From positions 992,001 through 1,056,000 of the forward strand of contig NZ_SDWJ01000001.1 in the NCBI RefSeq assembly GCF_009769755.1: DNA of 64,000 nucleotides, read 5' to 3'. The translations under genes were made by a program, and so were the position numbers. This DNA is from Sphingorhabdus profundilacus (GTDB taxonomy: Bacteria; Pseudomonadota; Alphaproteobacteria; Sphingomonadales; Sphingomonadaceae). Below are positions 1 through 64,000 of the stretch, piece by piece. Numbering within the stretch: the first letter of the stretch is position 1; every line of letters starts with the position of its first letter. The notes under the pieces were generated by a model, which was not told the origin of the DNA, made no database searches, and saw only the letters and a list, made by a program, of their open reading frames with translations.

Positions 1-1930
1 ATTCGGTTTCGGGGTGCACACCAAGGACTTCTGGACCAGTGTCTTCCCCGTTTTCACCGCCCGGCTGTGCAAATTTTCGTGTATATTTACAATCAGGATA
101 GTTCGAACACGCCACAAAAGCACCAAAGCGGCCGCCGCGCAGAGCCAGTTTGCCTTCGCCGCATTTGGGGCAAAGCCGTGGATCGCTTCCGTCTTCAAGT
201 TCAGGAAAAAGATAGGGGGAAAGAAATTTGTCCAACTCGGCCGTTATGTCGGACGGTTTTAAGTCCAGGACCTCAACTGTTTTTGGTTTGAAATCACGCC
301 AAAAACTCTCCAGAAATACCTGCCACTGCGCCCTGCCACCGCTGATGTCATCAAGCTGATCTTCCAGACCCGCGGTATAATCATATGCGACGTAGCGTTC
401 GAAATAACGTTCGAGAAAGGCTGTTAAAAGCCGACCTGATTCCTCAGTAAAGAAACGGTTTTTTTCCACCCGGACATAGGCGCGATCTTTTAGTACCTGA
501 ATAGTTGAGGCATAGGTCGAAGGTCGACCAATACCCAACTCTTCTAACCGCTTTACCAACGTGGCTTCGGAAAATCGCGGTGGGGGTTGCGTAAAATGCT
601 GGGTCTTTTCTACTCCATGTTTTGCAGGAGAATCTCCGGCGGTCATGGGCGGCAGAATGGCACTGTCTTCGCCCTCGCTATCATCAAGCCCTTCTTCATA
701 AACGGCTAGAAATCCAGGAAATTTCATGACCTGACCAGTTGCGCGCAACCCGGTTTGACCCGTGCCGTCGAGCAGATCGACTGTTGTGCGCTCCATTCTG
801 GCCGAAGCCATCTGGCTCGCCATCGCGCGTTTATATATGAGGTCGTACAGCCGTCCATGATCCCCCGATCCCGCTTTATCTTTTGAAAAATCGGTCGGGC
901 GAATGGCCTCGTGCGCCTCTTGTGCGTTCTTCGCTTTGGTTTGATAGACGCGTGGTTTTTCAGGTAAATAACCACTATCGAACCGATCGGCGATAGTTTT
1001 GCGAGCTGCTGAAATCGCGCTGCCGTCCATTTGCACACCATCCGTACGCATATAGGTTATGGCGCCGTCTTCATACAGCCCTTGCGCGACTCTCATCGTA
1101 TGGCTGGCGGAAAAACCGAGCTTGCGTGCCGCTTCCTGCTGCAAGGTTGACGTCGTGAATGGGGGTTGCGGATTACGGGTAACCGGTCTTGTTTCAACAT
1201 TGTCGACCAAGAAATTTCCTGACTCGACGGCCAATCGCGCGGCTTCGGCCTGTGGTTCGCTTTTCAGGTCCATTTTATCAAGCTTGACACCCACATGGCG
1301 GGTCAATCTTGCTTCGAATTTTTGCCCCTTATGTTCCATATTGGCCTTGACTGACCAATATTCCTGCGGCCGAAATGCTTCGATTTCACGGTCACGCTCA
1401 ACAATCAGACGAAGCGCAACGGATTGCACACGACCCGCCGATTTTGCCCCGGGAAGTTTTCTCCACAAAACCGGTGAAAGGGTAAATCCGACCAGATAAT
1501 CAAGCGCACGCCGGGCACGGTAGGCATCGATCAAGTCGATATCCAGCTCCCTCGGCCGCGCCATCGCCTCAGTCACCGCCGCCTTGGTAATTGCGTTAAA
1601 CGTAACCCGCCCGACATTTTTTGGAAGCGCCTTTTTCTTCGCCAACACTTCCTGAACATGCCAACTAATAGCCTCCCCTTCACGATCAGGGTCGGTTGCG
1701 AGTATCAGGCCGTCCGCTTTCTTGGCTTCGTCGGTGATAGCCTTTAACTGCTTCGCCTTGTCTGCATAATTGTCCCACAGCATTTCAAAGCCGTTGTCAG
1801 GGTCAACCGAACCATCTTTCGGCGGAAGATCCCGAATATGTCCATAGGAGGCGAGTACCTTGTAGCCAGGCCCCAGATACTTCTCGATTGTCTTGGCTTT
1901 TGCAGGTGATTCAACGATGACTAATTGCAT
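1..1930 (-). CDS. topA: DNA topoisomerase I (3' end outside window)
   Basis: Type IA topoisomerase that relaxes negative supercoils. The ATG is at 1930, about 643 codons lie in the window and no stop is reached, so the gene is partial. The N-terminus (MQLVIVESPAKAKTIEKY) is the Toprim strand of the family. The active-site tyrosine sits in ITYMRTDG at about residue 293 (near base 1054), and an RPSTYAS motif follows near base 510. The last visible part is a C-terminal zinc ribbon with CPKC and CSNYPDC pairs (about bases 80-175). dprA lies immediately upstream on the same strand, an order common in alphaproteobacteria. Several open frames on the other strand here are shadows of this gene. Confidence 0.95.
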   Translation of the reverse strand, partial: MQLVIVESPAKAKTIEKYLGPGYKVLASYGHIRDLPPKDGSVDPDNGFEMLWDNYADKAKQLKAITDEAKKADGLILATDPDREGEAISWHVQEVLAKKKALPKNVGRVTFNAITKAAVTEAMARPRELDIDLIDAYRARRALDYLVGFTLSPVLWRKLPGAKSAGRVQSVALRLIVERDREIEAFRPQEYWSVKANMEHKGQKFEARLTRHVGVKLDKMDLKSEPQAEAARLAVESGNFLVDNVETRPVTRNPQPPFTTSTLQQEAARKLGFSASHTMRVAQGLYEDGAITYMRTDGVQMDGSAISAARKTIADRFDSGYLPEKPRVYQTKAKNAQEAHEAIRPTDFSKDKAGSGDHGRLYDLIYKRAMASQMASARMERTTVDLLDGTGQTGLRATGQVMKFPGFLAVYEEGLDDSEGEDSAILPPMTAGDSPAKHGVEKTQHFTQPPPRFSEATLVKRLEELGIGRPSTYASTIQVLKDRAYVRVEKNRFFTEESGRLLTAFLERYFERYVAYDYTAGLEDQLDDISGGRAQWQVFLESFWRDFKPKTVEVLDLKPSDITAELDKFLSPYLFPELEDGSDPRLCPKCGEGKLALRGGRFGAFVACSNYPDCKYTRKFAQPGGENGEDTGPEVLGVHPETE

Positions 1931-2010
1931 GATATTATGAACTTTTCTAAAATCTCTCGCGTACGCGTATAGGCTGATGGGGTTAATGGTGTGCCGTCAA
2001 GCCAAAAAAT

Positions 2011-3102
2011 TCATGCCGCCAGACGCACTTTTCCACCTGCCCCGCGTTCCAATTTTCCAGCCAGTTCCATTTCCAGCAAAACCATCTGAACAAGTGATTG
2101 ATTGCAGCCTGACTGGCGAACAAGTTCGTCAACCGAGACATAGGTCATCCCCATCAGGTTGATAACCGACTGTCGTTCTGCGCCCGTTTCTTCTGAAACT
2201 GGAAAAGTTGGAGGGACCTTGCCTGATGGGCGGCGAACCATTTGCGCGTCAATCGGTTGGATCAGTTCAGATATATCAGCTGCATTTTGCACCAAAGTGG
2301 CGCCTTCGCGGATCAACTGGTTACATCCGTGTGAACGGGGGTCGAGAGGGGAGCCTGGAATGGCCATAACCTCCCGCCCCGATTCTGCGGCGAGTCGTGC
2401 CGTGATGAGCGACCCCGATTTCGGGGCGGCTTCAATCACAACCGTTCCCAAGGCCAGTCCGGCGATAATCCGGTTGCGATATGGAAAGTGCCGGGCACGC
2501 GGTTCGGTCGCAGGCGGTTGTTCCGCAATCAGCAGCCCGCGCTCGGCAATGGCATTTTGAAGGTCCTGGTTCTCCGGCGGATAGACCACATCAATCCCGC
2601 CAGCGATCACTGCCACCGTTCCGCTATCTATCGACCCGATGTGGGCGGCGGTATCGATGCCGCGAGCCAGTCCAGATACCACCGAGATTCCGGCCTGCCC
2701 TAATTCGAACGCCAATGTCCGTGCAAATCTGCAGGCCCCGGCCGATGCATTGCGTGCGCCGACCATCGCGACCGTCGGTCGACCCAACAACCCGATTTCA
2801 CCACGCACGGTGATGACCGGCGGCGCATTATCAATATGGGACAGCAATTCAGGATAATCGGCATCATCCATGAAGATATATCGTGCGCGTAATGCCGCGA
2901 TGGCGGTCATTTCACGTTCTATCATCGCGGGGTTCGCCAGTATCGCCTTGGTCTCGCCGCCGCCTATTACCAAATCCGGCAACGCATCCAAAGCCTGCTT
3001 TGCGCTGCCGAAACGCGCAATCAACCGGCGATAGGTGACCGGACCAATGTTCGGTGAACGAATGAGGCGCAGTTTATCAAACGAGGTCTGGCCAAACGGC
3101 AT
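2011..3102 (-). CDS. dprA: DNA-processing protein DprA
   Basis: DprA loads RecA onto incoming single-stranded DNA during natural transformation. The 363-residue protein has the full Rossmann-like core: MVGARN (113-118), GLARGID (144-150), FPYRNRIIAGL (206-216), PGS (249-251) and GCNQLIREGA (259-268). A C-terminal winged-helix segment occupies about 311-361, as in the longer members of the family. The start lies just after the plsY stop, so plsY-dprA-topA may be cotranscribed. No strong Shine-Dalgarno is seen before the ATG, so the start is the likely rather than proven one. Presence of dprA alone does not show competence. Confidence 0.93.
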   Translation of the reverse strand: MPFGQTSFDKLRLIRSPNIGPVTYRRLIARFGSAKQALDALPDLVIGGGETKAILANPAMIEREMTAIAALRARYIFMDDADYPELLSHIDNAPPVITVRGEIGLLGRPTVAMVGARNASAGACRFARTLAFELGQAGISVVSGLARGIDTAAHIGSIDSGTVAVIAGGIDVVYPPENQDLQNAIAERGLLIAEQPPATEPRARHFPYRNRIIAGLALGTVVIEAAPKSGSLITARLAAESGREVMAIPGSPLDPRSHGCNQLIREGATLVQNAADISELIQPIDAQMVRRPSGKVPPTFPVSEETGAERQSVINLMGMTYVSVDELVRQSGCNQSLVQMVLLEMELAGKLERGAGGKVRLAA

Positions 3103-3111
3103 TTTACAGGC

Positions 3112-3711
3112 TCAGACTTTACTTTTCCCGATTCGCGGTTCCGTACCGTGGATCAAATTTTTGATATTCGCATGATGTTTCCAGAAAATTATCCCCGAGC
3201 AGGCACCAAGCAACGGCACAAGTTCAAATTGCCGGAAATAAACAGCTGCGATTGGCGCCACTATTGCGGCGAGCAACCCTCCAACCGACGAAATCCGGAA
3301 AATCAGCAATGCGCCGACCCATGTGATCGCATAAACCACACCAATCTGCCAAAACAGTCCGAACAAGATGCCGGCATAGGTCGCGACCCCCTTGCCGCCT
3401 TTGAATTTTAGCCACACCGGATAAAGATGCCCGAAAAAAGCCCCTGCTGCGGCAAATACCATGGCACCGGGCAGAAATCGCTGCGCCAACCAAACAGCGG
3501 TCAGGCCCTTCAACAAATCGAGCAGCAAGGTTAGTGCGGCCAATCCTTTGCGTCCTGTCCGTAGTACATTTGTCGCGCCGATATTGCCCGAACCTATATG
3601 GCGAATGTCACCGCCGCCCGCCGCTTTTGTCAGCAACAGGCCGAACGGGATTGAACCGAGCAAATAGCCCAGAAACAATGCCGGAATAATGTTTGGCCAA
3701 ATGGCGGTCAT
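3112..3711 (-). CDS. plsY: Acyl-phosphate:glycerol-3-phosphate acyltransferase PlsY
   Basis: Inner-membrane enzyme that transfers an acyl group from acyl-phosphate to glycerol 3-phosphate, the first step of phospholipid synthesis. The 199 residues are the usual length and strongly hydrophobic. The three conserved loops are visible: GSGNIGATNVLR (40-51), HLYPVWLKFKGGKGVAT (95-111) and HHANIKNLIHGTE (179-191). It is transcribed away from murI; the 101-bp gap between them should hold both promoters. Confidence 0.95.
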   Translation of the reverse strand: MTAIWPNIIPALFLGYLLGSIPFGLLLTKAAGGGDIRHIGSGNIGATNVLRTGRKGLAALTLLLDLLKGLTAVWLAQRFLPGAMVFAAAGAFFGHLYPVWLKFKGGKGVATYAGILFGLFWQIGVVYAITWVGALLIFRISSVGGLLAAIVAPIAAVYFRQFELVPLLGACSGIIFWKHHANIKNLIHGTEPRIGKSKV

Positions 3712-3812
3712 GGGGCGAATCCTCTAACTATCTGTATTACGTAGCTGTTTTGTTCCGCCTTCTCAAGTCAGCTTAACTTGCCTAAAACCGGTCATACCGA
3801 TATCAGATCCCG

Positions 3813-4616
3813 ATGTCGTCAAGCGATCCGAGCGCACCTTTACTATTTTTCGATTCTGGCATTGGCGGATTATCGGTGTTGCGTGAAGTCAGGCAATCCT
3901 TGCCATTCGCGCCTCTGGTCTATGCGGCAGACTATGCCGGATTGCCCTATGGAACAAAGAGCGAGGCCGAGATTATGGCCCGTGTCCCTGCACTGCTAGG
4001 CCGGTTGGTCGAACGATATCGTCCGCGCTTAATTGCTATTGCTTGCAACACCGCTTGCACCATTGCCCTGTCGCATGTCCGCGCTGCGCTGGATGTGCCC
4101 GTGGTCGGAACGGTTCCCGCGATCAAACCTGCGGCGGAAATGACGCAGACCGGAGTGATCGGTTTATTGGGAACTGCGGCAACGATCAGGCAAGCCTATG
4201 TCGACAGACTGCAAATGGCGCATGCGCCAGGCATGACTTTGTTGCGCCATGCCGCCCCTGAACTGGTGCATGCCGCTGAATCCAAGCTGAGGACAGAATG
4301 TGTCGACCCCCAAGTGTATCAAGATGCGATGCGCGGCCTGACCAATCACCCGGATGGTGACCGTCTGGATGTCGTTGTTTTGGGATGCACCCATTTTCCA
4401 TTGGTTCAAGACGAATTGGCCGCCGCTTCAAATGGGATTCGCTTTGTTGATGGATCTGCAGGCATAGCCAGGCGCATATCCCATCTTACTGCGGAACAAA
4501 ATTGGCCACCTGCCCCAACAGACGGCATATTTGTAACGACCGGGAACGTTCAGGACATCAACGCTTTGCGCCCTGCGCTCGCAACATTCGGTTTGACCCA
4601 GATCAAATCACTTTAA
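3813..4616 (+). CDS. murI: Glutamate racemase
   Basis: Cofactor-independent racemase that makes D-glutamate for peptidoglycan. The 267-residue protein begins with the family motif FFDSGIGGLSVL (12-23) and carries the two catalytic cysteines in ACNTA (Cys78) and in GCTHFPL (about residue 191). Length and motif order are ordinary for MurI. It is followed on the same strand by hemA after about 130 bases. Confidence 0.95.
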   Translation: MSSSDPSAPLLFFDSGIGGLSVLREVRQSLPFAPLVYAADYAGLPYGTKSEAEIMARVPALLGRLVERYRPRLIAIACNTACTIALSHVRAALDVPVVGTVPAIKPAAEMTQTGVIGLLGTAATIRQAYVDRLQMAHAPGMTLLRHAAPELVHAAESKLRTECVDPQVYQDAMRGLTNHPDGDRLDVVVLGCTHFPLVQDELAAASNGIRFVDGSAGIARRISHLTAEQNWPPAPTDGIFVTTGNVQDINALRPALATFGLTQIKSL

Positions 4617-4744
4617 CCGCTTCCGGGCTATAGAGGCAATTGCAACGACGGTTATTGCAAGTCGTTCGCGCTGGATTTTTCCGTTTCCGGCGATTAAGGG
4701 CGACTAAATGCTGCCGAGGCAGTCCATATCGGGGTGTATGTTCC

Positions 4745-5965
4745 GTGAATTACGATGCAGTTTTTGACAAGGCCATTGACCGTCTCCACGCTGAGGGGCG
4801 TTATCGCGTTTTCATCGACATTTTGCGAAACAAAGGGGCCTATCCCAATGCGCGGTGCTTTGCCGGGCATAATGGACCAAAACCGATTACGGTGTGGTGC
4901 TCCAATGACTATCTGTGCATGGGCCAGCATCCGAAAGTTATTTCCGCGATGGAAGAGGCTTTACACGATGTCGGCGCCGGTTCGGGTGGAACCCGAAACA
5001 TTGGTGGCAATACGCATTATCATATCGAACTGGAACATGAACTTGCCGATCTTCATGGCAAGGGTGGGGCGTTGCTGTTTACGTCCGGCTATGTATCGAA
5101 CGATGCCACCTTGTCGACCCTGGCAAAGGTTCTGCCCGGATGTATCATTTATTCCGACGAGCTCAATCATGCGTCGATGATCGCCGGCATCCGCAATGCC
5201 GGATGTGAAAAGCGTGTATGGCGTCATAATGACATAGCTCATCTTGAAGAGCTTCTGGCTGCCGACGATCCCGAAGCACCGAAATTGATTGCTTTTGAAA
5301 GCGTATATTCAATGGATGGTGATGTAGCGCCGATTGCGGCCGTATGCGATCTGGCAGATAAATATAATGCGCTGACCTATTGCGACGAAGTGCATGCGGT
5401 TGGTATGTATGGCGCACGCGGTGGCGGTATTACCGAACGTGACGGCGTGGCAGACCGGGTAACCATAATCGAGGGCACCTTGGGCAAGGCCTTTGGCGTG
5501 ATGGGCGGATATATTGCCGCGGATCAAAAAATCGTCGATGTCATCCGCAGCTATGCACCCGGTTTTATCTTCACAACATCGCTTTCACCGGTGCTGGTTG
5601 CTGGCGTGTTGGCGGCGGTCAAACATCTCAAATCGTCGAGCGAAGAGCGCGATGCCCAACAAGCCAACGCGGCAATGTTGAAGGCACTTTTTGCAGAGGC
5701 TGGCCTGCCTGTTATGATGAGCAATACGCACATTGTGCCACTGATGGTGGGGGATCCGGTCAAGGCCAAAAGGATCAGCGACACGTTGCTGGCCGAATAT
5801 GGCGTTTATGTGCAGCCGATCAACTATCCAACCGTACCGCGCGGCACCGAACGCCTGCGTTTCACGCCGGGTCCGCATCATGACGAAAATATGATGCGCG
5901 AATTGACCGATGCGCTTGTGGAAATCTGGGGGCGGTTGGAACTGCGCGTCGCCCAAGCGGCTTAA
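4745..5965 (+). CDS. hemA: 5-aminolevulinate synthase (C4 pathway)
   Basis: PLP enzyme that condenses glycine and succinyl-CoA to 5-aminolevulinate, the first haem precursor in alphaproteobacteria. I place the start at GTG 4745, giving 406 residues beginning [10 protein letters not shown], because the upstream 35 in-frame codons do not resemble the family. Motifs: DELNHASM (138-145), [10 protein letters not shown] (214-223) and the PLP lysine in GTLGKAFG (Lys248). The stop overlaps by four bases the stop of the convergent dehydratase gene. Use of ALAS rather than glutamyl-tRNA reductase supports the alphaproteobacterial assignment. Confidence 0.95.
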
Positions 5966-6939
5966 CCTACCATCTGAATATAAGTATCGCGGTCGACATT
6001 GCCACCTGACAATGTGACGACGGTTATTGGTTTTGCCGTCACCTTGCCCGACATGACCGCCGCCAAAGCGACGGCGCCGCCCGGTTCAACGACCAGATGC
6101 AGTTTTTCAAATACAAGCCGCATCGCCGCGGCCACTTCGGATGTTGATACCGCAACGCCTTTCGACACCCGATGCCGCAGCACTTCAAAATTGATTGGGT
6201 AGGTTTGCGGGGTTTGCAACGCATCGCACTTCGTTGGATAACCAAGGTCACGCACAGGCAAAATTTCATCGGCCTCAAGTGATCTTATGACGTCATCCCA
6301 TCCTTCGGGTTCGGCAATAACCATTTCGGCATCGGGACAGGCCAATGAAAGACCCGCTGCAAGCCCTCCACCACCGCAACACGCCACAATTTGGTCTGGA
6401 CCGCCCAACCCTCTGTCTTTTAGCTGATCGATGATTTCTATACCGGCGCTGCCTTGCCCTTCGATCACCCATGGATCACCATAGGCATGCACTAATGTAG
6501 CGCCGCTTTTTGCGATCAGCCCTGCAGCAATTTCATCCCGCGATTCGGTTGCACGATCATATAGAATGATGTCTGCCCCATATGCCCGGGTCGCGTCGAG
6601 TTTCGTTTTGGGGGCATTGGACGGCATGACAATCGTCGCGGCGATTCCAAGCCGCTTTGCCGCCCACGCGACACCTTGGGCATGGTTTCCACTTGAAACG
6701 CCGACCACCCCCCTCGCCTGTTGCTCTCGCGTCAAATCGGTAAGCCGGTGCCAGGCTCCTCGAATTTTAAATGCACCGACAGGTTGCAGCATTTCTGCCT
6801 TGCACCACAATGTTATGCCGTCAATTTCCAACGGCAATAAAGGAGTTTGGGGCAGGATTTTGGTAATCTTTGCCGCCGCGCGCACTATTCCTGCATGGTC
6901 TGGTTTACGGCCGGGTGAGAGCAATTCTTGTCCTGTCAT
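5962..6939 (-). CDS. Threonine/serine dehydratase-like PLP enzyme
   Basis: Fold-type II PLP enzyme of the threonine ammonia-lyase / serine racemase group. The PLP lysine is in GAFKIRG (Lys58), the substrate loop is SSGNHAQG (82-89) and the phosphate-binding loop is [10 protein letters not shown] (187-196). At 325 residues it lacks the C-terminal regulatory ACT domains of biosynthetic IlvA, so a catabolic threonine dehydratase or a serine/hydroxy-aspartate dehydratase is equally possible. It is convergent with hemA and divergent from the polyamine genes. Confidence 0.85.
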
Positions 6940-6992
6940 AAAAGACCCCTATATGCGTGCGCTAACGAATCCCTGATAAAAGGAACGGGCAA

Positions 6993-8201
6993 ATGAGCAA
7001 GGTGTTGGTTATTGGCGCAGGCGGCGTTGGTTCGGTGGCTGTCCACAAGATGGCAATGAACCCCGAAATTTTCAGCCATATCAGCCTTGCGAGCCGCACC
7101 AAATCGAAGTGCGATGCGATTGCGGATTCGGTAAAGGCCCGCACCGGTGTTGACATCGATACCTATGGATTGGATGCGGATGACATCGCGGCAACCACCA
7201 CGCTGCTGAACAGCATCAAGCCTGCCTTGGTTGTAAACCTTGCCCTGCCGTATCAAGACCTCAATATCATGGAGGCCTGCCTTGCGGCTGGCGTGCATTA
7301 TATGGACACCGCCAATTATGAACCTTTGGATGTCGCCAAGTTCGAATATCATTGGCAGTGGGCATATCAGGACCGTTTCAAGGATGCTGGCTTGACCGCG
7401 CTGCTTGGTTCCGGTTTCGACCCCGGGGTCACCAGCGTCTTCACCACCTATCTGAAAAAGCATCATTTCGACCGGATCGACACGCTCGACATTTTGGATT
7501 GCAATGGCGGTGATCACGGGCAGGCCTTTGCCACCAATTTCAATCCGGAAATCAACATCCGCGAAGTTACGGCCGTGGCGCGGCATTGGGAAAATGGTGA
7601 TTGGGTCGAAACACCGCCCATGTCGGTAAAGCAGAGCTTTGATTTTGAGGCGGTTGGCCCCAAAAACATGTACCTCATGTATCATGAGGAAATCGAAAGC
7701 CTGAAAACCCATTTGCCCGAGATCAAGCGCATACGGTTCTGGATGACCTTTGGCGATGCTTACATAACGCACCTCAATGTGCTTCAGGCCGTCGGCATGA
7801 CGCGAATTGATCCCGTGATGTATGAAGGCAGGGAAATCATTCCGTTGCAGTTCCTGAAGGCTGTTTTACCGGAACCGGCGAGCCTTGGCCCGACGACCAA
7901 GGGCAAGACCAATATCGGCTGCATCGCGACCGGACTTGGCAAGGATGGCAAAGAAAAGACGCTCTACATCTACAATATCTGCGACCATGAAGACGCCTAT
8001 GCCGAAACCGGCAACCAAGCCGTCAGCTATACGACAGGAGTTCCTGCGATGATCGGCGCAGCGATGTTGGTGACGGGCAAGTGGTCGGGCGCTGGCGTCT
8101 GGAACATGGAGCAGTTCGATCCCGATCCGTTCATGGACATGCTGAACGCACATGGCCTGCCTTGGCAGGTGAAGGAACTCGACGGACCTTTGGGTTTTTG
8201 A
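6993..8201 (+). CDS. Carboxynorspermidine dehydrogenase (saccharopine dehydrogenase family)
   Basis: NAD(P)H enzyme that reductively joins aspartate semialdehyde to a diamine, giving carboxy(nor)spermidine. The 402-residue protein has an N-terminal Rossmann motif GAGGVGS (8-14) and the saccharopine dehydrogenase-like body, including GFDPGVTSVF. The role is supported by its neighbour 500 bp downstream, a carboxynorspermidine decarboxylase, and by an ornithine-type decarboxylase after that. An AAGGA ribosome binding site precedes the ATG. Whether the diamine is putrescine (giving spermidine) or diaminopropane cannot be told from sequence. Confidence 0.88.
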   Translation: MSKVLVIGAGGVGSVAVHKMAMNPEIFSHISLASRTKSKCDAIADSVKARTGVDIDTYGLDADDIAATTTLLNSIKPALVVNLALPYQDLNIMEACLAAGVHYMDTANYEPLDVAKFEYHWQWAYQDRFKDAGLTALLGSGFDPGVTSVFTTYLKKHHFDRIDTLDILDCNGGDHGQAFATNFNPEINIREVTAVARHWENGDWVETPPMSVKQSFDFEAVGPKNMYLMYHEEIESLKTHLPEIKRIRFWMTFGDAYITHLNVLQAVGMTRIDPVMYEGREIIPLQFLKAVLPEPASLGPTTKGKTNIGCIATGLGKDGKEKTLYIYNICDHEDAYAETGNQAVSYTTGVPAMIGAAMLVTGKWSGAGVWNMEQFDPDPFMDMLNAHGLPWQVKELDGPLGF

Positions 8202-8206
8202 TTTCT

Positions 8207-8247
8207 GGTTCTCGCAGAGGTGCAGAGATCACGCAGAGACCGCAAAG
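8207..8247 (+). repeat. Left inverted repeat of GxxExxY cassette
   Basis: Begins GGTTCTCGCAGAG and contains several CGCAGAG-like units. It pairs with the reverse complement of 8646-8686 at 33 of 41 positions. AAGGGG at its inner edge lies six bases before the ATG at 8256. Confidence 0.75.
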
Positions 8248-8255
8248 GGGTATGA

Positions 8256-8642
8256 ATGCGAATTGATGAAATCAGCGCTATCGTTGTGGATGAATGCATT
8301 TCTATCCATAGAGAGCTTGGGCCAGGCTTGTTCGAAAGCGTTTACGAGACGATTTTAGCTGGCGGGTTGGAAGCAAGGGGGCTGAAAGTAGCTCGGCAAG
8401 TGCCCGTACCGCTCATTTTTGATAATCATGCATTCGAAGCAGCATTTAAAATAGACATTCTGGTCGATGATCGACTCATTCTCGAAATCAAGTCTGTGGA
8501 AAGACTGGACAAGGCCCATGCCCGTCAATTGCTTACCTATTTGAGGATATTTAAGCAGCCCGTCGGGTTGCTTCTGAATTTTTCCGAAGCAACCATGAAG
8601 GACGGCATCCGTCGTATGGTGAACGACTATAAACCAGAATAG
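8256..8642 (+). CDS. GxxExxY family protein
   Basis: 128-residue protein with the name-giving motif GLFESVY (24-30) and a KIDILVDDRLILEIK segment (65-79) that matches a D...ExK nuclease-like core (Asp67, Glu77, Lys79). Families of this type are annotated as GxxExxY proteins of unknown function; a PD-(D/E)XK-related fold is my inference from the motif. It interrupts a polyamine operon and is framed by inverted repeats, so it probably arrived separately from its neighbours. No partner gene is seen. Confidence 0.85.
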   Translation: MRIDEISAIVVDECISIHRELGPGLFESVYETILAGGLEARGLKVARQVPVPLIFDNHAFEAAFKIDILVDDRLILEIKSVERLDKAHARQLLTYLRIFKQPVGLLLNFSEATMKDGIRRMVNDYKPE

Positions 8643-8645
8643 GCT

Positions 8646-8686
8646 CTCTGCGGTCCCTGCGCGAACTCAACGTCTCTGCGAGAACC
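8646..8686 (-). repeat. Right inverted repeat of GxxExxY cassette
   Basis: Reverse complement of the left copy with eight mismatches in 41. The outer 13 bases (CTCTGCGAGAACC, 8674-8686) match the left copy exactly. It starts a few bases after the GxxExxY stop and could also form a long hairpin with the left copy in the transcript. Confidence 0.75.
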
Positions 8687-8703
8687 AAAAACAGGATGAT
8701 AAT

Positions 8704-9858
8704 ATGGAAACCAAAGCTGGCGATCCCGGGGCCTTTGCCCGATTTGATTTAAACCGCGTCCCCTCGCCCGCCTTTGTCGTGGACGAAATGGCGATCCGGC
8801 GAAATCTTGCCATTCTGGCCGATGTGAAGGCAAGATCGGGCGCCAAGATTCTGGCTGCCATGAAGGCTTTTTCCATGTGGGAACTAGCGCCTGTTATCGG
8901 CGAATATCTCGACGGTGTCTGCACCAGCGGATTGTGGGAAGCCCGCTTGGCGAGCGAGAAATATCGCGGCGAAATTGCGACCTATTGCGCGGGCTATAAA
9001 GAAGCCGACATGGCGGAGATTGTTGGCATCTCGGACCATGTGATCTTCAACAGCCCGACCCAACACCGCCGCTTTGCCTCTTTCCTGAACGACAGCACCG
9101 ATGTCGGTCTACGTATCAACCCCGAACATGCCGAGGGCGAGGTCGCCAAATATGATCCCTGCTCTCCGGGCTCACGCCTCGGTTTTCCAGTCAGCCAGTT
9201 GAGGGCGGAACATCTCGAAGGTGTTTCTGGCCTGCATTTCCATACGCTATGCGAACAGGATTTTGCTCCGCTCAAACGGACATGGGACGCCCTGAAACCC
9301 AAAATCGCACCCTATTTCAGCCAGATCAAATGGCTCAATTTTGGCGGCGGCCATCACATTACTCGTGCGGATTATCAGCGCGAAGAGTTGATCTCCTTTC
9401 TGCAATCGGTTCGGGCCGAGACCGGTCTCGACGTTTATCTGGAACCTGGTGAAGCCATTGCCCTAGATGCAGGGATATTGGTCGGCGAACTGCTCGACAT
9501 GTTTGAAAATGGCATCGGCGTCGGGATTACGGACATCAGCGCCACATGCCACATGCCCGATGTCATTGAGGCGCCCTATCGGCCCGCCATGCTTGGCGAA
9601 CGGGATGATGGCCCTGCCATCCGCCTTGGCGGCCCATCCTGTTTGGCGGGCGATATTATCGGCGATTACCGATTGCCCGTATCTGCCGAACCCGGTGCCC
9701 GCTTCGCCTTCCTCGATCAGGCCCATTATTCTATGGTCAAGACAAACACCTTCAATGGTGTACCTTTGCCCTCCATATGGCTCTGGAACAGCGCGACAGA
9801 CGAGTTGAAATGCGTCAAGCAATTCGATTGGACCGAGTTCCGGGACCGGCTCAGCTAA
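8704..9858 (+). CDS. nspC: Carboxynorspermidine decarboxylase
   Basis: PLP enzyme of the alanine racemase fold that decarboxylates carboxy(nor)spermidine to (nor)spermidine. The 384-residue protein has its PLP lysine in AAMKAFSMWE (Lys54), then GLHFHTLCEQ, the glycine loop NFGGGHH and a C-terminal GGPSCLAGD with the substrate-site cysteine. A CAGGA ribosome binding site lies seven bases before the ATG. It completes the pathway begun by the dehydrogenase upstream. Confidence 0.92.
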   Translation: METKAGDPGAFARFDLNRVPSPAFVVDEMAIRRNLAILADVKARSGAKILAAMKAFSMWELAPVIGEYLDGVCTSGLWEARLASEKYRGEIATYCAGYKEADMAEIVGISDHVIFNSPTQHRRFASFLNDSTDVGLRINPEHAEGEVAKYDPCSPGSRLGFPVSQLRAEHLEGVSGLHFHTLCEQDFAPLKRTWDALKPKIAPYFSQIKWLNFGGGHHITRADYQREELISFLQSVRAETGLDVYLEPGEAIALDAGILVGELLDMFENGIGVGITDISATCHMPDVIEAPYRPAMLGERDDGPAIRLGGPSCLAGDIIGDYRLPVSAEPGARFAFLDQAHYSMVKTNTFNGVPLPSIWLWNSATDELKCVKQFDWTEFRDRLS

Positions 9859-9986
9859 AAAACTACACGAATCGCTTTACAACCGTCCCTGTTTTTCATA
9901 ATGCGCTCATCCGCTGCCCCAGGGGGACTTCCAATAACCGCAAGGCAGCCTTGTTGTTTCTGTTTATTTTTTGGGGGTCCCTTGAG

Positions 9987-11192
9987 TTGTACGAGAACAT
10001 CGACGCACTTGCTGTAGTCCGGAGCACAAGCCCGGACGAACCAATCACGCTCCTTCGCCCGCACGCCGCAACGCGCGCTGCCCGTTTCTTCGTTGAGAAG
10101 TTTCAGGGTAAGTCGCTCTATGCGGTTAAGGCCAATCCCTCACCTGCCCTGCTTGAGCTTCTTTGGGATGCCGGCATTACCCATTATGATGTTGCATCGC
10201 TTGGCGAAGTCCGGTTGGTGAACAAGTTTTTGCCGGATGCGAAATTGTGCTTCATGCACCCGGTAAAATCCGAACGTGCCATCGCGCAGGCTTATCACAA
10301 CCACGGCGTTCGTACATTCAGCCTCGACAGTCATGAAGAACTGCAAAAGATTGTGCGCGCCACCAAGGGCGCAACCGATCTTGAACTGTGCGTCCGCATT
10401 CGGGTTTCGTCCGAACATGCGAAACTGAGTCTTGCGTCCAAATTCGGGGCCGATCCGTCGGAGGTGGCGGACCTGCTCGTCGCTACGCGACAAGTCGCCG
10501 ACGCCTTGGGAATATGCTTTCATGTTGGCAGTCAGGCAATGTCCCCTGCGGCCTTTGCCGAAGCGATGGGGCATGTTCGTGCGGCCATTGTAAAAGCGTC
10601 TGTAACGGTCGATATAGTGGATGTCGGCGGCGGTTTTCCGTCAGTATATCCCGGTATGGAGCCCCCTGATCTGGAAAGCTATTTCGACGTTATCCACACA
10701 ATGTTCGAAGATTTGCCAATCAGCTATTCAGCAGAGCTTTGGTGCGAACCGGGTCGCGCCCTATGTGCAGAATATGCGTCATTGCTGGTCCGGGTGGAAA
10801 AGCGGCGTGGCCGCGAACTGTATATAAATGACGGTGCCTATGGATCATTGTTCGACGCCGCCCATGTTGGCTGGCGCTTCCCTGTGACATTGTTGCGCTC
10901 GAACACGGCGATTGGCACACAAATGGCCGAATTCAGCTTCTACGGCCCTACCTGTGACGATATGGACTATATGGCGGGGCCATTTATCTTGCCGGACGAT
11001 ATCAAGGCCGGTGATTATATCGAAGTCGGGATGCTTGGCGCCTATGGTTGCGCGATGCGGACCGAGTTTAACGGCTTTGGTGAGACTGAAACGATTATTG
11101 TCGAGGATGCGCCCATGGCAACACTTTATGGCGACGTTCGCGATAATGACGCTGTCCATCGGCCGATGCGGACATCTACATCCCACCAATAA
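9987..11192 (+). CDS. speC: Ornithine/lysine decarboxylase, group IV (alanine racemase fold)
   Basis: Makes putrescine (or cadaverine) that can feed the carboxynorspermidine route. The open frame extends upstream into nspC, but homology-like sequence begins near 9987; I choose TTG 9987 because GGGGG lies about 10 bases before it, giving 401 residues. That start is tentative. Motifs: YAVKANP (PLP Lys48), HVGSQ, GGGFPSVYPG, WCEPGRAL and GPTCDD with the catalytic cysteine. It lies 128 bases after nspC. Confidence 0.88.
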   Translation: MYENIDALAVVRSTSPDEPITLLRPHAATRAARFFVEKFQGKSLYAVKANPSPALLELLWDAGITHYDVASLGEVRLVNKFLPDAKLCFMHPVKSERAIAQAYHNHGVRTFSLDSHEELQKIVRATKGATDLELCVRIRVSSEHAKLSLASKFGADPSEVADLLVATRQVADALGICFHVGSQAMSPAAFAEAMGHVRAAIVKASVTVDIVDVGGGFPSVYPGMEPPDLESYFDVIHTMFEDLPISYSAELWCEPGRALCAEYASLLVRVEKRRGRELYINDGAYGSLFDAAHVGWRFPVTLLRSNTAIGTQMAEFSFYGPTCDDMDYMAGPFILPDDIKAGDYIEVGMLGAYGCAMRTEFNGFGETETIIVEDAPMATLYGDVRDNDAVHRPMRTSTSHQ

Positions 11193-11223
11193 GTTGCAAT
11201 TGACAATTTAATTTTAGTGAAGC

Positions 11224-11253
11224 ACCCTCCCTGTCATAATAGACAGAGAGGGT
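11224..11253 (+). promoter_or_regulatory. Hairpin that buries the ribosome binding site of the first MAPEG gene
   Basis: A stem of 11 pairs with one C/A mismatch and loop ATAATA: ACCCTCCCTGTC (11224-11235) pairs with GACAGAGAGGGT (11242-11253). The 3' strand holds GAGGG, seven bases before the ATG at 11260. It could be a terminator for the decarboxylase gene or a structure that limits translation of the next gene; only TCTTT follows, which is weak for a terminator. Confidence 0.5.
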
Positions 11254-11259
11254 CTTTAC

Positions 11260-11688
11260 ATGGATACGTCAATATTGGCACCAGCAGCCGTGCTGGTCGC
11301 TTGGTCGCTCGTGATGCTTCTATGGATGGCAGCCACACGTTTTCCTGCCATATTCAAATCCGGGATGGATCTTAAAGCCGCACCTCCGGGCGGTCGCGGA
11401 CAGGATTTAGAGGCTGTGTTACCCGCCAATGTGAATTGGAAATCCCATAATTACACGCATTTGATGGAGCAACCGACGATATTTTATGCGGCGGTTCTGA
11501 TTATCGCGGTGGCCGGTGCATCAACGCCTTCAATGGTCAATTTGGCGTGGGGCTATACGATTTTACGGATTATTCATTCGCTTTACCAATCACTGTTCAA
11601 TGTGGTGATGGTGCGTTTTTCGATATTCGTTCTTGCAACCATCTGTCTGGTGGTGCTTGCCGTGCATGCCGTCATAGCAACAATTTAG
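11260..11688 (+). CDS. MAPEG family membrane protein (copy 1)
   Basis: 142-residue protein with four predicted hydrophobic segments and the layout of the MAPEG family (membrane-associated eicosanoid/glutathione metabolism relatives). The loop with HNYTHLMEQPTIFYA and the later RIIHSLYQSLFN segment match the second copy. Bacterial MAPEG proteins mostly lack a known substrate, so I give no reaction. Its ribosome binding site lies inside a hairpin. Confidence 0.85.
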   Translation: MDTSILAPAAVLVAWSLVMLLWMAATRFPAIFKSGMDLKAAPPGGRGQDLEAVLPANVNWKSHNYTHLMEQPTIFYAAVLIIAVAGASTPSMVNLAWGYTILRIIHSLYQSLFNVVMVRFSIFVLATICLVVLAVHAVIATI

Positions 11689-11700
11689 GGGGATTTTATA

Positions 11701-12138
11701 ATGCATAGCGATATTCTTCAGCCCGTGGCGGTACTGGCCGCATGGACCATGATTATGTGGGTTTGGATGTACATCACCCGAATTCCCGCCATGCAAAAGG
11801 TGAAGGAACTGGATCTGAACAAATGGACGGGTGGCAAGGGAAGCGATCTGGATCAGCTATTGCCTTCTCATATCCAATGGATAGCCCATAATTACAACCA
11901 TTTGCATGAAGCACCTACGGTATTTTATGCCGTTGCCCTGTTGCTTGCGATTTCCGGTTGGGGCGATGGTCTGAACGCGACCATTGCCTGGGCCTATGTG
12001 GGCTTACGCATCGCACATAGTCTGGTTCAGGCATTGTGGAATCGTATCATTGTCCGCTTCACGCTTTTTGCTTTATCGTCTTTGGCACTCATGGCGCTGA
12101 CAATACATGCTATGATGGCCGTTTTTACTAACGGGTAA
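11701..12138 (+). CDS. MAPEG family membrane protein (copy 2)
   Basis: 145 residues, same topology as the preceding gene and clearly a tandem duplicate: HNYNHLHEAPTVFYA and RIAHSLVQALWN align with copy 1. A GGGGGA ribosome binding site is seven bases before the ATG and is not in a hairpin. The 3' end overlaps by 11 bases the convergent methyltransferase gene. Confidence 0.85.
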   Translation: MHSDILQPVAVLAAWTMIMWVWMYITRIPAMQKVKELDLNKWTGGKGSDLDQLLPSHIQWIAHNYNHLHEAPTVFYAVALLLAISGWGDGLNATIAWAYVGLRIAHSLVQALWNRIIVRFTLFALSSLALMALTIHAMMAVFTNG

Positions 12139-13327
12139 ATTGCCCGACAAGCTCGATATGGGTTGACCAGCGGAACTGACCAATCGGCCAGATCCGCTGC
12201 AGCCTGTATCCGGCAGCGACCAATGTTTTGGCATCACGGGCAAAACTGGCTGGGTTGCAGCTGACATAAGCAACATCGCCCACATCGGATGCGGCCAGTT
12301 GTGCAACCTGTTCTTTTGCGCCCGCCCGCGGGGGATCGAGTATGACGGCCTGAAACTTGTTCAGTTCCCCGGCGCTGAGTGGCCGTCTGAATAAATCTCG
12401 ATGTTCGGCAAAAATGGAACGCCCTGCTCGACCCGCAGCGGCCTTAAGCCCCGTTATTGCTTCTCGATCCGCTTCACCTGCATAAACTTTGACGCCAGTA
12501 CCAAAAGAAAGAGCAAACGTACCTAATCCGGCGAACAAATCGGCAATCAGGCTTTTGCCACTGGTAATTTCATGGACTGCCGCGATCAACGCCGCCTCTC
12601 CATCACAGGTTGCCTGCAAAAATCCATAAGGCGTGTAAGCAACGGCCACCCCGCCCAATGATATAGTAACAGGCTCAGGTTCCCAGAATGGAACGGGGCC
12701 ATAGCCCTCATCCAGCGAAAGGCGGGCTAGGTGATAGGTTTTTGCAAATTCGGACAGCGCTTCATGTGTGTCCAGATCATTGGCAATCCAGTTTTCAATC
12801 AGCACATCAACGCCCTGATCCACCACGGCCAGTTTTATCTGCACCTGCCGTGCACGATTGAGGCGCGGCGCAATCAGTGCACGCAATGGATTTAGAAGCG
12901 CGAACAATTGAGGCGCCATGACGTCACATTGTTGCAGATCTATAATGCGGTGACTTTTTTCTGTACTAAACCCTAAGTGCAATTGCTTGCCAGCCCAGGC
13001 CGACCGCACCGCGACGCGGCGCCGCGATGTCGGGGGCGAAAGATGAACCGGCATCACCTCGCCTATGTCCACCTGTTGCGTGGCCAATGCGTGCGTCACA
13101 CGCCCCGCGATAAAGGTCCGCAGACTGTCTTCATCAAGATGCTGTAACTGGCACCCGCCGCACAAGGGGAAATGCCGACATGGCGGGGTTGCGTGATGCG
13201 GTCCGTGAATCAAGCCTCCCAATGGATCAAGCAGGTCGCCGGGCGCGGCATGGGCAACATAGCGGCCATCTGCGGTAACGCCGTCGCCTCGTGCAGCGAC
13301 CCTGATAACTTCATTTGAAACGGTCAT
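12128..13327 (-). CDS. TrmA/RlmD-like RNA m5U methyltransferase
   Basis: SAM-dependent 5-methyluridine methyltransferase for rRNA or tRNA. An iron-sulfur motif C...CGGCQLQH is near the N-terminus, a SAM-binding segment LIADLFAGLGTFAL in the middle, and the catalytic cysteine in YVSCNPASFARD near the C-terminus. I use the ATG at 13327 (MTVSNEVIRVAARGDGVT, 399 residues), where family similarity begins; an in-frame ATG at 13357 directly after the lipoprotein stop is the alternative. Which base it modifies cannot be told. Confidence 0.88.
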   Translation of the reverse strand: MTVSNEVIRVAARGDGVTADGRYVAHAAPGDLLDPLGGLIHGPHHATPPCRHFPLCGGCQLQHLDEDSLRTFIAGRVTHALATQQVDIGEVMPVHLSPPTSRRRVAVRSAWAGKQLHLGFSTEKSHRIIDLQQCDVMAPQLFALLNPLRALIAPRLNRARQVQIKLAVVDQGVDVLIENWIANDLDTHEALSEFAKTYHLARLSLDEGYGPVPFWEPEPVTISLGGVAVAYTPYGFLQATCDGEAALIAAVHEITSGKSLIADLFAGLGTFALSFGTGVKVYAGEADREAITGLKAAAGRAGRSIFAEHRDLFRRPLSAGELNKFQAVILDPPRAGAKEQVAQLAASDVGDVAYVSCNPASFARDAKTLVAAGYRLQRIWPIGQFRWSTHIELVGQFTR

Positions 13328-13357
13328 AGCGCCCCATGCCCGTGATGCCGATGGCAA

Positions 13358-13751
13358 TCAACCTGCGTCTTTACCGCTTTCTGACTGATTTCCTTTTATC
13401 TGGGCGGGTAATCTGTATTTATCGTCGCCCGAGCTTACTTCGATCAGACCCTTGTCCAACACGATAATCCGTGTTTCGTCAAACCCGTCGGCTGGCACCA
13501 GCCCCCTGCCATCGGTCAATATATTAAAGCGTCGAAATCCGCCATCCGGATGACGAATAACCAGAATCTGACCGTCACCACCTGCACTCTGCTCGGTTGA
13601 ACATATGCGTTCAAAACGAGAGGAACCTGACAATGCACACTCCACCTTGCCATTGCGGGCGGCATCTTGTGCGGTTTTCCGTTCGGCATCGCTCTGGTCC
13701 CCGCCACCACAAGCAGACAGGGTCAAAATAATCAAATATGAAACGGCTAGC

Positions 13752-13765
<14 letters not shown>
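13358..13765 (-). CDS. Small putative lipoprotein
   Basis: 135-residue protein of unknown function. The start at ATG 13765 gives [23 protein letters not shown], a lipoprotein signal with lipobox LSAC and Cys19; the longer upstream frame lies inside ilvD and is not credible. The mature part has two cysteines (VECALSG, ERICSTE) and short beta-like repeats such as [14 protein letters not shown]. It overlaps the ilvD 3' end by 14 bases. Confidence 0.75.
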
Positions 13766-15473
<1,708 letters not shown>

Positions 15474-15499
15474 TTTTAACTCCTGATACAGGCGCGCCT

Positions 15500-16246
15500 C
15501 TATGGCTTTTGCAACCCCAAGCCAAGCTTTTCTGAAACATAATGGCACATTTCGGTCAATATCCGTGCGAATCTTACCTGTCCTGCACTATGTTCAACCT
15601 CATTCTGGCGCAATTCAATGCCGATATAGGGAATAGAATTGGCCTCGGCATGGCGGTTCATCGTCGCGTTCAGCGCCTTACCTGAATAAGGCAATTGATC
15701 GCCCACCTTTATTCCCGCTTCATCCAAAAAGCGGATCGCGAGTTTCGACGGAATTTCGAAGTCATTATATAATATCCCGACTTCCCATGGGCGCTGCTCG
15801 TCCGGTCGGCTGCTTAACCGCGGGGTGAAGCTGTGGATGGAAAGGATGAGTGCTGGCCGCTGATCCTGCAAAATCGAAGACAGCCGATCATGGTAGGGCG
15901 TATAATATCTACCAATCCTTGCGGCCCGCGCCTCTCCATCCAGGCAGTTCCCCGGAATGAAAAGCCCGTCACTTTGACCGGGTATGACATCGCTTTCGTC
16001 GGGATATCGATTCAAATCGGTTACAAGACGAGAGACATTTCCCAATATCGCAGCGCAGCGATAATCATTTACTATATGCTCCGCGACATCAGCAACGCCA
16101 ATGTCCCATGCAATATGGCGGAGCATTTGGTCGGGGGCGATCCCAAGATCAATGTCCGGTGGAATTCTGTTGGATGCGTGGTCGCCGACGATCAGCAGGC
16201 CATTTGGCACAGGTACGCCCAATATGCGGTAAGGTGCGTCCGTCAT
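15500..16246 (-). CDS. N-formylglutamate amidohydrolase family protein
   Basis: 248-residue member of the FGase family, zinc-dependent amidases that act on N-formylglutamate in histidine breakdown. The N-terminal GDHASNRIP (21-29) and later [10 protein letters not shown] motifs carry the expected metal ligands. The start ATG 16246 overlaps the ispE stop as ATGA. No hut genes are nearby, so the true substrate is uncertain. Confidence 0.8.
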
Positions 16247-17082
16247 CGCAGTTGACCTGCCATTGTCCACCATCCCGGGTGCATAGCCGAAATTTCAGTA
16301 CGAACCTGTTCCAGCATTCCGGCATCTTCATAAAGTGCAAAACAGGTCGCTCCTGAACCAGACATGCGTGATACAAGAGGGCGTGTGCTTTTCAAAAATA
16401 GGAGAATTTCGGCAATTTCTGGACATAATCTTATCGCCGGAATCTCCAGATCATTTCTACCGCCCAACAGGATGTCGCGGGCCGAGCCTTGCGGCATTGG
16501 CCCGCGATCAAGACCATCCCATGCTCGAAAAACCGGCGCTGTCGACAGCGGCTTATTGGGATTAACGAGCAAACAAGACAAGCCGCTGACATCATTTTCA
16601 ACCTGTTCCAGCATCGTTCCGATACCACGCCCCGTGACGGGAACGCTACCTATACAGGCCGGGACATCTGCCCCCAGCAATGCTGCAATTTCAAGCAGCC
16701 TTTCAGTCGGTAAAGGCGCGCTGCTACAAGTGTTGAGTAAACGGAGTGCCGCAGCAGCGTCGGCGGATCCACCCCCCAATCCCGCTGCAATCGGCAGGCT
16801 TTTTTCCAAGCAAAATGCAACAGCTGGTGCGACACCGCCCGCATATAAATTTGCCGCACGAAATATCAGGTTATCACTGACGGATTCATCCGCGAGCCCA
16901 TCCGCAAATTTGCCGGATAGGGTCAAAGAAAATCGATCGGAATTCGCACATGTCAGGTGATCGCCCTGGTCCAGAAAGGCAAAGACAGTCTCGAGTTGGT
17001 GATAACCATCCGCACGCCGCGCGCGAACGTGGAGGGCAAGATTGATTTTGGCATAGGCCGTCTCCAAGGCCGGGGCGATCAA
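16243..17082 (-). CDS. ispE: 4-diphosphocytidyl-2-C-methyl-D-erythritol kinase
   Basis: GHMP kinase of the non-mevalonate isoprenoid pathway. The 279 residues include AKINLAL (11-17), the ATP loop PIAAGLGGGSADAA (97-110) and a C-terminal SGSGATCFAL. The start is a TTG that overlaps the preceding TPR gene stop (TTGA), so translation is probably coupled. dxr, another gene of this pathway, is at about 59 kb. Confidence 0.93.
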   Translation of the reverse strand: MIAPALETAYAKINLALHVRARRADGYHQLETVFAFLDQGDHLTCANSDRFSLTLSGKFADGLADESVSDNLIFRAANLYAGGVAPAVAFCLEKSLPIAAGLGGGSADAAAALRLLNTCSSAPLPTERLLEIAALLGADVPACIGSVPVTGRGIGTMLEQVENDVSGLSCLLVNPNKPLSTAPVFRAWDGLDRGPMPQGSARDILLGGRNDLEIPAIRLCPEIAEILLFLKSTRPLVSRMSGSGATCFALYEDAGMLEQVRTEISAMHPGWWTMAGQLR

Positions 17083-18716
17083 GGCTTCGGCCCGGATAAT
17101 CCGGTATCGATTTTCTGTAACAGCCGCTCCGCAGTTGTGCCGTCGGAGCTATAGCGGGCGACACGCCAGGCATAACGGGCATCACGTCGGCGTCCTAATG
17201 CCCAATATGTGTCGCCAAGATGCTCGTTTATCGCAACGTCCGACCCCGCCGCTTTCGCAGCCTTTTCAAGCAACGGCAAAGCGCTTGCAACATCCCCTTT
17301 GAGATAATAGGCCCAGCCGAGGGAATCGGCTATGGCACTGGAATCAGGGCTTATTTCATAGGCGCGCTTGACCAAAGCCAATGCTTTGGTGATATCCCCA
17401 TCACGTTCGAGCAAAGAATATCCCAATAGGTTCAACCCTTCGGCGTTGTTGGGATCTGTGACGAGCAGGCGTTCAAGCTCCGCCTTTGCCGCGGGCCATT
17501 CATTGGCTTGTTCGAGTGCGGACGCAAGCAACAAGCGATAATTGGCCTGCTGCCGTGGTGCCAGTTTTCCAAAATCCTGTGCATTGGTAATTGCGCGATA
17601 TATTCCAACAACCTCGGCTAAATTGCCGACCGCCTGCTGGGCTCGCGCCTCCAGCAATTGATTTGAAACAGACGTCGCATCCCGCGCAACGGCCTCTTTG
17701 GCGACGACCAGTGCCTGTTCGGGATTATCATCTTTTATTAAATAAGCGATCCTGCTTTCAAGTGCCGCGGGATAATAAGGCGAATCCAGCGGCACCGTCT
17801 CCAGCACAGCCAGAGCTTCACCCTGAAGTTTGTTGGCAAGTAAGCTATTTGCCAAAGCCAACAGCACATCCGGGCGCGATGGCGCAATCCAGTTCGCGAT
17901 CCGGGCAAGGACAAGGCCTTCCTGCGGCTGGCTCTGCTCGGTCAACGCGGTGGAGATTCGGGCGTAAAATGTCGCTAAGCCGTTATCAGCGGTCATTTTT
18001 GCCGGTGTAATCTTTTTAGCCGCCGCCGAGCCTGCCGCAGCGCGCATCAACGCCGTAGCAAAGGCAGCGTCGCTATTTTCAAAAGCGAAAGCTTCGGCGC
18101 CGGATATCATGACATTGCGGACATAATCTCCTTTTTGTGAGGAGATTGAACGCAATCCCGTCTTTGCCGCATCTAATTGACCGGCTGCCAAATCAAAATA
18201 AATCCGCTGATCAGTCGAATAATAGGCAAGCACACCATTTTTTACCGGATCAACTTCAGCAAATCCGGCAGGTTGGCCCTGTTTGATCCTCAACCAGCTT
18301 TTGAGAACCGGCGACATGAACGCAAGATTGCCCCTGCCAGAAAGTTCATCGGCGGCGAGGTCGGCTAACTGAAAATTACGCTGACGCCATGCTTCGGCAA
18401 ACAATATTAATGCGGTTTCTGCATTACCTTTTTTGTTCTGCGACTGGCCACGCGCCGCACGCACAGCTGCGGGCATATCTCCTGACCGGACTGCAGCGAC
18501 AAATAGCCTGTCCGCGAGTATTTCGCTCTCAGGTATTGTGGCCTGCAATTTGAGATATCCCTCAACTGCGATACTGTCCAGCTCGCCGATTTCCGCAACA
18601 CGGGCAGAAACATAGCGTTCGGCGAGATTTTCTGTTTTTGCTTCACCAATTGCCGGCATGGCTAAAAGTAAAGCGAAGCCACATGAAATCTTACATATTT
18701 GGATAATTTGGCCCAC
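17079..18716 (-). CDS. Exported tetratricopeptide-repeat protein
   Basis: 545 residues after choosing GTG 18716, which follows GGAGG by six bases and yields a clean signal peptide (KISCGFALLLAMPAIGEA). The body is a chain of TPR helices; the clearest are near the C-terminus (GLNLLGYSLLERDGDITKAL and the following DSSAIADSLGWAYYLKGD). Likely periplasmic scaffold; no specific partner is evident. The start lies inside the 3' end of the ETF-QO gene. Confidence 0.8.
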   Translation of the reverse strand: MGQIIQICKISCGFALLLAMPAIGEAKTENLAERYVSARVAEIGELDSIAVEGYLKLQATIPESEILADRLFVAAVRSGDMPAAVRAARGQSQNKKGNAETALILFAEAWRQRNFQLADLAADELSGRGNLAFMSPVLKSWLRIKQGQPAGFAEVDPVKNGVLAYYSTDQRIYFDLAAGQLDAAKTGLRSISSQKGDYVRNVMISGAEAFAFENSDAAFATALMRAAAGSAAAKKITPAKMTADNGLATFYARISTALTEQSQPQEGLVLARIANWIAPSRPDVLLALANSLLANKLQGEALAVLETVPLDSPYYPAALESRIAYLIKDDNPEQALVVAKEAVARDATSVSNQLLEARAQQAVGNLAEVVGIYRAITNAQDFGKLAPRQQANYRLLLASALEQANEWPAAKAELERLLVTDPNNAEGLNLLGYSLLERDGDITKALALVKRAYEISPDSSAIADSLGWAYYLKGDVASALPLLEKAAKAAGSDVAINEHLGDTYWALGRRRDARYAWRVARYSSDGTTAERLLQKIDTGLSGPKP

Positions 18717-20331
18717 CGCCACCCTCCGGAGATACCCAATTGATATTCTGGTTCGGGTCTTTGATGTCGCACGTTTTGCAATGTACGCAATTCTGGGAAT
18801 TGATTTGATAGCGCGGTTCCTTGCCATCTTCTTCAATCCACTCATAAACACCAGCAGGGCAATAACGGGTCGATGGACCTGCGAATTCCATGAATTCACT
18901 TGTTTTTTGCAAGTCCAAATTTTTCACTTGTAAATGTACTGGCTGGTCTTCGGCATGGTTCGTATTTGACAAGAACACGGAAGATAACCGATCAAAACTG
19001 AAAACGCCATCAGGCTTTGGATATTGGATAGGCGTTGAATCTACTTTTTTCTTGAGCGCCTTATGATCTGCATGGTGCTTCATCGTAAACGGCATCTTTA
19101 TACCGAAATTTTCGAGCCACATGTTAATACCGGCGAACATCGTGCCCCAGAAATTCCCGAATTTCTCAACCAAGGGAAGGACATTGCGAACAATAGCCAG
19201 TTCTTTATAAATCCAGCTATTTTCATAACCGCTTTGATAGGCCGAAAGTTCGTCATGTGCACGCCCTGCGGCAAGCGCGTCGACTGCTGCATCTGCTGCC
19301 AACATGCCCGACTTCATTGACGTATGCGTGCCTTTAATACGCGGAACATTTAAAAACCCTGCGGTACATCCGATTAACGCGCCACCTGGAAATGCCAGCT
19401 TGGGGACGGACTGGAAACCACCATCGCTAATCGCACGCGCACCATAAGATACACGCTTGCCACCCGTCAGTATTTTCCTGATTTCAGGGTGTGTTTTCCA
19501 ACGCTGCAATTCTTCAAACGGCGACAAATATGGGTTGGCGTAATTCAGCCAGACAACAAAACCTAAAGCGACCTGATTATTCGCCTGATGATATAAAAAT
19601 GCCCCGCCATTGGCATCGCTCAATGGCCAGCCTTGGCTGTGGATCACGCGTCCGGCATGATGCTGCTCGGGCGGAATATCCCATAATTCCTTGATACCGA
19701 TGCCATAAACTTGCGGTTCACACTCCGCATCAAGTGCAAATTTAGGTTTCAGCAATTTGGTCAAATGACCGCGCACGCCTTCTGCAAAAAATGTGTATTT
19801 TGCATGGAGCTCCAAACCTTGGGTATAGTCCGACTTGTGACTGCCATCACGGGCGATGCCCATGTCGCCAGTCGCGACACCCTTTACCGAGCCATCGTCA
19901 TTATATAAAATTTCCGCAGCGGAAAATCCGGGAAAAATTTCAACGCCGAGATTTTCTGCCTGCCCGGCCAGCCATCTACACAAATTTCCCAGCGATCCTG
20001 TATAGGTACCCTTATTGTGCATGAACCCCGGGGTTAGAATATGCGGCACATTGAACTTGCCTGTTTTGGTCAATACCCAATGTTGATTGTCATTGACCGG
20101 CACTTCGGCAAGCGGGCATCCTTGTTCGCGCCAATCAGGAATCAGTTCATCCAGCGCCTTTGGATCGATAACCGCACCCGAAAGAATGTGCGCGCCTACT
20201 TCCGATCCTTTTTCAAGGATGCACACGCTGGTGTCGGGCGATTTCTGTTTGATGCGGATCGCCGCAGAAAGACCTGCTGGCCCCGCGCCAACGATTACAA
20301 CGTCATAAGGCATCGATTCCCGTTCACTCAT
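18691..20331 (-). CDS. Electron transfer flavoprotein-ubiquinone oxidoreductase
   Basis: Membrane-associated flavoprotein that passes electrons from ETF (beta-oxidation, amino-acid breakdown) to ubiquinone. 546 residues with an FAD motif VIVGAGPAG (12-20) and the C-terminal 4Fe-4S cysteines at 491, 515, 518 and 521 (YCPAGVYEW and NCVHCKTCD). Full length, with no missing cluster ligand. It heads the minus-strand run that continues through the TPR gene and ispE. Confidence 0.95.
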   Translation of the reverse strand: MSERESMPYDVVIVGAGPAGLSAAIRIKQKSPDTSVCILEKGSEVGAHILSGAVIDPKALDELIPDWREQGCPLAEVPVNDNQHWVLTKTGKFNVPHILTPGFMHNKGTYTGSLGNLCRWLAGQAENLGVEIFPGFSAAEILYNDDGSVKGVATGDMGIARDGSHKSDYTQGLELHAKYTFFAEGVRGHLTKLLKPKFALDAECEPQVYGIGIKELWDIPPEQHHAGRVIHSQGWPLSDANGGAFLYHQANNQVALGFVVWLNYANPYLSPFEELQRWKTHPEIRKILTGGKRVSYGARAISDGGFQSVPKLAFPGGALIGCTAGFLNVPRIKGTHTSMKSGMLAADAAVDALAAGRAHDELSAYQSGYENSWIYKELAIVRNVLPLVEKFGNFWGTMFAGINMWLENFGIKMPFTMKHHADHKALKKKVDSTPIQYPKPDGVFSFDRLSSVFLSNTNHAEDQPVHLQVKNLDLQKTSEFMEFAGPSTRYCPAGVYEWIEEDGKEPRYQINSQNCVHCKTCDIKDPNQNINWVSPEGGGGPNYPNM

Positions 20332-20446
20332 CGCCTTTTTCCTTTACCCCATCTTCTATTCGGGCCATCCTGAATATCGAACAACCTACGGAATATTGCC
20401 ATGCCAAGCAATTGACCCCGCCGTCAACCGGTGACTGAAGGGAAAT

Positions 20447-21211
20447 ATGGAGCAGCAGAGACAAATCACCGCATCGCACATGGTCGAAGCTCTTACCAGT
20501 TGGTGGAATCTTGCGGGCCTTGATGCTGTGGTGTCCGATCAGACGGTGAATTGGCTGGCCATTGATGCACTGGAAAAATCTGTTGAAAAGCAGGATTTTA
20601 GTAAAATCGAAACGGCAGCCCCTGCCATTTCGATAGCGACCAAATCTCTGATTGCATGGCCCGGTGATATTGATCGGCTTAAAGACATGATTGCCAATGG
20701 CGCCGATTTGCCGGGGAATAAATTCGGCACAGCGTCACTACCAGCCGTTGGACCTGCAAAATCCGATATAGTGATCGTATCCGATTTGCCCGACGCCGAT
20801 GATCTGGCGAGCGGCGCTCTGGACGGTGGTGCATCAGGTGCCTTGCTCAACAAAATGCTGGCTGCCATCGAGATTGATTTGTCCGCCTGCTATTGGACCG
20901 CACTTGCAACGACCCGCCCGTCAACCGGCGAAATTCCCGACGAATCTCTTCCCCAATTGACAGAGTTTATCAGGCATCAGATTGCATTGGTTAAACCCAA
21001 TGCTATCATTTTGCTCGGCTCGTCGGCATGCAATGCTCTGCTCGGCGAAGAACTTCTGAAATCACGCAGGATTTTAGGGAAAATTAACCATGACGGGATC
21101 AGCATGCCTGTCATGACGACATTCCATCCGCGGACATTAATCGCACGGCCATCCTTGAAAGCTCAAGCTTGGCGCGATTTGCAGATGTTTGCAAAAAGGT
21201 CGGAATTGTGA
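20447..21211 (+). CDS. Uracil-DNA glycosylase superfamily protein, degenerate
   Basis: 254 residues with the C-terminal layout of family 4/5 UDGs: ILLGSSACNALLG, then TTFHPRTLIARP in place of the usual HPS motif. Motif 1, normally GEAPG, reads SDLPDADD, and the four cysteines that hold the 4Fe-4S cluster in family 4 are absent. It may be inactive on uracil or have another role. The stop overlaps the start of the next gene (GTGA), so both are likely translated together. Confidence 0.75.
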   Translation: MEQQRQITASHMVEALTSWWNLAGLDAVVSDQTVNWLAIDALEKSVEKQDFSKIETAAPAISIATKSLIAWPGDIDRLKDMIANGADLPGNKFGTASLPAVGPAKSDIVIVSDLPDADDLASGALDGGASGALLNKMLAAIEIDLSACYWTALATTRPSTGEIPDESLPQLTEFIRHQIALVKPNAIILLGSSACNALLGEELLKSRRILGKINHDGISMPVMTTFHPRTLIARPSLKAQAWRDLQMFAKRSEL

Positions 21212-22950
21212 AAAAAACTACGCTGCTATTTTTTGCAACTGCACTGGCCCCTTTGTCGACGGTACATGCAAATACCAGCGAAGGATTCCGGGCCATTGTG
21301 TCGGCACAGCCCGCACCTACCGTGTTGAATGCCAATGATAAAGCAGCCTTTGCCGACATTTATAGCGCTATTCGCGGTGAAAAATGGGTTGAGGCCGAAA
21401 AACTGATCGCGATAGCACCGCCAGGGCCAATGGCCGCCATGGCCACCGCCGAACTCTATCTTGCCCCCAATAGCCCCCTTGTCGATGCTGCGAAATTGCA
21501 AGCGCTGTTACAAAGCGCACCCTATTTGCCGCAGGCTGAACAATTGGCGAGAATGGCACGTAAAAGAGGCGTTGAATCACTTCCAGAACGCCCTGGCATC
21601 CGCCGATTTTCGTGGCTTGGCGGCGCGCCCAAGCGGGATTTGCCAAATAATGTTGCAAGCGATGCATTGCGAAACGAATTGCAGCTTTTCATTAAAAATG
21701 ATGATCCGGCATCCGCAGAATTGTTGTTGGAAAGCAAGTCGGCCGAACTGTCTCCCGATGCGCTCACCGAATTGCGATATCGCGTTTCCTGGTCCTACTA
21801 TATTGAAAATGATGACCTCTCGGCAAAGCGCTTGGCGGGTATTGCCCGCGTAGGCGGCGGGGAATGGGGAACGCAGGCAGCGTGGGCCTATGGCCTTGCA
21901 TCATGGCGTTTAAAGGATTTTGACAGCGCCTTCGACGCATTTGATACGGTTGCGCGGCTGGCGACAAATGACGATTTGAAAGCTGCTGGGCTGTTTTGGA
22001 GCGCGCGTGCGGCGATGGCGGCAAAGCAGCCACAACAAATACAGGCCCGGATGCAACGGGCCGCACAATTGCCCGAAACTTTTTACGGTCTTCTGGCGAG
22101 TGAATCATTGGGCATGGAACCGATCGCCCGCAAAGCGGCGAAAATATCCAAGCTTGATTGGAACGCCCTAAAATCCCAGGAAAACGCATTTTTGGCGGTT
22201 GCGTTGACCGAAATTGGGCAGACGAAACTGGCCGATGAGGCTTTACGTTATCAGGCAAAAATCGGTGATGCGCGTCAGCATTCTAATTTGGCGCAACTCG
22301 CCGGATCCCTCAACCTTGCTTCGACCCAATTTTGGTTGGGACATTATGGGCCATCGCGGGATCAAAGCAGTGCCATGTCCAGATATCCCATGCCGAATTG
22401 GGAACCAAGCGGTGGGTGGCGCGTTTCGCCGTCGCTTGTTTATGCACATACCTTGCAAGAATCGTCGTTTCGCACCGATGTAGTCAGTGCGGCGGGAGCC
22501 CGCGGCCTGATGCAAGTGCGCCCGGGCACCGCGCAAGATATTGCGCGCGCCCGCGGAAACAGCGTCACGCCATCCGAACTGAGCCTGCCATCTGTCAATC
22601 TTGAATATGGGCAGTCTTATCTTGAAAGATTACGGGATATGCCAGCGACCGGTGGGCTTTTGCCCAAAGTTATCGCGGCCTATAATGCCGGACCGACGCC
22701 ATTGGCCCGATGGAATTTGGAAATACGCGACAATGGCGATCCATTACTTTTTGTTGAATCGATTCCATATTGGGAAACGCGCGGTTACGTTACCATCGTT
22801 TTGCGGAATTACTGGATTTATGAAATGCGTGAAAACAAGGCATCAGGTAGTCTAACGGGGCTTGCACAACTTCTCTGGCCCAATTTTCCCGATGGTGAAG
22901 GAAATGTCGTCGCCCGCCGCATATCAGGAGGTTCCATTGCCGCTCGATGA
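21208..22950 (+). CDS. Soluble lytic murein transglycosylase
   Basis: Periplasmic enzyme that cleaves peptidoglycan glycan strands. The GTG start at 21208 overlaps the previous stop and gives a signal peptide (KKTTLLFFATALAPLSTVHA). The long alpha-helical N-terminal part is Slt70-like, and the C-terminal SLT domain has the catalytic glutamate in LQESSFR (Glu418) followed by GARGLMQVRPGTA and AAYNAGP. 580 residues. Confidence 0.92.
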   Translation: MKKTTLLFFATALAPLSTVHANTSEGFRAIVSAQPAPTVLNANDKAAFADIYSAIRGEKWVEAEKLIAIAPPGPMAAMATAELYLAPNSPLVDAAKLQALLQSAPYLPQAEQLARMARKRGVESLPERPGIRRFSWLGGAPKRDLPNNVASDALRNELQLFIKNDDPASAELLLESKSAELSPDALTELRYRVSWSYYIENDDLSAKRLAGIARVGGGEWGTQAAWAYGLASWRLKDFDSAFDAFDTVARLATNDDLKAAGLFWSARAAMAAKQPQQIQARMQRAAQLPETFYGLLASESLGMEPIARKAAKISKLDWNALKSQENAFLAVALTEIGQTKLADEALRYQAKIGDARQHSNLAQLAGSLNLASTQFWLGHYGPSRDQSSAMSRYPMPNWEPSGGWRVSPSLVYAHTLQESSFRTDVVSAAGARGLMQVRPGTAQDIARARGNSVTPSELSLPSVNLEYGQSYLERLRDMPATGGLLPKVIAAYNAGPTPLARWNLEIRDNGDPLLFVESIPYWETRGYVTIVLRNYWIYEMRENKASGSLTGLAQLLWPNFPDGEGNVVARRISGGSIAAR

Positions 22951-23464
22951 AAGCAGCCCGTTCAAGCCCGTGAACATCGCATTATTGACGGTGTCCGATA
23001 CCCGCACGACCGATGATGATAGCAGCGGGAATATTCTGGCGGACCGGATCGCCGCAGCAGGTCATAAAATTGTCGAACGTGCGATTTTACGCGACGATGT
23101 CGCGATGATCACCGCACGTCTGCACAATTGGATCGATGACGAGCGCATTGACGTGGTGATATCCACAGGCGGAACGGGACTGACCGGCCGTGATGTCACG
23201 CCGGAAGCTTTGGATCGTGTAAAGTCGAAAGATATTCCCGGTTTTGGCGAGTTATTTCGGTGGCTCAGCTTTGCCAATATAGGCACTTCCACGATCCAGT
23301 CGCGTGCCTGCGCTGTATTGGCACGGGGGACCTATATATTTGCTCTTCCCGGTTCAAATGGCGCGGTGAAAGATGGCTGGGACCAAATTCTGGTGCATCA
23401 ACTCGACAGTCGACATCGGCCCTGTAACTTTGTGGAATTGATGCCAAGACTACGCGAGGTCTAG
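22904..23464 (+). CDS. moaB: Molybdenum cofactor biosynthesis protein B
   Basis: MoaB/Mog-type protein that binds molybdopterin and can adenylate it. Visible motifs: NIALLTVSDTRT near the N-terminus, VISTGGTGLTGRDVTPEA in the middle and FALPGSNGAVKD toward the end. The start is uncertain: ATG 22904 (186 residues) is used; ATG 22892 is possible. It overlaps the lytic transglycosylase gene by about 47 bases. Confidence 0.9.
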   Translation: MSSPAAYQEVPLPLDESSPFKPVNIALLTVSDTRTTDDDSSGNILADRIAAAGHKIVERAILRDDVAMITARLHNWIDDERIDVVISTGGTGLTGRDVTPEALDRVKSKDIPGFGELFRWLSFANIGTSTIQSRACAVLARGTYIFALPGSNGAVKDGWDQILVHQLDSRHRPCNFVELMPRLREV

Positions 23465-23506
23465 TTTGTTCTTTATTTGTTCCTGAACTTGTGCAATAAA
23501 GGTCAT

Positions 23507-24595
23507 GTGCAAAAGGCAAACCATCCTGACTCGAAAAAAGGGCGCGGCGCTCCTTCAAACCGGACTTCTCTGAGGTTTAATCTACCTGATCGAGAATGGG
23601 ATGGCGACTGGATGGACGGATGCCAGGTACATGATGGTGGTGCGCCGCAATTGCGTACAACAGTGACCGAGGAACATCCCAAATCCATTTTAAGTTTCAA
23701 TACATCCCCCGACCTTCCTTTTGACAGATCCGTCAATGCCTATCGAGGGTGTGAACATGGTTGCATCTATTGTTACGCCCGCCCTAGCCACGCCTTTCAT
23801 GATCTTTCCCCAGGTCTGGATTTTGAAAGTCGGCTATTTGCCAAACCCGATGCTGCAAAGCTTTTACGCAAAACACTTTCCAAGCCGGGTTATCGTCCGG
23901 CACCGATTGCGATAGGCACCAACACCGACCCGTATCAACCCATTGAACGAACTTACCGCATTACCCGCCAAATACTGGAAGTGATGGCCGAAACACGCCA
24001 TCCGATCGTCATTACGACAAAGTCGGCAAAAGTGACGGATGACATTGCCTTATTGGCTGATCTGGCGAAGGATCAACTGACAGGAGTTGCGCTTTCGGTT
24101 ACCACACTTGATGCAAAGCTTGCGCGGATATTGGAACCAAGGGCATCGACACCGATGAAACGGCTGGATGCGGTGCGCGATTTGGCCGATGCCGGAATTT
24201 ATGTACATGTAAATATCGCGCCGATCATACCTGCGATAACTGACCATGAAATTGAATCGATCGTGGCCGCCGCTGCCGTTCATGGTGCGCGCAGCATATC
24301 GTGGATCCCCATCCGCCTTCCCCATGAAGTCGCACCATTGTTTCGTAATTGGCTGGATATGCATTTTCCGGACCGGGCGGACAAGGTGATGCGCATCATT
24401 CATGATCTACGAGGTGGTAAAGACAATGACCCGGCCTTTTTCAGCCGGATGCTCGGTGTCGGCGCTTGGGCCGATTTGATAAGGTCACGGATACGGATCG
24501 CCAAAGCCAAACATGCACTCGACAATTCCAAATGGAACATACGAAGCGACTTGTTTGTACCACCCAATTGCGATGGGCAACTCAGCCTGTTTTAG
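23507..24595 (+). CDS. PA0069-family radical SAM protein
   Basis: Radical SAM protein with the cluster motif GCEHGCIYCYARPSH (Cys82, Cys86, Cys89 from GTG 23507). That GTG has AAAGG about five bases upstream and gives 362 residues. Members are often called spore photolyase-like or DNA repair photolyase-like, but the reaction of this group is not established. Ends three bases before the convergent DUF1330-like gene. Confidence 0.85.
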   Translation: MQKANHPDSKKGRGAPSNRTSLRFNLPDREWDGDWMDGCQVHDGGAPQLRTTVTEEHPKSILSFNTSPDLPFDRSVNAYRGCEHGCIYCYARPSHAFHDLSPGLDFESRLFAKPDAAKLLRKTLSKPGYRPAPIAIGTNTDPYQPIERTYRITRQILEVMAETRHPIVITTKSAKVTDDIALLADLAKDQLTGVALSVTTLDAKLARILEPRASTPMKRLDAVRDLADAGIYVHVNIAPIIPAITDHEIESIVAAAAVHGARSISWIPIRLPHEVAPLFRNWLDMHFPDRADKVMRIIHDLRGGKDNDPAFFSRMLGVGAWADLIRSRIRIAKAKHALDNSKWNIRSDLFVPPNCDGQLSLF

Positions 24596-24597
24596 AC

Positions 24598-25035
24598 TTA
24601 GCCAAAGCTGCTTTCGTCGCCATCCAATGGTTTAAAACGGATCAGCCTGCTCGTCTGGATCGCCGCTTGCCTGTTTACGACTGCTTTTCGATATTCGGCA
24701 TCGGTGACCATATCCATGAATGCGGCGCTGTTGGGGTAACGGGCGATGAACGACATATCCCATTGCTTGTCATCCGGACCTATAACCATCGCTTCCATCT
24801 GGCCGCGCCAGATGATCGTACCGCCAACACGCTGGAAAATCGGACCGCTCGTTTTGCCATATTCACGATAGGCTTGTTCCCCGCTCCAACCCTGAGATGC
24901 ATGTGGATGGTCGGCTGGATAGCGCGCTACGGCATTGAAACGTAGCAGGTTCAGCATATTGATCGGCACGTCGCGCGGCAAGGATTTGAATAGGTCAAAT
25001 GCTTCACGCGTAGGGTCAATATAGGCGTCGGTCAT
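24598..25035 (-). CDS. DUF1330-like small protein
   Basis: 145 residues, ferredoxin-like dimeric barrel type judging from NMLNLLRFNAVARYP and the WDMSFIARYPNSAAFMDM segment typical of DUF1330 proteins. Function unknown. It lies three bases after the acyl-CoA ligase stop and is probably in its operon. Confidence 0.75.
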   Translation of the reverse strand: MTDAYIDPTREAFDLFKSLPRDVPINMLNLLRFNAVARYPADHPHASQGWSGEQAYREYGKTSGPIFQRVGGTIIWRGQMEAMVIGPDDKQWDMSFIARYPNSAAFMDMVTDAEYRKAVVNRQAAIQTSRLIRFKPLDGDESSFG

Positions 25036-25038
25036 AAC

Positions 25039-26637
25039 TTAACCCTCCAAAACCAAGTCTTTGAATTGTTGACGCAAGGCTACTTTTTGAATTTTACCGG
25101 TTCCAGTGTGCGGCAATTCATCGACAAATAAAACGCGGTCAGGCATCCACCATTTAACGATACGTTCCGCAAGATAGGCTTTCACTGCGGCTTCGTCTAT
25201 GTCTGCCCCCGGCTTTTTCACCGCAATCAGTACGGGCCGTTCGTCCCATTTGGGATGGGGTATACCAATCGCACCCGCCTCCGCTATGCCGGGACAACCT
25301 ACGGCGATGTTTTCAAGCTCGACGGAACTAATCCATTCCCCGCCCGATTTGATCACATCCTTCACCCTGTCGGTAATCTGCATTGTCCCATCCGGGTGCA
25401 ATACCGACACATCCCCTGTGTCAAACCACTGTTCGGCATCGACTGTGTCGGCGTCGGCCTTGAAATAGCGTTTGATTACCCAAGGGCCGCGAATTTGGAG
25501 GGCACCCGATGTCACACCGTCACGCGGGGCCACATTGCCATCCTTGTCAATGACCCGCAATTCGACACCAAAAGGAACCCTGCCCTGTTTGCAAACAACA
25601 TCTATTTGTTCATCAAGTGTCAACTCATCCCAATTAGGTGTCGGCGCGCCCATTGTGCCGATGGGTGAAGTTTCCGTCATTCCCCAGGCATGGCTGACCC
25701 TAACACCTGATTTCATTAATCGTTCGATCATGCCACGCGGCGCCGCAGATCCGCCGATGGTCACCAAACGCAGTTTGCCAAGCGACGCATCTCGCCCCGC
25801 AGCGGATTCCGCATCAAGATGCCCAAACATGGAAAGCCACACGGTGGGAACGCCTGCGCTATGGGTAATGCCTTCATCCAGTATCAGCCGGTGCAAAATC
25901 GGCGCTTCATTAGTTGCCGAAAAAACAAATTTAACGCCTGCTGCAGCTCCTGCAAAAGGCAGACCCCAACTGGCGGCATGAAACATCGGCACGATCGGAA
26001 GCAACGCTGCTTGTGGGCTGAGATCGAATATTGCCGGTGCAATTTCGGCCATCGCATGCAACATTGTTGATCGATGTTGGTACAAAACACCTTTTGGGTT
26101 GCCTGTTGTGCCGCTGGTGTAACACAGCATGCATGGGTCGCGTTCGTCGCCTGTAGCCCATTCATAATGACCGTCTTGGGCAGCTATTAAGGCGCCATAG
26201 CTTTCGGCATCATCAAATATGATGTAATGCTCAACCGTTTTTAAATGCGGCTTTAATCGTTCGATTACGGGTTGAAACGCAGCATCATACATCAATACTT
26301 TGTCTTCGGCATGATTCATGATGTAGATCAGGTCTTCGTCGAACAGCCGAATATTGACAGTGTGAATTACGCCGCCAAAGCCGATCGCACCATACCATGC
26401 CGCAAGATGACGGTGGTGGTTCATCGCAAAGGTTGCGATGCGGTCGCCTTTTTCAAGGCCAAATCCGTTAAAGGCTTGCGACAATTTGCGAGCCTCGTCG
26501 GCAACGCCGGCCCAGTTTGAGCGTTCAATGCTGCCATCGGCCCAGCGCGTCACAATTTCACGGGTGCCATGCTCACGCGCCGCATAGTCGATCAATTGCG
26601 TGACCCGAAGGTCCCAATCCTGCATGCTGCCCTGCAT
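25039..26637 (-). CDS. Long-chain fatty acyl-CoA ligase
   Basis: AMP-forming acyl-CoA synthetase, 532 residues. The P-loop-like motif YTSGTTGNPKGV is at 173-184, HAWGMTETSP is the A5-type motif, and the C-terminal catalytic lysine lies in HTGTGKIQK. Overall sequence resembles medium/long-chain enzymes. Substrate length cannot be fixed. It may serve beta-oxidation together with the ETF-QO seen at 19 kb. Confidence 0.9.
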   Translation of the reverse strand: MQGSMQDWDLRVTQLIDYAAREHGTREIVTRWADGSIERSNWAGVADEARKLSQAFNGFGLEKGDRIATFAMNHHRHLAAWYGAIGFGGVIHTVNIRLFDEDLIYIMNHAEDKVLMYDAAFQPVIERLKPHLKTVEHYIIFDDAESYGALIAAQDGHYEWATGDERDPCMLCYTSGTTGNPKGVLYQHRSTMLHAMAEIAPAIFDLSPQAALLPIVPMFHAASWGLPFAGAAAGVKFVFSATNEAPILHRLILDEGITHSAGVPTVWLSMFGHLDAESAAGRDASLGKLRLVTIGGSAAPRGMIERLMKSGVRVSHAWGMTETSPIGTMGAPTPNWDELTLDEQIDVVCKQGRVPFGVELRVIDKDGNVAPRDGVTSGALQIRGPWVIKRYFKADADTVDAEQWFDTGDVSVLHPDGTMQITDRVKDVIKSGGEWISSVELENIAVGCPGIAEAGAIGIPHPKWDERPVLIAVKKPGADIDEAAVKAYLAERIVKWWMPDRVLFVDELPHTGTGKIQKVALRQQFKDLVLEG

Positions 26638-26661
26638 TGTTCTCTCCTGTTTTTTATATCT

Positions 26662-29600
26662 TTAATGTACCAATGCCAAAACAGGCCCCAAGGGCGCAAG
26701 CTCTACATTATCGACACCTTCTATCGATTTCACTTTATCCAGCAATGACGCGTCCAATTGGTAGCGGCGGCCCAGCATGATATGTGTCCATCGGCCATCT
26801 GCTGTGCGCGTTTTGACCACCAGTTCGCTTTTACCACCATGCAAGGGTTCCACCAGTTGCGCCAGTTGCGACATCCCCGTTTCGCTAATAATATCAAGTT
26901 GCATCTTCAGACGCGCATTGCTTGTCAGGCTGGCAAGTGGTTTTGCGTTCTTAACCGTAAAGCTGGGAACTTCATCACCCGGCCGCATATCCATTTCACA
27001 CGAAAGCAATAGACAAGCCGCTTCTTTCGCCCATTCGGACAATTGCACGCCGACGGCTTCATCGAAACAGCGTACCGAAAACTGGCCGCTTTGATCGGAA
27101 AAGTCGGCAACCATGAAACGCTTGCCTTTGCGTGATTCTCGCCAGCGAACGCCTTCGATCAAGGCTGACATTGTTGCGGCGCGGCGCACGCCTTCTGGGA
27201 TTGGACCGCTTTCAAGCCAAATACTATATGATTTCGCACCGTGACTGGCAGCGATGGCATCGAATTGGGAACAGGGGTGGGCCGAAAAATAAAAGCCAAA
27301 CGCCTCTTTTTCCCGGTTCATCTGTTCGCCCAAAGTCCAGTGCAAATTCTGGTCGATCCGCAATTTTGCGATATCGGATCCACCTTCACCAAATAGCCCG
27401 CCTTGGCCACTTTCACGCGAATCGCGTGCAGATTGTGCTGCTGCCAACAAGGTTTCGGCGGCGGCATGGACCGCTGCCCGATTGGAATCTAGTGAATCAA
27501 ACGCACCCGATGCCGCAAGATTTTCAAGGCTGCGTCGGTTCAATTGTGCAGGATCAGCCCGGTTGGCAAAGTCATCAAGGCTGGCAAAAGGGCCAGCGGT
27601 ATCACGTTCAGCCACCAACACTTCCATCGCACGTTCGCCTACATTTTTTACGCCGCCCAGGGCATAACGAACAGCAAGCCCCCCTTCACCATCACTTTCG
27701 ACAATATATTCGGCTTCGCTGCGATTGACGTCGGGCGGCAAGCAGACAATGCCCAGTCGACGCATATCATCAATGAAAATACCAAGCTTGTCAGTCTGGT
27801 GCATATCAAAGCACATGGATGCGGCAAAAAACTCCTCGGGATGGTGCGTTTTTAACCAGGCAGTCTGGTAAGCAAGTACAGCATAGGCCGCCGCATGGCT
27901 CTTGTTAAAACCATAGCCGGCAAATTTGTCGATCAAATCAAACAATTCATTGGCACGGTTGGGTGGAATGTCGTGCGTCGCACACCCTGTCACGAAACGT
28001 CCGCGCTGCGCGTCCATTTCCGACTGGACCTTTTTACCCATGGCACGGCGTAAAAGATCGGCCTCGCCCAAGCTGTAGCCCGCCAATATTTGCGCGGCCT
28101 GCATAACCTGTTCCTGATAAACAAAAATTCCGTAGGTTTCGTTTAAAACTGGTTCCAGCAAATGATGCGGATATTCAATTGTCTCTTCGCCATTTTTTCG
28201 GCGACCGAACATCGGAATATTATCCATGGGTCCCGGTCGATACAACGACACGAGCGCGATGATGTCACCAAAATTGGTCGGCTTAACCGCGGCCAATGTC
28301 CTTCGCATTCCTTCGGATTCCAGCTGGAACACGCCGACCGTATCACCCCGTTGAAGCAATTCATACACAGCCGGATCATCATGCGGCAACAGGTCAAGAT
28401 TGATTTCGACACCGCGTTTGGCAAGCATCTGGCTTGCTTTCTGCAAGACCGATAATGTTTTCAGCCCGAGAAAATCGAATTTTACCAGACCAGCGCTTTC
28501 GACATATTTCATGTCAAATTGCGTAACCGGCATGTCCGAACGTGGATCGCGATATAAGGGCGCCAGTTCGGACAATTCCCGATCGCCAATGACCACACCT
28601 GCCGCATGGGTTGAACTGTGACGTGGCAAGCCTTCCAACTTCATTGCCAGATCAAATAGCCGCCTGACTTGGTCATCGCGCCGATATTCTTCGCGTAGTT
28701 CGGCCACACCACCAAGCGCACGCTTCAAATCCCACGGATCCGTGGGGTGATTGGGAACCTGCTTGCACAGACGATCAACCTGACCATAGCTCATTTGCAG
28801 AACGCGGCCGGTGTCGCGCAGCACTGCCCGGGCCTTTAACTTTCCGAAAGTGATAATCTGGGCAACCTGCCGTGAGCCATATTTTTTCTGCACATAACGG
28901 ATAACTTCCCCCCGCCTCGTTTCGCAGAAATCGATATCGAAGTCGGGCATCGACACACGATCCGGGTTCAAAAACCGTTCAAACAGCAGGCCAAGTTTGA
29001 TGGGGTCCAGATCGGTAATCGTGAGCGCCCACGCCACCAGCGATCCAGCGCCGGATCCACGGCCCGGTCCGACTGCAATATCCTGCTCCTTTGCCCATTT
29101 GATGAAATCCGCAACGATCAGGAAATATCCGGGGAAGCCCATTGTGCAGATGACATCGGCTTCAAATTGCAGCCGATCAAAATAGAGCTGTCGCTCGGCC
29201 AAGTCGGTAATACCAGCGGTCTCAAGACGCTTTTCAAGTCCAGCGCGCGCATCATCACGTAATTGCCTGTCTTCTGCGGCCCGGTCACCGGCAAGACTGG
29301 GCAGGATTGGGTTACGATAAGGTGCACCGATTGCACAGCGTCTCGCAACAACCAAGCTATTGGCCAGCGCCTCAGGCACATCGGCAAATAGTTCCGCCAT
29401 CTGCTTACCGGTTTTGATCCAGGTTTCGCGACTGCTTTTGCGGCGGTCCTGATTTTCGACATATTCACCATCGGCAATACACAGCATGGCATCATGCGCG
29501 TCGAAAAATTCCGGCTCGGCAAAAAATGCGGGGTTTGTAGCGACCAGAGGTACGTTATGCGCGTAGGCCAAATCGATCAGCGCACTTTCTGCTGCATCTT

Positions 29601-30144
29601 CCACCGGGTCGCGGCGTCGGCTCAATTCTACATAGAGTCGGTCAGGAAACAAAGTCTTCAACCGGTGCAGATAATCCAGTGCCGTATTTGCCTGCCCCGC
29701 CGCAAGCAAGCGCGCCAGCGCCCCTTCGCCGCCGCCGGTCAGTGCAATGACGCCATCGGTCAGGCCCGTTAGCTGTTCAAAAGTAACATGTGCATCAAAT
29801 TCCTCGGGCCGGTCGAGATGCGCCATGGATACAAGGCGGCACAAATTATGATAACCAGCTTCATCCTGTGCATAGAGTGGCAACCAGTCGCGAACAAATT
29901 GCCCGTCACCCGAAGGCCGTCGCACCGCCAGCAAGGTCCCGATAACCGGCTGTATACCCTTTGCTTTCGCGCCATCCTGAAAAGGCATGACACCATAAAG
30001 CCCGTTACGGTCGCAAATGGCAATGGCTGGAAAGCCCAGTTTCCTAGCGGTTTCACCAATGGCTTTCGGCTCTATTGCCCCTTCCAGCATGGTATATGCC
30101 GAAAAAACACGCAATGGTATGAACGGGACAAAGGCCATTGGCAC
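26662..30144 (-). CDS. dnaE: DNA polymerase III alpha subunit
   Basis: Replicative DNA polymerase. 1160 residues, full length: N-terminal PHP domain starting VFSAYTMLEGAIEP, then the catalytic PDFDIDF motif at 400-406 (aspartates 401 and 403, the same numbers as in E. coli), the fingers, a tandem HhH region and the C-terminal OB fold. The initiator could be either of two ATGs six bases apart. It is a single gene with no frameshift. Confidence 0.97.
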   Translation of the reverse strand: MPMAFVPFIPLRVFSAYTMLEGAIEPKAIGETARKLGFPAIAICDRNGLYGVMPFQDGAKAKGIQPVIGTLLAVRRPSGDGQFVRDWLPLYAQDEAGYHNLCRLVSMAHLDRPEEFDAHVTFEQLTGLTDGVIALTGGGEGALARLLAAGQANTALDYLHRLKTLFPDRLYVELSRRRDPVEDAAESALIDLAYAHNVPLVATNPAFFAEPEFFDAHDAMLCIADGEYVENQDRRKSSRETWIKTGKQMAELFADVPEALANSLVVARRCAIGAPYRNPILPSLAGDRAAEDRQLRDDARAGLEKRLETAGITDLAERQLYFDRLQFEADVICTMGFPGYFLIVADFIKWAKEQDIAVGPGRGSGAGSLVAWALTITDLDPIKLGLLFERFLNPDRVSMPDFDIDFCETRRGEVIRYVQKKYGSRQVAQIITFGKLKARAVLRDTGRVLQMSYGQVDRLCKQVPNHPTDPWDLKRALGGVAELREEYRRDDQVRRLFDLAMKLEGLPRHSSTHAAGVVIGDRELSELAPLYRDPRSDMPVTQFDMKYVESAGLVKFDFLGLKTLSVLQKASQMLAKRGVEINLDLLPHDDPAVYELLQRGDTVGVFQLESEGMRRTLAAVKPTNFGDIIALVSLYRPGPMDNIPMFGRRKNGEETIEYPHHLLEPVLNETYGIFVYQEQVMQAAQILAGYSLGEADLLRRAMGKKVQSEMDAQRGRFVTGCATHDIPPNRANELFDLIDKFAGYGFNKSHAAAYAVLAYQTAWLKTHHPEEFFAASMCFDMHQTDKLGIFIDDMRRLGIVCLPPDVNRSEAEYIVESDGEGGLAVRYALGGVKNVGERAMEVLVAERDTAGPFASLDDFANRADPAQLNRRSLENLAASGAFDSLDSNRAAVHAAAETLLAAAQSARDSRESGQGGLFGEGGSDIAKLRIDQNLHWTLGEQMNREKEAFGFYFSAHPCSQFDAIAASHGAKSYSIWLESGPIPEGVRRAATMSALIEGVRWRESRKGKRFMVADFSDQSGQFSVRCFDEAVGVQLSEWAKEAACLLLSCEMDMRPGDEVPSFTVKNAKPLASLTSNARLKMQLDIISETGMSQLAQLVEPLHGGKSELVVKTRTADGRWTHIMLGRRYQLDASLLDKVKSIEGVDNVELAPLGPVLALVH

Positions 30145-30211
30145 AGCTTAGGCTGCACCGGACCGATTCGGCAATTTCGCAAGGCTGCTTGGCTGTGGAA
30201 AGTTTTCCGAG

Positions 30212-30700
30212 TTATGCGACCTGCGCCAATAATTTCTCAATATCTTTCGCCAATGCAGCGGGTTTTACCTGAGGGCCGTGCCGGGCGACAACATTGCCCT
30301 TTCGATCAACGAGGAATTTGGTGAAATTCCATTTGATCCCGCGTGACCCCATCAAACCGGCCTGTTGTTTCTTTAGATAATGCCAAAGCGGGTCCTCATT
30401 CTCCCCATTTACATCCACCTTGGCTGCCAATGGAAAAGACACATCATATGTTAAAGAGCAGAAATTCTTGATTTCTTCCTCGTCCCCGGGTTCTTGCGCG
30501 CCGAACTGATTGCAAGGAAAGGCAAGAACTTCAAAACCTTGATCCTTATAAGTGCGATAAAGAGCCTCAAGTCCCTCATATTGTGGAGTGAACCCACATT
30601 TCGAAGCAGTATTGACGACCAGCAACACCTTGCCTGCGTGTTCAGTCATCGCTTCTTCCCGGCCACCGGGCATTTTTACATTGAAATCATATAATGACAT
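30212..30700 (-). CDS. Glutathione peroxidase family protein
   Basis: Thiol peroxidase that reduces hydroperoxides. 162 residues, with peroxidatic Cys35 in NTASKCGFTPQY and the partner motifs FPCNQFG and WNFTKFL. It uses cysteine rather than selenocysteine; many bacterial members prefer thioredoxin over glutathione. It sits between dnaE and lolD. Confidence 0.92.
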   Translation of the reverse strand: MSLYDFNVKMPGGREEAMTEHAGKVLLVVNTASKCGFTPQYEGLEALYRTYKDQGFEVLAFPCNQFGAQEPGDEEEIKNFCSLTYDVSFPLAAKVDVNGENEDPLWHYLKKQQAGLMGSRGIKWNFTKFLVDRKGNVVARHGPQVKPAALAKDIEKLLAQVA

Positions 30701-30726
30701 TACTGCTCTCCCCTAAGGTCCTGACT

Positions 30727-31398
30727 CTAAGCCAATACACCTTCATGCAACCTGAATACACGATCCATCTTTGCCGCGAGTCGCTCATTATGCGTCGCAA
30801 CAATCGCCGCCGATCCTTCACCCCGTACAAGCGCCATAAATTCGCCCAATACGACATCGGCAGTATGTTCATCAAGATTGCCTGTGGGTTCATCGGCCAA
30901 AACCAGCTTGGGCCGGTTGGCCAATGCTCGGGCGACAGCCACACGTTGCTGTTCGCCGCCAGATAATTTGGAGGGTCGGTGATGCAGCCGCTCGGCAAGG
31001 CCAAGCTTGTTTAACAAATGCGTTGCGCGTTCATGGGCAGCAGCAGGAGAGGCATCGGCAATCAATTGTGGCAGTATCACATTTTCAAGCGCATCAAAAT
31101 CAGGCAGCAAATGATGGAATTGATAGACAAAACCAAGCTTTTCCCGACGGATTTCGGTCTGGCGATCAACGCTGGCCGTAGCGACCTCTTCTCCGTCGAC
31201 TTTGATCGATCCGGAAAATCCGCCTTCCAGCAGTCCAACTGCTTGCAATAAGGTGGACTTGCCTGACCCGGACGGCCCCAGCAAGGCAACCAATTCGCCA
31301 GTTTCTACAGCCAGGTTGATGCCGCGTAACACCTCTATTGTGATATCACCTTGCACGAATGTACGTCGTACATCGGTCAATTCGACAATCTTACTCAT
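30727..31398 (-). CDS. lolD: Lipoprotein-releasing ABC transporter ATPase
   Basis: ATPase that powers release of lipoproteins from the inner membrane. 223 residues with Walker [10 protein letters not shown] (41-49), signature [15 protein letters not shown] and Walker [13 protein letters not shown]. The start overlaps the 3' end of the permease gene by eight bases. Confidence 0.93.
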
Positions 31399-32641
31399 AA
31401 CGCAGCACCTGCACAGGGTCCGTACTTGCCGCTTTCAAGGCCGGATATAATGTTGCAAGAAAGCTGAAAAGCAAGGCCAGACCGCAAATCGCCAGCACTT
31501 CCATAGGATCGGTGCGTGATGGCAACTCGGTCAGGAAGCGGATCGAGGGGTCCCACAAATTCTGGCCGGTCACAAGTTGCACGAAGTTCACCACCGATTG
31601 CCGGAAATACAAGAATATCGCCCCTAAAACCAATCCGAGGACTATGCCTGCTGACCCGATCAACAAGCCCACGGTCATAAATATCCGCAGTAACGATTTG
31701 CGTGATGCCCCCATAGTTCGCAATATCGCAATATCACGGGTCTTGGCGCGAACCAGCATGATGAGCGATGACAATATGTTGAACACCGCAACCAGTACAA
31801 TGATCGAGAGCACCACAAACATTGCTACCCGTTCCACCGCCAGCGCTTCAAATAGCGATGCGTTCATGCTTTTCCAGTCAACAATCAGGCCCTTATTTTC
31901 GATTTTGGGCAATAAGGGTCGCAATATCTGGTTGACCTGATCGGGATCATTTGTCTTGATTTCAATCATACCGACTTCATCACCCAACAGCATCAACACC
32001 TGCGCCCGCTCGATCGGCATGATGACAAACGCCTTGTCATAGTCATAGACGCCGACCTCGAAGATGGCGGCAACTTCATAAGAAATTTCACGCGGAACGG
32101 TCCCGAAGGGCGTAGTTCGGCCCGCCGGATTGATGATCGTTATGCTTTGCCCAACCTGCACACCCAGATTTTGCGCGAGACGCGAACCAATCGCGACCTT
32201 GTCCTCGCCTGCACTCAGTTCCTTTAAATCACCGGCAACAGTTTTGCCGTTCAAAGTTTCGTTGTCACGGATATCGGCAACCGACATACCACGCGCCAAT
32301 ATGGCTTCAACCCGACCTTCATATGTGGTCAATAACGGCTGTTCGATCAGCGCCGTCGCATTAGTGACACCGGGAGTTGCCTTGACATCAGCGAGCACTT
32401 GTCGCCAGTCTTGCAACCTTCCGCCATAACCCTGCACGACGGCATGCCCATTAAGCCCGACGATTTTATCAAACAACTCTGCCCGGAACCCGTTCATGAC
32501 ACTCATAACGATAATCAGCGCGGCGACTCCGAGTGCAACGGCAACCAGGCTGATGCTGGCAACTAGGAAGATAAAGCCCTCACCTTTGTTAGGCAGCAAA
32601 TATCGACGTGCGACCATCCGTTCATAGCGGGACAGGATCAT
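31391..32641 (-). CDS. lolC: Lipoprotein-releasing ABC transporter permease
   Basis: 416-residue LolC/E-family permease with one N-terminal membrane helix, a large periplasmic domain and three C-terminal helices ([19 protein letters not shown] and later). Only one permease gene is present, as in many alphaproteobacteria where a single LolC/E-like protein is used. Translation is coupled to lolD by overlap. Confidence 0.9.
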
Positions 32642-32689
32642 CGGCGGCCTTTATTCAACATTTTGGGCATGTTGCGCTCTTAGAAGCGG

Positions 32690-32936
32690 CTAAAGCCGCT
32701 GGCAAGCGTTGTTGCAGGCTTGCAACAGCTTTTGAAAAAGCGTCGGGTAGAATTCACTAAGGTTTGCAAAATTGCGTGTGCAGGATGATGACAGCTTGGA
32801 ATTCGTCGAAGCCCGCGTGGCCGAGGGTTCAGGGGGAAAAGTCAGCCCCGCCGGTGGGGATCGGCAGGGACTGAAAAATGCGCTAGCAAAGCTGCAAATA
32901 AGGCCGTCCGGAACAATCCGGGCGGTCTTGTTTTTT
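32690..32936 (+). ncRNA. Candidate structured RNA between lolC and hsp20
   Basis: A 418-base gap (32642-33060) has no convincing gene. Its first half can fold: CAGCTTT near 32728 pairs with AAAGCTG near 32889, AGCG pairs with CGCT inside that, and GCCGA pairs with TCGGC further in. It ends with a strong intrinsic terminator at 32901-32936, so something is transcribed rightward. It does not resemble the RNase P, SRP or tmRNA cores I know. A short frame from TTG 32772 crosses the same bases and cannot be excluded. Confidence 0.4.
32901..32936 (+). terminator. Rho-independent terminator
   Basis: A 12-pair stem with loop ACAA: AGGCCGTCCGGA (32901-32912) pairs with TCCGGGCGGTCT (32917-32928), followed by TG and six Ts. 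It faces right and ends a transcript that starts before hsp20. Confidence 0.8.
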
Positions 32937-33039
32937 GCACTCTTGAAAATTTCTGCGTCTTCACCATCTTGTTCGCTGGGTGCCCAAAAGGATCCACATA
33001 TGACCGCAGGTGCCACATACGGGCCTGCAAAAAACCAAA

Positions 33040-33060
33040 TTGCTTTAAGGAGAATTTGAC
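33040..33060 (+). promoter_or_regulatory. Possible ROSE-type RNA thermometer before hsp20
   Basis: TTGCT (33040-33044) lies three bases before AAGGAG (33047-33052), the ribosome binding site of hsp20. A UYGCU block facing AGGAG across a tiny loop is the known signature of ROSE elements in small heat-shock genes of alphaproteobacteria. The rest of the leader was not folded. Confidence 0.4.
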
Positions 33061-33543
33061 ATGAACCGTTTTGATTTCACACCTTACCGCCGCAATACCG
33101 TCGGCTTTGACCGGCTGTTCGAACTGCTCGAAAACACGGGCCGCGCCGCTCAAAATGAAAATTACCCCCCTTTCAACATTGAGCGTATTGGCGAGAATGA
33201 TTACCTCGTGACCGTGGCCGTCGCAGGTTTCAAGCCTGAAGAAATCGAGATCACAGCACAGCAGAATTTGCTTATTGTAACGGGCAGCAAGCATTCAGAC
33301 AGCAATGACAACCGCGATTTTCTTCATATGGGGATTGCGAATCGTAATTTTGAACGGCGCTTTCAGTTGGCCGACCATATACATGTGACAAACGCAGACC
33401 TGGCCGACGGCCTTCTGCTCGTTACATTGGTCCGCGAAGTACCTGAGGCGCTGAAACCCCGCCGGATCGAAATTGGCGGCCAAAACGTCCCGACCGTGAT
33501 CGATCATGATGAAGGGAAGAAAAAAGGTACGAAGTCCGCCTGA
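33061..33543 (+). CDS. Small heat-shock protein Hsp20
   Basis: 160-residue alpha-crystallin chaperone that holds unfolded proteins. The core domain runs from about NYPPFNIERIGENDY to PRRIEIGG, with AVAGFKPEEIEI and the edge strand DGLLLVTLVREVPE. The N-terminal FDFTPYRRNTVGFDRLF is typical of the IbpA type. A clear AAGGAG precedes the ATG. A long hairpin follows the gene. Confidence 0.93.
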   Translation: MNRFDFTPYRRNTVGFDRLFELLENTGRAAQNENYPPFNIERIGENDYLVTVAVAGFKPEEIEITAQQNLLIVTGSKHSDSNDNRDFLHMGIANRNFERRFQLADHIHVTNADLADGLLLVTLVREVPEALKPRRIEIGGQNVPTVIDHDEGKKKGTKSA

Positions 33544-33560
33544 TCAAGGCTAGTAAGTTC

Positions 33561-33586
33561 GGGGCGACCGACTCCTCGGTCGCCCC
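33561..33586. terminator. Strong hairpin between hsp20 and pyrG
   Basis: Perfect 11-bp stem GGGGCGACCGA / TCGGTCGCCCC with loop CTCC. The genes on both sides converge here. No immediate T-run follows, but the stem is strong enough for a bidirectional terminator or RNA stabiliser. Confidence 0.6.
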
Positions 33587-33721
33587 TGGCACTCACGTGC
33601 CCTTTTCCATCCAATCAGCCCGGGTCGCAATTGGGCCCATTGGATAAGAAACCAGATTTGACAGGTTGTTACATTACCGCTGCTACAGCTCATATATCAA
33701 TATTGTGTAACTTTTTTATTA

Positions 33722-35356
33722 TCAAACCAAACGGCTTTGTCGCAATGCCGCCTCAACAAAACTCGCAAAAAGCGGGTGGGGTGCGAATGGTTTAGATTTC
33801 AACTCTGGATGGAACTGCACACCAATAAACCAAGGGTGATCAGGACGTTCCACAATTTCAGGCAATTCCCCGTCAGGTGACATTCCGCTGAAAACAAGTC
33901 CGCCTTGCTCAAGGGCAGCTTTATAGCGTGCATTGACCTCATAGCGATGACGATGCCGTTCAGAAATTTCGGTGCTGCCATATATGGTTGCGACATGGCT
34001 ATTGCCCGTCAACTTCGCATCATAGGCGCCCAATCTCATGGTTCCGCCAAGATCTCCGCCTACCTCGCGCTTTTGGAGGCCTTCTTCAGTCATCCACTCG
34101 GTAATAATGCCGACAACAGGCTCGTCTGTCGGGCCAAATTCAGTACTGGACGCATTGGAAATCCCGGCTGTGTTCCGCGCGGCCTCGATACACGCCATTT
34201 GCATTCCGAGGCATATCCCGAAAAATGGCACCTGTCGTTCACGGGCAAATTTAACCGACGCGATCTTACCTTCCGACCCACGCTCACCAAATCCGCCGGG
34301 TACCAGAATAGCGTGCATCGGTTCGAGCGCAGCTGCAATCTCTGCTTCGGATTGGGCAAATAACTCGGCGTCGATCCAATTGATGTTGACCTTAACCCGG
34401 TTGGCCAATCCACCATGGGTAAGCGCTTCGTTCAACGATTTGTAGGCGTCGGCCAGTCCAACATATTTGCCAACTACCCCAATGGTTACCTCGCCTTCAG
34501 GATTTGATTGCCGGTCAATGATATCTTCCCATCGTGAAAGATCCGGCTTACCGGAGGCATCTAGTCCAAAGGCGCGCAAAACCTCAATATCAAGGCCTTC
34601 CGCGTGATATTGCAACGGAACCGCATAGATACTCTTGGCATCAAGGGCCGGAATGACTGCTTCTTTGCGGACGTTGCAAAAAGCTGCGATTTTTGCACGT
34701 TCGTTTTCAGGAAGAGGATGTTCGCAACGACATAGTAAAACGTCGGGCTGAATTCCAAGAGATGTCAATTCGCGGACACTATGTTGCGTCGGCTTAGTCT
34801 TTAGCTCGCCAGCCGCCGCAATATAGGGCACCAATGTTACATGAACCGACAAGGTCCTTTCGCGACCCAGTTCATTGCGTAATTGCCGGATAGCCTCAAT
34901 GAACGGCAATGATTCAATGTCACCGACAGTCCCGCCAATTTCGCATAGCACAAAATCCAGATCGTCGGTTTCTGCCTTGGCAAATTCCTTAATGGCGTCT
35001 GTGACATGCGGAATAACCTGTACCGTTGCCCCCAGATAATCACCACGCCGTTCTTTCTGGATTATAGTCTGGTAAATCCGGCCTGAGGTAACATTGTCCG
35101 ACTGCCGCGCAGACACGCCGGTAAATCTTTCATAATGCCCTAAATCGAGGTCAGTTTCAGCGCCGTCATCCGTAACATAGACTTCACCATGCTGATAAGG
35201 CGACATCGTTCCCGGATCGACATTGAGATAGGGATCGAATTTACGGATCCGTACACGATATCCACGCGCTTGCAAAAGGGCAGCCAAAGACGCCGCCATA
35301 AGACCTTTACCAAGCGAGGAAACCACGCCACCGGTGATGAAAATAAACCGTGCCAT
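33722..35356 (-). CDS. pyrG: CTP synthase
   Basis: Converts UTP to CTP with glutamine as nitrogen donor. ATG 35356 gives 544 residues starting [18 protein letters not shown], the usual start of the synthetase domain. The glutaminase domain has [12 protein letters not shown] with the nucleophilic cysteine. The longer upstream frame has no family similarity. Confidence 0.95.
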
Positions 35357-35558
35357 GGGAGAAAAGGCATAAAGCCCCTTTGAGACAAAAGACAAGCGGG
35401 CGAATCTGTTTTATGCAAATAAATATGTGCAAAAATAGTTTTTTATGACTGCTCAAACATCTCCGCCGCACGACGGGCGGTGTGATGATGGGCTTATCAG
35501 AACGGCCATACTTCTAAAAACCCACGCCTTACCCATTTCCCAACTGTTTCCGGCCAGC

Positions 35559-35927
35559 TTATTTATCCAGTGGAACTTGTGGAGCCGGCGCTGTTGTGTC
35601 GCCCTTTGCCGGTGTCTGTTCGGCAGGCTCTGCCGGTGCAGGTTGCGTTGCCGGAACTTCAGTTCGTTGGAGCGATGTGTCGATTTTGCTGGTTCCGCCC
35701 TCGCGCGCGGCAACGAAAGCAAGGGAAATTGACAATAAAATAAACATCGTTGCCAAAATTGTCGTAAGCCGGGTCATAAAATCTGCGGCACCGCGTGCGG
35801 ACATCAAACCGGACGGGCTTCCACCCATGCCTAGTCCGCCACCCTCTGACCGTTGCATCAAGACAACGCCGACCAATGATGCTGAAACAATGGCCTGCAC
35901 AACGATAAGAAAATGAAAAAGACCCAT
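35559..35927 (-). CDS. secG: Preprotein translocase subunit SecG
   Basis: 122-residue membrane subunit of SecYEG. Two hydrophobic helices flank the conserved QRSEGGGLGMGGSPSGLMSARGAADFMTR region (given here only as a landmark, starting near residue 25). A proline- and alanine-rich tail ends the protein. It lies downstream of tpiA, a common pairing in alphaproteobacteria. Confidence 0.88.
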   Translation of the reverse strand: MGLFHFLIVVQAIVSASLVGVVLMQRSEGGGLGMGGSPSGLMSARGAADFMTRLTTILATMFILLSISLAFVAAREGGTSKIDTSLQRTEVPATQPAPAEPAEQTPAKGDTTAPAPQVPLDK

Positions 35928-36004
35928 ATGAAATTCCGAAATTTAAGAGCGATTTTACGCCAGTGAAGCCGCCCACATAGCGATGCTGCCTTCAATCTTC
36001 AATG

Positions 36005-36751
36005 CTATTCGCAGGATTTGGCAGCGGCGGCGATTATAGGTTCAAATTTGGAAGCGCCAAGGCTGGCACCACCGATTAGTCCTCCGTCAACATTTGGTAT
36101 CGCTAATAGCATGGCAGCATTTTCCCCATTCATTGAACCACCATATAAAATATGGATCGCTGCTCCTGTCGGCCCAAAACGCGCCATTAATTGTGACCGG
36201 ATTGCCCCATGCATTTCTGAAACATCGGTTTCATCGGGTATCCGGCCTGTGCCGATGGCCCAAACAGGTTCATAGGCAATACTTAACCAGTCTCCGGACA
36301 TATCATCAGGCAGCGATTGCGCCAATTGGCCCAGAACAATGTCCAAAGCACGACCTGCGTCCCGTTCATCCAATGTTTCTCCAACGCAAACGATGACCTT
36401 CAACCCTGCCTTATGTGCAGCGATAGCTTTGGCGCGAATGTCGGCATCCGATTCATGCTGGGCGGATCGGCGCTCGCTATGGCCGACAAGCGTTAGCTTT
36501 GCCCCGGCATCCACCAACATTTCGCCAGAAATACATCCGGTATGCGCGCCTGAAACATGTCCATGACAGTCCTGCCCGCCAATAGGATAGTCCAATATCT
36601 GAGCTGTTACCCGGCTGATAAGCGAGGCAGGCAGGCAAAGTGCGCTGTCCACGGTTGGATAATGGGCCGCCATGTCGGCAATGGCTGCAATCTCTGGCAA
36701 GTCTCGGGATGTCCCGTTCATCTTCCAATTGCCGACGATATATTTACGCAT
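36005..36751 (-). CDS. tpiA: Triose-phosphate isomerase
   Basis: Glycolytic isomerase. ATG 36751 follows GGGGGAAG and gives 248 residues. Catalytic residues are visible: Lys10 in GNWKMNG, the histidine in VGHSERR and the glutamate in AYEPVWAIGTG. Divergent from ppiD. Confidence 0.95.
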   Translation of the reverse strand: MRKYIVGNWKMNGTSRDLPEIAAIADMAAHYPTVDSALCLPASLISRVTAQILDYPIGGQDCHGHVSGAHTGCISGEMLVDAGAKLTLVGHSERRSAQHESDADIRAKAIAAHKAGLKVIVCVGETLDERDAGRALDIVLGQLAQSLPDDMSGDWLSIAYEPVWAIGTGRIPDETDVSEMHGAIRSQLMARFGPTGAAIHILYGGSMNGENAAMLLAIPNVDGGLIGGASLGASKFEPIIAAAAKSCE

Positions 36752-36895
36752 CAACACTTCCCCCGGTCGTTGAAACTCGAATCTGTGAGGTGCTATGCCC
36801 GTGTTTCAACCTTTGTCGCAAGTCTATCCCTTGATTGCGAATGCCTTGCCGCCTAAAGCGGCTCCCAATTGTCCCTTATCGAGAAAACGTCGTTC

Positions 36896-38836
36896 ATGAT
36901 CAGTTTCATTCGCTCACTTATAAATTCAAAATTCGGTGCAATTATAGCACTCATATTTGTCGGGATGATTGCGATTGCCTTTGCACTGGGTGACGTCAGT
37001 GGCAACGGAAATTTCGGCGGATTGAGCGGCGGGAACGTCGCTCGGGTCGGTGACCGGAATATTACGCTTGGCGAACTGAACGATGCTCTGGAAAATCGGC
37101 TAAAGGCAGAACGTCAGAACAACCCCACTTTAGACATGGTAAGGTTCGTTGAGAGTGGGGGGCTTGATTCGACGCTTGAACAGCTCATCAACCGATATGC
37201 ATTGGCAGAATTTGGCAGTGAATATGGTGTGGCGGTTAGTGAACGTCTTGTTGGTTCGGAAATTCGTAAAATTCCCGGCGCAATGGGCCTTGATGGCAAA
37301 TTCAGCGCTGAAGCTTTTCGGGCCTTTGCCCAGCAAATAGGCATCAGCGAGCAAGCCATTCGTGAGGATATTGCACAAAATCTATTTGCCCAGCAATTGC
37401 TTCCGACCGCTGCCAGCGGTCCGATGGCCCCTGACAGCATGGTCTTGCCCTATTCTTCGCTGGTTTTGGAACAACGATCGGGACAAGTTGCTTCTCTGCC
37501 ATCATTGGCATTTTTTCCGGCGGCCCCGCCCAGCGAGGTCGTTTTGGAGAAATATTACAAGGACAATGCCGCCAAGTTCACAATTCCCGAAAAACGCGCG
37601 ATTAGCTACGCGATTTTTGACAAAACGATCATTGCCGCCCGAGCAAAGCCGACCCCGTCAGACATTGCCGCCTATTACAAAGCCAATGCCCAGAAATTTG
37701 CAGCATCACAATCTCGCAATATCAGTCAGGTCATAGTCCCGACCGAAGCCGCAGCCAAATCTGTTGTCGCTCAGGTGAACAGTGGCAAATCGCTGTCAGA
37801 AGTGGCGAATGGATTAGGGCTTTCCGTGACCAGTATGAACAATGTCGTTAAAACCAATCTTTCCGGCAGCGCCTCGGCTGCGGTGGCCGAAGCTGTGTTT
37901 GCGGCCGCGCCCGGGACTTTGGCGAAACCTGCACGTGGCAAGCTGGGCTGGGCGGTTGTTCGCGTGGATAAAATCAATCAAGTTGCTGCCAAGTCGCTCG
38001 ACGCGGCTCGCGCCGAGATCGAGGCTGAACTCACCAAGACGCGCAGCGAAGAAATGCTAACCGAAATGACATCCGAAATCGAAGATGCTTTCGCCGGTGG
38101 TTCGACCATAACCGATATGGCCAAACAAAATGGATTGAAGATCGAAACTTCACCCAAATTGCTGGCTAATGGCAGGAATATTGCCAACCCTGCGTATAAA
38201 CCGATACCGGAAATGCAGGTTATTCTACCCGCCGCTTTCCAACTCGAAACCAATGGCGAAGCGCAGTTGATTGAAATTATTCCTGGCGAGCGATTTGCGA
38301 TGATCGCAGTAGCCGATTTCGAAGAAGCAGCTCCTCCACCGCTTGCGTCGGTTCGCGCTATCATTCAGCAGCAATGGGCGCTTGCCGAAGGTGCGAAGGG
38401 TGCCCGCGCTGCGGCTGAACGCATCCGCAAAGCAGTGGATGGCGGCCAGACTTTACCCGCCGCTTTGGCGGCTGCTAATGTAAAAGGCGCACAAGTCGAG
38501 GCGATAAACGGCACCCGGGCTGACCTGACCCGTCAAGGTCGCCCAATCCCACCCCCATTGGCAATGATGTTCGCGATGAAAAAAGGCACAGCCAAAACGC
38601 TGCAAGGCGGTGAAGACCGCGGATGGTATGTTGTTTCCTTGACGGATATCAAAAAAGGCGATGCCAGCGGGAATGCAGAAATGCTCCGTGCCCGAAAGCT
38701 CGAATTATCAGGATTATTGCAAACCGAATATGGGGAGCAACTCGTCGCAGCCGCGGCAAAAGCTGTTGGAATTGAGAAAAATGACGACGGCATCGCAGAA
38801 TTGCGCGCGCGCCTTACAAAGCGTGACGTCAACTAA
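36896..38836 (+). CDS. ppiD: PpiD-like periplasmic folding factor
   Basis: SurA/PpiD-family protein anchored in the inner membrane. From ATG 36896 it has 646 residues with one membrane helix (SKFGAIIALIFVGMIAIAFA), a SurA N-terminal chaperone domain and a central parvulin-like domain (SRNISQVIVPTEAAA...GWAVVRVDKI). The 3' end overlaps trpE by 56 bases, so it may share the trp transcript. Confidence 0.88.
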   Translation: MISFIRSLINSKFGAIIALIFVGMIAIAFALGDVSGNGNFGGLSGGNVARVGDRNITLGELNDALENRLKAERQNNPTLDMVRFVESGGLDSTLEQLINRYALAEFGSEYGVAVSERLVGSEIRKIPGAMGLDGKFSAEAFRAFAQQIGISEQAIREDIAQNLFAQQLLPTAASGPMAPDSMVLPYSSLVLEQRSGQVASLPSLAFFPAAPPSEVVLEKYYKDNAAKFTIPEKRAISYAIFDKTIIAARAKPTPSDIAAYYKANAQKFAASQSRNISQVIVPTEAAAKSVVAQVNSGKSLSEVANGLGLSVTSMNNVVKTNLSGSASAAVAEAVFAAAPGTLAKPARGKLGWAVVRVDKINQVAAKSLDAARAEIEAELTKTRSEEMLTEMTSEIEDAFAGGSTITDMAKQNGLKIETSPKLLANGRNIANPAYKPIPEMQVILPAAFQLETNGEAQLIEIIPGERFAMIAVADFEEAAPPPLASVRAIIQQQWALAEGAKGARAAAERIRKAVDGGQTLPAALAAANVKGAQVEAINGTRADLTRQGRPIPPPLAMMFAMKKGTAKTLQGGEDRGWYVVSLTDIKKGDASGNAEMLRARKLELSGLLQTEYGEQLVAAAAKAVGIEKNDDGIAELRARLTKRDVN

Positions 38837-40298
38837 TCCGGCCCTGATCTGGCGTAAACGCATCGCCGATACCGAAACGCCGGTATCGGCTGCGTTAAAA
38901 CTATTTGTTCCTGAACGTGGCGATTTCATTCTGGAATCGGTCGAGGGCGGTGAAACACGTGGACGACACAGCCTTATCGGTATCGCCCCCGACCTTGTTT
39001 TTCGGGCACAGGGCAATAAAGCGGAGGTCAACCGGCAATGGCTGACCGACAGGGATTCATTTGAAACCGAGCCATTACCCGCATTAGATGCCTTGCGCGC
39101 TTTGGCTACACAATGCCGGATGGATGTCCCCACGGAATTGCCATCCGCTTTGGCCTGTCTGGTCGGGTATTTCGGATATGAAACCATTGGACTGGTCGAA
39201 AAGCTTCCGCGTGCACCGCAGTCGGAGCTTGAGCTGCCCGATATGCTGTTTGTTCGCCCGACCGTCCTAGTGGTTTTTGACCGGTTGAAAGATGAAATGT
39301 ACCTGGTGTCGCCGATCTGGACCGACGCGCAAGATGGACGGGCGATTGCTTTGGCGCATGAACGTCTGGACGAGGCGGAACGGATGCTGGATGCAGGGCA
39401 TGACACAAAACATATCCCGATGGCCGTCAAAGATATCGCGTCCATCCAGCTTAATCCTGTCCTGCCCGATGGCCGCTATGCCGAAATGGTCGCACGGGCG
39501 AAAAACTATATCGAGGCGGGCGACATTTTTCAGGTAGTGCTTGCCCAGCGCTTTACCGCGCCGTTCACTTTGCCCCCTGTTGATCTTTACAGGGCATTGC
39601 GCCGCATCAATCCTTCACCCTTTTTATATTTCATTGACCTTCCCGGCTTTGCGCTGATCGGGTCAAGTCCGGAAATACTGGTCCGTGCACGCGGTGGTGA
39701 GGTTACCATACGCCCAATTGCAGGCACGCGCCCCCGCGGCAAAAACAGTATTGAAGATGCAGAAAACCGCACGTCTTTGCTCGCCGACCCCAAGGAGCGG
39801 GCTGAACATTTGATGCTATTGGACCTTGGTCGCAATGATGTTGGGCGCGTAACCAAAGGCGGCAGTGTCACCGTAACTGACAGCTATATGGTCGAATTTT
39901 ATAGCCATGTGATGCACATTGTGTCCAACGTCGTTGGTGAACTGGCAGAAGGCAAAGACGCCATTGATGCCCTGTTTGCTGGTTTTCCCGCGGGCACCGT
40001 CAGCGGAGCCCCCAAAGTCAGAGCGTGCGAGATTATCGCCGAGCTCGAACCGGAAACCCGCGGCGCTTATGCAGGCGGCGTCGGCTATTTCAGCCCCAAT
40101 GGCGATATGGACAGCTGTATTGTGCTGCGTACTGCGGTGGTTAAAAATGGCGTGATGCATGTGCAGGCAGGGGCCGGAATTGTTGCGGACAGCGACCCCG
40201 AATATGAACAGCGCGAATGTGAAGCCAAAGCGGGCGCCCTGATCGCCGCCGCACGCGAGGCAATCAAAGTCGCCAGCGAGGCGGGTTTTGGACAATGA
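38781..40298 (+). CDS. trpE: Anthranilate synthase component I
   Basis: Makes anthranilate from chorismate with TrpG. From ATG 38781 the protein has 505 residues. Chorismate-binding signatures: [40 protein letters not shown] and [14 protein letters not shown]. No separate leader peptide or attenuator is visible because the start lies inside ppiD. Confidence 0.95.
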
Positions 40299-40879
40299 TA
40301 TTGGTGATCGACAATTATGACAGCTTCACCTGGAACCTCGTCCATTATTTGATGGAACTCGGCGCAGAGGTCGAGGTTGTTCGGAATGATGATATGTCGG
40401 CGGGACAAGCATTGTCTTCTGGCGCACAGGCCTTTCTGATTTCACCGGGGCCTAAGACCCCCGACGAAGCGGGCGTCAGTCTTGACCTCGTTGCAGCTTG
40501 TGCGGATGCCGGCAAGCCCCTGTTGGGCGTCTGTTTGGGGCATCAGACAATTGGCCAGCATTTTGGCGGAACCGTGGCCCGCGGGGGTTTGATGCATGGC
40601 AAAACCTCACCTGTAACGCATGATGGTAGCGGATTATTTGCCGGTTTGCCTTCGCCATTTACCGCCACGCGATATCATAGTCTGATCGTAGAAAATATTC
40701 CAGACAGCCTCATTGTAAACGCAACGTCAAATGATGGACATGTGATGGGTTTTCGTCACGTGACATTGCCCATCCATAGCGTCCAGTTCCACCCCGAAAG
40801 CATCGCCACACAACATGGCCATGCAATGCTTGCAAACTTTATGCGGATATCGGGAATGTCGGTGAAAGAACGGGGATGA
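40295..40879 (+). CDS. trpG: Anthranilate synthase component II (glutamine amidotransferase)
   Basis: Supplies ammonia to TrpE. 194 residues with the nucleophile in GVCLGHQ (Cys80) and the histidine/glutamate pair in VQFHPES. It overlaps trpE by four bases and trpD by four, so the operon is translationally coupled. Confidence 0.95.
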
Positions 40880-41853
40880 CTATCCTTCCCGACGCATCTG
40901 CCCCGCTCACGGCCGATGTGGCTGCGGAGGCTTTTGGCCTTATCCTTGATGGTAAGGCCGCTGCCTGCGACATTCAACAATTTCTGACCATCCTGTCTAA
41001 TCGCGAAGAAACAAGCATAGAAATTGCTGCTGCTGTGCGTGAAATGCGGAAACGGATGATCGCTATCGAAGCGCCTGCTGGCACAATTGATGTGTGCGGC
41101 ACCGGAGGCGATGGTAGCCACAGCCTGAACATCTCGACCGCCGTCGCCATTGTCGTTGCGGCATGCGATGTTCCAGTGGCCAAGCATGGCAACCGCGCGG
41201 CATCGTCCAAATCCGGCGCTGCCGACACGCTGGAGGCACTCGGGCTCAATCTTGACCGTGCCAGCGACACGGCGCAGGCCACCCTCGCCGACCTTGGCAT
41301 CTGTTTCCTATTCGCGCAAAAACATCATCCCGCTCTTGGGGCGCTTGCACCCATTCGCAAGGCTATCGGCAAACGGACGATATTCAATCTGACCGGCCCG
41401 GCTGCGAACCCGGCCATGGTCAAACGCCAACTGATTGGAGTTGCGCGGCCTGATTTTCTTAGCGTCTACGCTGGTGCCCTGGACCTGCTGGGATATGACG
41501 ATGCCATGTTGGTCGCAGGTGACGAGCCATTGGACGAACTGTCTATTTCAGGCACCAGCAGCATTGTGCGGCTAGGTCAGACCATGGTTCGGATAACTCC
41601 TGAAACCGCTGGATTGCCCCGCCATCCCGTCGAAGACCTGAAGGGCGGTGATGCCGCCTATAACGCAGCCGCACTCACCCGCCTGCTTGACGGAGGGACT
41701 GGTGCCTATCGAGACGCCGTCCTCCTGAATGCAGCTGCTGCTCTTATGGTAGCAGGTGTTGTGAACGACTGGCACAGCGGCATCGAAGAAGCTGCCGAAG
41801 CGATTGATAAAGGGTTAGCAAAAACGTTGCTAAGGTGCTGGATGGAATATTGA
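40876..41853 (+). CDS. trpD: Anthranilate phosphoribosyltransferase
   Basis: Transfers phosphoribose to anthranilate. 325 residues; the PRPP loop [15 protein letters not shown] is at 74-88 and [15 protein letters not shown] at 103-117. It overlaps trpC by one base (TGATG). Confidence 0.95.
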
Positions 41854-42638
41854 TGACTGACAGACTCGCCGAAATCTGCGCCACGAAGCGTATCGAAGTT
41901 GCCGCGCGCAAAGTGCAAGGCTTGTCCTGTTGGCCAGAGCCTTCACCCGTGCGCGGGTTTGAATCAGCCCTACGAAACAAAGCAGACACCGGATTTGCCC
42001 TCATTGCCGAAATCAAGAAAGCGAGTCCGTCCAAGGGTCTGATACGTGCCGATTTCGATCCACCTGCCCATGCCCAAGCGTATCAAGCAGGTGGTGCAGC
42101 CTGTTTATCGATATTGACAGATGCGCCTTATTTTCAAGGGCATGAAGATTATCTGGTTTCGGCCCGCGCCGCATGCGACCTGCCGGTAATCCGCAAAGAC
42201 TTCATGATCGACCCGTGGCAATGCGCTGAATCCCGCGTAATGGGTGCGGATGCCATTCTGATTATTGTTGCCGCGCTTGACGATATGGCCATGTCTGAAA
42301 TTGAAGACGCAGCTCTTGCGCTTGGACTGGATGTTCTGGTCGAAGTGCATGACGAAAAGGAATTGGAGCGCGCTTTATCGCACCTGAAATCACGACTGAT
42401 CGGCGTCAACAACAGAAATTTGAAAAGCTTCGATGTCGACCTGGCGACTACTGAACGGTTGGCCGCCATGGTGCCAAGCGACAAACTGCTTGTTTGCGAA
42501 AGCGGGATCGCCTCACATGCCGATTGCGTGAGAATGGCGGACAGCGGTGTACACACGTTCCTTGTCGGTGAAAGCCTGATGCGGCAGGAAAATATCGAGA
42601 ACGCGACGCGCAGCCTTTTAACGGGGCAAATTGGTTAA
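41853..42638 (+). CDS. trpC: Indole-3-glycerol phosphate synthase
   Basis: TIM-barrel enzyme of tryptophan synthesis, 261 residues from ATG 41853. Visible motifs: [19 protein letters not shown] and [13 protein letters not shown]. It is the last trp gene in the window; 18 bases after its stop begins the two-arm repeat element. Confidence 0.95.
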
Positions 42639-42656
42639 AAAACCCGCCCCGCCGAA

Positions 42657-42925
42657 CTAGGCCGTGAACTCATACATATTGTCGTCGAGGTTTGAGGCCA
42701 TTTTGCACAGGGCAAGGAAGGAAGCCGCAGGGATATAGATGTATCTCAAGGCTTTCTGACGCAGCCATGGGCAAAATGGGTCAAATCCTTCGGACGTCAA
42801 AATGGCGAAGATATCGGGCCAAAATGCGCGCCGTCAGGCAGTTACTCTGCCTGCAAGCGTATTTTGGTTCGAGATCAAAGCCATTTTGACGCCTCGACGA
42901 CGATATCTATGAGTTCACGGCCTAG
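42657..42925. repeat. Two-arm palindromic element, copy E1
   Basis: 269 bp between trpC and leuA. Outer inverted repeats of 34 bp (42657-42690 and 42892-42925) begin CTAGG, end CGAGG and differ at two of 34 positions. Inside, arm A (42691-42794) is followed by arm B (42795-42891). B is bounded by CGTCAAAATGGC and GCCATTTTGACG and holds a CAGGCAG-TTACT-CTGCCTG hairpin. Arms A and B are nearly identical to those of the copy at 62.7 kb, but there B is inverted relative to A. The right end supplies the leuA stop codon. Confidence 0.9.
42795..42891. repeat. Arm B of E1, bounded by 12-bp inverted repeats
   Basis: 97-bp module with perfect terminal inverted repeats CGTCAAAATGGC (42795-42806) and GCCATTTTGACG (42880-42891). 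A second internal pair (CCAAAATGCGC / GCGTATTTTGG) and a 7-bp central stem make it a long imperfect hairpin. It is the segment whose direction differs, relative to arm A, from the other copy. Confidence 0.85.
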
Positions 42926-44595
42926 TCCGCCCCATTTGCGGCACTTAATATTGCGCGAACACTAGCCGTCGCAACGTCACGGCTGATGCCCACGCCGAAC
43001 AGCACCGGTCCGTCACCTACCCGGCACTCAACATAGGCGGCGGCACGGGCATCGGTGCCGTGACCGATGGCATGTTCGCTATAGTCGATAATATCAAGCG
43101 GCCCGCCCAGTGCGCTTTCCAGCGCATTGGCAAGACTGGAAATAAGGCCATTACCCCGACCACTGACACTTTGCTCAACACCGTCGATGCGGATTTTGCC
43201 AGCGAAGATACGCTCGTCCTGTTGCTTCGGACTTTGGCTTTCCTGAAAATCAATGAGCCGGAACCGGCTGTCCCCCTTCAAATGGTATCGTTTCTCAAAT
43301 GATTCCCAGATATCGGTGCTGGTCAATTCGCTGCCCGTGCTGTCGGAAAGCTCCTGAACGGTGGACGAGAAATTGGCCTGCATCCGCTTGGGCAGTTTTA
43401 GACCATGGTCCTGTTCAAGAACCCATGCGACGCCGCCCTTGCCGCTTTGCGAATTGACGCGGATCACCGCTTCATAGCTTTGGCCAAGATCGGCAGGGTC
43501 GATGGGCAGATAGGGCACCTGCCACAACTCATCATTGCGCCGCGCCTGAGCGGCGAAGCCTTTCTTGATGGCGTCCTGATGCGAGCCTGAAAAGGCAGTG
43601 AAGACCAGTTCTCCAGCATAGGGATGGCGCGGATGGACTGGCAACTGGTTGCAATATTCGACGGTTTTTATGACTTCATCGATATCGGAGAAATCGAGGC
43701 CGGGGCTCAGCCCTTGGGTGTACATGTTGAGCGCGACAGTGACGAGGTCGACATTGCCCGTCCGCTCCCCATTGCCGAATAGACAGCCTTCGACCCGGTC
43801 GGCACCCGCCAGCAATCCCAGTTCCGTGGCAGCGACCCCGGTGCCCCGGTCATTATGCGTGTGCAGCGAGATAATAACGCTGTCACGGTTCGGAACGTTT
43901 CGGCCGAAATATTCGATCTGGTCGGCATAAATGTTCGGCATTGCCGCTTCGACGGTAGCCGGCAGGTTGAAAATGATGGGTTGATCAGGCGTTGGCTTCA
44001 ATATGTCCATCACCGCGCTGCACACCTCCAAACTAAAATCCAGTTCAGCAGTGGAGAAAGTTTCCGGGCTATATTCGAAATGCCAATCGGTATCGGGCTG
44101 TGCCGCTGCATTATCGCGCAGCAGCTTTGCTCCTTCAACCGCTATCTGTTTGATCTCAGGCATGGTCATGTTGAACACGATCTGTCGCCAGGCAGGCGAC
44201 ACCGCATTATAGAGGTGGACAATTGCCGCGCGTGCGCCGCGCAAGCTTTCAAAGCTGGTATCGATCAGGTCTTTGCGCGATTGGGTCAGCACCTGTACCA
44301 TGACGTCATCAGGGACACGGCCCGACTGGACGAGGCCGGAAATAAAATCAAATTCGGTCGCACCCGCGCTCGGGAATCCGACTTCGATTTCCTTGACGCC
44401 AACTTTTACCAGCAAATCGAAAAAGCGTTGCTTCTTTTCCGCGCCCATCGGATCGATCAGTGCCTGGTTACCGTCACGCAGGTCTGTCGACAGCCAGCGC
44501 GGTGCCTTTGTGATTGTGCGGCCAGGCCATTGCCTATCAGGCAAGTCCACCTGCGGAAAGGGACGGTATTTTCGGCTTGGGTCGGATAACATCAT
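42922..44595 (-). CDS. leuA: 2-isopropylmalate synthase (long form)
   Basis: First committed step of leucine synthesis. From ATG 44595 it has 557 residues, the longer LeuA form with a C-terminal leucine-binding domain. Motifs: [15 protein letters not shown] near the N-terminus, [11 protein letters not shown], and [12 protein letters not shown]. Its stop codon (TAG, 42922-42924) is part of the terminal CTAG of the repeat element. The upstream leader encodes a leucine-rich peptide. Confidence 0.94.
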
Positions 44596-44657
44596 GATTT
44601 GCAACTTCGCTAAGACACGCAAGTCTGCGTGCTGTGGGGTTTCTTGAGCTGGCTGTA

Positions 44658-44715
44658 AACCCTTAGGCGGGTTGTTCCGGGCAAGACCGGACTATCCACA
44701 CGCCTAAGGGCGTGT
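44658..44715 (-). promoter_or_regulatory. leuA leader: mutually exclusive hairpins
   Basis: Two local hairpins (44698-44715, seven pairs; 44658-44673, five pairs) compete with a perfect 10-bp pairing between 44701-44710 and 44660-44669 (CGCCTAAGGG with CCCTTAGGCG). This is the layout of an amino-acid attenuator, and it follows a leucine-rich leader peptide. No T-run is seen, so control may be of Rho-dependent termination or translation rather than classical. Confidence 0.6.
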
Positions 44716-44754
44716 AAGTCGTAGAAGAAGCAGGCAAGAAGCGGTCTTTGACAT
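44704..44754 (-). CDS. leuL: leu leader peptide
   Basis: 16-residue frame MSKTASCLLLLRLTRP ending TAG, with five leucine codons, four in a row (CTG CTT CTT CTA). It lies about 110 bases before leuA and its last codons enter the first leader hairpin, as expected for leucine attenuation. The ribosome binding site is weak. Confidence 0.75.
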   Translation of the reverse strand: MSKTASCLLLLRLTRP

Positions 44755-44837
44755 TATGTTGCGTCGATAGCCGTATTGCGTAACATTCGTCCAGACTTAA
44801 TTTCGTAAACCGCTTATTTCCTTGCTCGGCCCGGCTG

Positions 44838-46778
44838 TTAAATCTCGACCTGACTGCCGAGTTCGACCACACGGTTGCTGGGGAGCTTGAAAAACTCCAT
44901 CGCGTTAGCCGCGTTGCGAAGCATCCATGCGAAGACCTTTTCACGCCAGATCGCCATACCTGGAATTTTTGATGCGATCAGCGTCTGCCGCGACAGGAAG
45001 AAGCTGGTGTGCATCATCTCGAATTTTGGTCCGCACAGGTCAACCTTGTCCAACGTCGCGGGGACATCAGTTTCTTCAAGAAACCCAAAACGCAGTTTAA
45101 CGCGGAAGAATCCCTCTCCCAAATCTTTGCAAAACACCCGATCAGCCGGCGAAACGAAAGGCATGTCTTCAATCTGTACCGTCAGGATCAGGACACGTTC
45201 GTGCAGGATCTTGTTATGCTTGATATTGTGCAGCAATGCCGACGGCACACCGCTGGCGGACGAAGCCATGAAGATGGCTGTCCCGGGAACACGGGTTGCG
45301 CTGTTTGCGGCGGATTTGATGAATATCTCCATAGGCATTGTGCTCTCTGCCATCCGGTCACGCATTAACGCGCGGCCCCGCGACCATGTTGTGAGCAAGG
45401 TGAAGATCACAAGCCCGATCAAAAGCGGAACCCAACCACCCGAAGGCACTTTCAGCAGATTCGCGCTGAAATAGGCAAAGTCGACAATGAAAAAGAGCGC
45501 CAGTATCGGCAGCGCTTTCCACTTTGGCCATTTCCAGAGCGTGATAAGCACGACTGCGATCAGGCAAGTATCGATGAACATCGCGCCCGTCACCGCAATT
45601 CCGTATGCGGCGGCGAGGTTGGACGATGACTGGAAGAACAGCACAAGCAGCAGGACCATGACCGCCAATCCCCAGTTGATCGCCGGAATGTAGATTTGGC
45701 CTGCGGCCTTCTCGCTGGTGTGCTGGATACTGAGTCGCGGCATGAACCCCAGTTGGATAGCCTGCTGCGTCAGGGAGAACGCGCCGGAAATAACCGCCTG
45801 GCTCGCAATAATCGCCGCAAGAATGGTAAGTATGATGACCGGCGTACTGATCATGTCCGGTACCATCAGGAAGAAGGGGTCGCGGATCGCCTCTTGCGCT
45901 TCGGCCGGCGTCATCGTCAGAATCATCGCGCCCTGCCCCATATAGTTCAGCATCAGCGCAGGCAGAACGAAGAACAGCCAGCTAAACTTAATTGGTCGAC
46001 GCCCAAAATGCCCCATATCGGCATAGAGCGCTTCCGCCCCGGTGACCGCCAAAACGACCGTACCCATGGCCACAAAGGCAGTGAAGCCTTCTATATAAAA
46101 GAAATAAAGCGCGTTCAGCGGGTTGAGAACGTCGAGCACGATCAACGGCATTTTTGTCAAATGCAATATGCCGAGTCCAGCCAACACTGCAAAGTAAATC
46201 AGCATGATAGGGCCAAACCACTGGCCAACCTTGGCCGTACCGCGTGATTGAAAAGCAAACAGCGCAGCTATGATCGCGATAGAGATAGGTACAATCCACG
46301 GATCAAAACCTGAACTGACATATTTAAGACCTTCTGCGGCCGACAAGATCGACATGGCAGGGGTAATCATGGAATCGCCGTAAAACAGTGCAGTGGCAAA
46401 AACGCCCAGCATCACAATCGGAGCCGTCCATTTCGCGCCTGCCGTCTGCCGGTTGATCAGCGCGAGCAACGCAAGGCTGCCTCCTTCGCCTTTGTTATCG
46501 GCCTTCATGATGGTGAAGACATATTTGAACGTCACCACGATCATCATCGACCAGAATACAAGGCTCAATACGCCTTTGATATGCATGGGGTCGGGGTCTA
46601 TGGGGTGGTGGCCGGCAAATGTTTCGCGGAACGCATAAATGGGACTGGTTCCGATGTCGCCAAAGACGACACCTACCGTTCCGACACATAATGCAAGAAG
46701 CGACCCTTGCGGAGCGTGACCATGATGTTGGCCGTCGTCTGTCTGACCAAAATCATCTGCGGCTTGCGAAGCGACCAT
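44838..46778 (-). CDS. kup: Potassium uptake protein Kup
   Basis: Inner-membrane K+/H+ symporter. ATG 46778 has AGGGG upstream and gives 646 residues with about 12 membrane helices. The first helix carries [19 protein letters not shown], the signature of the family. The long cytoplasmic tail ends [10 protein letters not shown]. Upstream is an AT-rich 110-bp gap. Confidence 0.95.
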
Positions 46779-46907
46779 TTCATACCCCTGACACAAGGCC
46801 CGTTAACTCTTTGAATATTCATCGACGGGCGGCGGGCGATAGCACGGCCTTAATCCCTTAACAACCACGCAATATCGATCAATTCTTCAATATAATATAT
46901 CTATTTT

Positions 46908-47567
46908 TCAATTGGTTGCAGAATTAACTTCGGGGCGATTCATTGCTTGGGCCTGCAAGGCCTTCGCCGCTTGCAATTGCGACTCAAGCCTCGGCTTCCA
47001 CATTGCTCTAGGAGTTGCAAGCGACACGGCCTTTTCCCACAGCAAAATCGCCGAATTCAAATCTCCGTCGAACAGGCGCGACAGACCGGCAAAATAATAG
47101 GGCGCCGGATAATTGGGCCGAATTTCCCTTGCTTTGTCGAACGCCAGTTGCGCGGGCGGGGACATCTGCCCTTGGCTTGCCAGCATCAGTTGCAGACCCA
47201 ATGCCGACCAAAGATCGGGATCTTCCGGGTTCTGCCGCAAACCGGCCTGGATATAAGATGCCGAAAGCTGGTAATCCCCTTGCTTGGCAAAGGAATCCGC
47301 CGTCACCAGCCAGCGTTTTGCGCCGCCGAAACTCTGGTCCATATCCGCACGCATTTCGACCAACTGGACCGCGGCATCCTCTTTCCCGCCCAAGGATTTG
47401 GCAGGTGACGCAGGCACCGCGGGCCGCCCCTGCAAGGCATAGCCCGTCATCCCCAGCAAAATCGCTGCGGCCGCAATCTGCCATAATCCACCTTTAAACC
47501 GGCCGATGGCCAACAATGCGCCAAGGCTGAGGACCGCCAGCAGGCCAAGACTTACCCAACCACTCAT
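46908..47567 (-). CDS. ccmI: Cytochrome c maturation protein CcmI-like (TPR)
   Basis: 219 residues from ATG 47567, which follows GGAGG and overlaps the ccmH stop. Two N-terminal membrane helices are followed by TPR-like helices (GDYQLSASYIQAGLRQNPED, NYPAPYYFAGLSRLFDGD). CcmI holds apocytochrome c for the haem lyase. It is shorter than enterobacterial CcmI but typical for the last gene of the alphaproteobacterial operon. Confidence 0.85.
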   Translation of the reverse strand: MSGWVSLGLLAVLSLGALLAIGRFKGGLWQIAAAAILLGMTGYALQGRPAVPASPAKSLGGKEDAAVQLVEMRADMDQSFGGAKRWLVTADSFAKQGDYQLSASYIQAGLRQNPEDPDLWSALGLQLMLASQGQMSPPAQLAFDKAREIRPNYPAPYYFAGLSRLFDGDLNSAILLWEKAVSLATPRAMWKPRLESQLQAAKALQAQAMNRPEVNSATN

Positions 47568-47983
47568 GATTTCCTCCGGAACAGACCACGCGCCATAAAC
47601 AGGCCGAGTAACAGCAAAAGCAATGGGGCCGCCCACAGCAGCAATCCCGATCCCTTCATATCAGGTTCAAAGCTGACCCACTCACCATAGCGTTCGATCA
47701 TCCACTGGCGGATCGCATCGGGCTTCTTTCCATCCGCAATCTGCTGCCGAACTTCAGCACGCATCGTCGCCGCCATCGGCGCGTCGCTGTCGGCAATCGA
47801 TTGGCCCTGACACTGGATACAGCGTAGCGCGTGCATCACTTGGGTTGCCGCCTTTTCCTGCGCGGGATTGGTTAGTTGACGATTGGCGAGCTCAGGCGTG
47901 GGACCACTGCCCTGTGCCATTGATTCTTGCGGAACCGCTGCCAAAAGCAGAACGCTGGCGAGGAGTAACAACCGCCACATCAT
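47564..47983 (-). CDS. ccmH: Cytochrome c maturation protein CcmH
   Basis: 139-residue thiol oxidoreductase that reduces apocytochrome c. Signal peptide, then the active LRCIQCQGQSIADSDA motif, then a C-terminal membrane helix. Overlaps ccmG by four bases. Confidence 0.93.
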   Translation of the reverse strand: MMWRLLLLASVLLLAAVPQESMAQGSGPTPELANRQLTNPAQEKAATQVMHALRCIQCQGQSIADSDAPMAATMRAEVRQQIADGKKPDAIRQWMIERYGEWVSFEPDMKGSGLLLWAAPLLLLLLGLFMARGLFRRKS

Positions 47984-48510
47984 TGCGCTTCCCGCAGTTT
48001 TTCAAGCAACATAGGCACATGCTCGGCGCGAATGTCGCCGATATGCTGGTACAATATTGTTCCGTCCCCGCCGATCACATAAGTCTCCGGCACACCCGAC
48101 GAACCAAGTTTCAACTGGACCGCCATTTCATTGTCCGAACCGATCCGCCGGAACGGATTGCCGAACTCGGCAAGAAATGCGGCCACATCTTCAGGTTTGT
48201 CGCGAATGGCAATGGCGTCGATTTCCGCACCGGATTTCTTGAGCGCCTCGAGATAGGGAGCCTCCGCCTTGCAGGGGATGCACCAGCTGGCGAAAATATT
48301 CAGAAGTCGCGGTTTGCCATCCGCCAGATCACGGTTGGACAGCCCCGCCACCCCCACCGTCGCAGGCGGTAGCGCAAATTCAGGCAATTTGCGTCCGACC
48401 ATCGCGCTGTGAACCATATCGTCTTTCGGCACGACCAAACCGTAAATGGCAAGGCCGCCTATGAAGGCGACCACGGCCAAGGGCAGCCAGAGGAGCCAGG
48501 TCCGGTTCAT
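47980..48510 (-). CDS. ccmG: Thiol:disulfide interchange protein CcmG/DsbE
   Basis: Membrane-anchored thioredoxin-like protein, 176 residues from ATG 48510 (ATGA overlap with ccmF). Active site in FASWCIPCKAEAP, followed by GVPETYVIGGDG with the cis-proline. Keeps CcmH reduced. Confidence 0.93.
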   Translation of the reverse strand: MNRTWLLWLPLAVVAFIGGLAIYGLVVPKDDMVHSAMVGRKLPEFALPPATVGVAGLSNRDLADGKPRLLNIFASWCIPCKAEAPYLEALKKSGAEIDAIAIRDKPEDVAAFLAEFGNPFRRIGSDNEMAVQLKLGSSGVPETYVIGGDGTILYQHIGDIRAEHVPMLLEKLREAQ

Positions 48511-50435
48511 GCCTGCGCCCATTTATTGACAGCGGGCTTTTTCGGGCGGCGGAACATTCTTCCCAAAAGGGATATCGCGCCACCGAGCGCGACGAGTAAT
48601 CCGCCGAACCAGATAAAGGTCACAAAAGGCTTCCACCAAAGGCGGACCTGCCAGCGGCCATCGCCATTTTCATCAGGCTGGGCGATGACGGCATATAGCT
48701 GCCCGTTCCAGCGTGTCAGCAGCGCCGCTTCGCTGGTCTGTTGTTCCGGGCGGTAAAATTGACGCGATTGCGGACGAAGAATAAACTTCTTGTCGCCATT
48801 ACGGGCAATCAACTGCCCTTCAATCGCTACCCAATTGTCGCCCACGACAGGCCGGACATCATCCAGTTTGACCTGCCAATCGGCAACCTTGGCGCTTTCT
48901 CCAGGCGCGAGCGCGGTCAGGGTTTCACGGGAAAAGCCGGACTCGGCGGCCATACCAAACACGCTGACCGCAAGGCCGAAATGCGCGACTACCATACCAA
49001 AGACCGGCAATGGTGTCCGCAATAGCTTGCGACCTTTAAGCGGCACCCAAGCGGCGATGGCAAGGGCCAGCGACAAGGCCAATCCCAAAATCGGGAATAC
49101 GCCCACGCCGGGCACAAAGCGCCAAATGGCAACCCCTGTCCACAGGCTGATCGCGAAAAATCCGACAAGCCAATATTTATGCCGCTTCAATTCGTCCCGC
49201 CGCCAGCGCAGCATCGGTCCCAACAACAATGCGACCATTAAAAGCAATGCAATCGGCGCGGTAGCCTTGTTGAAATAGGGCGGGCCAACCGAAATCTTGT
49301 CGCCCATTGTCTCGGCCGCCAATGGGTAGAGTGTACCGATGAGGACGATAGCCAATATGACACTCAGGAAGATGTTATTGGCGACAATGCCGCCCTCGCG
49401 GCTGACGATCTGGAATGGCTCTCCCTGCTTTACGGTGCCGATGCGGGTGGCAAAGACCAGGAACGCCAGACTGGTGTACATCAGCATCAGTGCAAGAATG
49501 AAGGACCCACGCTCAGGATCGACCGCAAAGGCGTGTACGCTCGTCAAGATACCCGACCGGACAAGGAAAGTACCTGCCATCGACATGGCGAACGCTACCA
49601 ACGCCAGCATGATCGTCCACGCGCGCAATGCGTTGCGCGTGGCCAATACGCTGACCGAATGCAGCAGGGCTGTCGCGGCAAGCCACGGCATGAGTGAGGC
49701 ATTTTCAACCGGATCCCAGAACCACCAGCCACCCCAGCCCAGTTCATAATAGGCCCAATAGCTACCTGCGGTGATACCGACGGTCAGGAATATCCACGCG
49801 CCCAGCACCCACGGCCGCATGGCGCGGGCAAAGGCAGGTCCAACCTGCCCGGTCAGCATTGCGGCGACGGCAAAGGAGAATGCAACCGAAAGCCCGACAT
49901 AGCCAATGTAAAGCGTCGGCGGATGGAAGGCGAGGCCAATGTCCTGCAACAACGGGTTCAGACCTGCCCCCTCGACTGGCGCGGGAACCAGGCGCTCGAA
50001 CGGATTGGACGAGAAAAGCAGAAAGGCGAAAAAGCCGAGCGCCACAAAGGCCTGCACCGCCAAGGTTGCGTTCAACGTGCGCGTGTCGATCCGCTTTTCC
50101 AGCAACGCAATGGCCGCACCCGACAGCGACAATACCGACACCCACAGCAACATCGAGCCTTCATGATTGCCCCATGTTCCGGCCAGCTTGAAAATCAGTG
50201 GCTTGTCGATATGGCTGTTGCTCGCGACCAGCAACACCGACAAGTCGGTGACATAGAATAGCCACATCAGCGATGCGAACGAAACCACACACAATGCGCC
50301 CTGCACAAGTGCGGCGGGCTTGATGAGCGGCGTCAACTTCCCTTCCCCGCGCAACAGAGTCAAACCGCCAACCAGTTGCAGCAGCGCCATCGCCGCCGCC
50401 AGCCAGAGCGCGGCCAATCCGGTTTCGGCGATCAT
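48507..50435 (-). CDS. ccmF: Haem lyase CcmF
   Basis: 642-residue multispanning protein that attaches haem to apocytochrome c. The WWD motif is visible in GWGGWWFWDPVENASLMPW, and several histidines lie in the flanking loops. Overlaps ccmE by four bases. Confidence 0.95.
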   Translation of the reverse strand: MIAETGLAALWLAAAMALLQLVGGLTLLRGEGKLTPLIKPAALVQGALCVVSFASLMWLFYVTDLSVLLVASNSHIDKPLIFKLAGTWGNHEGSMLLWVSVLSLSGAAIALLEKRIDTRTLNATLAVQAFVALGFFAFLLFSSNPFERLVPAPVEGAGLNPLLQDIGLAFHPPTLYIGYVGLSVAFSFAVAAMLTGQVGPAFARAMRPWVLGAWIFLTVGITAGSYWAYYELGWGGWWFWDPVENASLMPWLAATALLHSVSVLATRNALRAWTIMLALVAFAMSMAGTFLVRSGILTSVHAFAVDPERGSFILALMLMYTSLAFLVFATRIGTVKQGEPFQIVSREGGIVANNIFLSVILAIVLIGTLYPLAAETMGDKISVGPPYFNKATAPIALLLMVALLLGPMLRWRRDELKRHKYWLVGFFAISLWTGVAIWRFVPGVGVFPILGLALSLALAIAAWVPLKGRKLLRTPLPVFGMVVAHFGLAVSVFGMAAESGFSRETLTALAPGESAKVADWQVKLDDVRPVVGDNWVAIEGQLIARNGDKKFILRPQSRQFYRPEQQTSEAALLTRWNGQLYAVIAQPDENGDGRWQVRLWWKPFVTFIWFGGLLVALGGAISLLGRMFRRPKKPAVNKWAQA

Positions 50436-50881
50436 TTCGAAAGGGTATCCTTGGTGTGCTCGGCGGTGTTCATATCGATATCAGCCAATTCCTTGGGCAC
50501 GTAGTTTTCGTCATGTTTGGCCAACAGGCTGTCAGCTACAAAAACGCCGTCAGGGCGAAGTCGGCCATCGGCCACCACGCCCGATCCCTCAACAAACAGA
50601 TCCGGCGTTATGCCGCGATAGGCGACCTTCTGCGTTGCGTCGCGATCCTGTACGATAAAGGTTATCGACACCCCGTCAGCGCCGCGCACGATCGATCCCT
50701 TTTGGACCATACCGCCCAGACGGACGGCTTTACCCGGCTCAATCTTCGCCTTGGCCATGGTGGCGGGGGTGTAAAAATAGGACGCCTCTTCCTTCAAGGC
50801 AGCAGCGGCGATAAAGCCCGCCCCGATTAAGGCGACGAAAGCCACAAGGGCCAGCACCAAACGCTGATGTTTGGGTTTCAT
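50432..50881 (-). CDS. ccmE: Periplasmic haem chaperone CcmE
   Basis: 149 residues from ATG 50881. One membrane helix then an OB fold; the haem-binding histidine is in LLAKHDENYVP. A 119-base gap containing an 80-bp palindrome separates it from ccmD. Confidence 0.94.
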   Translation of the reverse strand: MKPKHQRLVLALVAFVALIGAGFIAAAALKEEASYFYTPATMAKAKIEPGKAVRLGGMVQKGSIVRGADGVSITFIVQDRDATQKVAYRGITPDLFVEGSGVVADGRLRPDGVFVADSLLAKHDENYVPKELADIDMNTAEHTKDTLSK

Positions 50882-50897
50882 GCCAAACCACCACCTC

Positions 50898-50977
50898 CCG
50901 TTCGTGTCGAGCGTAGTCGAGACACCTTTACGGTGCGCCATGCGTATGGACCTCTCGACTTCGCTCGAGGCGAACGG
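50898..50977. repeat. 80-bp palindromic repeat, copy S1
   Basis: Ends CCGTTCGTGTCGAGCGT and CGAACGG are inverted repeats, with a variable centre. An equally long copy lies at 61243-61322. It interrupts the ccm operon between ccmD and ccmE. Similar GTCGAG-rich palindromes are common between genes in sphingomonads. Confidence 0.8.
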
Positions 50978-50999
50978 AATTTATATGGCGTTGCTGGTT

Positions 51000-51131
51000 T
51001 CATGGTTGCTGCCTCAAATCATCCGCCAAGGCCTCTGAACGGCGCATGGCAAGATAGCTCGACACGGTGAGCCACAGCATGCCGACACCCGTGACCGAAA
51101 AAGCGGCGATGATGAAAGGCAGATGGGGCAT
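51000..51131 (-). CDS. ccmD: Haem exporter protein CcmD
   Basis: 43-residue membrane peptide beginning MPHLPFIIAAFSVTGVG, with one helix and a charged tail (LAMRRSEALADDLRQQP). Its ATG overlaps the ccmC stop by one base. Position, size and the single helix fit CcmD, which stabilises the CcmABC complex and releases holo-CcmE. It is too short for routine calling. Confidence 0.85.
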   Translation of the reverse strand: MPHLPFIIAAFSVTGVGMLWLTVSSYLAMRRSEALADDLRQQP

Positions 51132-51847
51132 TAGTCGTCCGCCATGCGGCGCATTCGCGCATCAATACGCATTTCCGCGAGCGCTGCGCGCATCCGCATC
51201 AAAACCAACGCGCCGAACAACAGGCTGAAACCCGCCACAGCCACAAACAGGGGCGCAAGATACGCACCGTCGATGGATGATCCTCCTAGAGTTATGCTCG
51301 CCTTTTGATGCTGGCTTTCCCACCAGATGACCGAACGGTTGATGATCGGGATATTCACTGCACCGATGATACCGAAGACGGCAGCAACGCGGCTGGTATC
51401 GCCCTTTTCACTGCTCGCGTTGGCGAGCGCGATATAGCCGAGATACAGGAAAAACAGGACCAACATCGACGTCAACCGGCCATCCCAGACCCACCAGGTA
51501 CCCCAAGTCGGACGACCCCAGATCGACCCCGTCATCAGGCAAATGGCGGCGAACGTCGCACCGGGGACAGCGATGGCACGCGCCGCGATTCCCGCAAGCG
51601 GATGGCGCCACACAAGCTGGACGAGACTGGCAATCGCAATCCCCATCCATCCCCCCATGCCGAGCCATGCGGAGGGAACATGGACGAAGATGATCTTAAC
51701 CGTATCGCCCATCAGGCGTTCGGTCGGCACCGCGAACAGGCCCCATAAACAGGCCCCGAGCGCCAATAGAAGCCCCAGCCAGAACAGTGCAGGCGTCAGT
51801 GGCCTTGCAAGGCGCAGGAAACGGGCAGGATTAGCGAAGCGGTGCAT
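51131..51847 (-). CDS. ccmC: Haem exporter permease CcmC
   Basis: 238 residues from ATG 51847 with six helices and the WWD motif GTWWVWDGRLTS. It loads haem onto CcmE. GGGGA precedes the start. ccmA and ccmB are not in the window next to it. Confidence 0.95.
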   Translation of the reverse strand: MHRFANPARFLRLARPLTPALFWLGLLLALGACLWGLFAVPTERLMGDTVKIIFVHVPSAWLGMGGWMGIAIASLVQLVWRHPLAGIAARAIAVPGATFAAICLMTGSIWGRPTWGTWWVWDGRLTSMLVLFFLYLGYIALANASSEKGDTSRVAAVFGIIGAVNIPIINRSVIWWESQHQKASITLGGSSIDGAYLAPLFVAVAGFSLLFGALVLMRMRAALAEMRIDARMRRMADD

Positions 51848-51897
51848 ATAATTCCCCGCCTCTAGCACCGCAAAAGCGTTACGCCAATGGATTCACA

Positions 51898-52929
51898 TCA
51901 ACGGCCAATAAGCTTTTGCGCCATTTTGTCAGCGACCTCCGCAGGTGTCGAACCGCTGGCATCACTTTCCTTCCAGATTTCCGAAAGTCGGCCCGGAATC
52001 GTGTCGATCCGACGGTTGATTTCTGCATCATCGGCGGCATCAATGTGCCGCAGGACATTGATGATCCCACCGGCATTGATGACATAGTCTGGAGCGTAAA
52101 GGATACCGCGGTCGGCCAACATCCGGCCTTCGGTTCCCTTTGCGAGCTGATTATTCGCGCCACCCGCGACTGCCTTAACCTTCAAACCCGCAACCGTATC
52201 TTCGGCTAGAACCGCACCCAGCGCACAAGGGCTGAAGATATCGGCCTCGACACTCATGATAGAATCGGCTGCAACCGATGCCCCCCCCAGTTCGGCGGCA
52301 AGTGCCGCAGCACGTGCGGCGTCCACATCCGCAAGCGTCAGTTTCGCACCCTGCTGCGCCAGATATCGGGCAAGTCCGCCCCCGACGCTGCCCACGCCCT
52401 GAATGGCCACATGCACACCATGCATATCGTCAGTGCCGAACACATGTTTTGCCGCTGCCTGTACGCCCAGATAAACGCCGCGCGCAGTATAGGGTCCGGG
52501 GTCGCCCCCTTGATTGGGCAGTCCTGCAACATGGGCGGTTGTTTTCGACAGGTGCACCATGTCAGCCTCGGACATGCCGACATCTTGCGCTGTCACATAT
52601 TTCCCGCCGAGCGAATCAACCGCACGCGCAAAAGCGTCGAGCAGTTCCGCAGGCTTTGCCCGTGTCGGATTGGCGAGGATGACCGCCTTGCCACCACCAG
52701 CGGCAAGTCCTGCCATCGCATTTTTATAACTCATTCCACGCGACAGACGCAGCGCATCCGTGATTGCTGACTGGCTATCGGCGTAATGCCAGAAACGAGT
52801 GCCGCCCGCGGCAGGTCCCAAATGGGTGGAATGAACCGCAATGACAGCCTTAAGGCCGGTCGCGCGATCCTCGAAAAAATGCACGGCTTCGTGCGAATCA
52901 AAATCAGGCAAATCCCAAATTGCGGGCAT
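51898..52929 (-). CDS. Leucine/valine-type amino-acid dehydrogenase
   Basis: Glu/Leu/Phe/Val dehydrogenase, 343 residues from ATG 52929. Catalytic lysines in GMSYKNAMAGLAAGGGKAV (69 and 81) and an NAD motif IQGVGSVGGG. Size and sequence favour leucine dehydrogenase, but substrate is not certain. Probably links branched-chain amino-acid breakdown to the ETF system. Confidence 0.88.
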   Translation of the reverse strand: MPAIWDLPDFDSHEAVHFFEDRATGLKAVIAVHSTHLGPAAGGTRFWHYADSQSAITDALRLSRGMSYKNAMAGLAAGGGKAVILANPTRAKPAELLDAFARAVDSLGGKYVTAQDVGMSEADMVHLSKTTAHVAGLPNQGGDPGPYTARGVYLGVQAAAKHVFGTDDMHGVHVAIQGVGSVGGGLARYLAQQGAKLTLADVDAARAAALAAELGGASVAADSIMSVEADIFSPCALGAVLAEDTVAGLKVKAVAGGANNQLAKGTEGRMLADRGILYAPDYVINAGGIINVLRHIDAADDAEINRRIDTIPGRLSEIWKESDASGSTPAEVADKMAQKLIGR

Positions 52930-53040
52930 CACTCATTCCCCTTGTGGTCGTACAGCCGGAGCCGAGAGACGGAATCAAATTGCGAAGCCGCGTAATAATA
53001 TTACGCGAGCTGTTTGTCATCCTGAAATTGGAAGGAAAAA

Positions 53041-53118
53041 TGGGGCGATCGAGGGGTCTTGAACCCCCGACCTCTGGTACCACAAACCAGCGCTCTAACC
53101 AACTGAGCTACGATCGCC
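53041..53118 (-). tRNA. tRNA-His (GTG)
   Basis: Cloverleaf with anticodon GTG in a CTGGT / ACCAG stem and the T-arm GGGGGTTCAAGACCCCT. Eight bases precede TA-GCTC, so a genome-encoded G-1 pairs with C73, and CCA is encoded. It is followed by a short T-run. Confidence 0.95.
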
Positions 53119-53142
53119 ATAGCGCCACTAAGGCAGGCGCGT

Positions 53143-53172
53143 TCCTTAGGGGTTGCTCCCGTCCGGCGTCAA
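53143..53172 (-). promoter_or_regulatory. Possible promoter of tRNA-His
   Basis: On the minus strand, TTGACG (53167-53172) and TAAGGA (53143-53148) are separated by 18 bases, about 25 bases before the tRNA. Resembles a sigma-70 promoter with a weak -10. Confidence 0.4.
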
Positions 53173-53194
53173 GCCTTCAGGTGAGCGTCCCATT

Positions 53195-53222
53195 GGAGAC
53201 CGTCCCTATTTGGACAGTCCCC
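53195..53222 (-). terminator. Hairpin downstream of rpmE
   Basis: An 11-pair stem (with two wobble pairs), GGGGACTGTCC with GGGACGGTCTCC, lies 36 bases after the rpmE stop. Likely ends the rpmE transcript before the tRNA promoter. Confidence 0.5.
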
Positions 53223-53257
53223 TATAATTTGGTGTAGAGAACAATCCCCACCACCGC

Positions 53258-53485
53258 TTATTTCTTGAGGCTAAGCCCGCCAAAACGCTTGTTGAACTGG
53301 GCAACGCGGCCGCCGGTATCCAGCATACGACCTGAACCACCGGTCCATGCGGGGTGCGAGGTCGGATCTATGTCGAGCGCCAGCGTGTCGCCTTCCTTGC
53401 CCCAAGTAGAGCGGGTTTCGAAGACAGTGCCGTCGGTCATCTGCACTTTGATCATGTGATAATCGGGGTGAATATCGGCTTTCAT
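53258..53485 (-). CDS. rpmE: 50S ribosomal protein L31
   Basis: 75 residues, [19 protein letters not shown] at the start and [14 protein letters not shown] near the end. No cysteines, so it is the non-zinc form. Sits between fabZ and tRNA-His. Confidence 0.93.
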
Positions 53486-53580
53486 GTGTAATTCCTTGGT
53501 TCAGCCGCCGGTTTCCGACCGGTAGCCCTAAAATTCGGAAGCGCCGCCCTTAGCGGCACGTGCTGCGCTTGGCAAGGTTG

Positions 53581-53604
53581 AAAAGCCCCGCCTCAGCGGA
53601 GTCT
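53581..53604 (-). terminator. Terminator after fabZ
   Basis: On the minus strand CTCCGC-TGAG-GCGGGG is followed by CTTTT, about 14 bases after the fabZ stop. It closes the envelope gene cluster. Confidence 0.6.
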
Positions 53605-53617
53605 CTTTTCTTTGCTG

Positions 53618-54079
53618 TCAGGAAGGCGGGTCGGCGATCATCGCCATAAACTCTGCCTCGGCCGCGACCGTATCGCCCATAAGCGCACGCCCGGTAAATT
53701 TGCACACTCGTGGACGCTTTTGTGTGAAGGTTACGTCAAGATAAAGAAGGCAGCCAGGCTCCACCGGAGCGCGGAATTTGGCATTGTCGATGGCCATGAA
53801 ATAGACCAGCTTGCCTGAACCGGCCAAGCCAAGGCTTTCCATCGCAAGGATACCGGCGGCTTGCGCTAAGGCTTCGACAATCAGCACGCCAGGCATGATC
53901 GGCCTTCCGGGGAAATGTCCCTGGAAAAAGCCTTCGTTGATTGTAACGGCTTTGACCGCGCGGATGCGCTCGTCAACGACAAGCTCCTCCACGCGGTCAA
54001 CCAAGAGCATCGGATAGCGGTGCGGAAGCACCGCCATCACCCGGCGGACATCATAGGTACTGAAATCTGCCTCAGGCAT
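53618..54079 (-). CDS. fabZ: 3-hydroxyacyl-ACP dehydratase FabZ
   Basis: 153-residue hot-dog fold dehydratase of fatty-acid elongation. Catalytic His55 in [11 protein letters not shown] and Glu69. In most Gram-negatives it lies between lpxD and lpxA; here both are missing and skp is directly upstream. Confidence 0.94.
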
Positions 54080-54084
54080 TTGGC

Positions 54085-54783
54085 TTAGCGGCCGTCGGGC
54101 TGCGCTGCTGTTGGCGCCTTTGCGGCAGCTGGCTGGCTAGCAGCTTGTGCGGCTTGTACCCGAGCAGCATTTTCAAACAGCTGCTGGATTTGCTGGAACA
54201 ATGCCGCGCCTTGACGCGAAGGACGCCAATCTGCTGGCGGTGTGGTTCCGACCGATGGAACCACCTTGTCAAGCTCAGCGGTAATGGCGCCTGTCACATC
54301 TACCGCATCCGGTGCCCAGACAAAAGCATCCGGCGCCAAAATGATGTTGATTTTCTTGGCGGTAATGACGGCCTGCTGTGCAGCTTCATATTTCAGGGCA
54401 ATCTGTTCAACCGAATAGAGTTGCGCCTTGATAATTGGATCCTGAAGCTGAGTGATTTCCTTTTGCTTAGCTTCGACTTGTGCAATCAAAGGATTTTTCG
54501 CCTTAATTGCAGCATCCAATTCTGCTTGCGTCAGTTCCTTGTCTTTATTTGTATCAAGCTGTACGTTGATATCATTGATTTCTTTGCGTTTTTGCTGAAT
54601 TTGCTGGGCATAAGTTGCATATTGCGTACCAATTGACTGATATGCTGCACCCAATGCCTTTGAACGAGCGATGGCAACAGATGTTTCTGCTGTTGCAATA
54701 CCTGCAACCTGAGCAGCGGCAGGAGCCGCCAGAATGGCTGAGGTCATAAGTGCAACCGCAAATGCGGAATGGCGAATTTTCAT
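54085..54783 (-). CDS. skp: OmpH/Skp-family periplasmic chaperone
   Basis: 232 residues with a signal peptide ending PAAAQ (about residue 25) and a long helical, charged middle typical of Skp arms. The alanine- and glutamine-rich C-terminus is longer than in E. coli. Delivers outer-membrane proteins to BamA, its upstream neighbour. Overlaps bamA by one base. Confidence 0.88.
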
Positions 54784-57443
54784 TAGAATTGAGTCCCTAC
54801 GTTGAATGTAAATAACTTGGTATCGTCGCCCGTCTGTTTGAGAAGTGCGCGGGCTATGTCGATCCTGAACGGACCAAATGGCGAGTTCCAGTTGACACCA
54901 AAGCCAACTGAAAGACGAGGTTTGAAGCTATCGCCAAAAAAGCGTTCTTCAAATTGCAACACGGGAGTACGCGCCGTTCCGTCGGCGTTGGTCGCAACAG
55001 TATCCTGCTGAAACACGCCATCAGTGACGACACCCGTGAAGAATAGGGGTGCATTAGGTACAGGAGCGGTCAATGCTGACCGCGCTTGAACGGACTGCAA
55101 TATCGGTCTGGTAACATCGAACACAGAGCCGACATCCACGAATACAGATGGACGCAGACCCAGTTCTTTTGCCCCGGTGCCTAAAGGAATCTGCAATTCG
55201 GCCCGACCCAGATAGTAAAAACGCCCGCCGATCGCATCATCTTGAATTTTGTTACGATCAAATATCGGAACATTAACAACAACACCGTTCTGCAGTTCCT
55301 GACTGAAGGTGAGGCGTTGCACCCTCGGACCTACTCCACGAATGTCAAATCCGCGCATTTGCGGTTCGCCGAGGTAGAAACGATCCGTTAGACGCACATC
55401 GTCTACGCCGGCAATATTGCGATTTTCAAGTGAGTGGATATATCCACCTTCCAAAGCGACCGAGAAGATGAAATTGCTGCCACCGATGCGCCAATATTTA
55501 TCAGCGTTAATACGCGTTTTTATATAACGCACGTCTCCGCCTAGACCTGCGAAATCCTGACTGATCCCAGCACTTTGACCCCGGGTCGGACGCACGCGAT
55601 TGTCGCGATCATCATAAAGCAAGGTATAACCCAGCGACGAAGTCAGCCGGTTCCCGATTGCGTCGCATAAAAACCTTCCGGCAAGAAGTGGGTCACAGCT
55701 GGCTGGCAATGGCCCCGCGCCATCCGGATCAGAGAAGAACGAATTACGATCAAGCGTGATATCGTCCTGGCTCAGGCCGTAGCGGGCTTGAAAATAAACA
55801 AATTCGTTGATCGGCACGCCAACGCGAATCTGCAAACCGGTCGTTGCTTGTTGAAATGTTGTGTTGCGTTGATTGTTGAAGAAATTGAAACTGTTCAGAT
55901 CGCGCCGAAAAATGTCCCCCGAAATAGCAATTGAGCGATCCAGCAAATAAGGCTCGGTAAACCCGATTTCAGCAGATTTCGAAAAGGAGGAATATGAAAT
56001 ATTTGTCCGAAGCTCTTGCCCCAAACCACGGAAGTTACGTTGTTTTATGGAACCTTGGAAAATGAAATTCTCAATCGAGGAGAAACCGGCGGAAAGGGAT
56101 AGTTCGCCTGTTGCCTTCTCTTCGACATTGGTGGTCAACACGATACGGTCTGGCGCGCTGCCCTGCGCTTGTTCTACAGCCAGTTCCTCCTGGAAATATC
56201 CAAGCGACTTGATCCGGTCTGCGGTCCGCTTAACCTGAATGCTGTTAAACGCATCGCCTTCGTTTAGTCGGAATTCGCGGCGGACCACCTTGTCCTGCGT
56301 TAGTGTGTTGCCGTTTATGTCGATCCGCTCCACGAACACACGTTGACTTTCGGCAACATCAAAAGTGATGCCCATGGTCAGTGTTTCTTTGTCGCGAATG
56401 AAGTTCGGATTTACGTCTGCAAATGCATAGCCGAACAGGCCGGCGGTTTCGGACAGCCCTTCGACGGTATCTTCGACCATCTTCGCGTTATACCAATCGC
56501 CTTTTTTCATTCGCAAAGTGGAAGTCAGGCGCTCCGAATCAAAGTCGCGGATCTGGCTTTCGACCTTCACATCACCGAACTTGTAGCGCTCGCCTTCTTC
56601 AACCACATAGGTGATGATGAAATCCTGCTTGTCCGGCGTCAATTCTGCGACCGCCGACACCACTCGGAAATCGGCATAGCCCTGCGTCAGGTAAAATTGC
56701 CGCAGCTTTTGTTGGTCAAATGCCAACCGATCAGGGTCATAGCTGGTCCCGGAGCTGAAAAATGTATAGAAACGTGCCTGTTTCGTAACCATTTCACCGC
56801 GCAATTGGTTGTCGCTGAATTTATCGTTACCGATAATGTTAATCTGCTGAACCTTGGACTTTGGCCCTTCGGTAATTTCAAATACGATATCGACGCGGTT
56901 CTGGTCCAGTTGCACCAATTTGGGTTCAATAGACGCAGCGAACCTGCCTTGACGTTTGTAAAGTTCAATTATCCGCGCGACATCGGCCCGGACTTTTGAC
57001 CGTGAATATATCTGTCGTGGCGCCAATTTAATTTCAGGCTCGATCTTGTCGTTTTTCAGGCGTTTATTGCCTTCCAGTATAATCCGGTTGACGACCGGAT
57101 TTTCACGCACTTCAACAACAACAGCGCCGGCATTATTACGAATGGAAACATCGGCAAATAATTCAGTCGCATAAAGCTCTTTTAGAGCCTGGTCCCCCGC
57201 AACCTGGCTCCAATTTTGTCCAACACGAAGGCGCATATAAGACCGAACGGTGTCAGGTTCGAGACGTTGTGTCCCGACAACTGTTATGGACTGAATCTGG
57301 TCCGCCTGCACAACAGGAGCAGGCTGGGTCGCCGATGGCGCGGCCTGTGCGAACGCAGGCGTCACAAGTGCCATCGTTCCAGTCGCCGCCAACGCGGTTG
57401 AACCCATCAAATATATGCCAAGTGCTTTGAAATTCATTGTCAT
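54783..57443 (-). CDS. bamA: Outer-membrane assembly factor BamA
   Basis: 886 residues: signal peptide (to about residue 32), five POTRA domains and a C-terminal beta-barrel ending in FNVGTQF. MRGFDIRG is the conserved loop 6 motif. Two ATGs six bases apart (57443, 57437) are possible starts. Inserts barrel proteins into the outer membrane. Confidence 0.95.
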   Translation of the reverse strand: MTMNFKALGIYLMGSTALAATGTMALVTPAFAQAAPSATQPAPVVQADQIQSITVVGTQRLEPDTVRSYMRLRVGQNWSQVAGDQALKELYATELFADVSIRNNAGAVVVEVRENPVVNRIILEGNKRLKNDKIEPEIKLAPRQIYSRSKVRADVARIIELYKRQGRFAASIEPKLVQLDQNRVDIVFEITEGPKSKVQQINIIGNDKFSDNQLRGEMVTKQARFYTFFSSGTSYDPDRLAFDQQKLRQFYLTQGYADFRVVSAVAELTPDKQDFIITYVVEEGERYKFGDVKVESQIRDFDSERLTSTLRMKKGDWYNAKMVEDTVEGLSETAGLFGYAFADVNPNFIRDKETLTMGITFDVAESQRVFVERIDINGNTLTQDKVVRREFRLNEGDAFNSIQVKRTADRIKSLGYFQEELAVEQAQGSAPDRIVLTTNVEEKATGELSLSAGFSSIENFIFQGSIKQRNFRGLGQELRTNISYSSFSKSAEIGFTEPYLLDRSIAISGDIFRRDLNSFNFFNNQRNTTFQQATTGLQIRVGVPINEFVYFQARYGLSQDDITLDRNSFFSDPDGAGPLPASCDPLLAGRFLCDAIGNRLTSSLGYTLLYDDRDNRVRPTRGQSAGISQDFAGLGGDVRYIKTRINADKYWRIGGSNFIFSVALEGGYIHSLENRNIAGVDDVRLTDRFYLGEPQMRGFDIRGVGPRVQRLTFSQELQNGVVVNVPIFDRNKIQDDAIGGRFYYLGRAELQIPLGTGAKELGLRPSVFVDVGSVFDVTRPILQSVQARSALTAPVPNAPLFFTGVVTDGVFQQDTVATNADGTARTPVLQFEERFFGDSFKPRLSVGFGVNWNSPFGPFRIDIARALLKQTGDDTKLFTFNVGTQF

Positions 57444-57545
57444 CCGATCTGATGCCCGGCCCCCACCGGTTATTGAGCCGATGGCCCGCTAGAGAAGTTG
57501 CGTCCCTGCCCCAAGCTGCGTCCGCAATCAAGTGTGCAGTGAACT

Positions 57546-58667
57546 CTATCCACCACCAAATAGGCCAAAGGAGGCAAGATCATTAAAGGTCACCATTATC
57601 ATGAAGCCTACCAACATCGCAAATCCAGCCCGAAATGCCCATTCTTGCACCAGCGGTGTCGCCGGTCGCTTGCGGACCGCCTCAATCGCATAGAGCAGCA
57701 AATGACCGCCATCCAGCATGGGAATTGGCAGGAGGTTGATGAACCCCAAGTTAATCGAGATCAGCGCCGCAAGGCTTATAAAGGTCAAAATGCCCATGCT
57801 CATCGCTTCGCCGGAGACCTTCGCGATTTTCAGCGGACCACCCAATTCGGTAAGCGGACGTCGACCGGAAATAATCTGCCCCAAACCGATCATTTGTTGC
57901 CTCAGGACATTTCCGGTTTGCACTATTGCTGCCCAAGGCGCCTCGATGATACCAACCTTACGGACTTCTATCCCGGTAGCGCCAACGCCAATACGACCGA
58001 CACGGTATTTATTCCCGAAACGGTCAGTTTCTTCAGCAACTGCGACGCGCGCGTTCTTCACTATAATCCGGTCGCCGCGCTTGATTTCAATCTTCGCCGT
58101 TTCGCCGGGAATCATAATGATCTCATTCGCCATTTCATCGAATGTTTCGATCGCGCGACCATTGAACGAGATGATTTGGTCTCCCGGTATCAAACCGGCA
58201 ACGGCGGCAGGGCTGTTGGGTTGCACGATGTCGATAACCGGCGGCGTCACGGATTTTCCAAATGCCAGCAGAAAACCCATGGCGATAAGGATGGCGAGAA
58301 TGAAATTAACCGCAGGCCCCGCAAAAACAATCAAAGCGCGCTGCCACAATGGCTTGGATTGGAATGTCTGGTTTCGCTCCACCTCCGGTAAGGATTTCCA
58401 GCTTTCATCAGCTTGACTGGACGGGTTCATATCGCCCGCAAACTGCACATATCCACCCAAGGGTAGCACGCCAACGCGCCATAATGTGCCACGCTTATCA
58501 GTCCGGCCATAGATTTGGGGACCAAAACCAATCGAAAATTTCTCGGCTTTTACCCCAAACCAGCGACCGACGAAATAGTGGCCTAGCTCATGGACCACAA
58601 CAAGGGTCCCGATCAACGTCAAAAACGCAAGCAGGGTGATGATGATATTGGGCGATTCAACTGCCAT
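57546..58667 (-). CDS. rseP: Site-2 protease RseP
   Basis: Intramembrane zinc metalloprotease. ATG 58667 gives 373 residues with HELGH (27-31 region), one PDZ domain (VQPNSPAAVAGLIPGDQI) and the C-terminal LLPIPMLDGG motif. Overlaps dxr by 11 bases. Confidence 0.93.
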   Translation of the reverse strand: MAVESPNIIITLLAFLTLIGTLVVVHELGHYFVGRWFGVKAEKFSIGFGPQIYGRTDKRGTLWRVGVLPLGGYVQFAGDMNPSSQADESWKSLPEVERNQTFQSKPLWQRALIVFAGPAVNFILAILIAMGFLLAFGKSVTPPVIDIVQPNSPAAVAGLIPGDQIISFNGRAIETFDEMANEIIMIPGETAKIEIKRGDRIIVKNARVAVAEETDRFGNKYRVGRIGVGATGIEVRKVGIIEAPWAAIVQTGNVLRQQMIGLGQIISGRRPLTELGGPLKIAKVSGEAMSMGILTFISLAALISINLGFINLLPIPMLDGGHLLLYAIEAVRKRPATPLVQEWAFRAGFAMLVGFMIMVTFNDLASFGLFGGG

Positions 58668-59820
58668 ATGCGACCTTTTCCATATATTCCAACGCGTACC
58701 GCCGTGCGTCTGCATCAATGCTGAACAAATCGTCCAAGGATAGAGGACTTTCGGGCACATACCCGTTCAATGTCATTTCCACCAGTGCGGCAATATCAAG
58801 AAAACCGATCGCACCTTTCAGAAACGCGGCAACCGCCACTTCGTTGGCAGCATTTAAAATTGCAGGTTTTGCGCCACCTTCACTGATCGCTGAGCGGGCA
58901 AGACGCAAGGACGGGAAGCGAATTACGTCAGGCTTTTCGAAACTTAATTGACCTATGCTGGCCAAATCAAGCGGCAAACAATTGGTTGCAAGACGTTCAG
59001 GCCACGCCAATGCGCTCGCAATTGGAATACGCATATCGGGTGAGCCGAGTTGGGCGAGCGTCGAACAATCACGATATTCAACCATCGAGTGGATGACTGA
59101 CTGCGGATGAACGAGAATATCCAACCGATCAAGACCGACGGGAAACAGATGATATGCTTCGATCAACTCTAAGCCTTTATTCATCATCGTTGCCGAATCA
59201 ACGCTGATTTTTGCGCCCATATCCCAATTGGGATGTGCAACGGCCTGTTTCGGCGTGACGCTGCCCATCTGGTCCAGGGTAAAATTCCGAAACGGACCGC
59301 CGCTTGCTGTAAGTGTGATCTTTCGGACCTGATCGATTTTTGCGCCATTCAGGCATTGGAATATCGCATTATGCTCGCTATCCACCGGCAATAATGTCGC
59401 GCCAGATCGTGCAACAGCGGCCATCATTATATCCCCTGCCGACACTAACGCTTCCTTGTTCGCCAATGCCACAGTCCTGCCCTGTTCAATCGCAGCCATA
59501 GTGGGAGGAAGTCCAGCGCAGCCTACAATGGAGGCCATCGTCCAATCAACATTGCGCTTTGCCGCCGCAACCAATGCCGCCGCGCCGGCAGCAGCTTCGA
59601 TCTGCGTGCCTGCCAGAGCGGCCCGTAATGTTGAATAAGCATTCTCTTGCGCAACAACCGCGATTTCGGCGTCAAATTCCCGCGCCAGTTCGGCGAGCTT
59701 TTCCGCATTGCCGTTGGCGGTCAAGGCCACAATCTTAAAAGCCGAACGATGCTGACGAACCAGATCGAGTGTCGAAAGACCAACTGACCCTGTCGCGCCG
59801 AAAATCGAAATACGCCGCAT
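58657..59820 (-). CDS. dxr: 1-deoxy-D-xylulose 5-phosphate reductoisomerase
   Basis: Second step of the non-mevalonate isoprenoid pathway, 387 residues from ATG 59820 (TGATG junction with cdsA). NADPH loop GATGSVG (8-14), metal and substrate motif VDSEHNAIFQCL. Complements ispE at 16-17 kb. Confidence 0.95.
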   Translation of the reverse strand: MRRISIFGATGSVGLSTLDLVRQHRSAFKIVALTANGNAEKLAELAREFDAEIAVVAQENAYSTLRAALAGTQIEAAAGAAALVAAAKRNVDWTMASIVGCAGLPPTMAAIEQGRTVALANKEALVSAGDIMMAAVARSGATLLPVDSEHNAIFQCLNGAKIDQVRKITLTASGGPFRNFTLDQMGSVTPKQAVAHPNWDMGAKISVDSATMMNKGLELIEAYHLFPVGLDRLDILVHPQSVIHSMVEYRDCSTLAQLGSPDMRIPIASALAWPERLATNCLPLDLASIGQLSFEKPDVIRFPSLRLARSAISEGGAKPAILNAANEVAVAAFLKGAIGFLDIAALVEMTLNGYVPESPLSLDDLFSIDADARRYALEYMEKVAYGS

Positions 59821-60512
59821 CACCACTGGCCCGTTATTTGCAGGAAAAGCACCAATAGTGCCGTGGCACATAATACCGCAACCAAACCGTCCGCCCGGTC
59901 GAACAATCCGCCGTGACCGGGTATAAGTGTCCCTGAATCCTTGACCCCTGCCCGCCGCTTCATCCAGCTTTCAAAAAAATCCCCAGCCTGTGCAACGATG
60001 GCCAGCCCTGCACCCAGCAGCGGTTGCCACAAGGCAAAGCCTTCTGTAAAATGGCCCTCAATCCCAAGAAACAGGGCAGCCATTGCCATACCGCCACATA
60101 GTCCAGACCATGTTTTCGACGGGCTGATGGCCGGAGCTATTTTTGGACCACCAAATGCCCGCCCGGCAAAATAAGCCCCGGTATCGGTCGCAATGACCAC
60201 CCCTATGATCCCTAACAATATATAGATCTCGGCAAATTCACGTAAAAAAACCAGAAATGCAGTGGCGACACCTATGTACACAAGGCCGGCGAATATCCAG
60301 ACCAGCTTTCCGATTATGCCAGATGATAATTTCAGGACCAATCTGGTCCATTCAAACAAAAGACCAACGGTAATGGCGGCCGTAAACAGGGCAAAGATCG
60401 GCCCACCCAGCCAGATGGCACCGGCAGCCACGAGCATCATCACAACGCCCGATGCCGTGCGTATACCAAGATCGGAACGAGGTTTGGCCAACGGCGCGCT
60501 GTTGTCGTTCAT
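59820..60512 (-). CDS. cdsA: Phosphatidate cytidylyltransferase
   Basis: Makes CDP-diacylglycerol. 230 residues with many membrane helices and the signature SPSKTWSGL and KDSGTLIPGHGGLFDRADGL. Overlaps uppS by four bases. Confidence 0.93.
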   Translation of the reverse strand: MNDNSAPLAKPRSDLGIRTASGVVMMLVAAGAIWLGGPIFALFTAAITVGLLFEWTRLVLKLSSGIIGKLVWIFAGLVYIGVATAFLVFLREFAEIYILLGIIGVVIATDTGAYFAGRAFGGPKIAPAISPSKTWSGLCGGMAMAALFLGIEGHFTEGFALWQPLLGAGLAIVAQAGDFFESWMKRRAGVKDSGTLIPGHGGLFDRADGLVAVLCATALLVLFLQITGQW

Positions 60513-61225
60513 CTGCCGCCAAAGCGCCTTTCACGTTCGGCAAATTCATGAAGCGCCCGCGCCAATTCCGCCTTATCGAAATCCGGCCAGAGTGTGTCGG
60601 TGAACCAGAATTCGGCATAAGCTGCCTGCCACAGCATAAAATTGGACAGCCTCTGTTCACCCGAAGTCCGGATTAAAAGATCCAGCGGCGGCATGTCGGC
60701 AGTATCGAGATTTGCCTCAATCGACTCCGCCGTTATCGCCCCCTGCGCTGCGGCTGCCCGTGCTGCACGAACCAGCTCATCCTGTGCGCCATAGTTTAGC
60801 GCAACGGCCAATGTGGTGCGGCTATTATGTGCCGTCCGGTCCAACGCTTCATCAAGCATTTCTACAATATCAGGCGCAAGTGCCTTATAATTCCCGATTA
60901 TTTTCAAACGGACGTCATTGGCAGTGAATTCGTCAATGTCGGATTTGATGAAACTCCGCATCAGCCCCATCAAATCGCTGATTTCGTCCTCGGGCCGTTT
61001 CCAGTTTTCACTGGAAAATGCGTATAGGCTCAACGCTTCGAGCCCGAGATCGCCTGCTGCGCGCACGATGTTGCGGACAGTCTCGACCCCCTTTTTATGC
61101 CCCATGGCACGCGGTAACAATCGCTTCTTTGCCCATCGGCCGTTACCATCCATGATGATCGCAACGTGGCGAGGCATCTGTCCGGTGCCTGATTCAATTC
61201 GGGTAGCAGGCTGAGCAGCAACCAT
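60509..61225 (-). CDS. uppS: Undecaprenyl diphosphate synthase
   Basis: Makes the C55 lipid carrier for cell-wall synthesis. ATG 61225 gives 238 residues; MDGNGRWAKKR holds catalytic Asp26. The longer frame runs into an 80-bp palindrome and is rejected. Confidence 0.94.
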   Translation of the reverse strand: MVAAQPATRIESGTGQMPRHVAIIMDGNGRWAKKRLLPRAMGHKKGVETVRNIVRAAGDLGLEALSLYAFSSENWKRPEDEISDLMGLMRSFIKSDIDEFTANDVRLKIIGNYKALAPDIVEMLDEALDRTAHNSRTTLAVALNYGAQDELVRAARAAAAQGAITAESIEANLDTADMPPLDLLIRTSGEQRLSNFMLWQAAYAEFWFTDTLWPDFDKAELARALHEFAERERRFGGR

Positions 61226-61242
61226 CACAAAATCACCAGGAC

Positions 61243-61322
61243 CCGTTCGTGTCGAGCGTCGTTGCGACACTGTGGGTACGCGCATGCCCTATAGGTGCCT
61301 CGACTGCGCTCGACACGAACGG
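61243..61322. repeat. 80-bp palindromic repeat, copy S2
   Basis: Same length and outer arms as the copy at 50898: CCGTTCGTGTCGAGCGT at the left, CGACACGAACGG at the right. The centre differs. Lies between uppS and frr. Confidence 0.8.
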
Positions 61323-61348
61323 ATTTGGGAAAGCGGTTTGCGCCAAAA

Positions 61349-61906
61349 TCACTGGCTCATGATTTCCTTTTCCTTATGCGCCGCCGCGTCATCGACAGCC
61401 TTAATCATCTCGTCGGTCATTTTCTGCACTTCGGTTTCAAGGCGCTTACGATCATCTTCGCTGATTTCTTTTTTATTTTCATCAGTTTTCAGCCCGTCAT
61501 TAGCATCACGGCGCACGTTCCGAATGGCGATTTTTGCTTTCTCCGCATATTGCCCGGCCAATTTTGCCAGCTCTTTGCGCCGCTCTTCGGTAAGGTCGGG
61601 AATAGGAAGGCGAAGCATCTGTCCATCGGTAATCGGGTTCAATCCCAAGCCTGCAGAACGAATCGCCTTTTCAACTGGCGTCACGTTGGATCTATCCCAT
61701 ACTTGCACCGACAACATACGCGGTTCCGGCGCGCTAACAGTGGCCACCTGATTCAACGGCATGTTGGAACCATAGACTTCGACCACAACCGGATCGAGCA
61801 AAGTCACATTGGCACGACCGGTGCGTAAACCGCTCAGATCGCTTTTGAACGAATCCACAGCGCCCTTCATGCGACGTTCGACATCAGCTTTGTCATATTG
61901 CGGCAT
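61349..61906 (-). CDS. frr: Ribosome recycling factor
   Basis: 185 residues, standard length. [17 protein letters not shown] near residue 24 and a C-terminal helix-rich part. Follows pyrH by three bases in the tsf-pyrH-frr order. Confidence 0.95.
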
Positions 61907-61909
61907 GAT

Positions 61910-62635
61910 TTAATTCCCTTCACTTTCAACCACAGTAAAGGTGCCGCTACCATCAAGCACCTTCAAAATATTGCCTTGTTCGCGGATCGAAAATACCACG
62001 ATAGGGATATCATTATCCCTGCAAAGCGCCACGGCACTGGCGTCCATTACCTTCAGATTGTCCGACAATACTCGATCATAGGACAATCGTTCATAGCGCG
62101 TTGCAGAGGCGACTTTCTTCGGGTCGGCGTCATAAACACCGTCTACCGAAGTTCCCTTGAACAAAGCATCGCACTTCATTTCAGCGGCACGCAGCGCAGC
62201 GCCGCTATCGGTGGTAAAATAGGGTGCGCCGACGCCTGCTGCAAAAATGACAATCCGGCCCTTTTCAAGATGGCGTTCGGCCCGTCGGCGAATGACGGGT
62301 TCGCACACCTTGTCCATTTCGATGGCCGACTGCACTCGCGTAGGTACTCCGAGCTGTTCGAGAGCATTCTGCATGGCGAGCGCATTCATGACGGTGGCGA
62401 GCATGCCCATATAATCGGCCTGCGCCCGGTCCATGCCCTTGGCTGCCCCGGCCATACCGCGGAAGATATTCCCCCCGCCAATGACGAGGCACAGTTGCAG
62501 GCCGGTATCTTTCGCGGCCTTCACTTCTTCAGCGACACGGGCAACGGTATCGGGGTCAATGCCGAATGATTGCTCCCCCATCAACACTTCGCCAGATAGT
62601 TTCAGCAGGATACGGCGATAGCCGGTTGTGCCCAT
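61910..62635 (-). CDS. pyrH: UMP kinase
   Basis: 241-residue amino-acid-kinase-fold enzyme. KLSGEVLMG at the N-terminus, [10 protein letters not shown] and [16 protein letters not shown] are the nucleotide-binding parts. The 378-base gap to tsf is mostly filled by a repeat element. Confidence 0.96.
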
Positions 62636-62713
62636 ATAATCCTCAATCCCCGATGCAATTATGGCGCACAGCTATAGGAGCCGCACGCCATATCGCCAAG
62701 TGCATAAACTGCA

Positions 62714-62981
62714 CTAGGGTCAGGACCTATTAAATACACTTGCGAGGCGTCAAAATGGCGAAGATATCGGAGCAAAATGCGCGCCGCCGATAGTCATTTT
62801 ATCGGCAAGCGTATTTTGGTTCGAGATCAAAGCCATTTTGACGTCCGAAGGATTTGACCCATTTTGCCCATGGTTGCGTCAGAAAGCCTTGAGATATATC
62901 TATATCCCTGCGGCTTCCTTCCTTGCCCTGTGCAAAATGGCCTCAAACCTCGCAAGTGTATTTAATAGGTCCTGACCCTAG
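62714..62981. repeat. Two-arm palindromic element, copy E2
   Basis: 268 bp between tsf and pyrH. Outer inverted repeats of 34 bp (62714-62747, 62948-62981) are perfect, start CTAGG and end CGAGG, but match those of E1 at only 16 of 34 bases. Arm B (62748-62843) comes first, in the same direction as in E1; arm A (62844-62947) follows in the opposite direction to E1 and matches it at 102 of 104 bases. The central hairpin is GCCGATA-GTCATTT-TATCGGC. The remaining 78 bases to pyrH hold nothing I recognise. Confidence 0.9.
62748..62843. repeat. Arm B of E2, bounded by 12-bp inverted repeats
   Basis: 96-bp module with CGTCAAAATGGC (62748-62759) and GCCATTTTGACG (62832-62843) at its ends. Same direction on the plus strand as the E1 module, while the neighbouring arm A is flipped. 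Apart from the central hairpin and two bases it is identical to E1's module. Confidence 0.85.
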
Positions 62982-62991
62982 GTCGTGAACT
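62978..62991. repeat. Solo fragment of an E1-type outer arm
   Basis: CTAGGTCGTGAACT directly abuts and shares the CTAG of E2's right end, and matches the first 14 bases of the E1 outer arm with one change. It may be a remnant of another element or of the target palindrome. Confidence 0.5.
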
Positions 62992-63013
62992 GTCTCTGGA
63001 GAGTCAGTTCGCC

Positions 63014-63940
63014 TTAAGCGCCAACCGCTGCGGCCACTTCGGCTGCGAAGTCGGATACTTCCTTTTCGATACCTTCGCCAAGCTGAAAACGGACATAGTC
63101 CTTCAGCACGATCTGCTTGCCCGCTTCCTTGCCGGCTGCCGCAACGACATCGGCAATCGCGGTCTTGCCGTCCATGACGAACAACTGGCTGAGCAGCGCG
63201 TTTTCTTTTGCGAATTTCTTCACCGCGCCCTCAACCATCTTTTCGACGATATCGGCAGGCTTACCACTTTCGGACGCCTTTTCACGCGCAATACCCCGCT
63301 CCCGTTCCAGCGTGTCAGCATCAAGGCCGCTTTCATCAAGTGACAGCGGAAAGGCTGCCGCGATATGCATGGCAAGCTGCTTGCCCAAACCATCTAGCGT
63401 TGCCGCATCAGCTTCGCTTTCCAGTGCGACAAGCACACCGATCCCGCCCATGCCGGGCGCTGCTGCGTTGTGGACATATGACACGACACGGCCATTGCTG
63501 ACGGACAAGGACTTGGCGCGACGGATCAGCATATTCTCACCGATGGTGGCAATATTGTTCGTCAGTTTTTCCTGAACCGTTTCGCCATTGCCATAAGGCG
63601 CGGCCAAAATGGATTCAGCATCATTCGCCGCCAGCTTCAAGGCAACGCCGGTCACGGTCGTTACAAATTCCTGAAACTGTTCGTTCTTGGCCACAAAGTC
63701 GGTCTGGCTATTGACTTCAACAGCCGTTCCCATGGTGCCGTCAACCGCGACGCCGACCAGCCCTTCGGCTGCAGTCCGGCTTGATTTCTTGGCTGCTGTC
63801 GCAAGCCCCTTTGCACGCAAAAGATCGACCGCGGCTTCCATGTCACCATTGGTTTCTTCCAGCGCTTTTTTAGCATCCATCATTCCGGCACCGGAAAGCT
63901 CACGCAATTCCTTGACGGCTGAAGCTGTAATTGCAGACAT
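63014..63940 (-). CDS. tsf: Elongation factor Ts
   Basis: Nucleotide exchange factor for EF-Tu, 308 residues. N-terminal UBA-like part ([20 protein letters not shown]) and TDFVAKN (80-86). rpsB should lie just beyond the window on the same strand. Confidence 0.96.
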
Positions 63941-63967
63941 GAATTTGTCCTTTCGAATTTGGTTGGC

Positions 63968-63985
63968 GAGAGGCAGGCCCCTCTC
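63968..63985 (-). promoter_or_regulatory. Hairpin in the leader of tsf
   Basis: GAGAGG-CAGGCC-CCTCTC (plus-strand order), a 6-bp stem in the probable rpsB-tsf spacer. No T-run, so perhaps an attenuator or processing site rather than a terminator. Confidence 0.4.
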
Positions 63986-64000
63986 TGCTCTAAACAGTGT

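Follow-up and report, generated by a model that had tools for sequence, protein, structure and literature searches.

A putative IS5-type MITE of sphingomonad bacteria with a rarely inverted internal hairpin

Pneumococcal BOX elements have a modular build, rhizobial mosaic elements are combinations of palindromic modules, and the terminal hairpins of parvoviruses consist of an outer palindrome around smaller hairpins, with flip and flop variants and hairpin transfer at the linear ends. In the portions of the literature drawn on here, BIMEs are described as REPs in alternating orientation (PMC2817692), BOX as a palindromic repeat, and the Correia repeat enclosed element of Neisseria as a small MITE that can undergo inversion (PMC10969869). 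In the part of a yeast study drawn on here, template switching yields both the homogenisation of arms and the inversion of the spacer, the latter only with arms of over 9 bp, and the inversions concern short spacers with 2-5 bases changed (PMC8604942).

Two copies of a palindromic repeat, E1 and E2, are present in the window, which is the whole stretch of 64,000 nucleotides that was analysed. Each copy comprises two outer arms that enclose a hairpin A, a mini-hairpin and a hairpin B. The parts of both copies and the flanking open reading frames (ORFs), the latter named by eye, are as follows.

41835-42638: trpC-like ORF, flanking E1
42657..42925, plus strand: E1, a complete copy of the putative MITE, with type-1 arms and with B flipped relative to A
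42658..42690, plus strand: left arm of E1, terminal inverted repeat of type 1, TAGGCCGTGAACTC...GAGG
42691..42785, plus strand: hairpin A of E1, TTTGAGG...GGTCAAA
42786..42794, plus strand: mini-hairpin TCC-TTC-GGA of E1, separating A and B
42795..42891, minus strand: hairpin B of E1, reversed against the family norm, with a 12-bp perfect inverted repeat at each end
42892..42924, plus strand: right arm of E1, the inverse of the left arm with 2 mismatches in 33
42922-44622, minus strand: leuA-like ORF, flanking E1
61910-62635, minus strand: pyrH-like ORF, flanking E2
62714..62981, minus strand: E2, a complete copy of the putative MITE, with type-2 arms and the normal A/B layout on the minus strand
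62715..62747, minus strand: arm of E2 adjoining B, type 2, TAGGGTCAGGACC...GAGG
62748..62843, minus strand: hairpin B of E2, in the normal direction relative to A
62844..62852, minus strand: mini-hairpin TCC-TTC-GGA of E2
62853..62947, minus strand: hairpin A of E2
62948..62980, minus strand: arm of E2 adjoining A, type 2
63014-63940, minus strand: tsf-like ORF, flanking E2

The coordinates of E1 and E2 given in a preliminary description of this DNA are correct, and its claim that the modules are reversed relative to each other between the two copies is borne out by alignment and by direct reading. E1 reads arm, A, B, arm, and E2 reads arm, B, reverse A, arm. B has the same direction in both (88% identity), as claimed, and A is near-identical in the opposite direction, although direct reading gives 2 differences in 103 positions where a match of 102 of 104 had been reported. 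The E1 core as a whole (positions 30-240) aligns to the opposite strand of E2 at 86%. The perfect 12-bp inverted repeats CGTCAAAATGGC / GCCATTTTGACG are found at the boundaries of B in both E1 and E2, in agreement with that description, which missed that the outer arms of E1 (TAGGCCGTGAACTC...) and E2 (TAGGGTCAGGACC...) are different sequences; those of E2 form perfect inverted repeats (0 mismatches in 33). At the junctions of E1, TTTGAGG adjoins the arm and TCCTTCGGA adjoins B, which places A in its usual position. The flipped module is therefore B, and E2 has the ordinary layout read on the opposite strand, a second point that the description missed.

E1 is 269 bp and E2 268 bp in length. 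The longest ORFs inside them in a mechanical ORF list encode 65 aa (E1) and 45 aa (E2), and neither copy has a transposase gene of its own. A comparison of E1 with its own genome returns 57 matches, of which 14, E1 included, span at least positions 30-240, and the z-scores of the single-stranded DNA folds are -15.1 for E1 and -16.6 for E2, values that none of 200 shuffles reach. The own-genome matches and these fold scores indicate that the observation is not due to chance.

The ends of the repeat resemble those of IS5-family elements. The initial 22 bases of E2, taken from either the A side or the B side (CTAGGGTCAGGACCTATTAAAT), recur as the left end of L191, an IS5-family element carried by a plasmid of Sphingomonas paucimobilis; its two ORF pieces match PF13340/PF01609 and NF033580, the first piece lying just below the NF033580 cut-off. 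Ends like those of type 1 flank an element of approximately 1.1 kb in Novosphingobium PP1Y (L195), the ORF of which matches NF033580 (E=1e-52). The match of the IS ends to the arms, which are approximately 33 bp long, covers only the outer 19-22 bp or so plus scattered bases. Insertion is at YTAR and the TA is duplicated as the target: Y-TA ... TA-R is present in 13 of the 14 own-genome copies and L009 has T after; decayed ends occur in some copies elsewhere (e.g., L121 and L164). Arms matching the ends of two IS5-family lineages and the YTAR sites identify the family, by sequence, as a putative MITE, which may be mobilised in trans, we infer, by IS5-family transposases. Searches of the own genome with PF13340 and with the first L191 ORF piece each gave 0 matches. 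An origin of the core as an internal deletion of an IS was rejected, since the L191 and L195 elements, compared by eye, have only their ends in common with the arms; the core is apparently a conserved palindromic module with no origin in the insertion sequences examined. A 286-aa ORF beside a 21-base type-1 match (L193) has no Pfam or NCBIfam match and was set aside as evidence. A REP/BIME identity with a RAYT was also rejected, as PF01797 (Y1 transposase) has 0 matches in the own genome and 5 of 14 control genomes are positive.

The insertion site of E1 overlaps the stop codon TAG of the leuA-like ORF. Six exact element motifs gave 0 matches in 32 loci around the E1 and E2 sites in 16 relatives, which shows the insertions to be polymorphic. 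With most flanks judged by eye, the E2 site aligns with near relatives, whereas at the E1 site the likeness between the flanks of relatives and the window is confined to the leuA side, with no clean empty site.

To follow the A/B direction copy by copy, 94 full copies with both modules were tabulated from 26 genomes of the genus and five plasmid loci (other sphingomonads). These copies were listed by hand from fetched loci, leaving out duplicate loci (of two plasmids sharing an S. yanoikuyae locus, one was kept) and single-module or partial copies, among others L015, L019, L030, L048, L049, L051, L073, L074, L083-L086, L118, L120, L124 and L125. At most 17 candidates were scored per genome, rich genomes such as G052 and G058 are undersampled, and several listed matches lie outside the 94. 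The direction is normal in 91 of the 94 copies; B is flipped in E1 and L005, both from this genome, and A is flipped in L117. An exact pattern from A gave 0 matches in a collection of genome contigs, and a looser A/B-junction pattern did match, yielding at least 114 stretches. With a match from a viral collection (L362), 115 junctions were obtained, of which 104 have the full span, 24 of these being already among the 94. The at least 80 further junctions comprise 70 normal, 0 scored as flipped and 10 unscorable (A normal with B cut or collapsed in 8, B normal with A unscorable in 1, and neither module scorable in L362, which was taken as a chance match). Among the matches listed, both modules could be scored in 164 copies, and 161 of these share one direction (91/94 and 70/70). 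The preliminary description had proposed the inverted repeat of B as a crossover site; it remains a plausible point of exchange, whereas a switching two-arm element is not supported by these counts, since both directions are not common, and an invertible switch is rejected as the main reading for the same reason. That description had also held that one fixed direction in all copies but a single one would point to a one-off rearrangement, which is nearly what is observed, the difference being that two copies, both of this genome, have a flipped B.

Among the 94 copies, flips of B amount to 2 of the 14 own-genome copies versus 0 of the 80 elsewhere (Fisher P=0.02). The occurrence of both in one genome could hint at a local factor, an observation that runs counter to the view of the flip as a by-product. 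The B of E1 is closest to the reverse of that of L003 (96/100), followed by L002 (95/100), and the B of L005 is closest to the reverse of those of L011, L061 and L145 (92/99), which speaks for independent events. Each B flip is private to a single copy, with differing arms and B alleles, and the A flip of L117 involves a different inverted repeat, CCATATTG/CAATATGG, so that the data point to no dedicated invertase site. Additionally, the repeat bounding B varies with compensation between genera; Sphingopyxis, for example, has CGAAATGGC and Novosphingobium CGGAATGGC. Either strand may carry a copy, and many copies show 83-95% identity across the whole element. Four genera or more have the core, which occurs with two classes of ends, and as far as these matches indicate the repeat family is widespread in sphingomonad bacteria.

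The consensus fold is an outer stem that encloses hairpin A, the mini-hairpin and hairpin B. In the outer group of 34 pairs, which includes the flanking base and two pairs joining A, 2771 of 3072 cells are Watson-Crick versus 2203 expected with independent sides. In columns 4-32, 25 of 29 pairs are present as at least two Watson-Crick types and 386 of 526 non-majority cells still pair, counts that are inflated by shared descent. When near-fixed columns are dropped by hand (column 1, 34:131, 51:115, 75:91, 175:199 and 176:198), the outer stem has G-U versus A-C counts on one strand of 39/32, hairpin A of 77/32 and hairpin B of 24/154, figures that favour no single transcribed strand. Hairpin B is asymmetric, with TTCGATCTCG, or a close variant, opposite CGATATCTTCGCC in most copies, and four mismatches near its base are all kept in 84 of the 91 normal copies. 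Homogenisation is uneven in this respect, which runs counter to template switching. A symmetric hairpin B is observed in L007 and L015, as are mirrored changes in outer arms, and in the full-size copies L321, L351 and L360 one diagnostic base in the first arm of B has changed in the direction of the second arm, which indicates mending rather than a strict retention of the asymmetry.

The reading that E1 and E2 are IS5-type MITEs, and that the flip of B is a rare structural by-product of template switching and not a regulated switch, is given a probability of roughly two in three. Out of its outer stem the element would be able to extrude hairpin A, the mini-hairpin and hairpin B, and replication of such a cruciform-forming palindrome would provoke switches of template from one inverted arm to the other. 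Arms would become identical through a switch that returns within the same arm (the mirrored changes and the symmetric B of L007 and L015), and a hairpin would be inverted through a switch at its base (B in E1 and L005, A in L117). The 15-bp remnants would be what is left once slippage between short direct repeats has deleted the palindrome. For E1, a copying slip at the hairpin base is the most likely origin of the flip, rather than a dedicated switch. Template switching, we infer, fits the private flips and the homogenisation of arms better than a site-specific invertase does. Inversion at the CGTCAAAATGGC inverted repeats by such a recombinase, in the style of phase variation, would account for the perfect 12-bp boundaries of B in E1 and E2 and for two flipped copies in one genome, but it is highly improbable given the single direction of nearly all scored copies among the matches listed, the use of another repeat in L117 and the compensated shift of the bounding repeat between genera.

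The B of E1 may alternatively have been replaced through homologous recombination or gene conversion from an oppositely directed copy, paired through the inverted repeats or the arms. This is unlikely, though not strongly so: copies of high similarity on both strands are available, and those of L003 and L002 carry nearly the reverse of the B of E1, whereas the symmetric hairpins and mirrored arm changes suggest copying within the element in any case, and a 12-bp repeat is short for RecA-type pairing. RecA-type exchange between oppositely directed copies would give the same product as template switching, which is a point counter to the latter. It is rather unlikely that the core is an independent selfish module of DNA structure, spread across sphingomonad genera behind IS5 ends of at least two types, in which the imperfection of B would be a selected mark of strand or end and the B flips would be loss-of-polarity mutants. 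On this view B would be kept deliberately imperfect, even as the outer arms are repeatedly repaired by homogenisation of the palindrome. A structured RNA gene or regulator, transcribed as several hairpins and kept by selection on the RNA, could explain the strong consensus fold with its covariation and the retained asymmetric internal loop of B, but it is very unlikely, as E1 and E2 have no Rfam match at the gathering score (the sole match in the window at that score is a tRNA at 53044-53117), the four loci searched give only two sub-threshold matches to microRNA models (E 0.011 and 0.42), and the G-U excess points to no one strand.

If the template-switching reading is correct, the family would be a natural, countable record of the effects of replication on long palindromes in bacteria, since a single family would document the homogenisation of arms, the inversion of hairpins and perhaps the remnants of deletions. 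Its importance as a switch is small, and the flip looks incidental. It is unusual that four genera or more share one core behind two types of ends, as is the retained asymmetry of B, and the persistence of a non-coding core across genera while the transposon ends change invites the question of how the core is preserved.

A literature search by title or abstract start found no description of the repeat family, which is apparently unnamed, its kind being already known. It resembles parvovirus ends in that an outer palindrome encloses hairpins and orientation variants exist, but those are the ends of linear viruses, and no relationship is claimed. Palindromic modules are combined here as in BIME/REP, BOX and rhizobial mosaic elements, from which the family differs in that no Y1 transposase gene was found (PF01797, own genome), the direction is almost fixed and the ends are of IS5 type. 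Like the Correia element, it is a small MITE with inversion (PMC10969869); by the wording of that review, and compared by description only, the Correia element itself inverts, whereas here an internal hairpin inverts against the rest. Arm homogenisation and inversion between inverted repeats are shared with quasi-palindrome correction as presented in part of the yeast study (PMC8604942), which concerns yeast genes and small spacers, whereas here the process would act on a bacterial mobile element with a hairpin interior of approximately 73 bp, a disparity that counts against the template-switching reading. As in IS5-family MITEs, the element is short, is without a transposase gene, has terminal inverted repeats like IS5-family ends and is flanked on either side by the TA of YTAR; unlike them, it has nothing but its ends in common with the IS elements examined, and its core extends across at least four genera and two end classes.

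Both elements named in the preliminary description are real and lie at the coordinates claimed for them:

42657-42925, E1, complete copy with type-1 arms and hairpin B reversed
62714-62981, E2, complete copy with type-2 arms, in the ordinary form

A complete copy spans approximately 268 bp and consists of an arm of approximately 33 bp, hairpin A, a mini-hairpin (TCC-NNN-GGA), hairpin B and a second arm, the reverse complement of the first, a hairpin layout that is recovered from the alignment of 91 normal copies. Searches of the 2.9-Mb genome (three contigs) yield 57 matches with E1 and 51 with E2, which comprise 14 copies carrying both modules together with fragments. The single-stranded DNA folding z-scores are -15.1 for E1 and -16.6 for E2, and none of 200 shuffles matches either value. 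No Rfam RNA family was found for the elements; the sole Rfam match in the window at the gathering score is a tRNA gene (53044-53117, minus strand).

The arms are of two main types. Over 22 bases, the type-2 arm (E2: CTAGGGTCAGGACCTATTAAAT...) is identical to the left terminus of an IS5-family element carried by a plasmid of Sphingomonas paucimobilis. The ORF pieces of this element, two in number, match Pfam DUF4096 and DDE_Tnp_1 as well as NCBIfam transpos_IS5_3, the first piece scoring just under the cut-off of the latter. Ends resembling type 2 also flank IS5 transposase genes annotated on plasmids of Afipia and Rhizobium and, by eye, a similar-looking stretch without annotation on a Sphingobium plasmid. 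The counterpart of the type-1 arm (E1: CTAGGCCGTGAACTCATA...) is found in an element of approximately 1.1 kb in Novosphingobium PP1Y, the ORF of which also matches that NCBIfam model. At L134 and L135 of genome G052, two type-2 copies are each directly adjoined at their CTAG end by an IS5-related element whose ends are type-1-like; the two IS5-related copies look identical in print.

In the own genome, 13 of the 14 copies are preceded by Y-TA and followed by TA-R. Six exact element motifs were absent from 32 loci around the homologous E1 and E2 sites in 16 relatives; by eye, the E2 site aligns with the nearest relatives, where the insert is missing, and the E1 site is alignable on the leuA side only. 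The own genome yielded neither a PF13340 transposase nor a match to the first of the S. paucimobilis ORF pieces; that piece is matched in 18 of the 45 genomes of the genus. The element would be mobilised in trans by IS5 transposases, ones not found in the own genome. Additionally, the arms on the two sides of partial copy L019 (around G000:C1:126915-127070) differ in type, one being type 1 and one type 2, possibly a step in a change of ends, and in L181 (G000:C2:1095994-1096045) two type-1 arms without a core leave a short palindrome. A third end-like sequence, TAGGATGGGGACC, serves as the arm in L013, and short solo units of it, some with one base changed, adjoin L008, L013 and L015.

Sequences of 15 bp, YTA-GGGTCAGGACC-TAR, mostly solitary where inspected, occur in 26 of the 45 genomes (reversed control pattern, 0 hits); own-genome examples include L166, L170 and L177-L180, and L176 agrees with a 16-bp variant. 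Slippage between the terminal CCTA and the CCTA within ACCTATT of a type-2 arm would leave this form, so these sequences may derive from whole elements by deletion. Elements and remnants are often located at stop codons: E1 falls on that of the leuA-like ORF (42922-42925; ORF named by eye), and L005, L006, L007, L010 and L014 are likewise listed at stop codons. Of the readings at element boundaries, 14 of 29 end an open frame of at least 60 codons, as do 20 of 36 at remnants, where duplicate loci caused at least two sites to be read twice; among control YTAR sites, taken from the loci of own copies and of remnants, 117 of 491 do so.

Watson-Crick pairing accounts for 2771 of the 3072 cells of the outer group, with 2203 expected if the sides were independent, and in columns 4-32, 25 of 29 pairs are seen as at least two Watson-Crick types, counts that are inflated by shared descent. 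L007, L009 and L011 are among the copies in which unusual bases of one arm are mirrored in the other. With near-fixed columns left out and all counts on the same strand, G-U and A-C mismatches are roughly equal in the outer stem (39 vs 32), lean towards G-U in hairpin A (77 vs 32) and towards A-C in hairpin B (24 vs 154), which indicates that no single RNA strand is favoured. Contrary to the trend towards symmetry, B retains mismatches at four positions close to its base, all of them in 84 of the 91 copies; one is paired in six copies and all four are paired in L007. The base of B is also symmetric by eye in partial copy L015, and three full-size copies among the junction-scan matches listed are altered at one of the four positions. 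A shortened form, with B collapsed to the small palindrome TTCGATATCTTTGCC, is present at L257, L266, L313, L315 and L361.

The direction of A and B was scored against five reference copies in 94 copies, supplied by 26 genomes of the genus together with five plasmid loci. One relative direction is shared by 91; B is reversed in E1 and L005 (G000:C1:1486654-1486921), and most of A is reversed in L117 of genome G057, which makes three flips, all private. The flip of one module between E1 and E2, as originally described, is genuine, with E1 the B-reversed copy; tabulated across copies, B reversal exists but is rare. A separate scan for A/B junctions in one-genome-per-species contigs, in which detection is indifferent to the direction of B, gave among the matches listed at least 80 further full-span junctions, of which 70 are normal, none is scored flipped and 10 are unscorable (8 of them for B). 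From these counts E2 represents the usual form and E1 deviates from it. The flip is rare and probably incidental.

The sequence flanking B in E1 and L005 is that of normal copies, which places the exchange within the inverted repeat that forms the base of B, in agreement with the crossover place proposed initially; in L117 it lies within CCATATTG/CAATATGG, where hairpin A has its base. The closest match to B of E1 is the reverse of that of L003 (96/100), and to B of L005 the reverse of that of L011, L061 and L145 (92/99); since the arms also differ (type 1 vs type 2), the two B flips look independent. The likely cause of the mirrored arm changes and the flips alike is template switching at the palindrome. 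It is reported to yield both such products, with inversions only where the arms exceed 9 bp, though for small spacer changes and in yeast (PMC8604942). An origin of the flip by exchange between element copies is less likely, and a dedicated invertase acting on B is unlikely, even though both B flips sit in the own genome (2 of 14 copies vs 0 of 80; P=0.02).

A genus-typical query matches 31 of the 45 Sphingorhabdus genomes, partial matches counted, and the junction scan includes, among the matches listed, Sphingopyxis, Novosphingobium, Sphingobium and Sphingosinithalassobacter; plasmids carrying the element belong to the first three of these. The same core is found under both arm types in Sphingopyxis and Novosphingobium records. 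Two features are of more interest than the flip: this core persists while the transposon ends around it change, and hairpin B has an asymmetry that mostly resists homogenisation.

A REP-type assignment was rejected, as a Y1 transposase was not found. No paper naming this repeat family was found in open-licence PubMed Central text, and the family is apparently unnamed. Judged by sequence, it qualifies as a MITE of the IS5-family type and belongs to an already known class of elements. Among MITEs, inversion is already known from the Correia elements (PMC10969869).
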